NCBI RefSeq assembly: GCF_035083965.1
Contig: NC_089732.1
Span: forward strand, 10,865,424-10,929,423
Length of the DNA: 64,000 bases
Origin: Branchiostoma lanceolatum
Lineage: Eukaryota > Chordata > Leptocardii > Amphioxiformes > Branchiostomatidae
Direction: 5' to 3'
The position numbers were made by a program, and so were the translations under genes. Below, piece after piece: positions 1-64,000 of this stretch (the first letter of the stretch is position 1; every line of letters begins with the position of its first letter). Under the pieces are notes generated by a model, which saw only the letters and a program-made list of their open reading frames with translations, was not told the DNA's origin and did not search any database.

Positions 1-568
1 CTGCACCTAACTTGCACTGGAGTGGTCCAGAATAAAACCAGCCTGCCACACTAGGGTCATATAAAGCTAGTTGCGGCCCCAAAATACCTCATAGTTTTCA
101 TAGTATACATGTACAGTAGTATGCTTTGATAGAGCAGACTCAAAATCACGAATCTCAAAATGGTACGACTAGCAACATCTTCCAAAAACTGTATTTTGTA
201 CTAAATGAGATGTCGGTGTAGGTATGCAAGAAAAAGTATTTTGAGCCCTGACTTGTACAGTTTGGCTCTTCTTCAATTCATCACAAGTTATTTGTGACTC
301 AGACTGTTTAGCAGCTAAAGCTCAGTAGAAGAATGTTAACAGCTATTTCCTGTCCTGCCCTCTAGAAACCGATACTGCCAGTATTTGCCTGGCTGTCTGC
401 CACGCCAAACAAGCTGTCGGGTGATGTCCTTGTGATTTGTAGGGCCTAAGTCTATGCAATACAGAATATGTTTTGCTATGTGTACTGTAATGTTTTAGGT
501 GTGGGTCAGGACACCAGCAATAGCTGCCTGTGTCCCACGTGTATTATATTGGTGGCAATCCCAATTAG
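1..568. other. No gene recognised at left edge
   Basis: I see no exon with good splice sites, RNA gene or clear repeat in this stretch. It is probably an intron of the plus-strand gene that ends at 2425, since that gene must have upstream exons, but this is inference from position only. Confidence 0.3.
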
Positions 569-774
569 ATCTGAATCTAAAATCTAAATCCAAAAGAAGA
601 GGAAAAACAGGCCTATCATCTATACTAAAACATCCTTTGTTAAAGTTGAGATTGGCTCATGGAAATGTTTCAAATTCCTTAGAATTTAGCCAGAAATTGA
701 AGAAAGTAGAGACAGTCCAAGTAGACTTGTCTCAAATATTTGTAGAAATTTCCAGACTGCTAGCTCGTCCAAAG
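569..774 (+). CDS. Candidate internal exon of left-edge plus-strand gene
   Basis: An open stretch is bounded by a possible acceptor (AATTAG before 569) and a possible donor (AAG|GTGCGT after 774). It would encode a basic, leucine-rich segment with an SKSKRRGK patch. Its end phase (0) does not fit directly onto the exon at 1560, which needs two carried bases. Either another exon lies between them or this is not an exon. No family is recognised. Low confidence. Confidence 0.3.
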
Positions 775-1559
775 GTGCGTTCCAGGACAGGGTATGTAAG
801 ACTTGTAGAGAAAGTTTTCACAAGTCAATGTTTTCCTTGTAATTCTCTAAATCATGTTCTCACAGCATCATTAATGTTACACCACATACTTTCAGCATAG
901 GCTTCAGTTATTTTTCAGACAGAAAATTTTCCCAGCAAAAACTAGTATAATTTTGTCTTTCCTTTGTTTAATCTGGCCTCAAAGATGGACCCCTTCTTCT
1001 ACAGATACTTTCATGGCCAGTGTTCTGATAAACTCTCCACTTGTTCCACACTTGAGAGCTTTTCAGCATACCACTAGGTTCTCCTCGAGCTCACATCATC
1101 ACACTGTCCAAATACCAGTCTCAAAGTCCTTCAACGGCGATAGCTTCTGTACACAGACTGCAAAATTATGAAAGTCTCTGCCTGACAAGTGTTTCCCTCC
1201 CGAATACAACCAACTGCCAACAGGGATCTAATACTTCCTTTGTGATAACCAGATAACAAGTCTGTGCTACATACATGTATGTGCAGCTATCCCAATATTG
1301 CCCTTAGTTTGCGATAATAGGACAAGTGTACAATGAATTTGAACATGCCCTTATTACATTTTGTATTAGCAATCCAGGCTTGTGTATGCTGTTGCACAGC
1401 TAAATCATCATCAATAATGCCAAGCCTGAATTTTTCTTGCCTGGAAAATAAGAAGCTGGTTACTTTTTTTGCCTGGAATCCCAGTTTTAAGTCTGCAGGA
1501 GGGTATATTTTAGATCCTATCTTTGAATATTGTTGAAGAAAAGTTTTCTCCATCCCCAG

Positions 1560-2425
1560 GTCTAACAGCGATCAGTCGGCCACGCCCCCGACGTTCCCCA
1601 GTCTCCGCACCAGGCTGACGTCGCTGCTCTGTCCCGACAACAACGGCAAGCCCAGGAACTGCAGGAGGAGACGCAAGAAGCGCAGGAGAATCCACCGAGA
1701 GAACGAGAGGCCCCGACAGTTCAACGACTTGTGGATACGAATCGAAGAAAGGTAATAAAAGTTTTAGTGATAATTGTTGGCATCTTGTTGGGATATAAAA
1801 TGAATGTGGGATGCACACACCCTGACATCAGTGCACAAGGGTCATAAAATGTCAGACAAAACATCAAAGTTTGTGTCCTGGGGTCAGAACATCTTGGTTG
1901 GGGCTGCACCTTCATTCAGAAGGGACATAAAATGGGGCACCTGTGATCGAGGAGGTGCCTCGCACATGTTTCAGAGAATGGCTATCAACCCCTCCCTGTA
2001 TAAATAACCCTGCTACTGAAACAGCAGGGAAACTTGCTGCTCTACAGTATGTGCCACTAGGCACTACAACTTCAAGGGTAGGAATGAACGAATGAATGAA
2101 CCAGGCTAGAAGGGATCATGCTTTAATCTTGAAGTTATATACATGAAATAAGAAATTTTATATGACAGTAGCCTAGGCCTTGCCTCTGTGGTTACTCATT
2201 TTTTTGTTTTTCAGCCATCTTTGATTCTGTCTTTTTGTGTGTTGCAGTGATTCACCATCAACAACAACTGAGAGCCCAACCGAAGTTCCTCCACGGAGAT
2301 TGTACTCGCTGCAGAGGGTTTCCTCACGGCGGTCGGCCGCGTTACGCTGCACACACACGTGGTGGTTACTGACCGTCTTCGGGTTGGCTGCCATGCAAGG
2401 ACCTCTCCTTCTCGTCATGAGATGA
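1560..2425 (+). CDS. Last two exons of unrecognised gene with C-terminal hydrophobic tail
   Basis: Two exons join cleanly: 1560-1751 (acceptor CCCCAG, donor AG|GTAATA) and 2248-2425 (acceptor GTTGCAG), ending at TGA 2423-2425. The first exon gives a Ser/Thr/Pro-rich start, one CPDNNG motif and a strongly basic run (RRRRKKRRR) that could act as a nuclear localisation or nucleic-acid-binding stretch. The second exon gives a Thr/Ser/Pro linker, an arginine-rich segment and a final hydrophobic stretch (about WWLLTVFGLAAM onward) ending almost at the C terminus. Together this suggests a tail-anchored membrane protein with a basic cytosolic or nucleoplasmic neck. The 5' part lies outside or is unresolved. 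I do not recognise the family. Join and stop are well supported; function is unknown. Confidence 0.6.
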
Positions 2426-2831
2426 TACCAGGGTTCGCTTTCAAATGACACGCTAGTCCTACCCCTCCTAGGAAGGGAACAATGTGCCACTGTCAAAATT
2501 GTCTTGCCACCAAAGTAGGACATTATATATGTTGTCACAAGTTACAATCTTTCTGTCTAAATTTTCTGTGCAAAAATGTCTGTATGCAAAAAGGGTGTCT
2601 TCCGTGGGTTGTCTACCAAGGTTTTGGATTGGCAAAAAACATGCGAGTTAGACAAGCCCTTGGCATGCTGTGAGTTTTAGGTGCTAAAGGTTTCATAGGC
2701 CATGCTTTCTTTTTGATGTTACAAAAATTACCAAATGCGGTAAACCTCAATAATACGGGGACATTCTAGAAAAGTGTGCCCCGTGTTTTGATCTTGTTTG
2801 ATCTACAGTAGCAGTTGAAGGCCAGATATTA

Positions 2832-2995
2832 CTTGAAAGTTCATCTGTGTTGGTAGAGGTCATTCTGAATCAAAGTTGAGCTGTGAATTGCCAAAACAAA
2901 AATTGGACTTACCAGTCAAAATCTGATCAGTCGAAAATTTGGGTAAGCCCAGTTTTTGTGTTGGCAATTCACTGTTGAACTTTGATCCAGAAGCC
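2832..2995. repeat. Palindromic MITE-like element (copy 1)
   Basis: The core, about 2874-2992, starts TCAAAGTT and ends AACTTTGA. Its arms of about 45 bp are imperfect inverted repeats that both contain the motif GAATTGCCAA (inverted on the right). The left flank CTTGAAAGTTCATCTGTG is shared with the second copy near 11010-11197, so the mobile or duplicated unit is larger than the palindrome. No coding capacity. Confidence 0.6.
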
Positions 2996-3127
2996 TAGAC
3001 ATTGTGTCATCAGAACAGAATACCAGATGAAAGATTAGTAAAACATGCTTAATGTAAGCCTTGTTAAATGATGTATGAAACAGCACCATTTTGACGATGG
3101 TGTGTTATGCAACAGCATCAACTTAAC

Positions 3128-3297
3128 TTGAACGCAAGGTAAGAGTTACTCAAGCAACTGGATAGATTTTGAAAATGGTCAGACATTTCAGCATTTGTTG
3201 TCTTTTGTCTGTGAGTAACGAAAGACAACAGATGCTATCTGAAACATCTGTTTCTAAAATCTATTCAGTTGCTTGAGTAACCGTTACCTTGCATATC
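3128..3297. repeat. Inverted-repeat element, family with four copies
   Basis: Left arm reads GCAAGGTAAGAGTTACTC and on through a CAGCATTTGTTGTC segment. The right arm returns as GACAACAGATGCT and ends GAGTAACCGTTACCTTGC. Arms are about 70 bp. Half copies carrying the CAGTTGCTTGAGTAAC-type end recur at about 10860-10925, 15590-15655 and 59490-59575. Confidence 0.6.
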
Positions 3298-3760
3298 TTA
3301 TAACCTACATCGACAGATACATAAACATTACCTCAACCTGATGATTTTAGAAGGGTTTTAGAGTTTTATCTTTTAGCAATGTTAAGCTTGGTAAATTTTC
3401 AAGCATCGTCAGTATATCAGCCAAACCAGTACAAATGTATGTATGGGACCAAAAGAATCGTCAGAAACCATGTAGTTTAGAGTAAGTGTTTCTACACTAA
3501 GCACAAATAGTTTGGAAACTTAAATTTGACCAATCATTTCTCTGTTGTTACTTAACCAATTTAACAATTGATCGAGTAATAGCAGAATGATGTATGATTG
3601 ACAGAAATCAAGTTGCCAATCTTCTTGTGTTGTGTTTGTCATAAGATGTTGTCACAACTGGTTCACTTGGCAGCTACTAAGCAAGGAATGTGGCTGAAGT
3701 GTTTCCTAATTGTAAATAGTTCCATGTAGACTAAGTATGAATGTACATGCATGTACCAAC

Positions 3761-3847
3761 TAGCCTGGGTACCATCCTCCGTAATAACCGCTGGCTCAAA
3801 CTTTTTGCTTGCTACTACGGTTACTACGGAGGATGGTACCCAGGCTA
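3761..3847. repeat. Perfect-armed hairpin
   Basis: Arms of about 23 bp (TAGCCTGGGTACCATCCTCC and its reverse complement) enclose a loop of about 38 bp that itself has a repeated CTACGG motif. Near-perfect arm identity suggests a recent insertion or a structure-forming element. No gene overlaps it. Confidence 0.65.
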
Positions 3848-5379
3848 TGTACCAACTCCTAACTGCCAAGAACCAATATCACCAATATCACTGCCTCTGT
3901 ACTCATAATAAAGTATTATGGTATTGTATTTTTATATACCAATGTATCTAATGAGTAATATCTACTTTTTATACCCATTTTTGAAACAATGTACATGTAA
4001 TATAAATCATACTTCAGGAAAGTGTATTTTAGTATTGCCATTGCCAAAATTGTATTGAACAGTAAGTGTTGTTATAGGCCTACATGTGTCGCTGTCAATG
4101 TATGTCAATACAAGACTAGTGATAAGTACTTTATACAATTACAAAAAGTCATTATATTTGGACACAATTATTTGTACCTTACGTACATGTAGCAGGTATA
4201 CATTGTGTAGGTTGTAAACTCTGGTAAGAGACCACAGCACACTGTGCCAATTGAACTTTATCATGTATTTCTGATGCCACCATAGGACACTATATTTATG
4301 TTAATGATTACAGGATTAAATTTTTCAAGTATTTACAATGTATTTTGCAAGAGTGAGAGTTTCATTGGCAGTTGTCAGTTCCTGCTTGTTCTGTATGGGT
4401 GAATGGGCTCTCATAAAAGTGATCTTGTGGTGATACGTAGTAGAAACCGCCGTGCCATTTGCCATCGCTGTTTTTCATGAAAGTTTATTGCAAGTTCTTG
4501 GCTCTAGGCTAATTACAAATACATTTAAAACATGAAAAGAACGGACAGACAGTGAACATTATATTATTCTACAAGTTAGTACAACTCTAATTTAACTACT
4601 GACACTAAATTCTAACTTATTTGGTTCGATTTCTTTTTCCGAGACAGTGAATAGACATTTGATAGCTTATTATGTGCTGTTCTGATAGTATACCAGTGTT
4701 ATTACCAGGTAAACTGACTTTTCCGTTTGGACAGTTCAACAGAGACCTCTAACGGCGAGTTTAAATAGTGCAGTATGGTACTACAGTAGTTTCGTATATC
4801 CATCTGTTTCCAGTTTGTATTTGCTTCCCAGCGAACGCTATTTTACAGTAAAACATTTGAATTAGTCACAGAGCTGATATTTTGCCGCTTAAACCTGTTT
4901 TGACACGTTCATCCGGCCTTTTGCGGTGCAAAAGCTACCCCGAGGAATCCATGCTGTGTGGTACGGTTCAAAAGCGACATACTACGGCCGACTGAGGTAC
5001 TGCAACTAGAGCTCTTTGCGAATTCGTTTATTTACTCCCGCTATGGTGCCCTGAAGTGACACCACTAATCACACAACGCAAGGAGAAATACAACTTCATT
5101 ACACAATCTAAAGGGACGACACAAACCCCTGTTTTATGCGGAAAGAAGAGAGTTCTAGATAACAACGCTAATTTAATCGACAATCGGTTATACTGCGTTG
5201 TACTGCGATGATTCGGGTAATCAGGACATAACACTGACCTTTTCAAAGAGAGCAGGGCGATTAAGGTCAAAGTTTAAACTTATTAATCCCTGATTATCCA
5301 AATTGTAATCACAGCATGACCGATTGTCGGTCTAAACCACAACGGACTTTCCTGTAATGGAGAACCGCTTCCGTTGCTT

Positions 5380-5460
5380 TTAACTTTCTCCCTGCTGCCT
5401 AACTCTGAAAACAATAAGGAATTGAGTGCCAAACGGATACTTCAGAGTGCTAAAGGTTAA
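5380..5460. repeat. 81-bp TTAA-flanked MITE (copy 1)
   Basis: Begins TTAACTTTCTCCCTGCTGC and ends GTGCTAAAGGTTAA. TTAA sits at both outer ends. Three further copies are at 26519-26599, 32283-32355 and 53286-53366, three of the four being exactly 81 bp. Confidence 0.6.
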
Positions 5461-5553
5461 AGGATTGTGTGGAGTACTTGCTTCGTGTGATTCTTGCCGT
5501 CGCCTGGGATCCGGACCGTGTAAACGAATGAAGGATGCTTGGAGCCTCAACTG

Positions 5554-5730
5554 CAGTCAGCCGTAGAGTGTCTCTATTCTAACACCGTGAAATAAACGAG
5601 TTATCGGGGAACACTGACTGCAGTACTTCAGTCAGCCGTAGAGTGTCTCTATTTGAACACCGTGAAATAAACGAGTTATCTGAGAACACTGACTGCAGTA
5701 CTTCAGCCAGCCGTAGAGTGTCTCTATTAT
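5554..5730. repeat. 75-bp tandem repeat, about 2.4 copies
   Basis: The unit starts CAGTCAGCCGTAGAGTGTCT at 5554, 5629 and (one change) 5704, an exact 75-bp period. Each full unit carries GAAATAAACGAGTTATC. The array stops abruptly in a simple ATT/ACT-rich run. No reading frame or known satellite is recognised. Confidence 0.8.
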
Positions 5731-5954
5731 CTTACTACTATTACTATTATCTAACTGCGAATTTGTATGGCCACAATGACTCGATTTTGTGGATACAATC
5801 CTCTTGACAAACCAAGAGTAATATGAGAGCCCTCAAATGATGATAATGATGCTAACATTTCAACACGCAGAACAGTTTATCACATGATACACGGTGAATT
5901 ATTTTTCTGTTGTTCTTTTATCAGGATGAAGGTTGTATGTATGGCCGTATGTCT

Positions 5955-6153
5955 AGTCTCTACCAGACTAACAGCGTCGGCTATAGAGAGAACATTTGCC
6001 GGGGGACTTTGGCCATGAAGGACAACATTTCCATCCGCTGTCCAGGGTTGCATATTTGACCCTCTCTCCGTAGCCTACTCCCTTCATACAATTGACTCTA
6101 TTTGGCCAATTTCTACTATTTTTCCAGCGACCCGCAGAGACTGGTGGAGGCTA
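5955..6153. repeat. Dispersed repeat (copy 1)
   Basis: Starts TAGTCTCTACCAGACTAAC and ends TGGTGGAGGCTA. A related, diverged copy lies at 34797-34958 in the phosphatase gene with the same order of motifs (TTTGCC, TTTGGCCA, GGAGGCTA). The short ends are imperfect inverted repeats, which suggests a non-autonomous DNA element. Confidence 0.5.
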
Positions 6154-6253
6154 CCGTATGTCCTCGTTTTATCAGTCTTGTGGTTTGATGTTTAGTGAGC
6201 GGATTCATGAAGATTCAAGTAAAAGGCCAAAGCTGTCATGGAAAATCAAATAA

Positions 6254-8887
6254 GGTCTCCAAGCAGATGTTGGGGTCGAAGATCGTCATTTTTTTATAAA
6301 CGACGGCCGGACTTCGTTGACATCCTCTAACCCCATATAAGCAAATGAGCGATAGAGCAAAAGGCCAAAGTTATCAAAGGAAAGCCGACGAAGTCCACAT
6401 ATATCCTAAACCTACTAATTACGTACAGGACATGATTTATACATGAATGTAGGTGGCGCTTCCAGGGGCGGACATGGTGTTACATGGGCCCTCGTGCGGC
6501 GCCTATAAATCGGTCCTCTTTGTGTTAATTCGTGTCTTAACGGTAGTTTTAGATAATATAAATATGTCTGGACTGTTTGGGAAAGTATTCACTGGCTTTA
6601 AGCCTAAATTCACAGTTCTACAAGTCGTGACTATATACCCTATCATAGCCTAATCTGCAGTACCGCTCCCGGCCGCGACCAGAAAATTGACTAAAACGAC
6701 CGTCAAATTGCCAAATTTCCGTATTTTCGGGAATGGGGAAATGGCGAAAGGCTCGCAAAGGGGTTTGATGTTTTGAGGCTTATTTGACCTTGAACTCGAA
6801 ACTCCGACCATGTAAGACCAAGAATTACGATATCTTAGACATTTCGCCAAAATGTAATGGGACATTGGGCCATGAATCACATGTTTCCCTCACATTTCAC
6901 CAATAGAAGAGGCCGAGTCTACATTTCCTGTACATTTTCGCTTTGTAAAGGGCTACCACATCCAAAGTTCAATTGTGATTTATGAAACAAGGAGACTTTG
7001 AACAGTTGCAACGATGTTTATGTCTGTTTGTCCATCAATAGATCCAATTTCCTTTCAAAAAGCCGTAAGATGTTTGGATTCTAACAATGCAACGGTGAAT
7101 GCTATGGTGGTTATTATCATAATCTATTCATTTAGATATTAAGATATGGCTGCCAGCCATGATATGTACATGTAGTTGTTTTGTCGGGAATTGAATTTTA
7201 TATGTTATACATTATACTTGATTATGTGCTTATGCCATAGTAATAGTTTATCATATTAGTTCAGTGCCTTTTGTTGCTGATATACTGATGTTGCACCGAT
7301 GTTTCATAAACAATGCTCCATATCAGACCACAAACAAAACATTCATAGTCACAGACATTAAAGAGAGCTACGCCAGGCCTTATGTATGACAATTCTTAAG
7401 TACCTATTGAATGGCAGCTACCAATTATTGTCAGTCTGGAGAACTGTAATCCAGACAAGATGCTACTGTTGTCCTTTGTCTCGAGGATCGGTGGCTTCTT
7501 TAGGTTAAGAAAGCTCATTACAGTACCTCATGAGCGAAGAATATATATTTATATACATAAGCTAACTATCATCACATAGAAATATATATCATAAAACGAC
7601 CCTTTCCTGTTTGTCTTTCATATACTCCCCGGAATGGGGGTAGTCGCTTTAAGACAACATGTTTCCTTAACCAAGGGAACCACTGATCTTTACGCAAAGC
7701 CATCTTTCACAAGGCTTGATAGACTACTCTTGCGGTAGCTGTGATTCTGGAAGAACAACGTACTCAAGAACCATCACGCCTGATGACATTGGTTTCTCTC
7801 TATCTTTAATGGCTGTGACTCTGGAAGTTTTGTTCGTGGTCTGATATGGTGCCTTGTTTATGAAACATCAATGCAACATTAGCATTCCAGCAACAAAAGT
7901 CACGGAATTACACCAATAAATTATTTCTATGGCATCGGTACATCATTCCACTTGTAAAATGCATTTTCCGATAAAGCAACTTCATGTTTTAGCTACCAGC
8001 ATGTCATATGAATAGATTATGATAATAGCCACCTTAGCATCCATGCAGCTTTTAATCACCGATATACCTTACAGGATTTTGAAAGGAAATTGGACCTATT
8101 GATTAATATACATACATGAACACCGTCGCATTTGTTCCACGTCTTCTTGTTTCATAGATTACATTTGAACTTGGGATGTTTTAGCCTTTCAGTAAGTGAC
8201 CATTTACAGGAAATGCACACTTAATTGCTTCAATTGCTAATGTGCAAAGAAAATGTGTAATTTAGGACCTAATGTCCCATTGCACTTTTTGACGAAATGT
8301 CTAAAATATCACAAGAATATGTTTTACGTGCTCGCAGTTTCAAGTTCAATGTCAAATAAGCCTCAAAACGTCAAACCCCTTTGCGAGTCTTTTGCTATTC
8401 CCCCATTCCCGAAAAGACTGAAATTTGGCAATTTGACGGCCTCCTTTGTCAATTTTCGTGATACGGCCGGGAGCGGTACTGCAGATGAGGCTATGATAGG
8501 GTATGCAATCCCCACTTGTAACATGTGGAAATTTGGAAGACATCAGGCAAAACTCCAGTGAAAACCTTTCCAAATAGTTCCAGACATCTTTACATACCTA
8601 TAGAATGGCATAGTTGACATAACAAGGATCGATTTTTAGGTGCCGCGCGAGGAGCCCATGTAACACCATGTCCGCCGGTCGAAGCGCCACCTACATTCAT
8701 GTTTTCATCACATCTTGTACGTTTTGAGCAGTTTAAGGATATATGTAGACATCACCCGTTTCCCTTAACAACTTTTGCCTTTTACCAAAATTTTCACCTC
8801 CTTATATGGGGTAAGGGACTGTCAGAGAGGCCCGGCCGTCACTCAGAAAATATGACAATCCTTCGCCCCAACATCTGTTTGAAGATT
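6254..8887. mobile_element. 2.6-kb fold-back (near-palindromic) element
   Basis: The two halves are inverted copies over almost the whole length. Paired landmarks include the ends (TCTCCAAGCAGATGTTGGGG near 6256; CCCCAACATCTGTTTGAAGA near 8866), CATGAATGTAGGTGGCGC at about 6442 against its complement at about 8686, the GAAAGGAAATTGG region at about 8090 against about 7050, and CATAATCTATTCAT at about 7118 against about 8010. Translated halves (minus 6650-6880, plus 8253-8561) give homologous peptides sharing KFGNLT and AGSGTAD, a by-product of the palindrome rather than evidence of a gene. No transposase motif is seen. The terminal motif matches several short elements elsewhere in the window. 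Confidence 0.8.
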
Positions 8888-9394
8888 AGGTACGTTGTCT
8901 TGTTTCAGAAGACGGTGTAGAAAATTAACTTCTATATTTGTTCTTTCATGAGGTAACGTCGTAATATCATTATATTGCATTAGATAGTTTAACAATAACA
9001 GAGCTGGTAAAGCGTCTCATTTCCCCCAAATGATCTACAACTGCAACGTTCAGCTGATCTTATAATCACGTTTTGACGTATAACTCGAGAATGACCCAGT
9101 TAATTACAGCAGAGGCATCAAGTAGAACGGAGATCCTTAGTGTACTGGAACATCCAAGAATCCATTCCGTATTACACCCAAATTTTACAATGCCCGTTCC
9201 GGAAAGGACCGTACCGCAAAGCAAGGAGGTCTTACATGTATATAAAACCTCCTTGCTCAAAGCTAACAAAACATCACTCATGTGCGGCTTCACTCAATAC
9301 TTTATCAGGAGGGCTTGTATAGTCGATTTATATACGGAGCTTTTCTCGATATATCAGGTTTATATTTGATATTTTCCGTGGCTTTTACCATACC

Positions 9395-9395
<1 letters not shown>

Positions 9396-9480
<85 letters not shown>
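9396..9480. repeat. (AC)n microsatellite
   Basis: About 42 uninterrupted AC dinucleotides. The translated runs of His/Thr or Cys/Val across it are artefacts of the repeat. Confidence 0.95.
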
Positions 9481-9485
<5 letters not shown>

Positions 9486-11009
9486 CCATTCAATCAACTA
9501 CAGGCATAAATAAGTATGTTCTTGGAACTCTTTATTGCATTACAAAATGTCAAGAAGCAACAATCTTATTGAGAAGAAATTCTCTGTAGATTTGTGAAAT
9601 AAGCTGCAGCTCAGCTGCTAGACAAAATATCTTAAATATGGAGTTAATCATAGCCTACATATCACTAATCTAATATAGGCAAATTTTTAGTTTAGTAAGG
9701 AAATAAAACTTACTATATGGCCTCCGTCGGTCAGTATTGACCATGGTAAAAATCCTAATTCACAACAGCCCTACAGCATCGACTATGGCTAAACAGCCCT
9801 ATACGAGAATGACAGTCTTTCTACCAAACACTTATTAATTACATATTACACATGATTGCCTTTAAGCTTTGCACATCGCATGAAAACATATTCATTTGTA
9901 CAAAGATGCACTTGGAAGAGTCTTATGCATTTCATTTTCGTTAAAAGTTGAAACTATTGGAAAATAAAGATTAGCAACATATCAAAGCTATTTGAATTTT
10001 CATTCTTACCATGTACAATGTGGTACATAGACTTAGATACTTCTTTGACGTTTATAATATGCAACAATAATCATTGCAACACACGGCTGTCACCAAACAT
10101 GTTTCTTATAATGTGTGTTAAAAAATTTGAGTAAACCTGGAGCATAAAAAACATATTTTTTATTAATCAAATCATTTAAATGCTCATGTGCTTTATAAAT
10201 GTTGTGCTAGTACTAAAATCATTATATATATTTTCATATGTGGAACATCATTCTTAAATTCTTGATTACTGACAACAATAATTTCAATAATAATTTTGCT
10301 ACTCTATAAGCTGGAAGCAGTCCAAATAAGACTACAGTATATAGTTCTGTTAATATTGCACTGCAACATCAAAAGTGTAAGTACAGTGTGTGTTAGATAT
10401 TGGTCAGTACATTTTTGCACTTAATTAATATATCTCTGTAAGTCATTAAGAATTAAGATTCAGCAATTGATTATCATAGGGCAAAATTACATAACTGTAA
10501 GCAACAGACAATGCACTGGAAGATGTATTTGGAGAAATACAACTGGCTTGAGACCTTTGCAACACTTTCCACTGTTATTGTAAAAATTCTGATTGTATTT
10601 CATACAATGTAAAAATGTAACATTATCTGTCAAGTCATACAGTAACTAACTTGAACCCTGATCTGAAACTTTGTAGAATTTCGAAGTGAATATACATTTT
10701 TGAACTGTACTACACAATTGTTTCAACCTTGAAATTAAAACAAAGTGAAATTCATACTTTCCCTCCTGCCGTAAAATAAAGTCAAGTTGATAAACTACTA
10801 GAAACATCAAAGAAGGTTAGACATCAAGGTAATAAAATACACAAGATAGCAGTGACTCTAGCAACGGGAGAAAAACTGACAGTTTCCAAATCTTATTCAG
10901 TTGCTTGAGTATCAGCTACCTTGCGTAACTACTAGGAATGTTGGAGTTCTTGTAGAGGACCTAAAATATCTTGGATGATCAAACAGTTTGAAGACAGAGA
11001 GTGAACTTC

Positions 11010-11197
11010 ACTTGAAAGTTCATCTGTGTTGGCAGAAGTCATTCTGAGTCAAAGTTAAACTGTGAATTGCCAACACAAGAATATTATTGATCTATCTGCA
11101 CAACGTGATGTCACAGAAGCAGTGGATTGCTCATTCTCACTGGAGCTGATCAGTCAAAAATTTGGGTAAGTCCATTTTTTGTGTTGGCAATTCACAG
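11010..11197. repeat. Palindromic MITE-like element (copy 2, in phosphatase 3' UTR)
   Basis: Shares the left flank, both arms and the central GATCAGTC...AATTTGGGTAAG stretch with the copy at 2832-2995, but has extra sequence inside. It lies 56 bp past the stop codon of the minus-strand phosphatase, so it is probably part of that mRNA's 3' UTR. Confidence 0.55.
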
Positions 11198-11252
11198 TTG
11201 TATAGAGTAAATAACCCCAAATGATGATGATGATGATGTGGAGGACTTCTCT

Positions 11253-14200
11253 TCACTTGAAGTTGGCGTACATGTCGAAACTGTCCAGATACTCAATCAC
11301 TGCTCGATAACAGAAGTTATACTGGTCCTGTGAGAAAGGGAAAAGGTGATCGGTAACTTGTCACTGACTAGCAGAATACAGAAAATACTACCAGCTTGGT
11401 TACATAAGGAAAGACTCAGTCATGATTAAATGCAAGAGCTACCTCATGCAATGTCTTGATTATAAGATACAATACTATTAGGGTGGTACATTTAACATGA
11501 CTGTTTCAAAGTATCAATAATGTAGAATTCTTCTCAGCTAGGTAGAGACAAACACACACAGACACACAAAAACACATACACACATGCAAGCAAACACACA
11601 TACATGTAGTACTCACATACATACACACACACACACACACACGCACACAGACACACATGCACACAGGACCAAAAAACACACACTCACCACACACACAGAC
11701 ACACAAATACACACACACAATACACACGCACACAATACACACACACAATACACATACATGTACATACAGACATTACTCACCTGAGTCTGCACCATATGGG
11801 GCCTTTGTTGTCTGAGAGCCTTGACAGTCTGGAAGACGTCACAGATCCCTTCAGTCTTCACCCGCTCCAGGATCGTACACAGGGCGATAAACGTTCCTGT
11901 GCGACCGGCACCAGAGCTGAGGAGAATCAGTCACAAAGTTAAGACTACAGTTGGAATCTTGTTAACTCCTCTAAAAAAAACTGCAGACTACAATAAAAGC
12001 TACCAGCCACCAAAAAATCAAGACCACAGCATGTCCCGAACAGGAGATACAAAAGCCAAAAGTTCTGCTGCAGTACAAAGTAAAGTTGCTAGGAGGCTCA
12101 AAATCCCCATTGACCTTCATCTTATTAAACTTACAGTTTGTATCTGCATAACAAACATCAGCATTATCCATCCATAGCTGCATGAGTTACACTGACCAAA
12201 GCAAGTCGGAAGCACTGATACCTAGACACATGCATGTTTTAGATACACATTAAAAAAAATTATAATTGGAAACTTCTAATTACAGAAATGTGATCAGTTA
12301 TCGTAAAAGTTCTAACACTAACAAAAAATAATTATAACATTCTGAAAGTATTTATCTCTCTTATACTATCTGTATGTCTGTCTTGATTGCTGAGATTGTT
12401 CTTAGACCGATGAGCTTATACTCTGTGAGAAATACAACCTTGGAACTGCATTTCAAGGTCACAGTCATTGGGCTGTTGAGCAAGAGCAAGGAAGGGTAGG
12501 ATGTTGACCCAGAAAGGGCACTTTTAAATTTGTCCAGGGGAAACATTTCAAGACCTGATCTTTGCCTTCTGGTGGGGATACCACATCATGATCAGCCCAA
12601 AATTGTGTCAGTTCTGGTTACAAATCAGTTGTAAACTGCCATGATGAGTGTCTAGCAGCACACAAGCCCTGCAGGCACAACTTGGAGCAGTGCCAACTTT
12701 GCTAGGTGTAATCAGGAGCCTGCCTTGCAGACCATGACATGTAAATAAAGAGCCAGATGACACACCTGGTATTTACAGGTGACGCAAGCAGAACTGTGGG
12801 GTTATTTACAGGGCTGACGTCACAAGCTAGGAGAGTACGAGAAAATGGCGGCTGCACCGTCGAGTCTGGGGGAACAAATCCATGAAGAACTGACCTGCAG
12901 CATCTGCCTGGAGCTGTTCACCAGGCCCAAGGTGCTGCCCTGTCAGCACACCTTCTGTCAGGACTGTCTACAGGTATATGCAGAGGTTCAAGTACCCTTC
13001 AAGTGCCCAAACTGTCTTCTGCAGGTCAGATTGCCACCCCAGGGGGTCACAGGTTTACCTGATAACCGGCTGGTTAAAAGTCTGTGTGAGAGGCTGCAAA
13101 ACCAGAGGCTGCAATTCCTCCAGACAGCTGTCTTTCACCCCACAGAAACCTCAGCGGTAGCTGTGGCAACTGTTGCAAGCCTAGGGCTTCTCTTGCTTGC
13201 AGTCTTATTTATACATATCCCGTTGTATGGGATTCATGATAAGACTGAAAAAAAAAGCCCTGCAAGTTACAGTGGAAAAGCGGCACCAACTCCTGTATAA
13301 ACCCAGTCTACTGTTGATCAGCCCACAGACACCCCAGAGCCAGTATTGGGGCATGTCCAGCCTCGCTCCAAAACAATGATTTTTGGTGGATATGGATCAA
13401 GAAATGGACGGTTTCATAACCCAAGTGGCGTTACAGTGTCAGATATAGGGGAGATCTTTGTAGCAGACACAGGGAACAGGAGAATCCAAGTCTTCACCCT
13501 GCAGGGAACATTTGTCTTTCAGTTCCCAACAGTCATTTCTGGTGAACAGCGGATGTACCCACATGATGTGGCCATGGACAGGGAGAGCAACCTGTGGGTG
13601 GTGGGAAAGGAAGACTATGCTGATCATGAGTTTACCATACAGTACACCAAAGAGGGCAGGGTGCTGAGAAGGATTTATCTACAGGATACAGGGCACTTTA
13701 GAGGAGTTGCTGTGGACACCTGGAGAAACCATGTCCTCATCACACAAACCACCTTTTCAGGGCAAAGGCAAAAGTCTGTGAGGTCCAGTGATGATGGTGG
13801 AGTGCCAGATGGAAGTATAAGCATTGTGCGTCAAGAATGGATGGACTGGCTAAGATCGCTATTCTGGCATACACAGATTCAGAATTGGATCGAATTGAAA
13901 CAGCCACAGTACATCACGGTGGATGCGGAAGGCAACATTCTTGTGTCAGACATTGAGAGTCACTGTATCTATGTTTACGACGAGGACGGACAGTTCCGGT
14001 TCAAGTTTGGAGGCATGGGAAGTGATGAAGGTCATCTGTACTATCCCTCTGGCATCTGTACAGCCAGCGCAGGTAACATCATTGTCGCAGACTCGGGAAA
14101 CAGTCGTGTGGAGATGTTTGACAAGACAGGAAAATTCCTCAAACACATCCCTACAGACACAATGTTAAGGAGACCACGTGGTGTTGCTATGGGGCCACAG

Positions 14201-17200
14201 GGACAGCTGGTGGTGACTGACTCGGAGAAAAACAACGTCCACATTATCGAGTCCCACTGAATAGCAAAACAAGACCAATTCCTAAGAAAATTTGTTTGAT
14301 CATAAAACAACTTCTCTGACAGCATTTTACTTGGCTAACAGTCAAGTCAAAACGATACCCAAAATTAGCTATTCCAAGACCAGGGTTTGCCAAAGGTATC
14401 CTGAATCATTAATAGCATTCTATAATGTATGCATTCTATAACATTATGTTGCTGTATCGAAATACCAAATTCTGAAGCTTGTTGGTAGATAGATGTTCAA
14501 TTAAACATTATCCTATGACCAATTTAATGCCAGAATTTAGCATAAAATCTATGTTATGCTGTTGCACTTGAAAATGCTAATTATCTAAAAAAGCTTTTAA
14601 GTGTAATTCATGAGCCAAAAAATGAATCAAGAGTTGAGTAATATGTAATCAGGACTTGCTTAATCTAATATGTTTTATTGAAAACTAGACAATAATTGAA
14701 AAATGTGTTTTCCTAGAATGCAGTTATCAATGTGTATTACACATTATCAAAAAATACATTATTGAACAGGATATGTTGAAATATCTCCTTAAACTAAAAA
14801 ATGTCAATTGAACTGGAATTAAAGTGTCAACTGTTAATTTCTCTCCTGGGGGTAACTTTCTTATTTTCTTGTAGAACTTTCTCATTTTTCTTGTAGGATT
14901 TTCTTATTTTTTCTTGTAAAGATTTATCATTTTTCTTTTTATTTTCAAGTTTGATTTCCTACTGTAACTGTTGTAGACCGAGCTGTACCTGCAGTGCACT
15001 GTGATTGGTCCATTCCCAGACACCTGCTGCTGCTTCTGTACCTGACCAATCAGGTCCAGCATACCGGCTGCTGTGTTGGGGGCTCCCACATCCGGCCAAC
15101 CGTGGAACTGGAACTGTTGTACCGTCCGGCAGCTCTGGTCCTGCGTAATGGGGAGTGTACATTGTAACATGTGTGATTGATAATTCATAACATAGCACTA
15201 ACACACACGCCTGCTTAGCATAAAAGGTAAAGTGGTTGAACCTCAGACTGAGGACAAATTTAAGCATGGCGTTATTAGTACAAAGGGGCTTTGCTACAGC
15301 TCACAGATTTTGGCCAAGCACAGCAGGTCACTCCTACTCTTCTGGATAAGTGTGTTGGGTTCTTTTATGTGCAGAGGCTTGACGCCCTCACATGGAGCCG
15401 CTGGCTTTATATCCCCCTCCAATAGGACATTGGGACTCTTTTCCAGTCATGTCCAGACCCAGGCCACTGGTTCCACGGAATCAAACCAGACGAGATGAGA
15501 GACAGAGTGCACAAACCACTGCACCACGTGGACACGACACGCAAAAGATCAACTCAAGCAGAATGCTACCTGACAAAAGGTAGTGGATGCTACCTGAAAT
15601 GCATCTGACCATTTTCAAAATCCATCCAGTTGCTTGAGTAACTGCTACTTTGCCCTTCACACTTGTATCAGAATGTCTCAAGACATGCATGCAAGACTTC
15701 ACCAGCTCATGATCACCAGTTTAAAAAACTTATGGCTGAACAATAAGGATTAAAGTTAAGGTTCCAAAATTAAAAGAAAGCTGACCTTGGACTTGCAGTT
15801 TGAGATGTGGAATGTCCTGAGTGTGTAGTCGTGATGCTTCTCTACGCTGTACAGCTCCACTGTCACATCACGGTACGTGTTGGATGTGTCCGGCCAGTAC
15901 TTGGTACACTGATCCTGCACAATAAGTCATTCAGGTTAACATCTACTACATAATTCCACCAGGGTACATCATTCCTCCACCCTGAAAAGATTCGTCCAAA
16001 TAGATCTCTAACCCAACATCCTCCAATAAAAAGCACTTCTGTATATCCACAAACCTTCACAAAAACAGTAAATCTAAAGAGATCTAGTTATGTAGCATCA
16101 GCAATCCCCGAGGTCTGCACACTTCAGATATCCAGGTGTTCAAGACATTCTTGAGAAGGCCTCAAAAGAGCCCAAAGTTTCATGTACTCACCCTTCCCTT
16201 TTCTACCAACTCTGTCAGCATGACAATAGAACATGTCCTCCACTCCCAGATCATGGACCAGAAGTCTGCAACAGTTTGGGCTAGGGGGCCTTGGGTTGCA
16301 ATAAAGGCATCCTTCTGTCGATACCCCTGTAAAGTGTAGGTCACAAGAGAGTGATACTACAACAATACATGCCAAAAAATACAAGACAAATTCAGTTAGC
16401 TACCTACATTACGTAGGATAAAAAGGATTGCTTTTTAATTATTTTGGACACATTTAATTGCTTAAATTTTGAATAGAAACAGACGGTTCTACTGAGCTTT
16501 GAGTAAGATGTTCGTTTTTTCAGAGAAAGAGGAACTCACATTCATGAAGGAAGCATTGATGTAGTCTGAGTTCCTCAGGCCAGGTACAGCTGGGATGTAA
16601 ACTCTGTGGGTGTCATCTGAAACATCAGACAGGTGTAAGGCAGTCTTAGACATTAAGAACAGTTCATGTCTTTAGAAAGTGAGATCTGAAAAAATGTCTG
16701 ATTGAAAGAGTTACTGTAACTGCAAAATCCATTGTTTTTATGATTGTCATGCACTTCACTGTAGTTAAGAACTCCAAATCATGTTCTTCTTGTTTGTTTA
16801 TTTGTATTGGTAAACTGCCTTATGGCATAACACACCAGGTTTGTACTAGGGATTGGAACCCAGGACCTCTGGGTTCTGGGCCAAACAACCTGCCGTTATA
16901 CCAACGTGACGCCACCATTGTTCATCTCTCATATTCAAGAAGGACCACATAACGTCATAAGGAAGATATCAACCTAATGAATACCCCTGAAACATGCACC
17001 AACATTAAGTATCTTCTACTGTATTCTATTCATGTCGTGAAAGTAACTGTTGAAACAGTGACTTACATGGCAGCACCTGCAGCACCCTGTTCTTACTGAT
17101 GTTGTCAGGCAGGTTTCCTGACCTCATGTGGTGTTTCTCTATGGGGATCTTGGTCAGGTTCTGTTGGTCAGCAGGAATAAAGTATAAATGTTCTGTATCT

Positions 17201-20200
17201 TTATTTGTTAGCCATTATAACACCACAGTAGCGTGTGGAATCCGATGGTTAGTAATCTCTGCACCATACAAGAAGTGAAATCCTGGCTATTGTTGCTCAC
17301 AGGACTTGCATACAATTGGAAATGGTTGCCGACTTCACCAATCAAGCAAACGCCAGAAGAATTTGTAGGCCAAAGCTCGTCAAATTTCAAAATTATCCAC
17401 CATATATTTCAATGAAAATTGGACGGGGCTCGGGCCCCCTATGTCGAACACTAGTGATTATTATGTAAATCCACTCTTAATATCCTTCTACTATACTACA
17501 CTATTGTTTGAACCGAGAACTTAAAACACAACAAAAATCTAATTTCCCCTCCTACAACGAAATCAAGCACCTGGAAACATTTACAGTATATCTCACCTTG
17601 AATTCTGTCTCCATGCCCGTGAGGTTGGACCCTGGTTGCTTGGTGTGTAGCCTGTGCATGTACTTGTGCATGTTGGCAACCTCCAGTTCAGTGTCTCCAT
17701 ACAGATGGTGCTCTAACACAGACTGGTAGATGAATATGTACTGGGCCTGGCATTCACATAATTAGACAGTTGTCAGTGAAATTTACATATTACAATACTG
17801 AATAAAGTGGTCTACATTGTATACATTCTTCTTAAATTGTTGAAATCTTAATCAAATGTCCTGTATTTTCTTGTCAACAGCCCTAGCTAGCCAAAAGCTA
17901 GTTGGGAAGTCCTGGCTGTATGTCATTCAAAGCCAAACCAATAAATAAAATAAATCTGCATCTTTAGTAATCAACTGTTAGCACCATTTGATTATGGCAG
18001 AGAGTGCTGAAGGAGATAAGATAGGGATGAATAGCAGACTTGTCTATAGTGGCCATTAATCTATTGTGACTTTTCTTCAAGTCACCTGAATAGCCACTAT
18101 AGACAGGTTTGACTGTGTACAGTCCTTTGCCCTTTCCTTGGTGCTGAAGCGCCAGTATCTATGGTGTCAGCATTCATGATGACCAAACATATAAATCCCC
18201 ACACCTCAGTCTGCACCATATAGCTCCTGTTGTGCCTCATCCTGGCCACACAGCCGAACACGTCGACCTTCTGCTCAGCCGCCATCATGTCAATCAAAGT
18301 GTCAATCACGATGAAGGTTCCTGTCCTGCCCACTCCAGCACTATGGAGAAAATGAATAAAGCCAGATGAGTTGAACCAAGTTGTTAAGTAGATTTTACTC
18401 TAACCAATGAGCGAATAGATCAGATACTGTGACAAAATTGAAAAGGACAGTTGTGATAAGTAAGTGATCAAGCAGGTTATATGTACTAGAGAATATTTCA
18501 CTATTCTGTGCAAGAATAACAAAAGATGACCACAGCTTAAAATGCCCCCACTGCCATGAAATTTGATCTTTAAGCACACCTAAAAACATGCGTAAAGGTT
18601 CTGTTTCTTCACTCTAGTAAAAAAAAAGATCGGATTTCGTGCAGTGATATATCAAGGATGGGTCACTTATGCATACATGTAACCCCTGAACCAAATTACA
18701 CCACATGTCCCCAATACACACTGCAAGTGACACACAATACATGCACATTAATTTTTTTACTTTTACTACACTGTAAAACAATGTACCTGCAGTGCACAAT
18801 GATTGGCCCAGCTCCAGCAGGGTTGGACATCTTCACTCTCTTGACAAACTTCATCATGCCTAGGGGACTCTGGGGGACTCCGAAGTCTGGCCAGCTGGTG
18901 AAGTGGAACTGGGTGATGGTGCGACATTCTTGCAGCTGTGTACAATACAAGGTTAAAGGTATAGCAGCCATCCTCAGCTGAGGTGAAGCATGATGCCTTT
19001 TCAAGTAGCTAGCAGTAGTGCAATGCAGCTTCGCTACGGCTCACGCTTTTAGCCAAGAGGTTTGATGCTTGCCATCTTGCAACAGGTGCTAAATCTATCA
19101 CCCAAAACATGTTCAAGGAGGTGTCCCCTGAATGTGTACTAAGTTTCTGTTCTGTACAGGCTTTTTAAAGACCCCAGTAAAACTATATAAATACGGGATA
19201 ATGTAAACTATAGCCTTCAGTATGCGCCTGGCAGCCGTACAGTGCACATCAGTGGAGGCCTGGCTGAGAAAGTTTACCATGTACAAGTTACTCTTCAAGT
19301 CATGTTTGAATTCTATAGATAACATATAAGAATTTGAAGTATGGCTACACATAAAGAAGTTAGCTTGAAGGACAGTTAGCCAAGAAATAAAGTAATGACA
19401 ACACTGGCTTGCAATTTAGTTTGAGACATTGGCTAGCAGTTATATGTACTGTTCTACAGAGCCCTATTCTATGCTGGTTACAACAACAAGAAGACGCAAA
19501 AAATCGCAAGTCATATTTCTAGACACACAACCTAGGCTAATGTTGGGAAGACATTGGAAATTTATATCCATTTAGACACTCTAACACAACGTTGACAGGG
19601 TCGATTTGAAAGTTTGAAAATTTGAACAAGTTTGGCTTCCCCCAAACTGAAAGTTGTAGATAGCATTGTCTTGATTATCCAAGGGATCTTATCTGATTGA
19701 AACTTCCTTGGATCATGTGACTTTTTGATAGATATCTGGGCCATTCTGCATGGTTTGATACTGTTCATAGAAAAACCAGTACAGAAAAAAGTTTGAATTC
19801 TCTGACAGTTATTATGGTAATCTGTCCCTGCTATTGTCCCAGGCTGGCAGACATCTAATCCTTTTATGAATTTATGTGGTTATGGGGGATTAATCCAGCC
19901 CTCAACCTGCTGGGCAGCTCACAGTAGGAGCACTCCCTTTACGACTTCCCCAGGGCAAGGTTTTGGTTCCTTTAAGTCCCATATTCTAGCAAAATATACG
20001 GCACGGCCACTCCGTAAACATTATCCCTACCTGAAGATGCTCAACGGTCAGAGTCCTGATGACAAAGTCCACTAGTCTGACCACATCGGTCACCTCCACA
20101 CTGACGTCCCCATACTGACCGATGCCTTCCTCTGGCCAGTATTGATGACACTTTGCCTGCACGGGAACAGAGATGAAACTATTTTTGTATTTTTTGTAAT

Positions 20201-20360
20201 TTTGTATTTTTTGTATTTTTGCTTTGAATATAGTGCATCAGCGCATGACTGACTCACAGTTACAGTAATTTTTTATTGTGGGATGCACCTAAATACAGTT
20301 ACACACATGCACACACACTAGCACACACACACAGACCTACCTACACACACACACACACAA

Positions 20361-20397
<37 letters not shown>

Positions 20398-23300
20398 CAC
20401 ACTAACATCAACACACATACACACACACACCTATGTATTCAATGTGATTTTTTGGAAGTACTGTAACAGAAAATCATAAAAATCTTTACCTTGCTTTTTT
20501 CAGCCAGGTTTGTTACCATGACAACAGTGGCAGAGTTTTGCTCCCACACCATTCTCCAGAAGTCACTCACTGTTTCCTTCCTGGGACCTGGGAGAGATAC
20601 ATTCATTTACAAGCAGTTTTGGTACATGTAGACATTGTTGTCCAATCTGTATCTTTATCTATAACGTTATATCCGGTACAACCAGTTTTGCAGGCATACG
20701 GCACAACAGCAGCTGGTTATATTACACTGAACGACCTGTCACACCTAGTCTTTGCACGTCTTACTGTAAGCATTGTTTAAAGCAATCCGATGATGATGCT
20801 CCTACAGTACTTGGTGACAACGAGTTCCAGTATACAATAGTTCTAGGGGAAAATGACTTTTCTGAACACCTCAATTGTGGGTAATGTAATGTATCAAAGG
20901 ACAAAAAGGTAGGAAAAAAAGGTTTAACATTTTCACATGCTACTAATCATTTTTTTCTTGGGGTCTTTTTCTGACAACTATTACAACACGTGCATGAATA
21001 TAATTCTCATTATATTGAAATGGCAGCACACAGGTTACATTGTAGTATTATATGTGTACACTCAAAAGCCCTTTACCTTGTGATGCTATAAACTTGTTAG
21101 GGACATCGTAACCCTGCTCCAAGAGAAAGTGGAAAGAATAGCATAAAATGACAAAATCAAAATGGAACTTCCTTTATGTAGTATATACACAAGGACAATA
21201 TATGAACATGTAAGATAAGGTATCTTTACATGGTGCATGGAAGAATGGTTGATAAAAATGCTTTCTAATTCAGTACTGGCAATTAAACACAAATATCACA
21301 TAGGAAAGCAAAAGAAATATATTCAAGGTAGTACATGATGTGACATGTAACGTAATCACCGAATAGATTTGCATTGCTGCAAACGTATTTTGTAATGAAG
21401 GATTGTCAGGACTGAAAAGCAACTACATGTAGCTATAATGTTATCCGGCATAGTCTTTTAGGCTGACTGACAGATAGACAGACAACGATTTCTCACTCAC
21501 ATCAATGAAAGAGGCATTGATGTAATCACTCCCAGGCTGGCCTTCAATGGTGGACAGAACAACACGTGCACGGTCATCTGTGTAGGGTAGAATGAACAGA
21601 AACAAAGCTTTGTTTGTTGTTCAATTCTAATCTTAAATTACGAGGTAAGTGAACCCCATGATATCACATTCAAATACTGATAACATTTCCAGGACCTAAT
21701 ATCTAAGAAGCTTAGTTCTCACTATTATAGTCAAGCTGTCATTCAGCACAAGGGACAGTAAGTCTGGTGCTGAATGACAGCTACATGTACACCACCCTGT
21801 ACTGTCCTTGGTGCTGAATGACCAGTGCACTGTCCCAAAGAGAATTGCCTTCACTGGAATTATGTTTAAACAATCTGCAGTCTAATTATTGTTTGTATCT
21901 TAGGTTTATATGATGTAGCATCTCGAGTACTTCACTTACAGGGCAGGATGTTGGCAAATCTGTTCTTGACCTTGTTCTCAGGAAGTGAAAAGGCATCGTG
22001 GGAATGGGCAAGCTTCTGGGGTAGAGTCTGCAGCAAGATTGTGTATGTAATGGTAGGAACCTTGTCTAGCCCTTTCACTGCATTAAACAATACAACATTA
22101 AACTGTACATTGGTTTAGAATTAGACATGCTGAATTTGTGATGCTCAATTCAAGCTTACAAGATGTGAAAGATAATGAATGTTCTATTCTTTGTTGCAAT
22201 GACAGCAAAGTTCAATTTGTCAGTCACAATGATGCTATTATTTAGATTTCACTGTTTTCACAAACAGAAACACAGTTGGGAAGTCTGTTCCAGTCTTAGA
22301 AAATATGATATATCATCATCATCCACTGGTTTCTGCATCTGCAATGACTGTCGTAGAAACGCCCTGCAGAACTCTGCATTCAGTCTTTCTTCATCTCCTT
22401 CCAACTTGACTTTAGCTCCTGGAGTTTCTTTTCTGTTGTAGGGGGGCCTCGCCCTTTGTGCTTTAGATCTCCCTTCAGCATGCTGAGTAGATTGACACAG
22501 TGTCTTCCTTTGCATGCTTTGTATCTGTTGGAACCTAATATCACATATTGTATGAATTGAAGTGTTGAGACTTACATACCTCATATTCCTCCTTGAAGAG
22601 TTGGTCATCGTTGGCGTGTCGTTTGTTGTACTCCTCCTCCAGTCTGTCCAGGGGGATGGGGGAATAGGCCGCTGGCGAGGCGTTATAAGCAGCGGTTAAT
22701 TAGGTTAGTGTGATTAGTACTGTACACAACAGGGGTTAGTCACACGCTTACATGCTATGCACCTATTTGTAGACCTAAAATAATAGGAAACAGATGAATG
22801 AATTGCACTGTATTGAATTCATTTTCCTGCTTCTGTTCAAGAATGGATGAAAAAAATCATTATAAGAGAGGGGCTGTAGAAATGGAAATATTTAAAAAAA
22901 TTTGAACCAGGAAAAATTTTGAAAGAAAGCTAAAAGACGTCAAGCAGTCTACTGTGGAATTAGACATAGACGAAAACAGGACAGCGGAGTTACTGCTGGC
23001 TAAAACCGATAGTTAGGGCCTTGCATAGACAGAATACAGCACAAGATGAAATGAAATACAACATTTGTAAGAATTATCAAAAAGCAAGTTGTTTGATATC
23101 ATAAATTATGATATTTGACCAGGGCTGTCTCCAGGACCTATTCCTCCATTTTGGGACGGAAAATTTGCTTGTGAGGATGAGAAAAAAATGGCACCTTGTC
23201 CATCCAAAAAATGTGAATTCATGACATGAAATTGATAAAAATTCATTTTTCTAAGCTTGACATAAAGATTACCCCCCCCTCAAAAAATTAACCCAAACAA

Positions 23301-26300
23301 TAAGTGGGACTGAAAAACTGGAGACAGCACTGTATTTGACTAAAAAGGCTAGTTAATACATTAACTAAGTAACATTACTGTTTACAGAGGAAAGAGCAAA
23401 GCATTTTTCTCACACAATATCATAAAAAAATGAATGTTATGTTAATAGAAACCTGGTGGGTCCAAATCTGCTAGTGTAATGTCCCCTGGCCTGTTAAAGT
23501 TTGTCCTCTTGGTTCCCCCTGAGGTAGGGATATCTGATACTGGGGGTGGAGCCTTCTTATGCGAGGATCTTTTTCTGTTGGACATAGGAAAGGCCACATG
23601 AATTTTAGTCATTTTTGTATGAAGTTATCGACATAGTAATCATAACAAATAAAGCGCTTACCGGTACCAACAAGCTTTCGACCAGTCCTCTGGTTCCTCT
23701 CAAGTTGATTTGACCCGATTTGACCCATTGCTGACATCACACTTCCACTCAGGTCAAGCGACGTGGGCTTCGGGTCAAATCGACTTGAGAAGGACCAGAG
23801 GATTGGTCGAAAGCTTGTTGGTAAGGGCTTTACTTACTATGTGTACGAAAATAGCGTGTAAATGTATTACTTAATTTCATATGACAGAATTTTTTGGTAA
23901 AAATGAAAAAGTGACTATATTCACTCCCTAAAACTTTGTGTACCACGGTACAGACTTTCTTCTTAGATCTTTAAGTTCAGCAATATCTTTTATAATCTGA
24001 GAATCAACAAATTGAATTGGTGTGGCCTAATATTGTACAGTTCTGGAACAAAACATAATCTCCATGCAGATCTTTCAGAGGCAGAATCGTTATACATCTT
24101 GTAAAAGCAAAGACAGTGTCCCAGGTTGGATACTGTTTTGGCCCATTGGATACTGTCTTGCCAATGGTACATTGGTAGATCTGCTTGATTAGAAATATTA
24201 AAAAACAGTCCCAAGTTGGCAGAACACAGATGTTGTAAATCTACATCATCTATCATTATTTTGTTCTGATCTCACCTCATAAGACACACTGTCAAGGTGA
24301 TGCAAATGGCAATCAGCAGAAGCACAGCTATAACAACTCCTACAATTGGCCAGATGTTCGTCCATATAAACCCTGTAAGTAAAGACAAATCATTCAAGTT
24401 ATCATATAGGTGTATTATATATAAATCAATAAGTCCAGAATGAATTCACACAAAATTTGACAGAAAGAAACTCATACAGGAGTGATGAAATGCATAAACT
24501 GACCTGCTTCGTTATTGGTGGCCAACGGGTCAATGTAACTACTGGTTGAAAAGTGAGGCTGAAAAGGGACAAATATTAGTTCATTAATTTGGTCCATCAT
24601 TCTGTCATTTCACAGAATTTTGCTGCCCACAGACCAAAATACTGTCCTTGGTGCTGAATGATAGCTACATATACACCACACTTACTGCCCTTGGTTCTCA
24701 ATGACAGCTACATGTACAGCACCCTAACTGTTTCTGTAACTGTCGTGAATGAGCAAATTTGTCATCCAAGTAGGTTTTGATATGACTAGATACCCTCCAT
24801 TGCATGCTGAACAGTTCGTGTTCATTTTAGTTGAATAATACATTGAGCCGCCCTGTTAAAATGCATCCAAAAGCCGGAAAAACATATCATGTACATTTGT
24901 AGTATTAGGAAGAGCTTAGCCCTATTGTAGGTTGGTAACATTATAAGTATCATGCAAGGATCCGTCCAGGGAGGAAGAAAGAGAGGTGGACAACAGAAAA
25001 TATGGGAGGGTAATATCAGAGAATGGACAGTCACGACACTGAGTGAAACACTAAGAAAAACAGAAAACCGAGAAGGGTGGAGAAAACTGGTTTCCAGATC
25101 TTCTGTCGTTCCCCAATGGTTAAATAGTTAGACTAAGGGATGGAAGAAGAAGAAGAGAGCATTAACTAAGGAGTCCTATATTGCATGTACCCATGAGCCA
25201 TCCTGTGGTCTGGCTCCATACACCCTAACAGCTGCCGTGTAGGCCATGCCTGGTGACAGGGGTCTGTTTGTGAAGGTCTCTGAGTAGATCCAGTCTGACG
25301 TGTCCTGTGGAAAGAGGAATGGTACAGCATACTGTTTGTTTGAACTATTGTAAGCTGTATAACTGTATGTGGAACTACATGTATCTTCCTGCCAATGCAG
25401 TAGCTTCCTGTCAACGCTTGCATAGTCACCATGCTTGGTGGGTTGTTGTTGTTCATCTTGTTGTGCCTAGAGCCACACATTTTGAGATCAATGTACGCTG
25501 TGCAGCTAACAGTATGCCTGTATGCTGTATGGTTACAGTAGAGAAGGTTCCATGTACCTGTTCGTCCCGTTTCCTCCTGCTGACAGGGGCACAGCTGGTC
25601 CTGGAGCCATCTCCAACATTCACAGTCTGTGGAAGGGAGTTCCTAGTAAAGGTGCAAGGGACATTGGTATCTGTATGGTTGTATTTATCAAGTAGTTCAG
25701 TAGTATCCACTGTTCAATGAAAATCTTTTTATCACTGCGATTCTTTCAGCTGCACTACAATACATTTCTTATCACAGTCTCTGATTAAAACGACCCTGTC
25801 CTTGGTGCTAAAAGACAGTTCCGAGTGTTGTGTACAATTTTAAACAACACTTGAACCAGAACATGTTCTGGATGCATGCTACTGGTGCTGATGCTGAAAG
25901 CACTCAAACTAACACTGCTAATCCTGCTATTCACTTAATGGTAAGTGCATCTTAAGACAAATGTACAACCACAAATAGCCCTTGTTCTGAGCCAGGCTAT
26001 TAGCTAAAGATCTGTAAAACTACCTGTCCCATGCTGCTGTGACGTAAGCCCTGTAAGGAGGCCTCTGGTTGGTCTGTGTGGTCTCCTGGTAACCTCTGAC
26101 CTCCAGTAGCTCAGCTGAAGGAAGGTCGTTGACTCCAACCCCTGCATCCATCTCTACTACCACAACATGGTAACACCTGTGTTTGGAACATGGGTATTCT
26201 TTGGCCTAACCCAGTAACCAATAGCAAATCAGTAGCCAAACGTTTTCTTCAGTATGCTGAAGGTTAAGCCACTGTTCAGGACCCTGTTTACAATCTTTAA

Positions 26301-29300
26301 CATATGTCTTCAATTTCTGAGAATGGATACATTCAAATTTTTGAAAACCTTCACCAATACCTTCCGTCAATGGAAAGGAAGATTTATCACTTTTTTAGAT
26401 AATATTTTCTGTAGGAAGATTCTTAGTGTTGATTATGTAAACCTAGTTCAATTGCTTGCAGGTTTCATTCTCACATAATACACTTAATTTCTTTAACACT
26501 CCAAATCTCAGTGCCAACTTAACCTTCTCCCTGCTGCTTAACTCTGTAATCAATAGGGAATTTAGTGCCAAATGGCTACTTCAGTGTGCTAAAGGTTAAC
26601 AGGTCTTTATACAATTGACTCTGGAGTCCCTGAGCTCCTGAGGAGGGGCTGTGACTTACTGTACAGGTCCATACTGTTGTGAAGCTGGCTGGAGAGTGAG
26701 AGGGAATGTGGTGGAAGTGATGTTGTCCAGGATGGGGACAGGAGACTCGGGCTTGGCTGGTTCTGTAGAAACAATTTCAGGAAAAAGTTTTTGATTTTAG
26801 TGTTTTCAACTGAAGATCTATTTGTTTTATGCAACATGTTGAGGTTATCAGGAACACTCCCAGATTTTAGTTTGAACAATTACTCAAACTAATAAAATCT
26901 ATATCACATCATTAAGATTCAGAAGTTATATTTGGTAGTGAATGCAAAACCAATATCATAGCTATTTAAACCCATTCCTCGTCCAAATATTTCACATAAT
27001 TTGGCTCAACATGTTGTCAAGAATAATGTCTGCTAAGTGAAAGTCCTTACTGCCAGGTGGAACAGTTCAGTACCCAGAATGGCTGTGATTGCCTTCTCCT
27101 GTGTAGGTGGTAAATCAAGATACAGTAATTTGGCTAAAACTGTTGTCAGGTTACTACGTTGTAAGTAAAAGTCCTTACTGCCAGGTGGAACAGTACAGTA
27201 CACAGGTTGGCTATGGTTTCCCTGGCCTGTGTAGGTGGAGGCTGTCACAGTGATGCTGTAGTTGGCATTAGGCTTCAGCTCTTCCTCCACGAGTCCAGTC
27301 TTCAGCAGGGTGACAGAGTCAGAGGCGTGGGACACCTCAACTTGGTCCCCAAAGCTGCTGTAGTCGGCGCCATCTAGTGGATTCCAGGTGTAGTACACCT
27401 AACAGAAAGTACAAGACAGTGAATCCCTTTTTCTTCAATTTAAGCATAAAGCTTGACCTCTCCTTGAAGAAAAAGAGACTTTGCTCTTGACAGTGTGAGA
27501 TGCAAACATGACGTAAATAACAAGTACAAATAGACCACTCTTACTGTCCTTGGTGCTGAATGATAAATACATTCATACCATACCTACTGTCCTTGGTGCT
27601 GAACGACAATTATATATCTAAATATACTTTCTCATTGAGGCAATGATCAATATAATACATGTAGAAAGCTTTCTATCATAGACATGAGCAGGCTGCATCA
27701 ATTTTCCTCTATTGCTCATGCAAATATTCAACTTACTCCTTCAATATGAGGTAGTGGTAAAGAATAAGACTCGTCTTACAGTATACTTGGTGATGGTCCC
27801 ATGTGATTTTTCTGGTGGACTCCACATCACCTGGCATGCTGCATCTGTGTCATTTTTCTGAACTTCTTCAGGTGCTGTGGGATCTAGTTAAAATGCAAAG
27901 GAGATACAGGTTCATACAACTAACTTACAAACATCTGCTTTCATTTAGTCTTTGTTTGTGTTGGATGAACAACTTAGTGGTGATTGTTGTTTTTGGTTCA
28001 GGTCTAAACTTGGTTCACTGATGTTTAGTTTTTTTGTGCCTGGTCCAAAGTGATATTCTGATTCAGTACACACCCCTTATTACAAAAATCATGGAACTGT
28101 TATGCCACAACATCATTCTTGGATTATTTCAACGCAAGTATCTTACTTTTGTATGCTTAACATCATGGGCATAAATGGTCATTTGACCACTACCTATAGG
28201 TATTAGTTGTTTTACTGAGTTTAACTTCATCTCATATGTATCTAACATCGATGTGATAAAATAACTCCAAATAACGTCAAAATGGTGTGAGTACTTACAC
28301 CCATCACTGGTGGTCGCCTCCACAAAAACCTCTTCACTTGGGTATTTCCCATTATAGGATTTGATCTAAGAAAAGAAAAAAAAAGTGAATCAAAACATCT
28401 TGTGCTTTACTTCTTTCTAGCTTTCTTTGCTCAATGCATATGTAACTTCACTGTTAATCTCCAAGCAGATTTTTTCTCCAGAACAGGGAGCTTGAAAAAC
28501 ATTACGATTTTGCATTTCTTCATCTGCTTAGAGGTTGATTTATTGCACAAACTGTTGAAAAACTATACAGAATCTCCAACACTTCATTCTTTCTTTCATC
28601 TTTTATTTCAGGTACACAACCCATAGCCAGACAATACACACTTGACAAACATACAACAAGCCATATACATGTTCCTTTGTTTTAGTTTGATATCTTGAGG
28701 ACTTGATGTAACTGATACCTTTTTCCTTCAGACAGATCTGAAGGCACAAAATTTTCATTTCCTCTTACCTCTACTCTATACTCTGTAGCAGGATCCAGAC
28801 GGTCTATGATGAGCGAGGTTCCGATGTAGTTCTGCCGACCGTGGTCCCACACCCATGTTAGCCCTCCAGGCCTGTACAGGTCCACCTTGTAGTTGATGTA
28901 GGGGCCTAACACGAGCTCAGGTCTGCCCCAGGTCAACTCTAACTGGTGCCAGGAGACGTTCACAAGCCGCACATTTCTTGGCACAGATGGAACTGCGTGG
29001 ACAAATACCCCACAAGATAAAGGGAAGGCTTAAGATTCCACAGCAGGATATGCCATTGAAAGCTGAGGCAGCCTTTTGGCTCCAAAGTTGTATTGATTAT
29101 GCTGTTAGGCAGCGGGGAGGGGTTAAAGTCCCTTGGTATCTGGGCTGACTCCTTTTGTAGGGCACTGGTGGCCAGATTAGGATGATTTTTGCTTACATTC
29201 ACTGCAATACAATTTGATAAGATCTGCCCCATCAACATGCATTACATGTACATCCTGAGTTGCTTATCATAATTTGAAGCTTACAAATGAGATTCTAAGG

Positions 29301-32300
29301 TCTAAATGTAAGTAGAATTTTGCAATCCTCATATGTATGAATTGAATAATCTTTATCATAATGTTTAAAATATCTCTTAAAGGCAAGTGTAATTTTGCAA
29401 TCATCAAAAGTTTGAATTAATCCTAGTTATTACAAGGTTTAAGATATCAAGGTTAGTCCAAAGTGATGTTTCCTGATTTAATCATTGGTAACTGCATGCT
29501 TATATACCTCCTGGTTCTGTCTGTAACACGATAGGCTCGCTCCATTCCCCTGAAATTTCTTCCAGCACAGCTTGGACAGAGAATGTGTAGTTGGTGAACA
29601 CCTAAAATAACATTAAAACAACATTAAAACAACTTAAAGACATTTTCACAGTACATATAGTCATCATAATCACCACAACCAAGTGTTTCGTTCAAGCCGA
29701 CATTTCGGTGACCGTCTGTCACCTTCCTCAGGGCAATACTGACTGGTTCTATCTCACACTGCAGCAGGGCGTGCAGATCGCGGATTGGGCTACACAGACA
29801 CATGTGAGCCTACAAAGGAGGACTGACTTCTCATTGATCTTTGAAAACAAAAAAAAAGCCATCATGATGCATTTGTTTCTTCATGGCAGTCGTTTTTTAG
29901 TGAAACAAAAATAGTTGTTTTCTCCAGTCCTTTACCGAAACCTGTATATACCTGACGTTACGTTAAAGGCACCCAGAGCATTTTATAAGACCAGAAAATT
30001 GGAAATATTCTAGTTGGTGTAATCTTTATGAAATTGACAACTAATGCCACTGTTTACCACATTTGCGTTAGGATTTCTTTTCAAAAGTGCACAAAAACGG
30101 CACAAAAATAATCTACAGTTCATGGTAATCTTTTAGTTTCACGCGCCTAGTCTAAATACTGTAGATACCATAGCCCCATCCACCTTCGTCAAAACGTAGA
30201 AATGCAAATTTAAAACATTAAAAAGCAAATATTTGATGGACATGCAGCACTCTCTCATTGGTCGAACCGCTAATTGTGATGGACAGTCAGGATCAGTCTA
30301 TCAGGGCTCGGATTTTCTATCAGTACTCACCACACAACGACATCGTATCTTTGCTCATTCAATTTCCATATGTAATGGTATAGTGTTATTGCAACTTACT
30401 ATCTGTAGGAATGACTAGAAAGTTTAGTTTTTTATTCAAGTTTCAAGCCTCATAAAATGCTCTGGATGCCTTTAACAGTACTACAGGAAACAAGGATATG
30501 TCTACCTGTAGACCTCCCACTACTGCTGGTCTGATGTTATCTGATGTCTGACGTATAGTCTGTAGTTCCGCTGGACCAGAGGTTTGACTGTACTTGATGA
30601 GGTAATATTTGATGTCACCGCTGAAGTCTTCAGTGTGCAGAGACCAGGTGAGCTTCGCACTGTTGGAGTCAGGCGGAGGTAGAGGGGAGACTGTCGGTGT
30701 GACTTCATCCGGACCTGAGGAAAAAGTGGTGACGAATTTGAGGACTTAAAATGTGTTTTGGAGGTCAGGAACATGTCTAGCCTTGTCCACATAAGGCCAT
30801 ATGAGAGCCACCCCACATCTGTAAATATATTTGTACATTAGTGAATAAAGTGATGGACCTCAAGCGTTTGTCAGTCAAAGTTCTGACAAGGCAACCAGCT
30901 GGTGTAGACATCTAGTCATTCTACAAGACTAATGCAATTAGGACTTAATGAATGTATATCATACTTGCAAAAGGGTTCCTTAAAATCAAAGAAAACAGTC
31001 AGGTCGACATAAAGTCATCTTGTAAACAATACCTAAAAAGCTATACTACATACAACATTTAGAAGGAGGTAACATAGCACAACCAGTTATCATGCACTAC
31101 CAATTATAGGTCACTTTGGGTTACAAACTCATAATCAATAAACAACAAAATAAGACATGATCTTTATTCATGGGCCTCCTTTATATAAAGCAATGAAATA
31201 AGTTTACATCCAGCAACACAACAGAATTAACTCCTAAAGCCATAACAACAACTTACCTTGAAGATTCATGCATGCTGTATTTGATATATAATTGGACACC
31301 ACGTAGAACTATGCTAATTGACTGTCAGTTTAATAAGGTAAAGAGTCTTCTGTTGCACATGCTTACTGATACAGCTGTGACCATCTCCTGCCAGCTGCAA
31401 GTCGGTACCACAGGTGCAGGTGTAGCTGCCAGGTGTGTTGACACAGGTGTCCTCGCAGTTGTAGTCACCTGCTGCACACTCATCCTTATCTACACACAAA
31501 CATGAGATGAAAATGAAAAGTAAGGAAAGTGAAGAAATTCAACTTTCCCGAATGGCTCAATGTTGCTAGCTATCACTGCATGCTATTACTGAATTTGAAA
31601 CCCGTATGACTTGTCGTGTTGCGGTGCCTTGTTTAGAGTTGCAAGAATACTGACCTATTTCGCACCTGTCTCCCTCCCAGCCACCTGTACAGCTGCAGTC
31701 CAGTTGGTTGTAGGTGGAGGAACATGTCCCCCCGTGGAGACAGAAGGTGCCCGTGTTGCAATCAGCTGTATTTGTGGGAAGAAATCAAACCTATCAAGAG
31801 ACTTATCCTTAATGAAAAATGATAGCAACTCATTAGAATTGAATTATGAAATCATCTCTTATAATAATACACTTGCCATTCCAAACTAGTTGTAATTAGA
31901 AAAACCTCACTAAAATCATTTTCAAAAATTGATATCTTCTTGATATTCCAAGTGACTGGTACCAGTACATGTAATACATGTACTGGTACATTGTATGTTT
32001 TGGATTTTTATCTACATTTAGGTAATGGCAACATGTAAGTTTTCAGTTCCTCAATATCTATGATGCTAAACAGTTATATGCACTCTCACAGTGCACAGGG
32101 AACTTCAGGGATGACTAGGAGAAGGAGTGGGCTTGATAAGAGTTTTAATGCTCTAGATTGAAACTATGTATAGTTCAACAACACGAGCTAGCAAACGCAA
32201 ACTGTAGTTGAACTTGTGACAAACTTTGTGCAAGTCAAATGAGGTTAGAGTTCAGTGGATCTAATCAAGTAATTGAGGTAGGTTAACTTTTAGCATAGCA

Positions 32301-35300
32301 GTTTGGCATCCAATTCCCTATTAGTTACAGAGTAAGGTAGCAGGGAGAAGGTTAAAGGTTCTAACATACCAATCTGACATGACTCTCCAGTCCAGAACTC
32401 CTGACACCCCCCAGTACAGGCTCCAGTCCTGATGTTACAGGCTGACGGTCCCTCGGCACAGTGGCAGGCCTGAGTACAGCCTGCTCCATACCAGCCCTCA
32501 GGACAAACTGGAATAGCAGAAAATATTCACTCGCATTATGTCCAACAATGGAGCACAAGATACAGGTTTAATACAGTTTGGTATGGTTGATGATAATTGA
32601 ATCTCCAGTCTGTAAAGATTGCCTTCATCAGGGCAAAGTGAATGTTTTTAATCGTATCGTGACGTAATTATCATGACAAGGATGAAATTTGGACGTTTGG
32701 TAGTGAAAAATAAGACTGCGTATCTAAAAAAAAATATGTTCAAAAGATAACATCTACTAACATAATTCCACCGGGGTACATAATTCCGTCACCCTGAAAA
32801 GATACGTCCAAACAGATCTCCAACCCAACGGCCCCCAGTATAATTCACTCCTGTAACGTTATATCTAAACAGTGCAAACCTGGGGAGTGCTTCACTAGAT
32901 TAGAGACCACTGTTTTTCAGAGTGGCGGATTTATGTAACCTCACCTGTAGTGCACTCTATGCCCATGAGCCCAGCAGCACAGGAGCAGCCATACGGGTCC
33001 GTCACACAGAGCAGCTGACCCGTGCAGTCTCCATCGGTGCACTGTCTGGTACAGGTGGTGCCGATCTTGTTATCTGCACATGCTGTGGGGCAGGAGGAAA
33101 GGCGTTTCATACCAACGTTCAAACGTGTCAAACTTTTTTACTACACTACATTGTACCAGCAGGCACATCACAAACATCATGTTTTTAGTTGGTAAAAAGC
33201 TGCGGACAACCAAGGATGTAACTCTCTTTGGTTAAGTCAAGACAACTCAAGGAGTCTGGTATAGACTATTTGAGCCTTTGCCTACTAACCACAAGCCTTG
33301 CATCTGCTGTACATTTTAAGAAGATATTTGGTGCTGTCCTTGGTGATGAAATGACCATCAAATGTGTTTCTTACAATGAATTGACTTAAGGAACATCCCA
33401 AACATCTCATTTTCATTGGACCAAATGGAAAAGCTGGGGTTTAACCCTTTGTCAACAAAACAGCAGCCATGCATTTGCTGTTAAATTGAAAAAAGATGCT
33501 TGGTTTACTATTCTTACACTGTAGGACATTTATTTTCAAGGAGACTTTCGTAGCAGAAGGGGAAAGGAGGTTTTTGCAATGTTCACGGTTGAAACAATTC
33601 TGTAGCAGAGTAGAAATACATTGTAAACATATCTTTGCCGTGTTATGAATTTGTGGTAGAGAGATCACCACCAAAACCATGGAAAAAAAGACCACAGCAA
33701 ATATTTCAACATAATCATACAGTATCTTAATTCTCACCACTTTCACAGTAGAAGCCGTGGAATCCTGGAGGACAGACACATTCCCCAGTGTTGTCGTCAC
33801 AGACTCCACCGTTGTAGCACACAGGGCAGTCCTCAGCACAGGACGGGCCCCACTTGTTCTCTGGACAACCTGCAGGGGTGATCATTAAGACAAAACATAC
33901 TGGATTCTAGAAGGTATGGGTCAATAAAAAAGGAATTTATATTAAGGGACCATCAAAAAGTGACCACAAATCTCCAAGCAAATTTACTGGTGGTATGACA
34001 GTATCCAAAGGGGTAAAAATCCAAAGAGCTTTGGGAATTTTTTTTCCCTTTAGATACTGTCATGCCACCGGTAATTCTGCTTGGAGATTCGGCCAGGCAG
34101 TTCTTATGTAGAGGTGGTCACTAGTAAAGGGTTTACTGTTAATGTATAGCATTGACTCACTGTATGACTGAAATTTGTTGTCCAGAATAAAACAAATCAA
34201 TTTTTTTTAAATTCCAAAAAGTTTCTTAAAACTTCAAGCATTCATCTAAATCAATATGCTAAAAACGTCTAAAAAGATATAGAACTTTAAAACGTCTAAA
34301 ATGATATATGTTGATAGAGTTATTAGGACTCAAATGACTGTGTATCTCTGTTATATTGTAGCTGACCCTTACCCCTTCCCTCATGACCTCAATGAAAAGC
34401 GGCCTGCATGCCGATTTGAGCTTATCATGAATAAACAAAGGTTCAAACAAACAAACAAACAAACTTTAACAACATGCAACTTTACCTCTCACAATGAGCC
34501 TCATGATGCCTTGCTTTCCGTCATTAAACCCTTGATAGTAGCACTCATAGATCCCTTCATCTGAAGGCTGGACACTGGCTATGCTCAGGTTGAGTTCATT
34601 CTGTCCTTGTAAGACAGATCCTAACGTCCCGTCCTTTCTCCACTCCAGCATACCGGTTCTGTCGGACTTCTGCTCCATCTGTAGGGTCACAGGGTCACCT
34701 ATGTTCGCTGTAACTGTGAAGTCTGCTGGCCAAACGTCAGCTGAAACAACAAGTAATTCCTAAGTCTTTGTTTTAACTTGTGTCTGCAACATATAGTCTC
34801 TACCAGATTAACTACACCGACTATAGGGAGAATATTTGCCAGGGAAGTTTGGCCACCATAGGGTTTCATTACCATTGATGGACTGCCTCTACAGGCCAAT
34901 CATTCCTTTTTTTTGCCAAATTCTATGATCCATTGTAGGAAGGCCTGGAGGAGGCTATGCAACAATATCTAAGTTTATCAACCAATCATGTCTTAACATT
35001 GACACACATGGTACAATAAACTTGGCACTTTTCTAATAGATTATGGACACAGCTTCCAAAAAGTTGTGCATCAGAGGACAAGTTGGTTAAGTTGTCTATA
35101 TACATGGAAAAGAGACTGCTGCAAAGAAATGGCTCACTAATAGGCACATCTGTTTTGCTTTAGCCTTTGTTTGTGTTGGATGAACCAATTAGTAGTGTTT
35201 GTTTTGTGTCAGGTCCAAAATCGGTCCACAGAGGTTTAGGTTTTTTTGTACTGGTCCACTGTGATTCTTAGGGGACAAGGAGGGCAAGGTGAACGCAAGA

Positions 35301-36792
35301 GAAATTGCTACAATGGCGGTCGTTTGAAAATCTTGGACAAAACTTGTGGTGGACTGCACTGCACTAATGATGAGAGTGGTTTTCCAGACCCACCCCTTGT
35401 CTACTCACTTTCTGACTTCGTTTTCAAGGCAATGCAGGCCCTCATAATGTATTTGCAGAAAGTTTTGGAGGAAAAAGTTCTGACAACTTGCATCATTGCA
35501 GGTTACAGAAAAAATATTTGGAGGCCTGATCAGCAATAGGCCATGATTACTCACCCTCCGATTTCATTTTCAAGGTGATGGCCTTTTCTATCGTTCCATC
35601 AGAGCTCTTCACCTGACAGGAGAACGCCCCCACCCTGAAGTCACGTGACTCGTCCCAGATCTTGACGCTCTTGGCTCCGGCAGAGCCGCCACTATTCCTC
35701 TTCTTTGTAAATGTCCTTCCCGCGCCGGTGTTGACCTCAATGCCAAATGGGTACCTGAGGTATCACAAGACATCCATATTGAAGCTCCAGGACATACATG
35801 TGTACAGTTACTTATTGATTAGATAACATAAGAATTTTTGGATATGGAATCGGACGAGATTTTGGAAGAGACATAAAATGGGGGTCTTAGAGCATGTTAC
35901 AACCACCACCTCATTACTCAGATGGGTACCTACGAGCTGTACATGTATGTAATAATACAACAAGGTGAATATTCATTTGCTTAAACTGTATGTACCAAGG
36001 CATAGACCTGGACCTCAGGATCTGTTCTCATGTTGTTCTTCCAGTCAGCATAACTCTTTTTTTTAAAATCTGATATTACCAACAGATTAAATTGTTGTGG
36101 ATAAATGTTAAAAAAGAACAGGTACCTGTTCTGGTTGACAACACTTCCGGTGTAATAACAGTACAGCCATGTGTCCGCTAACTCCTCAAAGAACTGGAAC
36201 TTACTGACGACTGTGACATCTACAACACCTGAAGGAAAAATAACAGGGCTTCTTTGTTATGTGTCTGTAATATTCATGATTTAGGACAACAAAAAATCCC
36301 AGATTCAGAATGCTTCTACCTTTGATTGCTATTTGATCCTGACATAATCAATTCTGATTTATTGATTTGATTGATTGATGTTTTAGTCTTACCATTGGCC
36401 TGAAAAGATTGGGAGACATTTCTTTAACCCTTTGTAAAAAAATGAGCCATGAAAATCCAATTTTCAGGGGAGGGAGGGATCTTGTCACAAGAAATCAAAA
36501 CATGTGTAACTTCCAATTAACTGGACTTTAGATGATCTTATTACTCACTCAAGTACTGTACAGTACACATGGTGGTATCATGGTTTTTCAGAGTGAGTCT
36601 TTGTAAACCATGCATTATAAGTTTTGCATGCTTTCAGGGATCAATCTGAAAACATCTGCTGACCAAATTTTCAGAGTTTCAGTTTCCTGAGATTTCACAG
36701 AGGTGGTATACTTAGTATGACCTTAACCTACCTTCTGTAGTGTGTAACACTAGAATCAACGTCCAGGCCAGCAGTGCTCCCCTGCCTTCCAT
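11253..36792 (-). CDS. Receptor protein tyrosine phosphatase with Tie-like ectodomain (complete, 38 exons)
   Basis: Start ATG 36790-36792, stop TGA 11253-11255. Every exon has AG/GT borders and all phases match. Coding total is 4659 bp, 1552 aa. Order: signal peptide (1-21), Ig1 (22-121), Ig2 (122-206), five EGF-like modules (207-420), three FN3 (421-726), a membrane-proximal region with a furin-type RRKR (834-837), TM helix (about 903-928), basic stop-transfer residues, PTP D1 (about 971-1265) and D2 (about 1300-1552). It should dephosphorylate phosphotyrosine proteins at the plasma membrane. The cytoplasmic half resembles PTPRA/PTPRE (motifs [17 protein letters not shown], final YANFK). The Ig-EGF part resembles Tie receptors ([27 protein letters not shown]). 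The ligand is unknown. Exon coordinates are in the block entries. An alternative reading as two fused neighbouring genes is unlikely because phases run through. Confidence 0.88.
11546..11757. repeat. Imperfect (CA)-rich tract
   Basis: A long compound ACAC repeat with interruptions lies in the last intron of the phosphatase, about 25 bp from the donor of exon 11781-11916. Non-coding in any frame. Confidence 0.9.
12815..12822. promoter_or_regulatory. CRE-type palindrome upstream of nested gene
   Basis: A full TGACGTCA site lies 22 bp before the ATG at 12845. CREB/ATF proteins bind this sequence. Its position fits a core promoter of a compact intronless gene, but it also lies in the phosphatase intron. 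Function inferred only. Confidence 0.4.
12845..14260 (+). pseudogene. RING finger + NHL repeat gene interrupted by one in-frame TAA
   Basis: Part one (12845-13300, 151 codons) encodes a C3HC4 RING (C18, C21, C33, H35, C38, C41, C54, C57; [16 protein letters not shown]) typical of ubiquitin E3 ligases, then [14 protein letters not shown], as in amphioxus TRIM-like proteins, and a hydrophobic helix (about 103-126). TAA at 13298-13300 stops it. The very next codon continues the same frame, open to 14260, with NHL repeats (NPSGVTV ... [21 protein letters not shown] ... [21 protein letters not shown]). B-box and coiled coil are absent. One alternative is a 150-bp intron 13157-13306 (G|GTAGCT ... 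ACCCAG), which would remove the stop and the helix in frame. Otherwise it is a recent pseudogene, a null allele, or two proteins. It is nested antisense in a phosphatase intron. Confidence 0.75.
15230..15540. repeat. SINE-like dispersed repeat (family A, copy 1)
   Basis: Sequence from about GCTTTGCTACAGCTCACAGA through CACTGCACCACGTGGACACG matches, in inverse order, 38155-38400, and shorter pieces at 19015-19085 and 47030-47175 share the GCCAAGCACA and GATAAGTGTGTTGGG motifs. Lies in a phosphatase intron. No reading frame. Confidence 0.55.
15935..16045. repeat. Dispersed repeat (family B, copy 1)
   Basis: AACATCTACTACATAATTCC through CCTGAAAAGATTCGTCCAAA matches 32752-32860 with about one change in ten. 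Both lie in phosphatase introns in the same orientation. Confidence 0.6.
16812..16912 (-). repeat. tRNA-derived SINE head
   Basis: On the minus strand it reads TTGGTATAACGGCAGG, then GGCCCAGAACCCAGAGGTCC and GGGTTCCAATCCC, an A-box/B-box-like pair. The same head is seen on the plus strand at 58236-58300, so this is a repeat family rather than a functional tRNA. Confidence 0.55.
20298..20440. repeat. (CA)-rich tract
   Basis: Compound ACAC repeat in the phosphatase intron next to exon 20490-20587. Non-coding. Confidence 0.9.
21739..21836. repeat. Intronic repeat family C, with inverted end
   Basis: Unit TGTCCTTGGTGCTGAATGAC, spaced about 44 bp apart. Here an inverted unit (GCTGTCATTCAGCAC) is followed by two direct ones. 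Further units are at 24638-24720 (two), 25795-25820, 27538-27610 (two) and 33335-33360, nearly all in phosphatase introns. Confidence 0.6.
23651..23831. repeat. 181-bp inverted-repeat element
   Basis: Left AAAGCGCTTACC then CCAACAAGCTTTCGACCAGT; right arm is its complement ending TTGGTAAGGGCTTT. Arms of about 70 bp continue through the GATTTGACCCGA motif. Sits 77 bp upstream (minus strand) of exon 23453-23574 in the phosphatase gene. Confidence 0.75.
24638..24720. repeat. Intronic repeat family C, two units
   Basis: Two units of about 44 bp (TACTGTCCTTGGTGCTGAATGA then TACTGCCCTTGGTTCTCAATGA), each followed by AGCTACAT. In the intron on the 5' side of exon 24504-24558. Confidence 0.6.
26519..26599. 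repeat. 81-bp TTAA-flanked MITE (copy 2)
   Basis: Same orientation and length as the copy at 5380. It lies in the intron of the phosphatase gene next to the exon at 26660-26762. The ends TTAACCTTCTCC and AAAGGTTAA form short terminal inverted repeats. Confidence 0.65.
27003..27112 (-). pseudogene. Decayed duplicate of the end of FN3-3 exon
   Basis: A tandem copy of 27131-27238, offset by 128 bp, includes the 3' part of exon 27179-27398 and its donor (GGCA|GTAAGG). On the minus strand the copy still reads TYTGEGNHS, but a frame change/stop (GGG TAC TGA) follows. It could not extend the FN3 domain, so it is a dead exon copy in the next intron. Confidence 0.7.
27538..27610. repeat. Intronic repeat family C, two units
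   Basis: Two units about 46 bp apart, each with ACTGTCCTTGGTGCTGAA, in the intron between exons 27780-27883 and 27179-27398. Confidence 0.6.
28456..28536. repeat. Short TIR element (CTCCAAGCAGAT family)
   Basis: Left AATCTCCAAGCAGAT, right CATCTGCTTAGAGGTT. About 81 bp, in a phosphatase intron. Same ends as the large fold-back element at 6254-8887. Confidence 0.55.
29690..29790. repeat. Dispersed repeat (family D, copy 1)
   Basis: Contains CGACATTTCGGTGACC, CACCTTCCTCAGGGCAATAC and GACTGGTTC. The inverse order of the same motifs is found at 59245-59335 in ABCD3. Confidence 0.55.
32283..32355. repeat. TTAA-flanked MITE (copy 3, inverted, shortened)
   Basis: Reverse-oriented copy in the intron just 3' (left on plus strand) of EGF exon 32370-32507. 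It is about 8 bp shorter than the others because of an internal deletion. Confidence 0.6.
32752..32860. repeat. Dispersed repeat (family B, copy 2)
   Basis: Second copy of the repeat at 15935-16045, with ATAATTCCACCGGGGTACAT and CACCCTGAAAAGAT landmarks. Confidence 0.6.
33969..34089. repeat. Short TIR element (CTCCAAGCA family)
   Basis: 121-bp near-palindrome from AATCTCCAAGCAAATTTACT to TTCTGCTTGGAGATT, with inner arms TATGACAGTATC / GATACTGTCAT. In the intron upstream (minus strand) of EGF exon 33738-33869. Confidence 0.7.
34486..36792 (-). other. Phosphatase exons 1-4: signal peptide and two Ig-like domains
   Basis: Coding exons: 36732-36792, 36126-36228, 35555-35754 and 34486-34740. Exon 1 encodes a classic signal peptide ([15 protein letters not shown]). 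A likely UTR acceptor (CCATCCAATAG) puts the mRNA exon border near 36848. Ig1 has a cysteine pair (C44 in LYCYYTG, C101 in FSCQVK). Ig2 keeps the tryptophan (LEW155) and DEGIYEC (C188) but has no cysteine at the first canonical position. The last residues before the EGF block, IVRG, are placed as in Tie receptors. Confidence 0.85.
34797..34958. repeat. Dispersed repeat (copy 2)
   Basis: Diverged copy of the element at 5955-6153, in the intron immediately upstream (minus strand) of Ig exon 34486-34740. Begins TAGTCTCTACCAGATTAAC and ends GGAGGAGGCTA. Confidence 0.5.
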
Positions 36793-37705
36793 GTCTGCCG
36801 ATCACTTCCTGTGACACTTGCTTGAACCTCAAGAGGGATCTGGATTCTCTATTGGATGGTAGAAGGAAAACAAGCCAACGTCACCACACAGTAGTCCAGT
36901 TAAAATCCAGGTCTACCTCTGGAGCTCCTGAGTAACTTCACGCAGTGGGGAGAACCACTGGTGCTAGGGGTAGCTTCCTCTTGATAATTGTACAGTAACT
37001 ATTGGAGAGAATTTGTCCTGTTCCTCAGTGTACAGTAGTAGAATTGTTCCTCTGGCTAAGTGTAATATGATAGATTTTCTCCAGGTCACTGGCTAGACTA
37101 TATTTGTCTTGCAAACCTGCTTCATCCTCATTAGGCCATACCAATTTAATGTCTTGGTTTCTAAGATTCATTGTTTTTTTTTCTGATTTGACGAAAATGA
37201 CTATTAATAGACCACAAAAATGTGTAGATTTTGTACCATTCAGAAAGTCAATCAACACCAATATGCTCATTATTTTTTACCAAAAGCTGAAGAAAGTCCT
37301 TTTCTTCCTACTTGTTACTGCCCCCTTTTATCAATGCATTTCAGAAACTTCAGTATCAGAAACACAGTCTGACTCAATTATTTTCCATGAACCAAGGATT
37401 CCAAGAAACAAGAAATGAAATCAATGTGGCCTAATTTTTTTTCCTTACTCTGTTTGTCTACTTGGCTCACCCTCATTATGCACCAGTACAGCCCCAAAGC
37501 AGTGCACCAGGCTGGCTAAGTACATACTCATCACCACTGACAAAACAATTTGGTCTTGCTAAAGCCTACATTATGCAGATTTCTAACTAAGGGCTGAATT
37601 CTACCAACAGTAACCCTTGCATGCTTATACTTTTTTTCCTTCACCATAACCTGACTGCTTTTTGGGATATCCAAAAAAAAAAAGTAGAACTAAAAACTAT
37701 CTCTA

Positions 37706-37935
37706 AACTTTATTCTCGTGTGAATTATGGCAGTTTTGAGGCATGACATTCAAACATGGCTCGAAAATATTTTCCCATTAGCATGATCAACACATTAGTC
37801 ATGACCTCGGCTGTTTTAGGGATTATTTACATGTAGCTGTGGACATATACATGATTGTGTACATGGGAACATTTTTCTGAGCCATGTTTGAATGTCATGT
37901 GTCAAAACTGCCATAATTCACACGAGAATAAAGTT
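37706..37935. repeat. 230-bp TIR element
   Basis: Starts AACTTTATTCTCGTGTGAAT and ends ATTCACACGAGAATAAAGTT; arms of about 70 bp extend through GACATTCAAACATGGCTC. Few mismatches between arms, so probably a young MITE. Confidence 0.8.
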
Positions 37936-38154
37936 GAACACAACTGACAGTTGTGACCAACAAACTTCGTGTCACATTCCCTTCATTCTAGCGCTTAACA
38001 TTTGGTCACAGGGCAAGCTATATCGCAAATGTATACTGTTAAAATAATCTTGCAAAATGTGTTTGTGAAAATTCCAAAAAGATGAGATGGGCGAACAGTT
38101 GTAAAAGTTACTGAAGTAGTTGTTTCACCTGCCAGTCTGTTTTGTCTGCAATGA

Positions 38155-38400
38155 AAGTGAAAAAAAACTCAGTGGAGCCAGCAGCCTGAGTTCGCGCCCG
38201 GGCCTGGACAAGACTGGAAAAGAGTACATCGTCCTTTCGAAGGGGACGTATGGCCGGCGGCCCCGTGTATGAGGGAGCTTTAGGGCGTCAAACCTCTGCA
38301 AGTAAAGGAACTCATCACGCTCAAGAAGAGTAGGGGTGACGCGGTGTGCTTGGCTAACAACACCCGAGCTGTAGCAAAGCCGCATTGCACTACTAGGTAA
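38155..38400. repeat. SINE-like dispersed repeat (family A, copy 2, inverted)
   Basis: Inverse of the repeat at 15230-15540: contains AGGGCGTCAAACCTCTGCA, AAGAGTAGGGGTGACGCG and CGAGCTGTAGCAAAGC in matching order when complemented. GC-richer than its surroundings. Confidence 0.55.
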
Positions 38401-38796
38401 CAAAAAAGCGTCTGAGATTCGACCGCTTTACCTTTATCTTTTGAGTCTGTGGGAAAAGTTTTATGTCATAATTTGCATCCCTTCATTTACGGAAGGCCCT
38501 CCTAAATCCTTATGTGAGACTGGTATGTTCTCTCTCAGCACATGTACATTAGCAAAAGAGAGAAACAAAGCCAACCTTGTATGCCTTTTGAATAAGGGAA
38601 TTCCTGGTCTGTTTAAAAATCTCTTGGGCCTCTTTCTCTAGTTTCGGTCTTCTGTGGTTGGTGGTCCTGTTTGTGGGTCAGCCTGACTCAATGAGCTGTG
38701 TCAAACAGACCTTCCTCTCCCATGTCACAGGCATGTCCAATTACTCTGAGCCAGAGCACATGTACAGTACATGGAATGGGAGGGGCTACTACCAGT

Positions 38797-39157
38797 AATC
38801 TCCAAGCAGATGTTGGGGGAGCAGGGTTGTCATCAGGACCCGTCCCTCGGTCCCAGAAGGGAAATTTGCTTGTTGGGATGAACAAACATTTCACCGAACT
38901 GTCCCAAAAATGACATGAAACTGATGAAAATTCAATTTTGTATGCTAAATTGACTGACTTAACAACGAAAATCAAAAACATGAGGTCCCAAACATTGAAT
39001 GCGCAGCACAGAAAAAAAATTAATGCCGAAGGCTTAATAGTTTTGTTTTCATAGCTAGCTGCCCAATTCTGTGTCACACCATTGGAGAAATGGTCTGACA
39101 GAAAAGGGTAGCTAGGAAAAAAAAACGATTTAGCCTCCCCCCAACATCTGCTTGGAT
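38797..39157. repeat. 361-bp TIR element (CTCCAAGCAGATGTTGGGG family)
   Basis: Left AATCTCCAAGCAGATGTTGG, right CCCAACATCTGCTTGGAT. The ends match those of the 2.6-kb fold-back element. Internal sequence GGGAAATTTGCTTGTTGGGATG resembles 23140-23190. Confidence 0.65.
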
Positions 39158-39208
39158 ATAAGCGGCTACAACACTAAAGAGACTGTGGTATCTTTTAATT
39201 GCCCAGTT

Positions 39209-39347
39209 AACTCCAAGCAGATGTTGGGGTACAAAATTTGTAACATTTTCTGACCAACCATTTTTTCTGGCAGAGGAGTGGACTAGCAAAAATGTTGGCC
39301 ATTCAAACAATACTGAGATTTTCCACCTCTACATCTGCTTAGAGATT
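39209..39347. repeat. 139-bp TIR element (same family)
   Basis: Left AACTCCAAGCAGATGTTGGG, right CTACATCTGCTTAGAGATT, with AAAATTTGTAACATTTTCTG inside. It lies only about 50 bp from the preceding copy. Confidence 0.65.
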
Positions 39348-40254
39348 AGGTGCTCAGTAGGAGAGTGTCCTGGAAGTGTCCATTTCAAAAGTTTAATATT
39401 TAACAAATTCATACAGCAGATGTAAGTTACACTTTCTATCTGTATCTGCAGTCAGTGTGTGGTGAACTTTACCAAAGAATCCCATCATTTCATCATCACA
39501 TTTTTCTTCTGTCAATATTCATATTCAATTTTGGTATACCAGACATTTCGGTATCAAGTGAGAAAAATATGTGTCACTCGACGTGTGATCAAAACTTCAA
39601 CAACCAAAAAAGGACTAGATTGCCATAAAGTGATTCAAAGTCAACTTGTTTGCGTGCCATGTTGTAAAAGGCCAAGTTCGCAGGCAACTGTGATGACATT
39701 TCTTCGCTAACCTTGCCCTGAATCTGCTGAATCTGTCCATTGTCTGTTTGCATTTATCACTCTGTGTGAAGGCCAGGGTGCGCTACCCACCCACTTCCCT
39801 GCTTAAACACAGCCATGACCTAATGCCTCAAGACATGCCACTTCCACCCCATTCTTGACATTCTCCATTGAATTCTCCCAAGGTGTCTGTCTTGGGCATG
39901 CTAACAAGACTGTCAACTCTAAGTGTTAAACCATCTGTTTTCAGCACAATGACTTGTTTTATGATTCTTAAGTTGATGGCAATGCCACAAGCAAATATTA
40001 TCAAAAAGACAAATTTTTCTATGTCGGCAAGCAATTAAACACAGTATTAAAGACTCAGTCAACTTTATGTGTCTAACCATCTGTTTTCAGTACAAATTAC
40101 TACAAGACTTGTTCTATGACAATGACACAAGCAAATACAAAATGTATTGTCTAAAAGCAAATTTTTGTCTATGTCTGCAAGCAATTAGCCACTTTAAAAT
40201 AGACTTGCAAATCAAAAGACATAAAGCATGTCTGTAAAGATATCAACAATCATC

Positions 40255-40408
40255 TAAACTCCAAACAGATGTTGGGTGGACAACTGTAAAGGCTTGTAAC
40301 CAACAGGCTTTTCTTGGGTTGGAGGTGTATTTAAGTTGTCAGAAAAGCCGGCCAGACAATTCTCTACATTATATATATTTGTCTGCCCCAACATCTGCTT
40401 AGAAACTA
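40255..40408. repeat. 154-bp TIR element (same family)
   Basis: Left TAAACTCCAAACAGATGTTG, right GCCCCAACATCTGCTTAGAA. A third clustered copy within 1.6 kb. Confidence 0.65.
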
Positions 40409-40826
40409 GTCATCATCTATGGAGTGACTGCTGGTAGTACAAAACAAATTTATGGACAATTTCCAAACCCTAGACCGAACCATCAAAACTGCATCTGCAA
40501 CATTTTGTCATGGGCAACATATGGCTATTTCAACCAGGATTCAAGTAGAAAACTTTGATATGTCCCTTGTTATACACCATGCTGTGTAGGCCCCGCTTTT
40601 CACCCTTGATCCCTGACTACTGCCAGGCATCAGCCCACAAGCCCCATCCTTCCTGTATTCAGTCCTTCTGTGATACCTCCTAACTTCCTCCAGACAGCCT
40701 GAGTGTCCAAACCATCACTGACAGCTTTCAGCTACTTTAGCAATTTCAACATTGCTGTGGCTGCTCTCTAGTATTAAATTACACTATGTCAAGGCTACAA
40801 GAGATAGACAGATAACATCATTAAAC

Positions 40827-40836
40827 ACTTACCCAA
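40827..40836 (-). other. Candidate donor of a 5' UTR exon of the phosphatase
   Basis: On the minus strand CCATTGG|GTAAGTG is a strong donor. The matching acceptor would be at 36849-36850 (CATCCAATAG), which precedes exon 1. This would place the promoter right of 40833 and make a 4-kb first intron. No transcript evidence. Confidence 0.35.
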
Positions 40837-43071
40837 TGGGAAGAGCAATGTCACAGCCGACACTGACAGCAAGGTCTAACTGAGGACAGATCAGGACATC
40901 AGACACTGTAAAAGACACTGTTGCGTTCAGTCCTCTTCAACTTTCTGACTCAGGAGCTGAGATTGACTCATGCTACTACATAGTTACATGTACTCTCGGA
41001 AACTGAAACCTGCCAGAGTGGACAGCACAGACATGCACCAGGAAAACACATTTGGCAGACTGGACCTCCCATAGGAAATGTGTTATGAATGAGTCATTCT
41101 GTCTCTGGGGACCCCATAAGTCTGTTAGAGCCAACCAACTGCCCAGCTGGAGGAGGAAGTGCTGTCCATCATTGGGGATATTCCATTTCAACACTAGTTA
41201 GGGGTGGGATGGTTGGAAACTTTATTCTCCAAGCAGACGTGGGGTTCAGCTAAGAGTTTTACAAACATTTTTGAGGCATTTTCTATGTCTATCTAGTTGT
41301 CCTAGGAGAGTGGCAAAGAGATAAGAACATTGGCCACTAGATGATTTTTTTTAAATGCCTCAAAAACATGCATAAAACAACAGGCAAACCCTAGGTAAAG
41401 TGCTTGAAGGTTAATTGGATAAAGCTGACAAGCAAATTGATTATTGTTGACTGAAGTGTCTAGCACTTTACCTTCAATAATTTCTATGAAGCCACTATCC
41501 TGTCATTTTTCTCCTTTCTACCTTGTACTGATCAAACAATTAATGAAATTTGGACTCATTTTATTTCATTTCCAAAGACAGTGATCCTTTTATAGTCTAG
41601 TCTGCAAACATGGACAGGTACTGAAATCCCTTGGGATATTCAGTGACCTTGCCTAATCTAGGGCTATTCCATTTTGAAATGTCATGGGGGCAGCCAAGAG
41701 AAGTCACTGGACCCCACTTCCTTCCTTTTGACCACCTGCAAATTGGTCTGAATACTGACCGACGGAGGCCAGAACTATTTTTAAGTTAATTTAACAACAA
41801 AATGTGTTCCTCCCCTATCCTTTCTTTCAAAAACTTTCCTGACCACCCACATCAATAGAAAAGGCCCTTTACACATAACTTTATTTCCTAAGTTGTTTGA
41901 AAAACACACCCCAAGCATGTTGACAATGGAATGACCCTATTGAAAAGTATTTGGCCAGTGTTTCTGGCGCTTTGCCCATTCCCACAGAAGTTGTGCTGGA
42001 CAGATGCCACCTGCATACAAACCATGCCCTTCTCTTTGATACATGTGAGTGTGACTTCCTCCCAAGACAGGGACTTCCTCCCTTGGAAAGGGCAGCTACA
42101 CAATCCTACCCACCCAGTGGGTGGAATACACTGTGACAATCATGGCCAATTAGAACAGTGGGCTGGACGAATGCAATTGGTTGTTACTGATGACTATCGT
42201 TTTCTTCTGACAGATTTTTTTCAGTCTCCTCAGCAAACCCATTATTAAAGCTGACAATTGCAGGAGGAGGTTCTATTCAACTTGCCTCCAGGCAGTGATT
42301 TGACAACATTTTTTTCTTCAAATTAAAGATCATTTATAGTATATTAATGATCATCATCATCATACAGACACTGCTGATAACTCCTTGAAACATTAGGACT
42401 AAATACTAGAAGTAAAAGAAGAAGAAAAAAATGTCAAGACAACAGAATGGCCATGATTTTTGTTTATATTATATTGTATAGTCTAAAAGGTCTAGATTCT
42501 GTCAAGTATAAACTGTAGAGCTGCAAATTATCTGTCATGCTACAAGAAACAAATGTTCGATCTTTCTTTCTTCCTTTGGCAAAGGCCTCCAACCAAAAAA
42601 TAAAATATACAATATAAAATAGAACAATTTCATACATTTTTGAATCTATTACATTTTAATAATCCTGCAAACAAACAAGTAAGCAGGGAAACAAACTGCT
42701 GCTGATGAATGACCTTGTTAATTAGCAGATTATTGGCACAATTCACTGTTTACATAGTTGGCACAATCTGGCTTTGGCATTAAAAATCAATTAAAGCACC
42801 TTATTTTAAAATCTAATATATACAATTTCTGACAAAGTATGAATGCATGTTAAAATATCAATTACGTTTGCTCAAATGTAAACTAGACAGCACAATAATA
42901 TATAAAAGGTTACTAATAATCATAGATAATGATGGCTAGCATATCAATTCTTTTTGACACACGGATTATAAGTTTATACCGTGGCTCCTATACTCTATAC
43001 TCTGTATTCTCAATCTTAACTCCTTTTGATTCTTAGAGATACATTGTTACGTTTCATTGTTTAGTATCTCT

Positions 43072-46000
43072 TCACAGTTTGGGTTTAAGTTGTTGTAATC
43101 TGAGTGCCTCCTGCACGAGACTGGCCACCTGTTGAGCACACCCCCAGTGAATGGTGATCCCCGCTCCACCATGGCCATAGTTGTGCACAACCTGATTGGA
43201 GGACAAACAACCTGATTAACACTAGGATACCCAGGGTACATGTGGCTCATGTTTAAGATGATAATGGGAAAATGTTATAATGTGTGGATTTAAAAAGAAA
43301 AAAAAATTGACCGATGGGATTTATTTTAGGCTTCAATGTTGCTAGTCTACTGGAAATCTATTTTATTTTGTATTTTAATATCTATTTTATACCTTGATAT
43401 GCATTTTCTACAAAGAAAGTTAAGTCTTGGATTGGCTTTAAGAATTAATGATGGTTACTGTTGCCAGTTTACAATTCATTCACTCACTATCCTATATAAA
43501 TACATGTAGGTGGGAATTCACCTGTTGGAATTCACAAATCCCACAATGTCGTTTTCTACATGGTAATCCAATAAAACCCCACATTCCATATTTCATGTAT
43601 ATAGGAATTCACTTAGTGTACTTGTTTTCATGCACAAGTTCTAATGTCATAGTTGATGTTTAACTTATTCAGGTTATTGTTTTGTTATACATGTTTTGAC
43701 TGATTGTTTGTTATGCACGATTCATTGTAAGTTTGTATTATGTTCTGTTGTGTATATTAGTCTGAAAATCCAATAAATACTAAAACCATAGCATATCCAG
43801 GTAAAAAGATACAAAAACCTGAAAATCTGCAGCACTACCAAGGTCACACACCAGGGGGCTCAACATCGACCTTGACGTTCTTCATCTTCTTCGTCTACCT
43901 TCTGACCAAATATGACTATATTCCATCCGAAGGTTCTTAAGTTAACAAACATCTGGAAACACAAACACACATACCCAGGCAGACACACCCAAAACAACAT
44001 CTCCATTTTTCATAGAGATAAAAATGAATATCTCACCTCAAGACTGGAGGCACCACGCCCAACTGTCTCTCTCTCCAGCCTGACCTCTGGCCTGCTTGGT
44101 CGTAACCCCACCCATTCATGGTCCACTTTGCAATTCTGTGCACACAGATATAAGAATACTTTTTGTTGTTTTTGTATATTGTAAGATTCTTCACCATAAA
44201 AGATAACCAACAGGCTAAATAACAGCCCTGAATGGGGCTCTTGGCATAAGAGTACCGGTGGTATAAAAGAAAGTGTCCTTTTCCAAGTGAAAAAAAAAAG
44301 CATTATCGAGCCAGATTGAGAAGTCGAAGAATTATAGTATCCTTAGCAGTTCCTAATTTATGCACTTAATTTTAAAACCAGCCCCGTGACCAGCCAGTAG
44401 GGCCTATGATGTAGATCATCATACAATGTATTTTACTTCTGTGTAACGTTTGCTTAAACTAAAGGTTTTGAACGTCATAAACATTTTGATATATATAGGG
44501 CACTGGCACTCTTTTGAATTTTTTGTCTTCCAACTTCCATTTTTATCATAATAATTTTGTACCATTGAAAACAGGATGAAAATGTTATGGAGTTTTAATT
44601 CTTATCTGTCAAGGATATGGTTGGAATGGTTGGAACTTTCATTCGTGCCAAGCAGCGAAATTCCGTCCAGAAACGGAACGAAGGATGGACACTGGAGAGA
44701 GGGTCTGCATGGGGGGTCCAGACAACGCTTTGTAAAAATCCAAAGGGGCGTGTGCACCGCTCCCGGGTTTCGAACCCGCGCTGATCCCGATCTGCAGGGC
44801 TTGGGAATCCAACACGCTAACCGCTAGGCTAAAAGGTCTGCACCAGTTAGACTGGTCAGTTAGTGGAGGTTGATCCCCACTGTTACACTACTCCCCGTTT
44901 TCTCGAGTCTCCGAGTACGACATCCCTGTGTGGCACTCTTTGCCGTTACTCACAGGGCCAGTGTGGGAACTACTGTAAAAAACCAAAGGAGCTGTTACAG
45001 CTTTACGCTAACGTTAAATTCAGAAGGACCCCCTACGTATTTTGCTAAATTCACTCCGGGAAGGGAACTACGAAAAATTTGGTCGCCTCGCTACAAATTA
45101 CTTGTATACTGAGCCGGCTTTCCCTACGACAAAAAAAATCAAAATGGCCTGCCTACACCTTACAAAAAAGAGCATGCAGACCCTCTGGAGAGGCAGGGCC
45201 AGACAAGTCGTCAAAATGATTGTTTTCTCCCTCATCCCCTAGCCTATAACTAACATGATCTGTTAAACATGTTGCTCTAAATGCAAATCCTGACATTTTA
45301 AGGAGGCCTTTACCCTCAGACTTGGCACCAGTTGGCAGCAGCCTTCCCAGATGTCTTTGCTGTCAGTGGGATGTGGGCTGAGGTTCCAGTTCCCCTTCTG
45401 TGCTGTTCCGCCCAAAACAACATTGTTGGCACTGTAAGGTCAAGGTCAAGTTGACTTTTAAAGTTCATTGTAGGTCACACCAATTTCCAATTCATTTGCT
45501 TGTTTCTCAGACATCTTAAGGTAAGAATATGATTAGCAAGCAGACATTATAAAAGCAGAGGAGAGGGAATAAAGCTTGAATATGACTGTATTCACTCCAT
45601 GAAACTGAGTGCATTATTTTTGGCGTAAACCTGACCCCCAGGCTGTGCTTTCATCATGTTTTCTAGTAAACCACTTGATATCTTTTCAAACCCGACTATT
45701 GACAAATTAGAGTGCTGTGGCTTGGTCCTAAAAACAATTTAGTACCTGAAGTTAACGAAGAAAATAATTTCGGAATCTGTGCTACACTGTGAGTCCTTAT
45801 CAATATTCCTTCAGAGACAGCCCTACCTTCAGTTTTGGTAATATATAATTGTACTGACACAAACAACCTTCAAATGCTGGCCACAATGAGTATTATTGAT
45901 GTTGTATCCAGATTTTTACTCTTGTAGATTCTTGAAAGGAAATACCAAATGTCTGTAATAGCGGCATGAGCATTTGTACAGCATAAGAAGTGAAATCCAT

Positions 46001-48808
46001 TATTTTAGAGTAAGAGTGCATGTATATCAATAATGTTATATCATGAAAGAAATTTAACGGATAGAGTAAAAGCCATGAAAAATGACTCCTTACCAAGGGA
46101 GGATATAATACGGGTCATCGTGTGCAATCGTATAGTGTTTCACCCATGGTGCATTGACCTAGGATTTACAAACACAGTACAGTTGGGATCAGATTGGGAA
46201 TATAATGATTTTCCTCATTGAAGGACCATTCCACTCACTGACATAAATACACTAAAGTTTTTCATTCTCCTACTGTAAGCTGAGGACTAAATGTTCAAAC
46301 ACTAGATCTGGACGTGAATCGCATCAGACAGTTTCTTGTTTCTTTTAGCCTCCTTAAGCTTGATATCAAACAAACCAATCTGACCAATCAATTTAGAGGT
46401 ATGATCCTTTAACGAGGTGGAGATTTGAAAGTCTTACAGAATAATGTCTTCTTACCATGGAAATATATAGAAATCATGTCCGTCATACTCAGCATCAAAG
46501 AAACATTTGATCCACGGGGCATGTACCTGGTGTTGGAGAAATTGGAGGAACACTACAGCAGCAAGTATTGTAAAAAATCCAGTCAGTATAAAAGTTGCAC
46601 TTAAATCTTCATGATTAATAATATAGACTGTACCAATAATTGTACTGTACCAGCGAGGCTTTCCTGGGCCAGTTACTTCATATGAAAATATGTACTGTTT
46701 CAACAAAATAACATAAACAATTGTGTACTAAAAGGTATTCTAATAGCAATCCTCTAAGTAAAAAGATATGATTTTGATATCATATCTGTACATCATAATT
46801 CAATACCCATGCTTCTATCTGAATCTTAATTAACTGCGTTTTGCCTCATTGACTCTTTCAATACTGTAACTCCATTTTTCCAATATTTAGGTCTTACCCT
46901 ATAGACTTGACCCCTCACAGGCTGGACAGTGCTGTCACCCACCAAATCTCTGGCCCCAATACCACAGCAGTTCACTACAACATCATAGTGGTCAGCAAGC
47001 TGGGGGTCAAGACAATTAGGTAGAAAGCGTAAAGCGACCAGCCACAGACTACAGCAATTAGCATGGCGCTTTTTCTACAGACTGAGCTAGTAGTGCACAG
47101 ACAATGTGGCTTTTCAGCCAAACACACCGGATCACCCAAACTCTTTTTGATTGATAAGTGTGTTGGGGTCTCTAAGTCAAAAATTAGTAGTCCATGCACA
47201 TCTGAGGAGACATTGAAAATATAATTATGCTAGAATAACACCATCCTCTATCACAAAAGCATAATATGCCCAATACACAAGAGGTGGTACCCTATGCAAA
47301 ATTGTAAGTGTATCCCTATATTATCATATCCCATTTTAGCCTTACCTCAGTCAGTGAAGTAACCTTCCCCTGCTGCACTTTGCCTCCAGCTTTCTTGAAC
47401 TTCGTCATCAACCAGGGTAAATATTTTTTACCTTCACAGAGCAGGTGAGTAGAGAACCAGCCTGAGCTGAAAGGCAATGAACCAGTAACTTTACGATTTA
47501 CACCAAATGTATGAATGAAGATCAGTCTTTTAATAAAAAGTCATAAAGGCTTCACTTTTTGTATATCTGAAAAATCAAAATGACTACAGCTAACTTATGC
47601 TTTCTAGGATCAAAACATGACATTAAAAATCATATCATTTATCATTCTTAAGTTGTGTCATTGACCTATTGCTTGCATCATTATTGACAATAACATTGAT
47701 ATAATTATTGACCAAAAAATCATCAGTGCCAACATTTGCACATAACACCACCCCTTCTCTACAGCTTGAACAAGCCACCCTGATATACTCCTGAATCATT
47801 CTATACATTACCTGAAACCAGGAAACTGTTGCAGATCTTGTTTGGTCAGGTGACGAAACCCAAATACTTTGGAAGCCCAGGTAGGGTCCTGACAATAAAG
47901 AATGCAGATCAACAATTATGTACTGTAATAAATACTGTGTCTTTTGGAACCACAAATTTTTGCGGAGGTTTTATTGGTATGCAGTGAAGCAGTCAAAAAC
48001 CGTGAACATAAAACCACCGTGAAAATTTCAACAATTACAGTTACAGATCCATTTTGTACACTTAACATTTCCAATTACATTCAGAGAAATAGTGATAGAG
48101 ATTTTCAGGAATACAAAGTTTGAAGTCTTATTTTTACGAAGAGTTTTATCACCTGTTGAGGCTGTTTGTGTAAGTGGTAGCCTGACAGTAACATCACACC
48201 AACGTCAACAGCCACAGGACTCAGGTACAGTGTCTTCAGGTGGTCCCAGGTTTCATCGCCCCAACGTCTGTCAACAAAAATAACATTCCATGACAAAATT
48301 GAAAAGACAAACACCTTACTAACAATAGCTCATATATTTAGACTGCAGTTAATTTTGAAAAATTCTAAATTCAAATTTCTGTCAGTATGCATATGCTCAC
48401 AACCTTTTCATGTCAACTTATATTTTCAATAACTTTCCAATATTCAAATAAGGTCTTAGGGACAACACAGCGAATTCTATGAAACAAACAAAAAACAATC
48501 ATATTTCAGTGCAGGACTATTTCATTCTTTGAACTCAGTTATCAGTTGGTAGAAGCCAATTTCTTTTATGAGGCAATTTGCAAATTGGATTGGGAATCCT
48601 TAGTGGTAATTTCATGCCTGACAAGTTCTTGTGGAGTATCGCTCAAGATGTGTGGTTCCCAGAAGCCAGCAGCACCGTCGCTCGTTGTGTGCGGAGAGAA
48701 CTTCTCGGACAGAACTGTGACTTGAACGCCGGGGACTTTCTCTTGGATACAGACAGCAGAGGACAAGCCGACCACCCCCGCACCAACTACACACACCCGG
48801 TGGCCCAT
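43072..48808 (-). CDS. DAO/DDO: D-amino-acid / D-aspartate oxidase (complete, 9 exons)
   Basis: Exons 48618-48808, 48153-48267, 47812-47888, 47346-47466, 46898-46999, 46456-46526, 45314-45431, 44037-44135 and 43072-43191 sum to 1014 bp (337 aa), near the usual 340. The enzyme uses FAD and oxygen to deaminate D-amino acids, giving a 2-oxo acid, ammonia and hydrogen peroxide, in the peroxisome. Seen: dinucleotide-binding GAGVVGL (9-15), [59 protein letters not shown] (R280 is the likely substrate-carboxylate arginine) and [20 protein letters not shown] and the short loop before the FP motif look DDO-like, while IWEGCC and HNYGHGG look DAO-like, so substrate class is open. It ends PKL, a weak PTS1-like tripeptide. 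Exon 1 uses a GC donor. Head to head with ABCD3. Confidence 0.92.
44753..44843 (-). repeat. tRNA-like pol III element (likely SINE head)
   Basis: On the minus strand it contains an A-box TAGCGGTTAGCG and a perfect B-box GGGTTCGAAACCC about 50 bases later. The ends do not form a convincing 7-bp acceptor stem, and the sequence continues into a non-tRNA body toward 44580. A SINE head is more likely than a working tRNA. Confidence 0.5.
47030..47175. repeat. SINE-like dispersed repeat (family A, fragment)
   Basis: Shares the CACACCGGATCACCCAAACTC / GATAAGTGTGTTGGGGTCT portion with the copies above. In an oxidase intron. Confidence 0.4.
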
Positions 48809-49782
48809 GTCGATACTGCAGCTGGAGATGACTTGGTGATAATGTCAGGGTTTGGTCTGTAGGAGCTGCTGCAAGGAGGTTCCATTCAACCTCCTTTTGG
48901 TAGGAGTTGCAATGAAGACTCTCTACATCACAAGCACTAAGGACTTTTCCAGAGGCTGATGGAAATGAGTCTGCAAATTTAAATCCCTTGGGGATAGTTT
49001 CTGGAACCAAAATGAGGAAAAATGCATGATTGCGTTATTATAAATCACCAGAGTACTGTATTTCTTGACTAAAAATTCCACTAGATTACTAGGAAATGCT
49101 TGGGCCAATAACTCTTAGGCTGAAGTGATAATCAGTCGAAATCATAGTTATCCATTGATTGATTGATAGATTGTTTGTTTAATTGATTGATCCCTTTCAG
49201 TTCTTCCCCGAGTTCGTTCTTACAAAAGCGGTGTGGGAAAATTCAAACGAAGAGTCACATGCGGGTGTGGGAACATTCTATCAGTGAGTTGTCATCTATG
49301 GGCTCTGTACCCCACAGATTATGCATAGTTGTCAATGATCTCATTGATTGATAAAACAATCTCCTACTGTACTTGCAAAAGAATTCCTATCCTCATAATG
49401 TCAAGCTCACTTTATATAACATCAACAAAATCAAGAGGTTCTCACTTTTAAGAATCTAGCTGGTCCTCCTGATGCCTTCTGTTGGACCAGCTGGCTAGAG
49501 AGAGCTGAGAGTCCCACTGACCTGGCATTGACCCCACCAGGATTATTCTATTAAAAATATAGAAAGGGGGCACAATAAATGAAACTTTATCTAAGAAAAA
49601 TGTATACAAAGGAATGACATGGAAAAATTAAGAAAAAAACTGATAATTAAAGAAGTTATGATATTATCATCAAAATTTCAATTATTCCAAAATCTTCGAT
49701 ATTCTAAAATCATCCCTTTATGAATGGAATCGTCCGCATTGCGAAATAGAAGATAGAAGGCATTACCATCATCATCATCATC
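48809..49782. promoter_or_regulatory. Divergent intergenic region between oxidase and ABCD3
   Basis: 974 bp separate the two outward-facing start codons, room for one shared regulatory region or two close promoters. No TATA box or other definite element was identified. A trinucleotide (CAT)n run directly precedes the ABCD3 ATG, so its leader carries this repeat. A possible minus-strand exon (49446-49547) lies inside. Confidence 0.5.
49446..49547 (-). other. Candidate 102-bp exon upstream of oxidase
   Basis: On the minus strand: acceptor TTTTTAATAG, an open 34-codon stretch (NNPGGVNARSVGLSALSSQL...) and donor AAAA|GTGAGA. It does not read in frame into oxidase exon 1 by any splice I can see. 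It may be a 5' UTR exon of the oxidase, an exon of an unrecognised gene, or chance. Confidence 0.3.
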
Positions 49783-52700
49783 ATGGCGGCGCTCAGTAAG
49801 ATTTTTGCCGGCTCGCAGTTCAACAAGACGAACTCGGCGGTTGCCGCGGCTGTCGTGGCCGCGATCTACTGGGCCTCGACGCGGAGGGGCAAGAAGACTC
49901 CAGCGAACGGCAGCAGGTAGGTGTGAGGCCGCGAAATCCGCCAAGATTCTGTCTGCAAGTTGGTGCAACGATCAGCTAGAAAAACCGGCCAGTTGCAAAC
50001 TTTATGTAACGTAAGATATACCTGCAGAACGCCCCACAGATTATGTATAACATAATACTGAGGCAATACATTTATTCTATTAATAATAAAACAAGAGGAA
50101 AAAATATGAAATGTATCATTCCATTATCGTTTTGAGTCTGTCAGGTTGCCCTTAAAATGCACTATCACGGAGATCCTTATCTAACTTCACGTGACCAGAA
50201 AAATTATGCTTTGCTCAAGTTGTAAAGCTTCACAATAAAAGAGAAGGAAAGAAAGGGGACCAAAAGTAAGATGTGAATAATGTCCATGGTATTTTTCCTT
50301 AACAAGAAGAAAAAAAAAAACTTTAAGTCGGATTAAGAGTAGCCCACTACACAAGGTATGGGTCTTTCTTACCCTCAGCATAAGGTGAATGACCTACAGC
50401 ACATTGACCTTTGTACTTTGCACCCACTTATGTATAATGTACATTTTAGTGCTGGTAGATTTCAGAGATAGTGCCAATAGACAAACATGAGTCTAAGAAA
50501 GCTCTGAGATAGGTTGGCCTGTAACACTTGTGCCAGGCTGTTCTTGGGAAATGTCACAGGGTCTGTTAAAACTTTAAACACAAAAGTATAAGCACACAGC
50601 CTGCCCTAAGCCTTCGGTCCTATCCCCAGTCCCAGTGCAATCCCACTGGATTAGCTATTCAATGCAATCCCATATAGAAATGCTCTATTGTGTACATTGT
50701 ATATTGGTAATCACAGTGCCATTTCCCACACATACAGAAACATTCACATTCATTTATGCATTCAGCCATACAAACAAACCAGTACTTCACAGGATGAAGT
50801 AATAATAATAACTTTAAGATTGAGATGGAGAATTGCAGTTCTTGGTGGGACTAGATACCAAGGAACACCTTTTCTATCAAATTCTATGAGTATGGCAAGT
50901 GCATACTGTGTTTTTAAAGGAAGTTTTCCCTTTTTTACTTTTACAGAAAGATCCCAGATGTTCCACTGGTGATTGGAGAGCAAGGAGACAAGAAAGAGAA
51001 AGCAGCAGTGGATGGAGTTTTTGTTAGGTATCTGAATTGACTCTTTACCCGGATACAATGGAATGCACATAAAGAAGGGTTGAATCTACCAAAATATAGT
51101 ATGCTTTGAAGAGTTAGGTTTATCTGGGAATTAAACTACATATATACCTAGTTTTGACTGGTCATATGCACTAATTACTCAAATCTTGCTAAACAAACAT
51201 TGTAGTCAGTAAATGATTACAAACATTTCTTGTTCTCAAGGCCATATATACATTATTTTTTTCTAGAAACCTGTAATGTTGACTCATCAATTTAATCAGA
51301 TATATTTTATTTCATCCTTCTTTATGTGTCATAATTTTTTGTTGTTTTACATGTATTTAGATGCTGGTATTATGAAAATGAGTGATAAAACTCAACTCAA
51401 TCATGCAATTCTTAACTTATTTCATCATCAACTTGTTGCAACTATTCATACCTTTTAGTTTTACAATTGTCAAGCCCATATGGACACTAACAAGTACACT
51501 GTATGAACAACTATATGATTAATTAATTCAAGTAGCCTATTTTTAATGCATTCTATGAACATTATCTTTACAGGAGGATATACCAGATTCTGAAGATCTT
51601 GGTACCAAAGTTTTTCTCTCCTGAGGTAGGCCCTTGTACATTGTTTAGATTTGATGTGTAAACATGTATTAAGTGTATGATCACTTTATCGTAAAATATA
51701 GCTGCTAGTGCTCTTGTCTATGCCTTTAACATTTCCTGTGTGACAATTTAACATGTAGAATTATGTTATATGTTATCACATGGGAATTTCAAACAAAGAC
51801 TACTAAAACACATTAGAGACTCTAGAACTTGAAGCACATACAATAAAACATATATGCTTACCTATGTTGAGATTACTATATGTTTAATACTGTAATGTAT
51901 GTTAGCTGTATGTTGATTGTAATCCTATGTTAATTGTTGTGTTCTCTCCGGAAAGAGTAGCTGTCACTTAGAGTCTTAGGTAGACAGCTAAAGGAGAGAG
52001 TTGTACTGCAACAACTCCAATATGTGGTGTGGTGCTAACTATTTATATTCGTGAATCGTGATGGTATATAGGTTGGGTACATAGCCCTGGTGGCATCTAT
52101 GTTACTGGCCAGGACCTACTGTGATGTGTGGATGATTCAAAATGGGACTGCTATTGAAAGGTAACCATGTAAACTGTCTTTTAATAATTAATAATTTTTC
52201 TTTGGTGTCCAAAGTTATATACCATTGTGAGTTAAGTAACCTTAGTAATGGTTTCTGAGCATTAATGTTAACCATGCAAGGTATGTCAATGTAATGTTTT
52301 TATAATGATTAGATATTCAAACTATCAGAAAGAGGTCTCCTTAAATTTACTGATGAAGATATGATGTTAAATTTTATTTTCAAGTTGCCTACAATTTTTA
52401 TCAGCTTTAGCAGAAGAGGTTTTCAATTTCAGCGTGCTTTTACTAGTTATATATGTATCTTTTACAAGTTATACATTGTATAACTACATTGTATAAATAC
52501 TTTTCTTCTTCTCCCAGTGCTATCATTGGAAGAAGTATGCCGCTGTTCAAGAAGTATCTTTTAAGCTTCATCTATGCAATGCCTGCTGTAAGTTTTGTCC
52601 CTCTTTTTAAAAATGAAAATGTTGCTTTTGTTACACAGGTAAATGGGTAATGTCCTTGTAACAGAAAATTTAAAACCTTGTTTAACAAATTTTCAGTTTC

Positions 52701-55700
52701 AAAATAGGAGCAAGAAAAAAAATTGTTGTAGCCCTATTCTATATCATCTTTACATATTCTGTACTTGTTTCATAGTTTCATGATGAGTAAAAATGTATCT
52801 TTTGAAATTTGAATTGCATATTCTTGCATTAATGCTATTTGATTGAAATACATGTCAATTTCTCTTGTAGATTTCCCTGGTCAACAATGTTCTCAAGGTA
52901 AGTAAATGGGACCTTTTTGACCATCAAATTCGCAGTTCAGCCAATAAAAGTGTTTTAAGATTTCTAATAATTCTGTGTTGTTATTTACTTTAGCCAAACT
53001 AGGCTGGGCTACAAGATCTTTCTATCAACTTGTTAAAGTCCTTAGATAGTCATTCCTTTATTTCTTAAGACCACTTTTGATTCTTATCTTTAACAAGCAG
53101 TGTTGAAACTTTTTCTCATTTATGTCTGTTATTTTACAGTTTGGTTTGAACGAGTTGAAGCTGAGATTTCGCACCAACCTGTCTAACCACCTGTACAGTC
53201 AGTATCTCAGGTTAGTAATATTGTAAAATGTGTATTTGTATTTGTCTAAGAATATGACCAAAAAGAAGGCTTGATGTTTCACCCCTTAACCTTTAGCACT
53301 CTGAAGTAGCCGTTTGACACCCAGTTATCTATTGGTTACAAAGTTTGGCAGCAGAGAGAAGGTTAAAATAGGGATTGCCAAGGGTAATGAATGTAATGAT
53401 GATATAATGGTTTATTGAATTATGATGCAGAAGTTCTCAGATGGTATCACTTCTCTTCGGCATAACACACACTGGCTTGTCATTATGTGACTCGCTAAAT
53501 TGTAGCGAATATGTCTCAAAGGTGAAATTTTGTAATTATCGAAACCAACTAGGAAAATATTGTACATGTGTCTACAATCAACATTCTAAAATCAATTTGG
53601 AAAAAGCACATATCTATCTAAAAGTGCATGTACGTAAAATGAGCAAATGAAAGTTAAAAAAATGGAATTTCTTCATGTGAAGATGTGTAAAATGTCAGCT
53701 TACGTTCTGCTACCTTTTCTCCAGGGGTTTTACCTACTATAAGATGACAAATCTGGACAACAGAGTTGCTAATGCTGACCAGCTCCTGACCCAGGATGTA
53801 GAACGCTTCTGTAACTCAGTGGTGGACCTGTACTCAAACCTTAGTAAGGTGGGTGTGGCCATGGCTGGGGAATAGACGAATTTGAACAGGTTTTGTCATA
53901 GGGGTATTCTGCTCACAAATGTTCATTAAGAATAGAACGTGTTCGAACTTCATTCCCCAAACCCAGAGGAAGCAGGTGTCCTATTACAATCTGACTAATT
54001 TACCATCATAGATAAGTTCAAAATAAGCCTTTTCTCTATATTTTACGGGAGTGACGATTTTAATCATTAATGTAACCATTTTGTCATTGCAACCAGTTTT
54101 ACCAAACTGCAAATGAAACCCTAGTATGTACATGTGTGTGTGTGTGTGTGTCTGACTGTCTGTCTGTATGTATGTGTGCATATGTGTGTGCATGCATCTG
54201 TGGATGTGTGTTAACAATTTTCTTTCCATTTGTGCAGCCGATTGTTGACATCGTGATCTATGTGAAGAAGTTGACAGGCAGTATTGGCGCCCAGGGGCCA
54301 GCTTCCATGTTAGGGTACCTGGTTTTCTCAGGACTGATTCTTACAAGGTAAGACAGGCTTTATAGTGTGTAACAGTCATGAGTTGAGTATTTTGGCTTTT
54401 TTTCTTTTTAATTATTGAAAAAACCCTCTAACTATGGGTCTTTTACGCTTGTGTGTATATTCAAGTCTGTATGAGTTGCATATTGACATCTTTTGGCTTA
54501 GGTAAAGTTTGAGGGAAAAAGTTGGCTTTAACTTTGACCCACCGTTGTGCAGCTTGAAACTGAAAAAAAAAGTGTTTTTTTCGTCCACAAGACAAAAAAT
54601 GTCAATACGCAGCTAATATGGAATTGAAAATATGCACATGTGTGAATAGATTCCAGATATGGCCAGTGTTAATATTTGAATAGAAAAACAGAAAAATGCA
54701 AAAATTTCTTTTTCTTTTTTAATAGTTCGAGATAGCCATCCAGTTGATAAGAAATGGACTCACAGTAGCCTGTGTGATGGAAACTCTGCTGTCTGGGGCT
54801 TTAATGGCCCCTCCCCTTTAATGGCTGGATGTAGGGCGGGCCACTTAATCGTTATTCAATCAGGCTAGACTCACAGCACGTATTCATTTTCAAACTGTGT
54901 TGCAGGCTGCGACGTCCCATTGGTAAGATGACGGTTCAGGAACAGAGATACGAGGGAGAATTCCGCTACGTCAACTCCAGGCTCATCACAAACAGGTGAG
55001 AAAAAAAAAGAGTAAAAAACATGAGAAAGGGGGTGCAAACACACCGGCGACGCATGGTTGAAAAGTCGTATGTTTTGCATCCCATCGCTGTAAATAGTAT
55101 ATTGTTGTTTGTTTCACATGAAAGGATGGATATAACTTTAGAATCTGTGTTGTATTGTTACAGTGAGGAGATTGCATTCTACCAAGGCAACCAGAGAGAG
55201 AAGGCTACCATAGAGCTGTCATTCCAGAAACTGGTTAGTCCCTTTGTCTTTAACCATTGTATCTTTGACTTTCAAAATTTTTTTTCAGAACTGAATCTAC
55301 ATGTATAGTACAGTACTGAATTACCATCTTTTCTTCGATAGTTTAATCAGATAACTGAACTTGTTTGATCCCTGAGAATGCCTTGATGAAGAAGGTAAAA
55401 ACAAAATTGCCAATTTTGTTTCAGATCGAGCACTTGAGGACGTTCATTGTGTTCCGTTTCTCCATGGGATTTGTGGACAACATCATTGCTAAATGTGGGT
55501 AATGCTTTTCTGTCAGCCAAATGTTTAGTCAGTAATTCAATATAGATATCTTATACAAATATTCACAGTCAATATCATTGTTTTCATTTGATGATAGAGT
55601 TCATGGCTCAAAATAGTGGGTGCATGTGCACCTGTGTGCACCCGAAATTGGAGCTGTGCACCTAATTTTTGACTGTGGGTGCACTGGTGCACCTAGATAG

Positions 55701-58700
55701 TTTTGTACTCTTTAGGGTAAAGGTTCTCTTGTACACTAGCTTACAGAATATTCTTGAAATGTAAGTATCAGTAAAAGCAATATAATCTTTTGTACTTTAT
55801 TTGATGTATTGCTTGGTTGAAATTTGAAATCTGGGTAGAATCACAGATTGAAGGTCTTAAGAGAGGCTGTAGCGTCAAGATTATGTTTTGGTATCATTCA
55901 ACTTTATTTTATGTGGTGCACCCAAATTATTTTCTGTGCACCTAATTTTTTAGGTTGGGTGCGCCAGTGCACCTATTTCCAAAAATGAATTTCGAGCCCT
56001 GAAGTTGGAACAACCTATTAAATGTTAGCAATGTAAAGTGAATTGTGTTACCAGAAATGTTCTTGAGTGGTCATTATGAACTGGTGTGACTGTATTCGTT
56101 TTTGTTGTTTTCTGCCAGATGTTGCTACTGTGGTGGGGTACCTTGTTGTGAGTAGGCCATTCCTGGACCTGGCCCACCCCAGACATCGTCACAGCACACA
56201 CAGTGAACTGCTGGAGGTAAGTACATGTCTCTGCATGTATCTGTACCTGTATTGTATAGCTTTGAAATGTTGTATTCTTGTGTCAAGTGGCATCGTAGTC
56301 GAGGTAGAGGGTTGGCCTCCGCCTTCCAATGCTGTACCCTAGACAAAGTGGATAACAACCCACTGCACCTACTGCCTCAAAAAAGGCTATGGGACTACCT
56401 ATGTACCTTTACCCACCTTCCTTGCGTCATAACCATTTAGATGTGTAGACTCTTGATGATATGATTTTCTTCACTACAGGACTACTACAAGAGTGGCCGT
56501 ATGCTGGTGAAGATGGCTCAGGCCATTGGCCGGATTGTCCTGGCTGGGAGGGAGATGACCAGGCTGGCTGGGTAACTCAACGTCTCTCAATTTCTCTCTC
56601 TCTCTATTTGCATCTCTCTCCCTCTCTCTGCATCTCTCTGTCTCTCTGTCTGCCTCTCTCTCTATCTCCCTTTATGCACGATATGTTCATTCAGAAAAAT
56701 TGTGAAAATTCTTATCTTGCAGTGTTTTTTTTCTGGTCCAGCAACATAGTATGTTCATAAAGACAGAAAACATAGGACTGTTCAGGACAGAGAAGTCTCT
56801 TGTTGTTCCAGGTTCACAGCCCGTGTGACAGAACTGATGAAGGTTCTCGGTGATCTGAACAAGGGGAAGTACGAGAGGACAATGGTGTCTGCACAGAACA
56901 GAGATACGGTGGAGTCAGAGGTCCCGCTCATCCCAGGCAGTGGAACTATGGTGGAACAGGACCACATCATAAAGTACAGTTGTTGTTTACCTTGTAGTGC
57001 CTTGTGGCACATAAGGCAGCAAGTTTTCTTAATGTTTCTGTAGCAGGGTATTTTTTACAGGGAGAGGCAAATTGTACTTGTACGCTGAACGTTCTTGTCA
57101 TTTTCCTTGTAGGTTTGAGCATGTTCCACTCGTCACACCAAATGGGGACGTGCTTGTCAATGACCTTACATTCGAGGTAAGACCAGGCTACATTGTTGCT
57201 CTCTAACTTGAAGCAATTAACTTCAGCTTTGACAACACTTGTTGTGTATAAACTTGACCATGTTCCGAGAGTGGTGAAATGGGAACAAAATCACATCTAG
57301 TTAACTATGAACAACTATATATATGCATTCATCTATACAGGCTTTTCATTTGACATCATTAGCATCATGCTGGATTACAGTGTACGTCTCTTAACCAACC
57401 GATATATGCTACTGCTTGATCCAATTAGTTGCCAACACAGTCGCCCGGGGATTTAAATGCCTCTATCAGTGCATTTAGTTGTAGGTGTCATCAATAACAT
57501 GTGATTCTTGCCCTCCCCTCCACCCCCCCCCACCCCCCTCCTCAGGTGAAGTCAGGAGTGAACGTTCTGGTGTGTGGTCCTAACGGATGTGGAAAGAGTT
57601 CTCTCTTCAGAATACTGGGAGAGGTGAGGAACAGGAGTGATACATGTATTTTAAACACATTAGGCCATGTTGGTTCAATTATGTGGATGACGTCGTCTGG
57701 GAACCCAAAAACTGATATGAGCGTGCTTTGTAAGATTTACAGTATGGTCAAAAACTTTTTTGGAAACTGACGAAAATTTATGAAGCTTGTATTATTATCA
57801 GACCTCAATATTGTACAAAACATTGCATATGTAAGGAACAATGATTGATAGCAATGCTGATGTGTATTCTGGATTCATTAGCTACATGTACATGTTTTTA
57901 CACTATTTGCAGAAATCACTTGCCTCTGAGCTGTTTTTGGTTGTATTTTCAGCTGTGGCCTTTGTTTGGAGGAACCATGACCAAGCCAAAGAACAAGAAG
58001 CTCTTCTACGTGCCTCAGGTATGGATAAGAAATCCATTAGGATATATCAAGTCAAAGTTCTGTTTCTTACTAGCCTTACTGAAATAGTCCTGTTTATGTA
58101 AAACATGTGCAATACATTAAATCAATTTACAGGGACTTTGCTGTGGGTGTGGGAGCAACCTGTTTTTTATTTATTTGTTTAAGAAAATCACGACTACTGA
58201 GAATATTTGACTGAGAATATTTACGGTAACAACAGCAGTGGCAGCATATTGGCGTAACGATTGGCCCAGAACCCAGAGGTCCTGGGTTTCAAATCCTCTG
58301 ACATGCCACCAATGTTGTGCCCTTGTGGCTTTCCTCACTCCACCCAGGTGTAAAAATGGGTACCTGACTTTGGTTGGGGAGGTACATATAAAAGGCAGTG
58401 GAAGGAGGGGGTTGGTCTCCGCCTTCCAATATTGTGCCCTAGATAGAAGATTAACAATCAACTGCCCCCACGGCCTAAAATAAGGCTATGGCACTACATT
58501 TACATTTACAGTAACAAATTTCCTGCCATGCGTTTCAGCGGCCATACATGACTCTGGGCACCCTGCGGGACCAGGTCATCTACCCTGACACCCTGCAGGA
58601 CATGAAGAAGAAAGGCTTCACTGATGAGCAGCTACTGGCTCATCTCAAGGAGGTAAGGGACTCCATTCAGAAACATGATCTCTTTTTTGTAAACAGAAAT

Positions 58701-60055
58701 AGTAAGCTGATGGATTTGATGTATTTTGATGTCTTGAATTGCAACCAAGTGTGTTGTAAAATGTATTTTGTTCATTGTATAGATTATGATATCAAATACA
58801 TTTAGGAGCCTAGGAAAGTAGTCAAGGTGACAATTCATGTGGTTTGTTTTGTTTCACCTACTAGTAATGGAAAATATTTGAGGGACAAGGAAGACATTGT
58901 GGTTTTGCACTTTTTTAGCTAGGATATTTAGTTTTTCTCTTTGTCATCAGAGTCAATGTTTTGGCATATTGTGCTTTCTCTGTGGATTATGACATTGTGA
59001 TTTTTCTGGGGTCATGTAGGTTCAACTGGAGAACATCCTGGAGCGGGAGGGGGGCTGGGATGCCGTGCAGGACTGGATGGATGTGCTGAGTGGAGGAGAG
59101 AAGCAGCGTATGGCTGTAAGTCATGTTATGCGGGTTTATTCTACTTCTGATTAAAAAAAATCCCAGGGCCCGGCCATGCCCCAAAATAGCCTAGTAGCCA
59201 CAACGTATGTTTGGGACTGCATATGTAAGCAGCAACACCTATAGCTGCAATGAAAAATGAACCAGTCAGAATTGCCCTGAGGAAGGTGACAGGCAATCAC
59301 CGAAACGTTGGTGTGAATAAAACACTTGCCTGCATACAAAGAATTTTGTGATTTCCAACCTGATTAAACTATTCACGGACCAAAGAACATAAAATGGTTT
59401 GACAAGACTAGTGATTGTCTTCACCTCATTAACATATCAATTTTGAGGTTTGGTTTAAAACCTGGTAACTTTGAATACTCATTTAGTCACTGACAAAAGA
59501 CAGCAGATGCTGTGCGAAACATCTGACCATTTCCAAATTTTATCCAGTTGCTAGAGTAACTGTTACCTTGCGTATCTTATTACCTGGCCATTGATGTCTA
59601 ACCTTCATCGACGTAAGACTAGCGATTGATGGCTGACACGTGTTTATTTGCAGATGGCGCGTCTGTTCTACCACAAGCCGCAGTTTGCGATTCTGGACGA
59701 GTGCACGTCGGCTGTGAGTGTGGATGTGGAGGGGTACATCTATAACCACTGCAGGGAGGTCGGCATCACCCTGTTCACTGTGTCCCACAGGAAGTCACTA
59801 TGGACCCACCATGAGGTAATGCAATTTTTGTATCATATATTTCAAACAAGTTAAAAGCATAAAGTACAGTTTCAAGAAATGGATTGAAAGGTTACTTAGT
59901 AGTGTTTCCTCCTTATTAGTATTAGTATTAGTGTTTTTATATGTAGATTATAAGATACTGCCTTTGCCATACTTTGTACCTTGTGCAATTGTTGAGCAAT
60001 AAAGCTCATTTATCAATTCATGCATGCAGGCATGCATACACACACACAAACAAAC

Positions 60056-60086
<31 letters not shown>

Positions 60087-60314
60087 TGATTTAAATATTT
60101 TTTTGTAAATAGTACAGATCTTATTGTACCAAAGTAAGTATTGTACTTTGACCTGTAATAATCTGTTTACTAAGTAAACAGTAAAAAAAGTTGTATAAGT
60201 TTCAATTTTTGACCTTTGAAAACACTTTTTTTCCAGTACTATCTCCATATGGACGGCAGGGGTTCATTCGAGTTCAAGCCTATTTCAGATGACACTGTGG
60301 AGTTTGGGTCTTAA
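49783..60314 (+). CDS. ABCD3: ABCD3 / PMP70 peroxisomal ABC half-transporter (complete, 22 exons)
   Basis: Exons: 49783-49916, 50947-51027, 51574-51625, 52072-52160, 52518-52587, 52871-52897, 53140-53210, 53725-53848, 54238-54347, 54906-54995, 55164-55233, 55425-55494, 56119-56216, 56480-56571, 56812-56973, 57113-57176, 57546-57623, 57953-58018, 58539-58652, 59020-59115, 59654-59815, 60237-60314. Total 1998 bp, 665 aa, close to the vertebrate length. All junctions are GT-AG in phase. It is a half-transporter that dimerises in the peroxisomal membrane to import branched and other acyl-CoAs. Seen: N-terminal alanine-rich hydrophobic segment, TM region, EAA-like [16 protein letters not shown], Walker [10 protein letters not shown] (479-487), LSGGE (577-581), Walker B FAILDE (597-602) and H-loop histidine 631. 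No disrupted residue seen. Confidence 0.96.
53286..53366. repeat. 81-bp TTAA-flanked MITE (copy 4, inverted)
   Basis: Reverse-oriented copy in the ABCD3 intron between exons 53140-53210 and 53725-53848. It starts TTAACCTTTAGCAC and ends GAGAAGGTTAA. Confidence 0.65.
53868..53998. repeat. Diverged copy of the 60650 TIR element
   Basis: TAGACGAATTTGAACAGG, TTCTGCTCACAAATG, GAACGTGTTCGAAC and CATTCCCCAAACCC correspond in order to motifs at 60650-60790. ABCD3 intron. Confidence 0.5.
54133..54214. repeat. (TG)n/(TCTG)n simple repeat
   Basis: Compound TGTG, CTGT and TATG repeat ending 24 bp before ABCD3 exon 54238-54347. Could affect the polypyrimidine tract of that acceptor. Confidence 0.85.
56300..56400 (+). 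repeat. 3' fragment of the SINE at 58236
   Basis: GTTGGCCTCCGCCTTCCAAT through AAAGGCTATGGGACTACC matches 58408-58500. The tRNA-like head is missing. In an ABCD3 intron. Confidence 0.6.
56587..56670. repeat. (TC)-rich simple repeat
   Basis: Compound CTCTCT repeat a few bases after the donor of exon 56480-56571, in the following intron. Confidence 0.85.
58236..58505 (+). repeat. tRNA-derived SINE with body
   Basis: Head TGGCGTAACGATTGGCCCAG, then GGGTTTCAAATCCTC (B-box-like), followed by a body with GGTACCTGACTTTGG and a 3' part TCCGCCTTCCAATATTG ... AAGGCTATGGCACTAC. The 3' part recurs at 56300-56400. It ends about 35 bp before the acceptor of ABCD3 exon 58539-58652. Confidence 0.65.
59245..59335. 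repeat. Dispersed repeat (family D, copy 2, inverted)
   Basis: GAACCAGTCAGAATTGCCCT, GAGGAAGGTGACAGGC and CACCGAAACGTTGG mirror 29690-29790. ABCD3 intron. Confidence 0.55.
60039..60087. repeat. (CA)n microsatellite
   Basis: Interrupted then pure CACA run in the last ABCD3 intron. Confidence 0.9.
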
Positions 60315-60649
60315 GTTTCCACACTGCAAAGACATGGAGAAAATGTATCAAACATAACAGGGACTTTTATTTTAGTTTTTAACATCTTTGTTTCATGGTA
60401 TTTTATTTGATTAGTACAGAATATTACAAGTAATGTTGGCTTAAACTATTATTTTGAAGAATATACTGTCTTTCAGTGTCAAGTAGCAAGTAAACTTAGC
60501 TGTTGTTCTTAGAATTTCTTAGATGCATTAAGTTAGTCTCTTTAGTTTTGTATGGAATGCAATCTATCGTTCTTATGTGTTGGTTTTGCCATGTATGCTG
60601 TGTGGAATGTCTACATTGTAATTCCCACCATTTTTTGGAACCTGTCTAT

Positions 60650-61097
60650 AATAGACGAATTTTTACGACACAAACTAATGTCGCCCTATATAGTGGGATT
60701 TTGCTCACAAACTGCCATGTCATTGCGCACATTCACAACCCAAATCCTAACGCGTTCTAACGACATTCCCCAAACCCTGACTGGTGTCACAGCACCCTGC
60801 ATCTCACGGGTATTCACCTCTTGAGGGGCAGCCCAGCACCTGCACACATGCCGTCAAACATTTCCAGATATTGCTATACAATGTTGGTGGCTATTCCACT
60901 CCCTCACTTGCATAAAATACAGAGAAAAATGGCTTATTTTGATCTTATCTGTCATAAATCAGTCAGATTGTAATTGAACACCTCGCTCCGTGTTTGGGGA
61001 ATGGCGCTCAAACGCGTTCTATTCTCAACAGACGTGTGCGGGGACATAGAAAGTTTGTGAGTAAAATCCCCCCTTTGTGTCGTTCAAATTCGTCCAT
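60650..61097. mobile_element. About 450-bp TIR element
   Basis: Left end TAGACGAATTTTTACGACAC, then GGGATTTTGCTCACAAAC and CGCGTTCT. The right end reverses these (CGCGTTCT ... GTTTGTGAGTAAAATCCCCC ... GTGTCGTTCAAATTCGTCC). Arms of about 100 bp with gaps. The centre has no reading frame of note. Non-autonomous DNA element. Confidence 0.7.
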
Positions 61098-62455
61098 TGT
61101 GCTCCTATGAGGCTGCCTGACGAACTGGCCCATTAGGGATAGGGGCTCGTCAGGACCTGACAGTGAGAGATTGTGTAACACAGGCTACGTTTTTTGAAAC
61201 TTACCCAAATATTCGAAGAAAAAGTTTGAACAATTTTAACCAGCAATAACCCGAGACAGTTAATTACTGTACTCAGATGAAAATCAGTTTGAGTAAAGCT
61301 GTAATAGCTTTGTGATATATTCAACCATGCATTAGTTTTATTTGAAAAGTAATGTGAATAACTTCAGAGTAAGTTTATTTGATAACCTTGCATTAAAATG
61401 GTTTGCAACATATTGTAGATGTAACTAGATACAAGTATACAATCATATATATTTGTATATATGGCCCATGTTCAAGAATATTTAAGGTTTGAAAGTAATG
61501 TAACAGTTGTAAAATTGACCTTGAAACATGTATCTAGACCTATGGTAAATCACTGTTTTTCTCTGACTGTGTTCTGTTGTTGCAGTTCACTTGATTATGA
61601 TTGAATACATTATTTTTGCATCTCCAAACTTGCAAGCCAGTGATGATATTGTGATATTTCCCATTTACAATAATCTAAACCTGTAGGCTTTAAAAAGTAG
61701 CAGTAGTCAAAGGGTGATGTTGAGGACTGATTGGTTAGACTGGTGGACACAAGATTCATGCGTCATGGGTTTGATTTGTGAAGTGGCATTTTGATCGCAT
61801 TTGATAGTGCAGAAGTCCTGAGATTCCGATCGTCAGAAGCTGACTGAGCAAGTGAGTAGTCACCTGTTATAGTCTGTGTCCATCTTTCTCCTTTTACTTG
61901 CAATTAGCCTTGGCAAGAATTTGTGATAGACTTATCAAAATATCAAACATATATAATGTTAAAAGTATGCAATGCAATGTCCTACCTTATGTAATGTGAT
62001 CTTGTTAAGTGCCTGTATTATACATGTAGTGGTATACTGATCCTTATGGCTGTTAAATTCTATCAGCAAACTTATGCTCTTGTTTGTGTCTGTGATTGAG
62101 AATAAATACTTCTCCGGGACCAGAATCCAGTATGGAACTGTCTTTGTTTCAATTATATCTTATTAGTTGCAGTCAATATGAGCATCATGTTACAGTAACT
62201 TACTGTAACTATGTGATTGTTTTCATGATCACGGTGCATTATGATGGCTTAAGTTGCATCCTTTTTTTAATTGATAATGTTTCATACGCACATGGAATCA
62301 TTCTTTAAGGAGGTCAGGCTGGCGCCCTGCAGTCAACATCTCTATCAAAACAATGGTCAGTAAATATTTGAGGTGTCCGAGTCAGCTAAACGGATTGGAT
62401 AAAGGGATGTCGGTGGCATGATAGCAGTGTCTCGCCCAACAAATTAGCCTCTTGC

Positions 62456-63230
62456 CTTATCTTAGACTAATAGCATGTTAAACGCATCCAGAATTAGGGC
62501 ATGTATGTTTGTACAAATAAAACATAGTTTGTAGTACCAAACGGTTATATACAAAAACACTCTTTAACTGGAAGGAAGCTAGTGTACAATTCTTATCTTC
62601 GAAGTAAGAATGAAAACTACTTTCATGCAATGTTTGGTGTTCCCGGTTAAACATTCTTGGGAATAAAAGGATGTTCCTCAGTTAAGAGCTTGATGAACAC
62701 TGTCTGCAACGATGGTCTTACAGATTTTGTCAAGCATTTTCACCCGGTCTTGCAAACAGAACGTTAAATTTGCAGTGTTTGCACTCTTATATTGACCCGT
62801 TTTTCAATATCTTATCTTGGACTAATAGCATGTTAAACGTATTCAGAATTAGGGCATGTATGTTTGTACATGATAAAACATATTTTGCTGCACCAAACGG
62901 TTATACACCAAAACGGTCTTAAATGGAAAAGTGGCTGGGTTTAGATGTCTTATCTCCTTCAAAGTTAGGATGAAAACGCTCCGGTTGCGTTGCTTACAAA
63001 GAAGAATTGCTACTTTTATGCAATGTTTAATGTTCCTGTTTGAACATAGTTGGCAAAAATATGGCATTCAGCTGAGTGGCACTGATGAACACTGACTGCA
63101 ATGAGGATGGTCTTAAAACTTTTGTCAAGCATTTTCACCAGGTAGCTGAAGTGCAAACAAAACGTCAAATTTGCAGTGTTTGCATGCACTCTAGTCTTAA
63201 ATGGAACTACTGACCCGTTTTTCAGGGCAG
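62456..63230. repeat. Tandem duplication, two units of about 355-415 bp
   Basis: CTTATCTTAGACTAATAGCATG at 62456 recurs (one change) at 62811. Both units then carry GGGCATGTATGTTTGTACA, ACCAAACGGTTATA, TTTGTCAAGCATTTTCACC, TTTGCAGTGTTTGCA and TGACCCGTTTTTCA. Unit 2 is longer through small insertions. Non-coding. Confidence 0.8.
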
Positions 63231-63329
63231 GTTAGGTAAATCCAATGGGCCACTTTTATCATGTTTATTATGGGTGGAACAAAGGTCATTTATAGACTTC
63301 GGTCAGAGATCATAGGCCATCATATAGGT

Positions 63330-63456
63330 CTACACTATAGCTACTTGTCGCCGGGAGGTACTTGCATCATTGAAAAGGTAAGACACAGCTTCCTTCTCCA
63401 ATCTCTTCACATCACTAAGGAAAGAACTGATAGATTTAAGCCTTCTTAGCAGTTTT
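63330..63456 (-). CDS. Candidate terminal exon of a further minus-strand gene
   Basis: On the minus strand a good acceptor (CTTGCTTGTCCACAG) opens a 42-codon stretch that reads KLLRRLKSISSFLSDVKRLE and on to SRRQVAIV before TAG at 63330-63332. Heptad-like leucines suggest a short helical or coiled-coil C terminus. Upstream exons would lie beyond 63457 or outside the window. No family recognised. Confidence 0.4.
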
Positions 63457-63726
63457 CTGTGGACAAGCAAGTAGATTTTTGGAGGTGTTTGAATAGAGAA
63501 GGACTGTTGAAGGACTAATGATGTCACTATCTGGATTATGTAAAACTAAGTTACCTAACACAAAAAGTTTGGAATCTTGATTTTGGTCATTGTATCATTC
63601 ATGAAAAGCTTAGTATTTGTTCCCATTATACTGCCTTTAATCTACCCATGCAGAAAGTGAGAAGCCGGACTGTTGGTAAATGTAATGTTTATTAGATAAA
63701 TGACAAAGATAGTCAAAACAAAAACA

Positions 63727-63872
63727 GAAATAAACAACAGTTTACTTTAATCTCATTTGCTTACCGTGATCGTACATGAATGTGCGATCATCGTAAGCAA
63801 AACATAGATAAACACAACAGTTTAGTCTAATTTGATTTGCATACGATGTTCGCACATTCATGTAGTACATTC
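63727..63872. repeat. Direct duplication with a 40-bp hairpin
   Basis: AAATAAACAACAGTTTA...CTCATTTGCTTACCGTG is repeated from about 63806 as AGATAAACACAACAGTTTAG...GATTTGCATACGATG. Between them 63759-63798 folds into a hairpin (GCTTACCGTGATCGTACAT against ATGTGCGATCATCGTAAGC, 17 of 19 paired). Confidence 0.65.
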
Positions 63873-64000
63873 ATGGTCAAGCACTAGGACTGCTTTCGGT
63901 GAGTCGCAAAACAAAAATGCGTGAGAGTGGTAACGTTATATCTTATATACGGTGTGTTCTTATCCGCATCAGACTTTAGAATACAAGAAGACATCTAGTA

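What the first reader, a model, noticed from the sequence alone, without database searches (positions are those of the whole stretch)
11253..36792. Tie-like ectodomain fused to a PTPRA/PTPRE-type tandem tyrosine phosphatase
Seen: one continuous 38-exon reading frame runs from a signal peptide through two Ig, three Tie-type EGF modules ([30 protein letters not shown]), two more EGF and FN3 domains into two PTP domains with R4-type motifs ([22 protein letters not shown] end). Known: Tie ectodomains belong to receptor kinases, and R4 phosphatases in vertebrates have short glycosylated ectodomains without these modules. Inference: exon shuffling (EGF introns all share phase 1) gave a receptor that reads a Tie-like signal but removes phosphate. 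This could be a chordate counterpart or competitor of a Tie kinase.
Basis: partly seen in the sequence, partly recalled or inferred. Interest (0 to 1): 0.88.

Follow-up and report, generated by a model that had tools for sequence, protein, structure and literature searches.

The report
Amphioxus phosphatase wearing a Tie-like head
A lancelet gene joins the ligand-binding front end known from Tie kinase receptors to a phosphatase that removes the mark kinases add, and related front ends also sit on lancelet kinases, which suggests that opposite enzymes may listen to related signals.

Summary
One 38-exon gene (minus strand, 36792-11253) encodes 1552 aa with 37 GT-AG introns in consistent phase; a Branchiostoma lanceolatum protein annotated PTPRA matches it end to end at 1518 of 1553 aligned positions. 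Residues ~124-341 align to Tie2 Ig2-EGF1-3 (E 8e-41). The tandem phosphatase falls in the PTPRA/PTPRE (R4) clade. Of 114 full-head proteins among the 120 best hits, 40 carry a phosphatase and 29 a kinase. This gene's head belongs with heads on amphioxus fibrinogen-domain and kinase proteins, not with heads on other amphioxus R4 phosphatases (AU p 2e-42). Similarity to those proteins stops within about a residue of the exon 7/8 junction (342.3) in 10 of 13 comparisons, so exons 2-7, a phase 1-1 block, probably moved as a cassette. A related phosphatase and kinase of B. lanceolatum share the whole ectodomain, partly as a mosaic. Best reading: part of a kinase/phosphatase paired-receptor set. Ligand, expression and activity are untested.

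The parts
11253..36792 (-). whole coding span, 38 exons, 4659 nt CDS, 1552 aa receptor phosphatase
   Evidence: spliced model with 37 GT-AG introns; P0001 identical at 1518 of 1553 aligned positions
36732..36792 (-). exon 1, start codon and signal-peptide-like sequence (residues 1-20)
   Evidence: recognised by eye, no predictor was run
32370..36228 (-). exons 2-7 (966 nt coding, phase 1 to phase 1): Ig1, Ig2 and EGF1-3, the Tie-type head cassette
   Evidence: Tie2 match to Ig2-EGF1-3; heads on amphioxus proteins with other tails 73-83% identical in Ig2/EGF1-3 in the closest cases; break at residue 341-343 in 10 of 13 comparisons
31367..31765 (-). exons 8-9: EGF4 and a calcium-binding-type EGF5
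   Evidence: Pfam EGF_CA 380-419 below curated cut-off; Notch, NELL2 and coagulation-factor EGF pairs among solved structures
27179..30714 (-). exons 10-15: fibronectin type III region, about residues 421-726
   Evidence: Pfam fn3 E 3.9e-33, 3 stretches
24504..26762 (-). exons 16-20: membrane-proximal region, with furin-like RRKR at residues 834-837
   Evidence: weak Pfam PTP_tm, E 0.0057, below cut-off; an RxKR/RxRR site in the corresponding part of 11 of 11 relatives that I chose; its place before the membrane was compared with hydropathy for five of them
24276..24372 (-). exon 21: transmembrane segment (about residues 903-928)
   Evidence: hydropathy maximum, sequence
22580..23574 (-). exons 22-23: juxtamembrane region with the R4-like [19 protein letters not shown] stretch
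   Evidence: aligned to PTPRA
17597..22027 (-). exons 24-31: phosphatase domain D1 with WPD (1157) and [10 protein letters not shown] (1190)
   Evidence: Pfam 1018-1249; motif positions
11253..17160 (-). exons 32-38: phosphatase domain D2 ([18 protein letters not shown]) and C-terminal YANFK
   Evidence: second Y_phosphatase stretch; motif positions; alignment to PTPRA to the last residue

Best explanation
A transmembrane receptor phosphatase of the R4 catalytic clade that carries a Tie-type Ig-EGF head. Most likely the head binds an extracellular ligand related to those of the amphioxus kinases with similar heads, and ligand or neighbour binding changes clustering of the receptor, so that D1 removes phosphotyrosine from those kinases or their shared substrates (Src-family kinases being the usual R4 target, recalled). 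It would then be the 'off' half of a paired kinase/phosphatase receptor set made by swapping head exons. Shown: domain order, intact D1 motifs, head kinship with fibrinogen-domain and kinase proteins, breakpoint at an exon junction. Inferred: ligand, direction of regulation, substrates, co-expression.
For: One gene and one frame. Tie2 is the best solved-structure match for Ig2-EGF1-3; in Tie2 the Ig2 domain binds angiopoietin (recalled). D1 keeps WPD and [10 protein letters not shown]. Heads on amphioxus proteins with other tails are 73-83% identical to this one in Ig2/EGF1-3 in the closest cases, kinases P0007, P0009, P0010 and P0024 among them, while FN3 identity is about 25-30% where FN3 matches. 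Heads of amphioxus R4 phosphatases as one clade rejected in two data sets (p 2e-81; p 2e-42, where the set included the B. floridae orthologue model P0002, which lacks the phosphatase part). Break at 341-343 in 10 of 13 comparisons, exon 7/8 at 342.3. Kinase and phosphatase heads intermix on the tree: at least 9 changes among 37 labelled rows. A paralogous pair, kinase P0030 and phosphatase P0034 of B. lanceolatum, shares 69% over the whole ectodomain; in residues 701-1050 the phosphatase groups with the kinase rather than with its own orthologues (98/95; sites 51 versus 25).
Against: No ligand, binding, expression or activity data. The rows nearest this head on the trees are fibrinogen-domain proteins (P0004, P0005, P0006, P0016) and P0011, named a kinase but without a kinase match seen; proven kinases are the next group out. 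No amphioxus kinase was seen whose whole ectodomain matches this gene; FN3 is 25-30%. Kinases P0007, P0015 and P0030 score with FGFR as well as or better than with Tie2. Direction of transfer is open: this gene's head as sister to the other 13 is not rejected (p 0.40). Exon and domain boundaries coincide, so the break alone does not prove recent exon movement. For the paralogue, exchange is seen with kinase P0030 but not with kinase P0039 (sites 73 versus 96). The relatives are mostly computed gene models. In D1 the KNRY tyrosine is F.
Confidence: 0.45

Rival explanations
1. Adhesion-type receptor phosphatase: the head and FN3 rod mediate cell-cell or matrix contact, as in the LAR and kappa/mu groups, and the kinship of the head with kinase heads is only history, without a shared ligand.
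For: Ig-EGF-FN3 rods and a furin-like RRKR site before the membrane are typical of adhesion phosphatases (recalled); 39 of 114 full-head proteins have neither kinase, phosphatase nor fibrinogen domain.
Against: The head is closer to heads on fibrinogen/kinase proteins (73-83% in the closest cases) than to those on the other R4 phosphatases P0031, P0034 and P0052 (60-64%), which suggests the head itself has been kept similar.
Confidence: 0.3
2. Ordinary domain mobility: amphioxus R4 phosphatases have acquired many ectodomains (fibrinogen, sushi/MAM, PAN, Ig), and the Tie head is one more, with no signalling logic in common with the kinases.
For: The amphioxus R4 clade (25 rows chosen by me) carries fibrinogen, sushi-MAM, PAN, Ig, Tie-head and short ectodomains (Pfam columns). 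The heads nearest this one sit on fibrinogen-domain proteins.
Against: The whole-ectodomain kinase/phosphatase pair and the mosaic pattern in residues 701-1050 point to continuing exchange between kinase and phosphatase genes, though in a paralogue.
Confidence: 0.2
3. Decoy: a secreted ectodomain form is the main product. Retention of intron 20 would end the protein before the membrane.
For: B. floridae P0002 (870 aa) ends NNEAGQCTHLVTTGY, as read-through of exon 20 would; the window's own read-through gives [14 protein letters not shown] and a stop. No other model with this gene's phosphatase part at over 65% identity is among the 120 listed by either phosphatase search, though the 8 members of the P0001 cluster cannot be seen.
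Against: P0001 runs through the membrane exon and both phosphatase domains, and D1 keeps its catalytic motifs.
Confidence: 0.05

Closest known systems
PTPRA/PTPRE (R4 receptor phosphatases)
   Same: Tandem PTP domains in one chordate clade (SH-aLRT 99); PTPRA 814 bits versus PTPRS 638; D2 KNRV and C-terminal YANFK
   Different: About 900-residue ectodomain of Ig, EGF and FN3 instead of a short glycosylated one (the latter recalled); D2 has WPD where PTPRA has WPE
Tie2 (TEK) and Tie1 receptor kinases
   Same: Ig2-EGF1-EGF2-EGF3 in one contiguous alignment, E 8e-41; FN3 domains further on
   Different: No kinase; no third Ig after the EGFs, two other EGFs instead (Tie layout recalled); the first Ig was not in the query, so its kinship to Tie2 was not tested
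Tie-headed non-R4 phosphatases of echinoderms, hemichordates and chelicerates, and amphioxus P0025 (annotated PTPRT/F/K/D-like)
   Same: Same head type on a receptor phosphatase
   Different: Catalytic half in a separate clade of 11 rows (SH-aLRT 100); D1 39-51% and D2 38-40% identical to this gene's for those shown
Amphioxus Tie-headed kinases (P0007, P0009, P0014, P0015, P0024) and fibrinogen-domain relatives (P0004, P0005, P0016)
   Same: Head exons: Ig2 and EGF1-3 61-81% identical
   Different: Fibrinogen, FN3, Ig or PAN/EGF middle parts and, in the kinases P0007 and P0015 scanned, SAM plus kinase tail
Amphioxus R4 phosphatases P0031, P0034, P0052
   Same: R4 catalytic half and a Tie-type head
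   Different: Head from another head clade, 60-64% identical; P0034 has a further Ig after the head and is the ectodomain twin of kinase P0030

Membership tests
R4 receptor phosphatase (PTPRA/PTPRE) | tandem PTP domains that group with PTPRA/PTPRE | tested here: met
   (chordate R4 clade 99; amphioxus R4 95; SH-aLRT of a quick tree)
R4 receptor phosphatase (PTPRA/PTPRE) | catalytic D1: WPD and [10 protein letters not shown] | tested here: met
   positions 1157 and 1190; pTyr loop reads KNRF, not KNRY
R4 receptor phosphatase (PTPRA/PTPRE) | C-terminal YANFK tyrosine (Grb2 site in PTPRA, recalled) | tested here: met
   position 1548; sequence only
R4 receptor phosphatase (PTPRA/PTPRE) | short glycosylated ectodomain without modules (vertebrate definition, recalled) | tested here: not met
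   about 900 residues of Ig, EGF, FN3; 7 N-glycosylation sequons. So it has an R4 catalytic half but is not a canonical R4 receptor
Tie receptor kinase | Ig2 plus three Tie-type EGFs | tested here: met
Tie receptor kinase | third Ig between EGF3 and FN3 (recalled) | tested here: not met
   EGF4-5 there
Tie receptor kinase | tyrosine kinase domain | tested here: not met
   two PTP domains and no kinase match
Tie receptor kinase | binds angiopoietin | not testable with these tools
   no binding data
R2A/R2B receptor phosphatase (LAR; kappa/mu/T) | catalytic domains closest to that group | tested here: not met
   two-domain chains: PTPRS 638, LAR 630 versus PTPRA 814 bits; D1-only chains: PTPRK 313 versus PTPRA 404
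R2B receptor phosphatase | MAM domain at the N terminus (recalled) | tested here: not met
   no MAM in the Pfam scan

The most novel reading that the evidence does not exclude
Amphioxus holds a set of paired kinase and phosphatase receptors whose ligand-binding heads are kept alike by exon shuffling and gene conversion, so that one ligand family drives both phosphorylation and dephosphorylation, the enzymatic analogue of activating and inhibitory paired immune receptors. This gene is one inhibitory member. Similar swaps in echinoderms would make it an old deuterostome strategy that vertebrates lost, keeping only Tie kinases.
Probability: 0.28. Interest if true: 0.92.

Novelty: new variant of a known kind. 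Interest (0 to 1): 0.72.

Why it matters
Vertebrate Tie2 is opposed in trans by VE-PTP (PTPRB), a phosphatase of another class with another ectodomain (recalled). A lineage in which an opposing phosphatase carries the kinase type of head would make it directly testable whether kinases and phosphatases can be tuned as paired receptors, and would recast the Tie head as an old, mobile cassette of bilaterians rather than a kinase invention. The exon 7/8 breakpoint gives a clean case of a phase-1 cassette found on enzymes of opposite action.

Tried and rejected
Considered and rejected or left open: (a) two neighbouring genes run together: P0001 spans both halves and every splice phase agrees, though cDNA is still needed. 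(b) A chance EGF resemblance to Tie: the alignment is contiguous over Ig2 and three EGFs, E 8e-41, while the next solved structures, Notch-type, best cover the two later EGFs. (c) R2-type (LAR, kappa) catalytic half: lower scores. (d) That the phosphatase took its head from a kinase: the first tree put it inside the group (98/87), the longer-head tree did not settle it (p 0.40), so direction is left open. (e) A whole-ectodomain kinase twin of this very gene: none seen among the first 60 hits printed by region; its paralogue P0034 has one. (f) tblastn for further copies of its exons in the window gave one partial repeat at 27150-27004 and one weak match. Dead ends: no genome held; no RNA families and no tRNAs; sea urchin phosphatase, amphioxus kinome and domain-shuffling papers not held. 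Trees used rows that I picked by hand: 50 of the 114 full-head proteins plus the window, 46 phosphatases plus the window, 20 heads plus the window, 7 proteins for the twin. In one search the kinase or phosphatase labels follow names and Pfam columns; P0011 was labelled a kinase by name alone. In the kinase searches one EGFR entry, 9p9u, heads the lists by summed score with no stretch that passes alone; I set it aside.

Full report
WHAT IS THERE. On the minus strand, 38 exons from 36792 to 11253 splice to 4659 nt and 1552 aa. Every intron is GT-AG and every junction keeps phase. A protein annotated PTPRA from Branchiostoma lanceolatum (P0001, 1553 aa) is identical at 1518 of 1553 aligned positions across the whole length; the one extra residue lies at a GAGCAG double acceptor of exon 26. 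The window is therefore from a Branchiostoma genome, most likely B. lanceolatum (inference). Pfam finds two Y_phosphatase stretches, three FN3 stretches, an Ig (131-189) and EGF matches, the Ig and EGF matches below the curated cut-offs. The first Ig has no Pfam match and is assigned by position and kin. A furin-like RRKR lies at 834-837; 11 of 11 relatives that I looked at have an RxKR/RxRR site in the corresponding part, and for five of them it lies before the hydrophobic segment found.

HEAD. Residues about 124-341 align without a break to Tie2 Ig2-EGF1-3 (2gy5), E 8e-41; the next solved structures are Notch fragments that best cover EGF4-5. The head search listed the best 120 of 823 proteins. 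Of these 120, 114 hold a full head (at least 161 of 221 positions); of the 114, 40 carry a phosphatase, 29 a tyrosine kinase, none both, 13 a fibrinogen domain (7 of them together with a kinase), and 39 none of the three. By the names they come from amphioxus, echinoderms, hemichordates, chelicerates, a myriapod and vertebrates, apart from a few unnamed ones. So the Tie-type head is a mobile module and not a mark of kinases.

CATALYTIC HALF. Best solved structure PTPRA, 814 bits, then PTPRE 739 and PTPRS 638. In a quick tree of 46 chosen phosphatases and the window it lies in a chordate R4 clade (SH-aLRT 99) inside an amphioxus R4 expansion of 25 rows (95), whose members carry Tie-head, fibrinogen, sushi-MAM, PAN, Ig and short ectodomains. 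The Tie-headed phosphatases of echinoderms, hemichordates and chelicerates, with amphioxus P0025, form a different clade of 11 rows (100); several of those rows are long branches. D1 has WPD and [10 protein letters not shown]; its KNRY loop reads KNRF. D2 has WPD and [10 protein letters not shown] with KNRV; the protein ends in YANFK.

WHERE THE HEAD COMES FROM. Against amphioxus proteins with other tails this head is 73-83% identical in Ig2 and EGF1-3 in the closest cases (kinases P0007, P0009, P0010, P0024 and P0049, the last over part of the EGFs; fibrinogen-domain P0005 and P0016), lower in others (down to 64% and 46% in P0028), whereas FN3 regions are about 25-30% identical. Against the Tie-headed R4 phosphatases P0031, P0034 and P0052 the head is 60-64% identical although their catalytic halves are in the same R4 expansion. 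On a tree of 51 heads it lies in an amphioxus clade of 19 rows (100/97) of fibrinogen-domain and kinase proteins, nearest to P0004, P0005, P0006, P0011 and P0016 (98/87), in none of which the kinase motif search found a kinase; the P0031/34/52 heads join kinases P0030 and P0039 in another clade (98/99). Holding the R4-phosphatase heads together is rejected: lnL lower by 232.7, p 2e-81; with a longer head, 21 rows and the orthologue model P0002 in the set, lower by 184.8, p 2e-42. Kinase and phosphatase labels change at least 9 times over 37 labelled rows; counted apart, 4 times over 19 amphioxus rows and 3 times over 14 rows of other invertebrates. That this gene's head is nested among the other 13 of its group rather than sister to them is not established (p 0.40).

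BREAKPOINT. A two-segment fit of identity along residues 200-480 was run against 13 relatives. The break falls at 341-343 in ten (P0003, P0005, P0007, P0009, P0010, P0014, P0015, P0021, P0024, P0034), at 345 in P0016, 351 in P0030 and 331 in P0019. Support intervals are wide for P0010, P0016, P0019 and P0034, and that of P0030 (346-358) leaves the junction out. Exon 7 ends at 342.3 in phase 1, and exons 2-7 are a 966-nt phase 1-1 block. The 5' break lies near residue 20, the exon 1/2 junction, in P0007; P0005 and P0010 also break there, but their models seem to lack a signal peptide and do not count; the rest are imprecise or uninformative. Since exon and domain boundaries coincide, the break fits exon shuffling but does not by itself prove it.

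A KINASE/PHOSPHATASE TWIN. The paralogous phosphatase P0034 and the kinase P0030, both from B. lanceolatum, are 69% identical over about 1080-1180 residues, that is the whole ectodomain, then fall to 11-24% after the membrane. In 14 of 21 windows of 50 residues up to position 1050 P0034 is closer to the kinase of its own species than to the phosphatase P0031 of another amphioxus (for example 96 versus 74 at 801-850), in 6 it is the reverse, 1 is equal. In residues 701-1050, 51 sites side with the kinase and 25 with the phosphatase orthologue, and the tree groups P0034 with P0030 at 98/95; in 351-700 the phosphatases stay together (with P0054), and in 1-350 the tree is poorly resolved. With the second kinase P0039 the site counts do not favour exchange (73 versus 96 over 1-1050). 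I read this as a mosaic, hence gene conversion or recombination between a kinase and a phosphatase gene; gene models could mislead.

FUNCTION. The most likely mechanism is a receptor phosphatase whose head senses a ligand related to that of the kinases with similar heads, and whose D1 lowers phosphotyrosine on them or on shared substrates. Only the anatomy and kinship are shown. Kinases P0007, P0015 and P0030 match FGFR chains best once an EGFR entry without a single passing stretch is set aside; Tie2 is within about 5 bits for P0015 and not among the 60 rows shown for the other two. They should not be called Tie kinases without a kinase tree.

LITERATURE. Ten searches of the held library listed no title on Tie-headed receptor phosphatases. 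I saw listings, and passages of five papers. PMC13409769 (passages) reports a Tie-2-like kinase and a receptor phosphatase F-like protein together in starfish coelomocytes and comments on counterbalancing activities, without discussing their ectodomains in those passages. PMC5336234 (passages) covers R3 phosphatases and found none in amphioxus. Key older papers (sea urchin phosphatases 2006; amphioxus kinases 2008 and domain shuffling 2009, both recalled) are not held, so priority cannot be judged from here.

VERDICT. Observation right, and the novelty lies more in the swapping than in the fusion: a new variant of a known kind, with an open and testable paired-receptor hypothesis.

Noticed in passing
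window 12845-14257, + strand: Inside intron 36 and antisense to the gene lie a RING finger reading frame (12845-13297) and an NHL-repeat reading frame (13301-14257) in the same frame, parted by a stop: a TRIM/NHL-like intronless pair, perhaps a decayed retrocopy.
   Followed up: partly
window about 46826-48844, - strand: Fragments that look like a D-aspartate/D-amino-acid oxidase gene upstream of the receptor; DAO Pfam match E 3e-11 for the first exon fragment; the finer name is recalled.
   Followed up: partly
window about 57498-58805, + strand: ABC-transporter exon fragments resembling a peroxisomal ABCD gene (recalled likeness); weak ABC_tran match for one fragment, no Pfam match for the other.
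   Followed up: partly
window 27150-27004, - strand: Partial repeat (48% identity over 50 aligned positions) of the end of FN3 exon 15 just downstream in intron 15, a possible remnant of an exon duplication.
   Followed up: no
window 24558-24504, - strand, and P0002: B. floridae model P0002 seems to lack the equivalent of exon 19 and ends as if it read into intron 20, which would give a soluble ectodomain; the window's own read-through also ends soon.
   Followed up: partly
proteins P0030 and P0034 (B. lanceolatum): A receptor kinase and a receptor phosphatase share the whole ectodomain and a mosaic pattern suggestive of gene conversion.
   Followed up: partly
proteins P0003, P0007, P0008, P0009, P0010, P0024, P0049: Amphioxus receptor models that hold a Tie-type head, a fibrinogen C domain (the fold of angiopoietin's receptor-binding end, recalled) and a kinase in one chain: 7 of 114 full-head proteins.
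   Followed up: no
tree, starfish rows: Starfish kinases and phosphatases also have near-sister heads (P0071 with P0022/P0072, 100/100; P0091 with P0093, 100/99), so head sharing across enzyme types recurs outside amphioxus.
   Followed up: no
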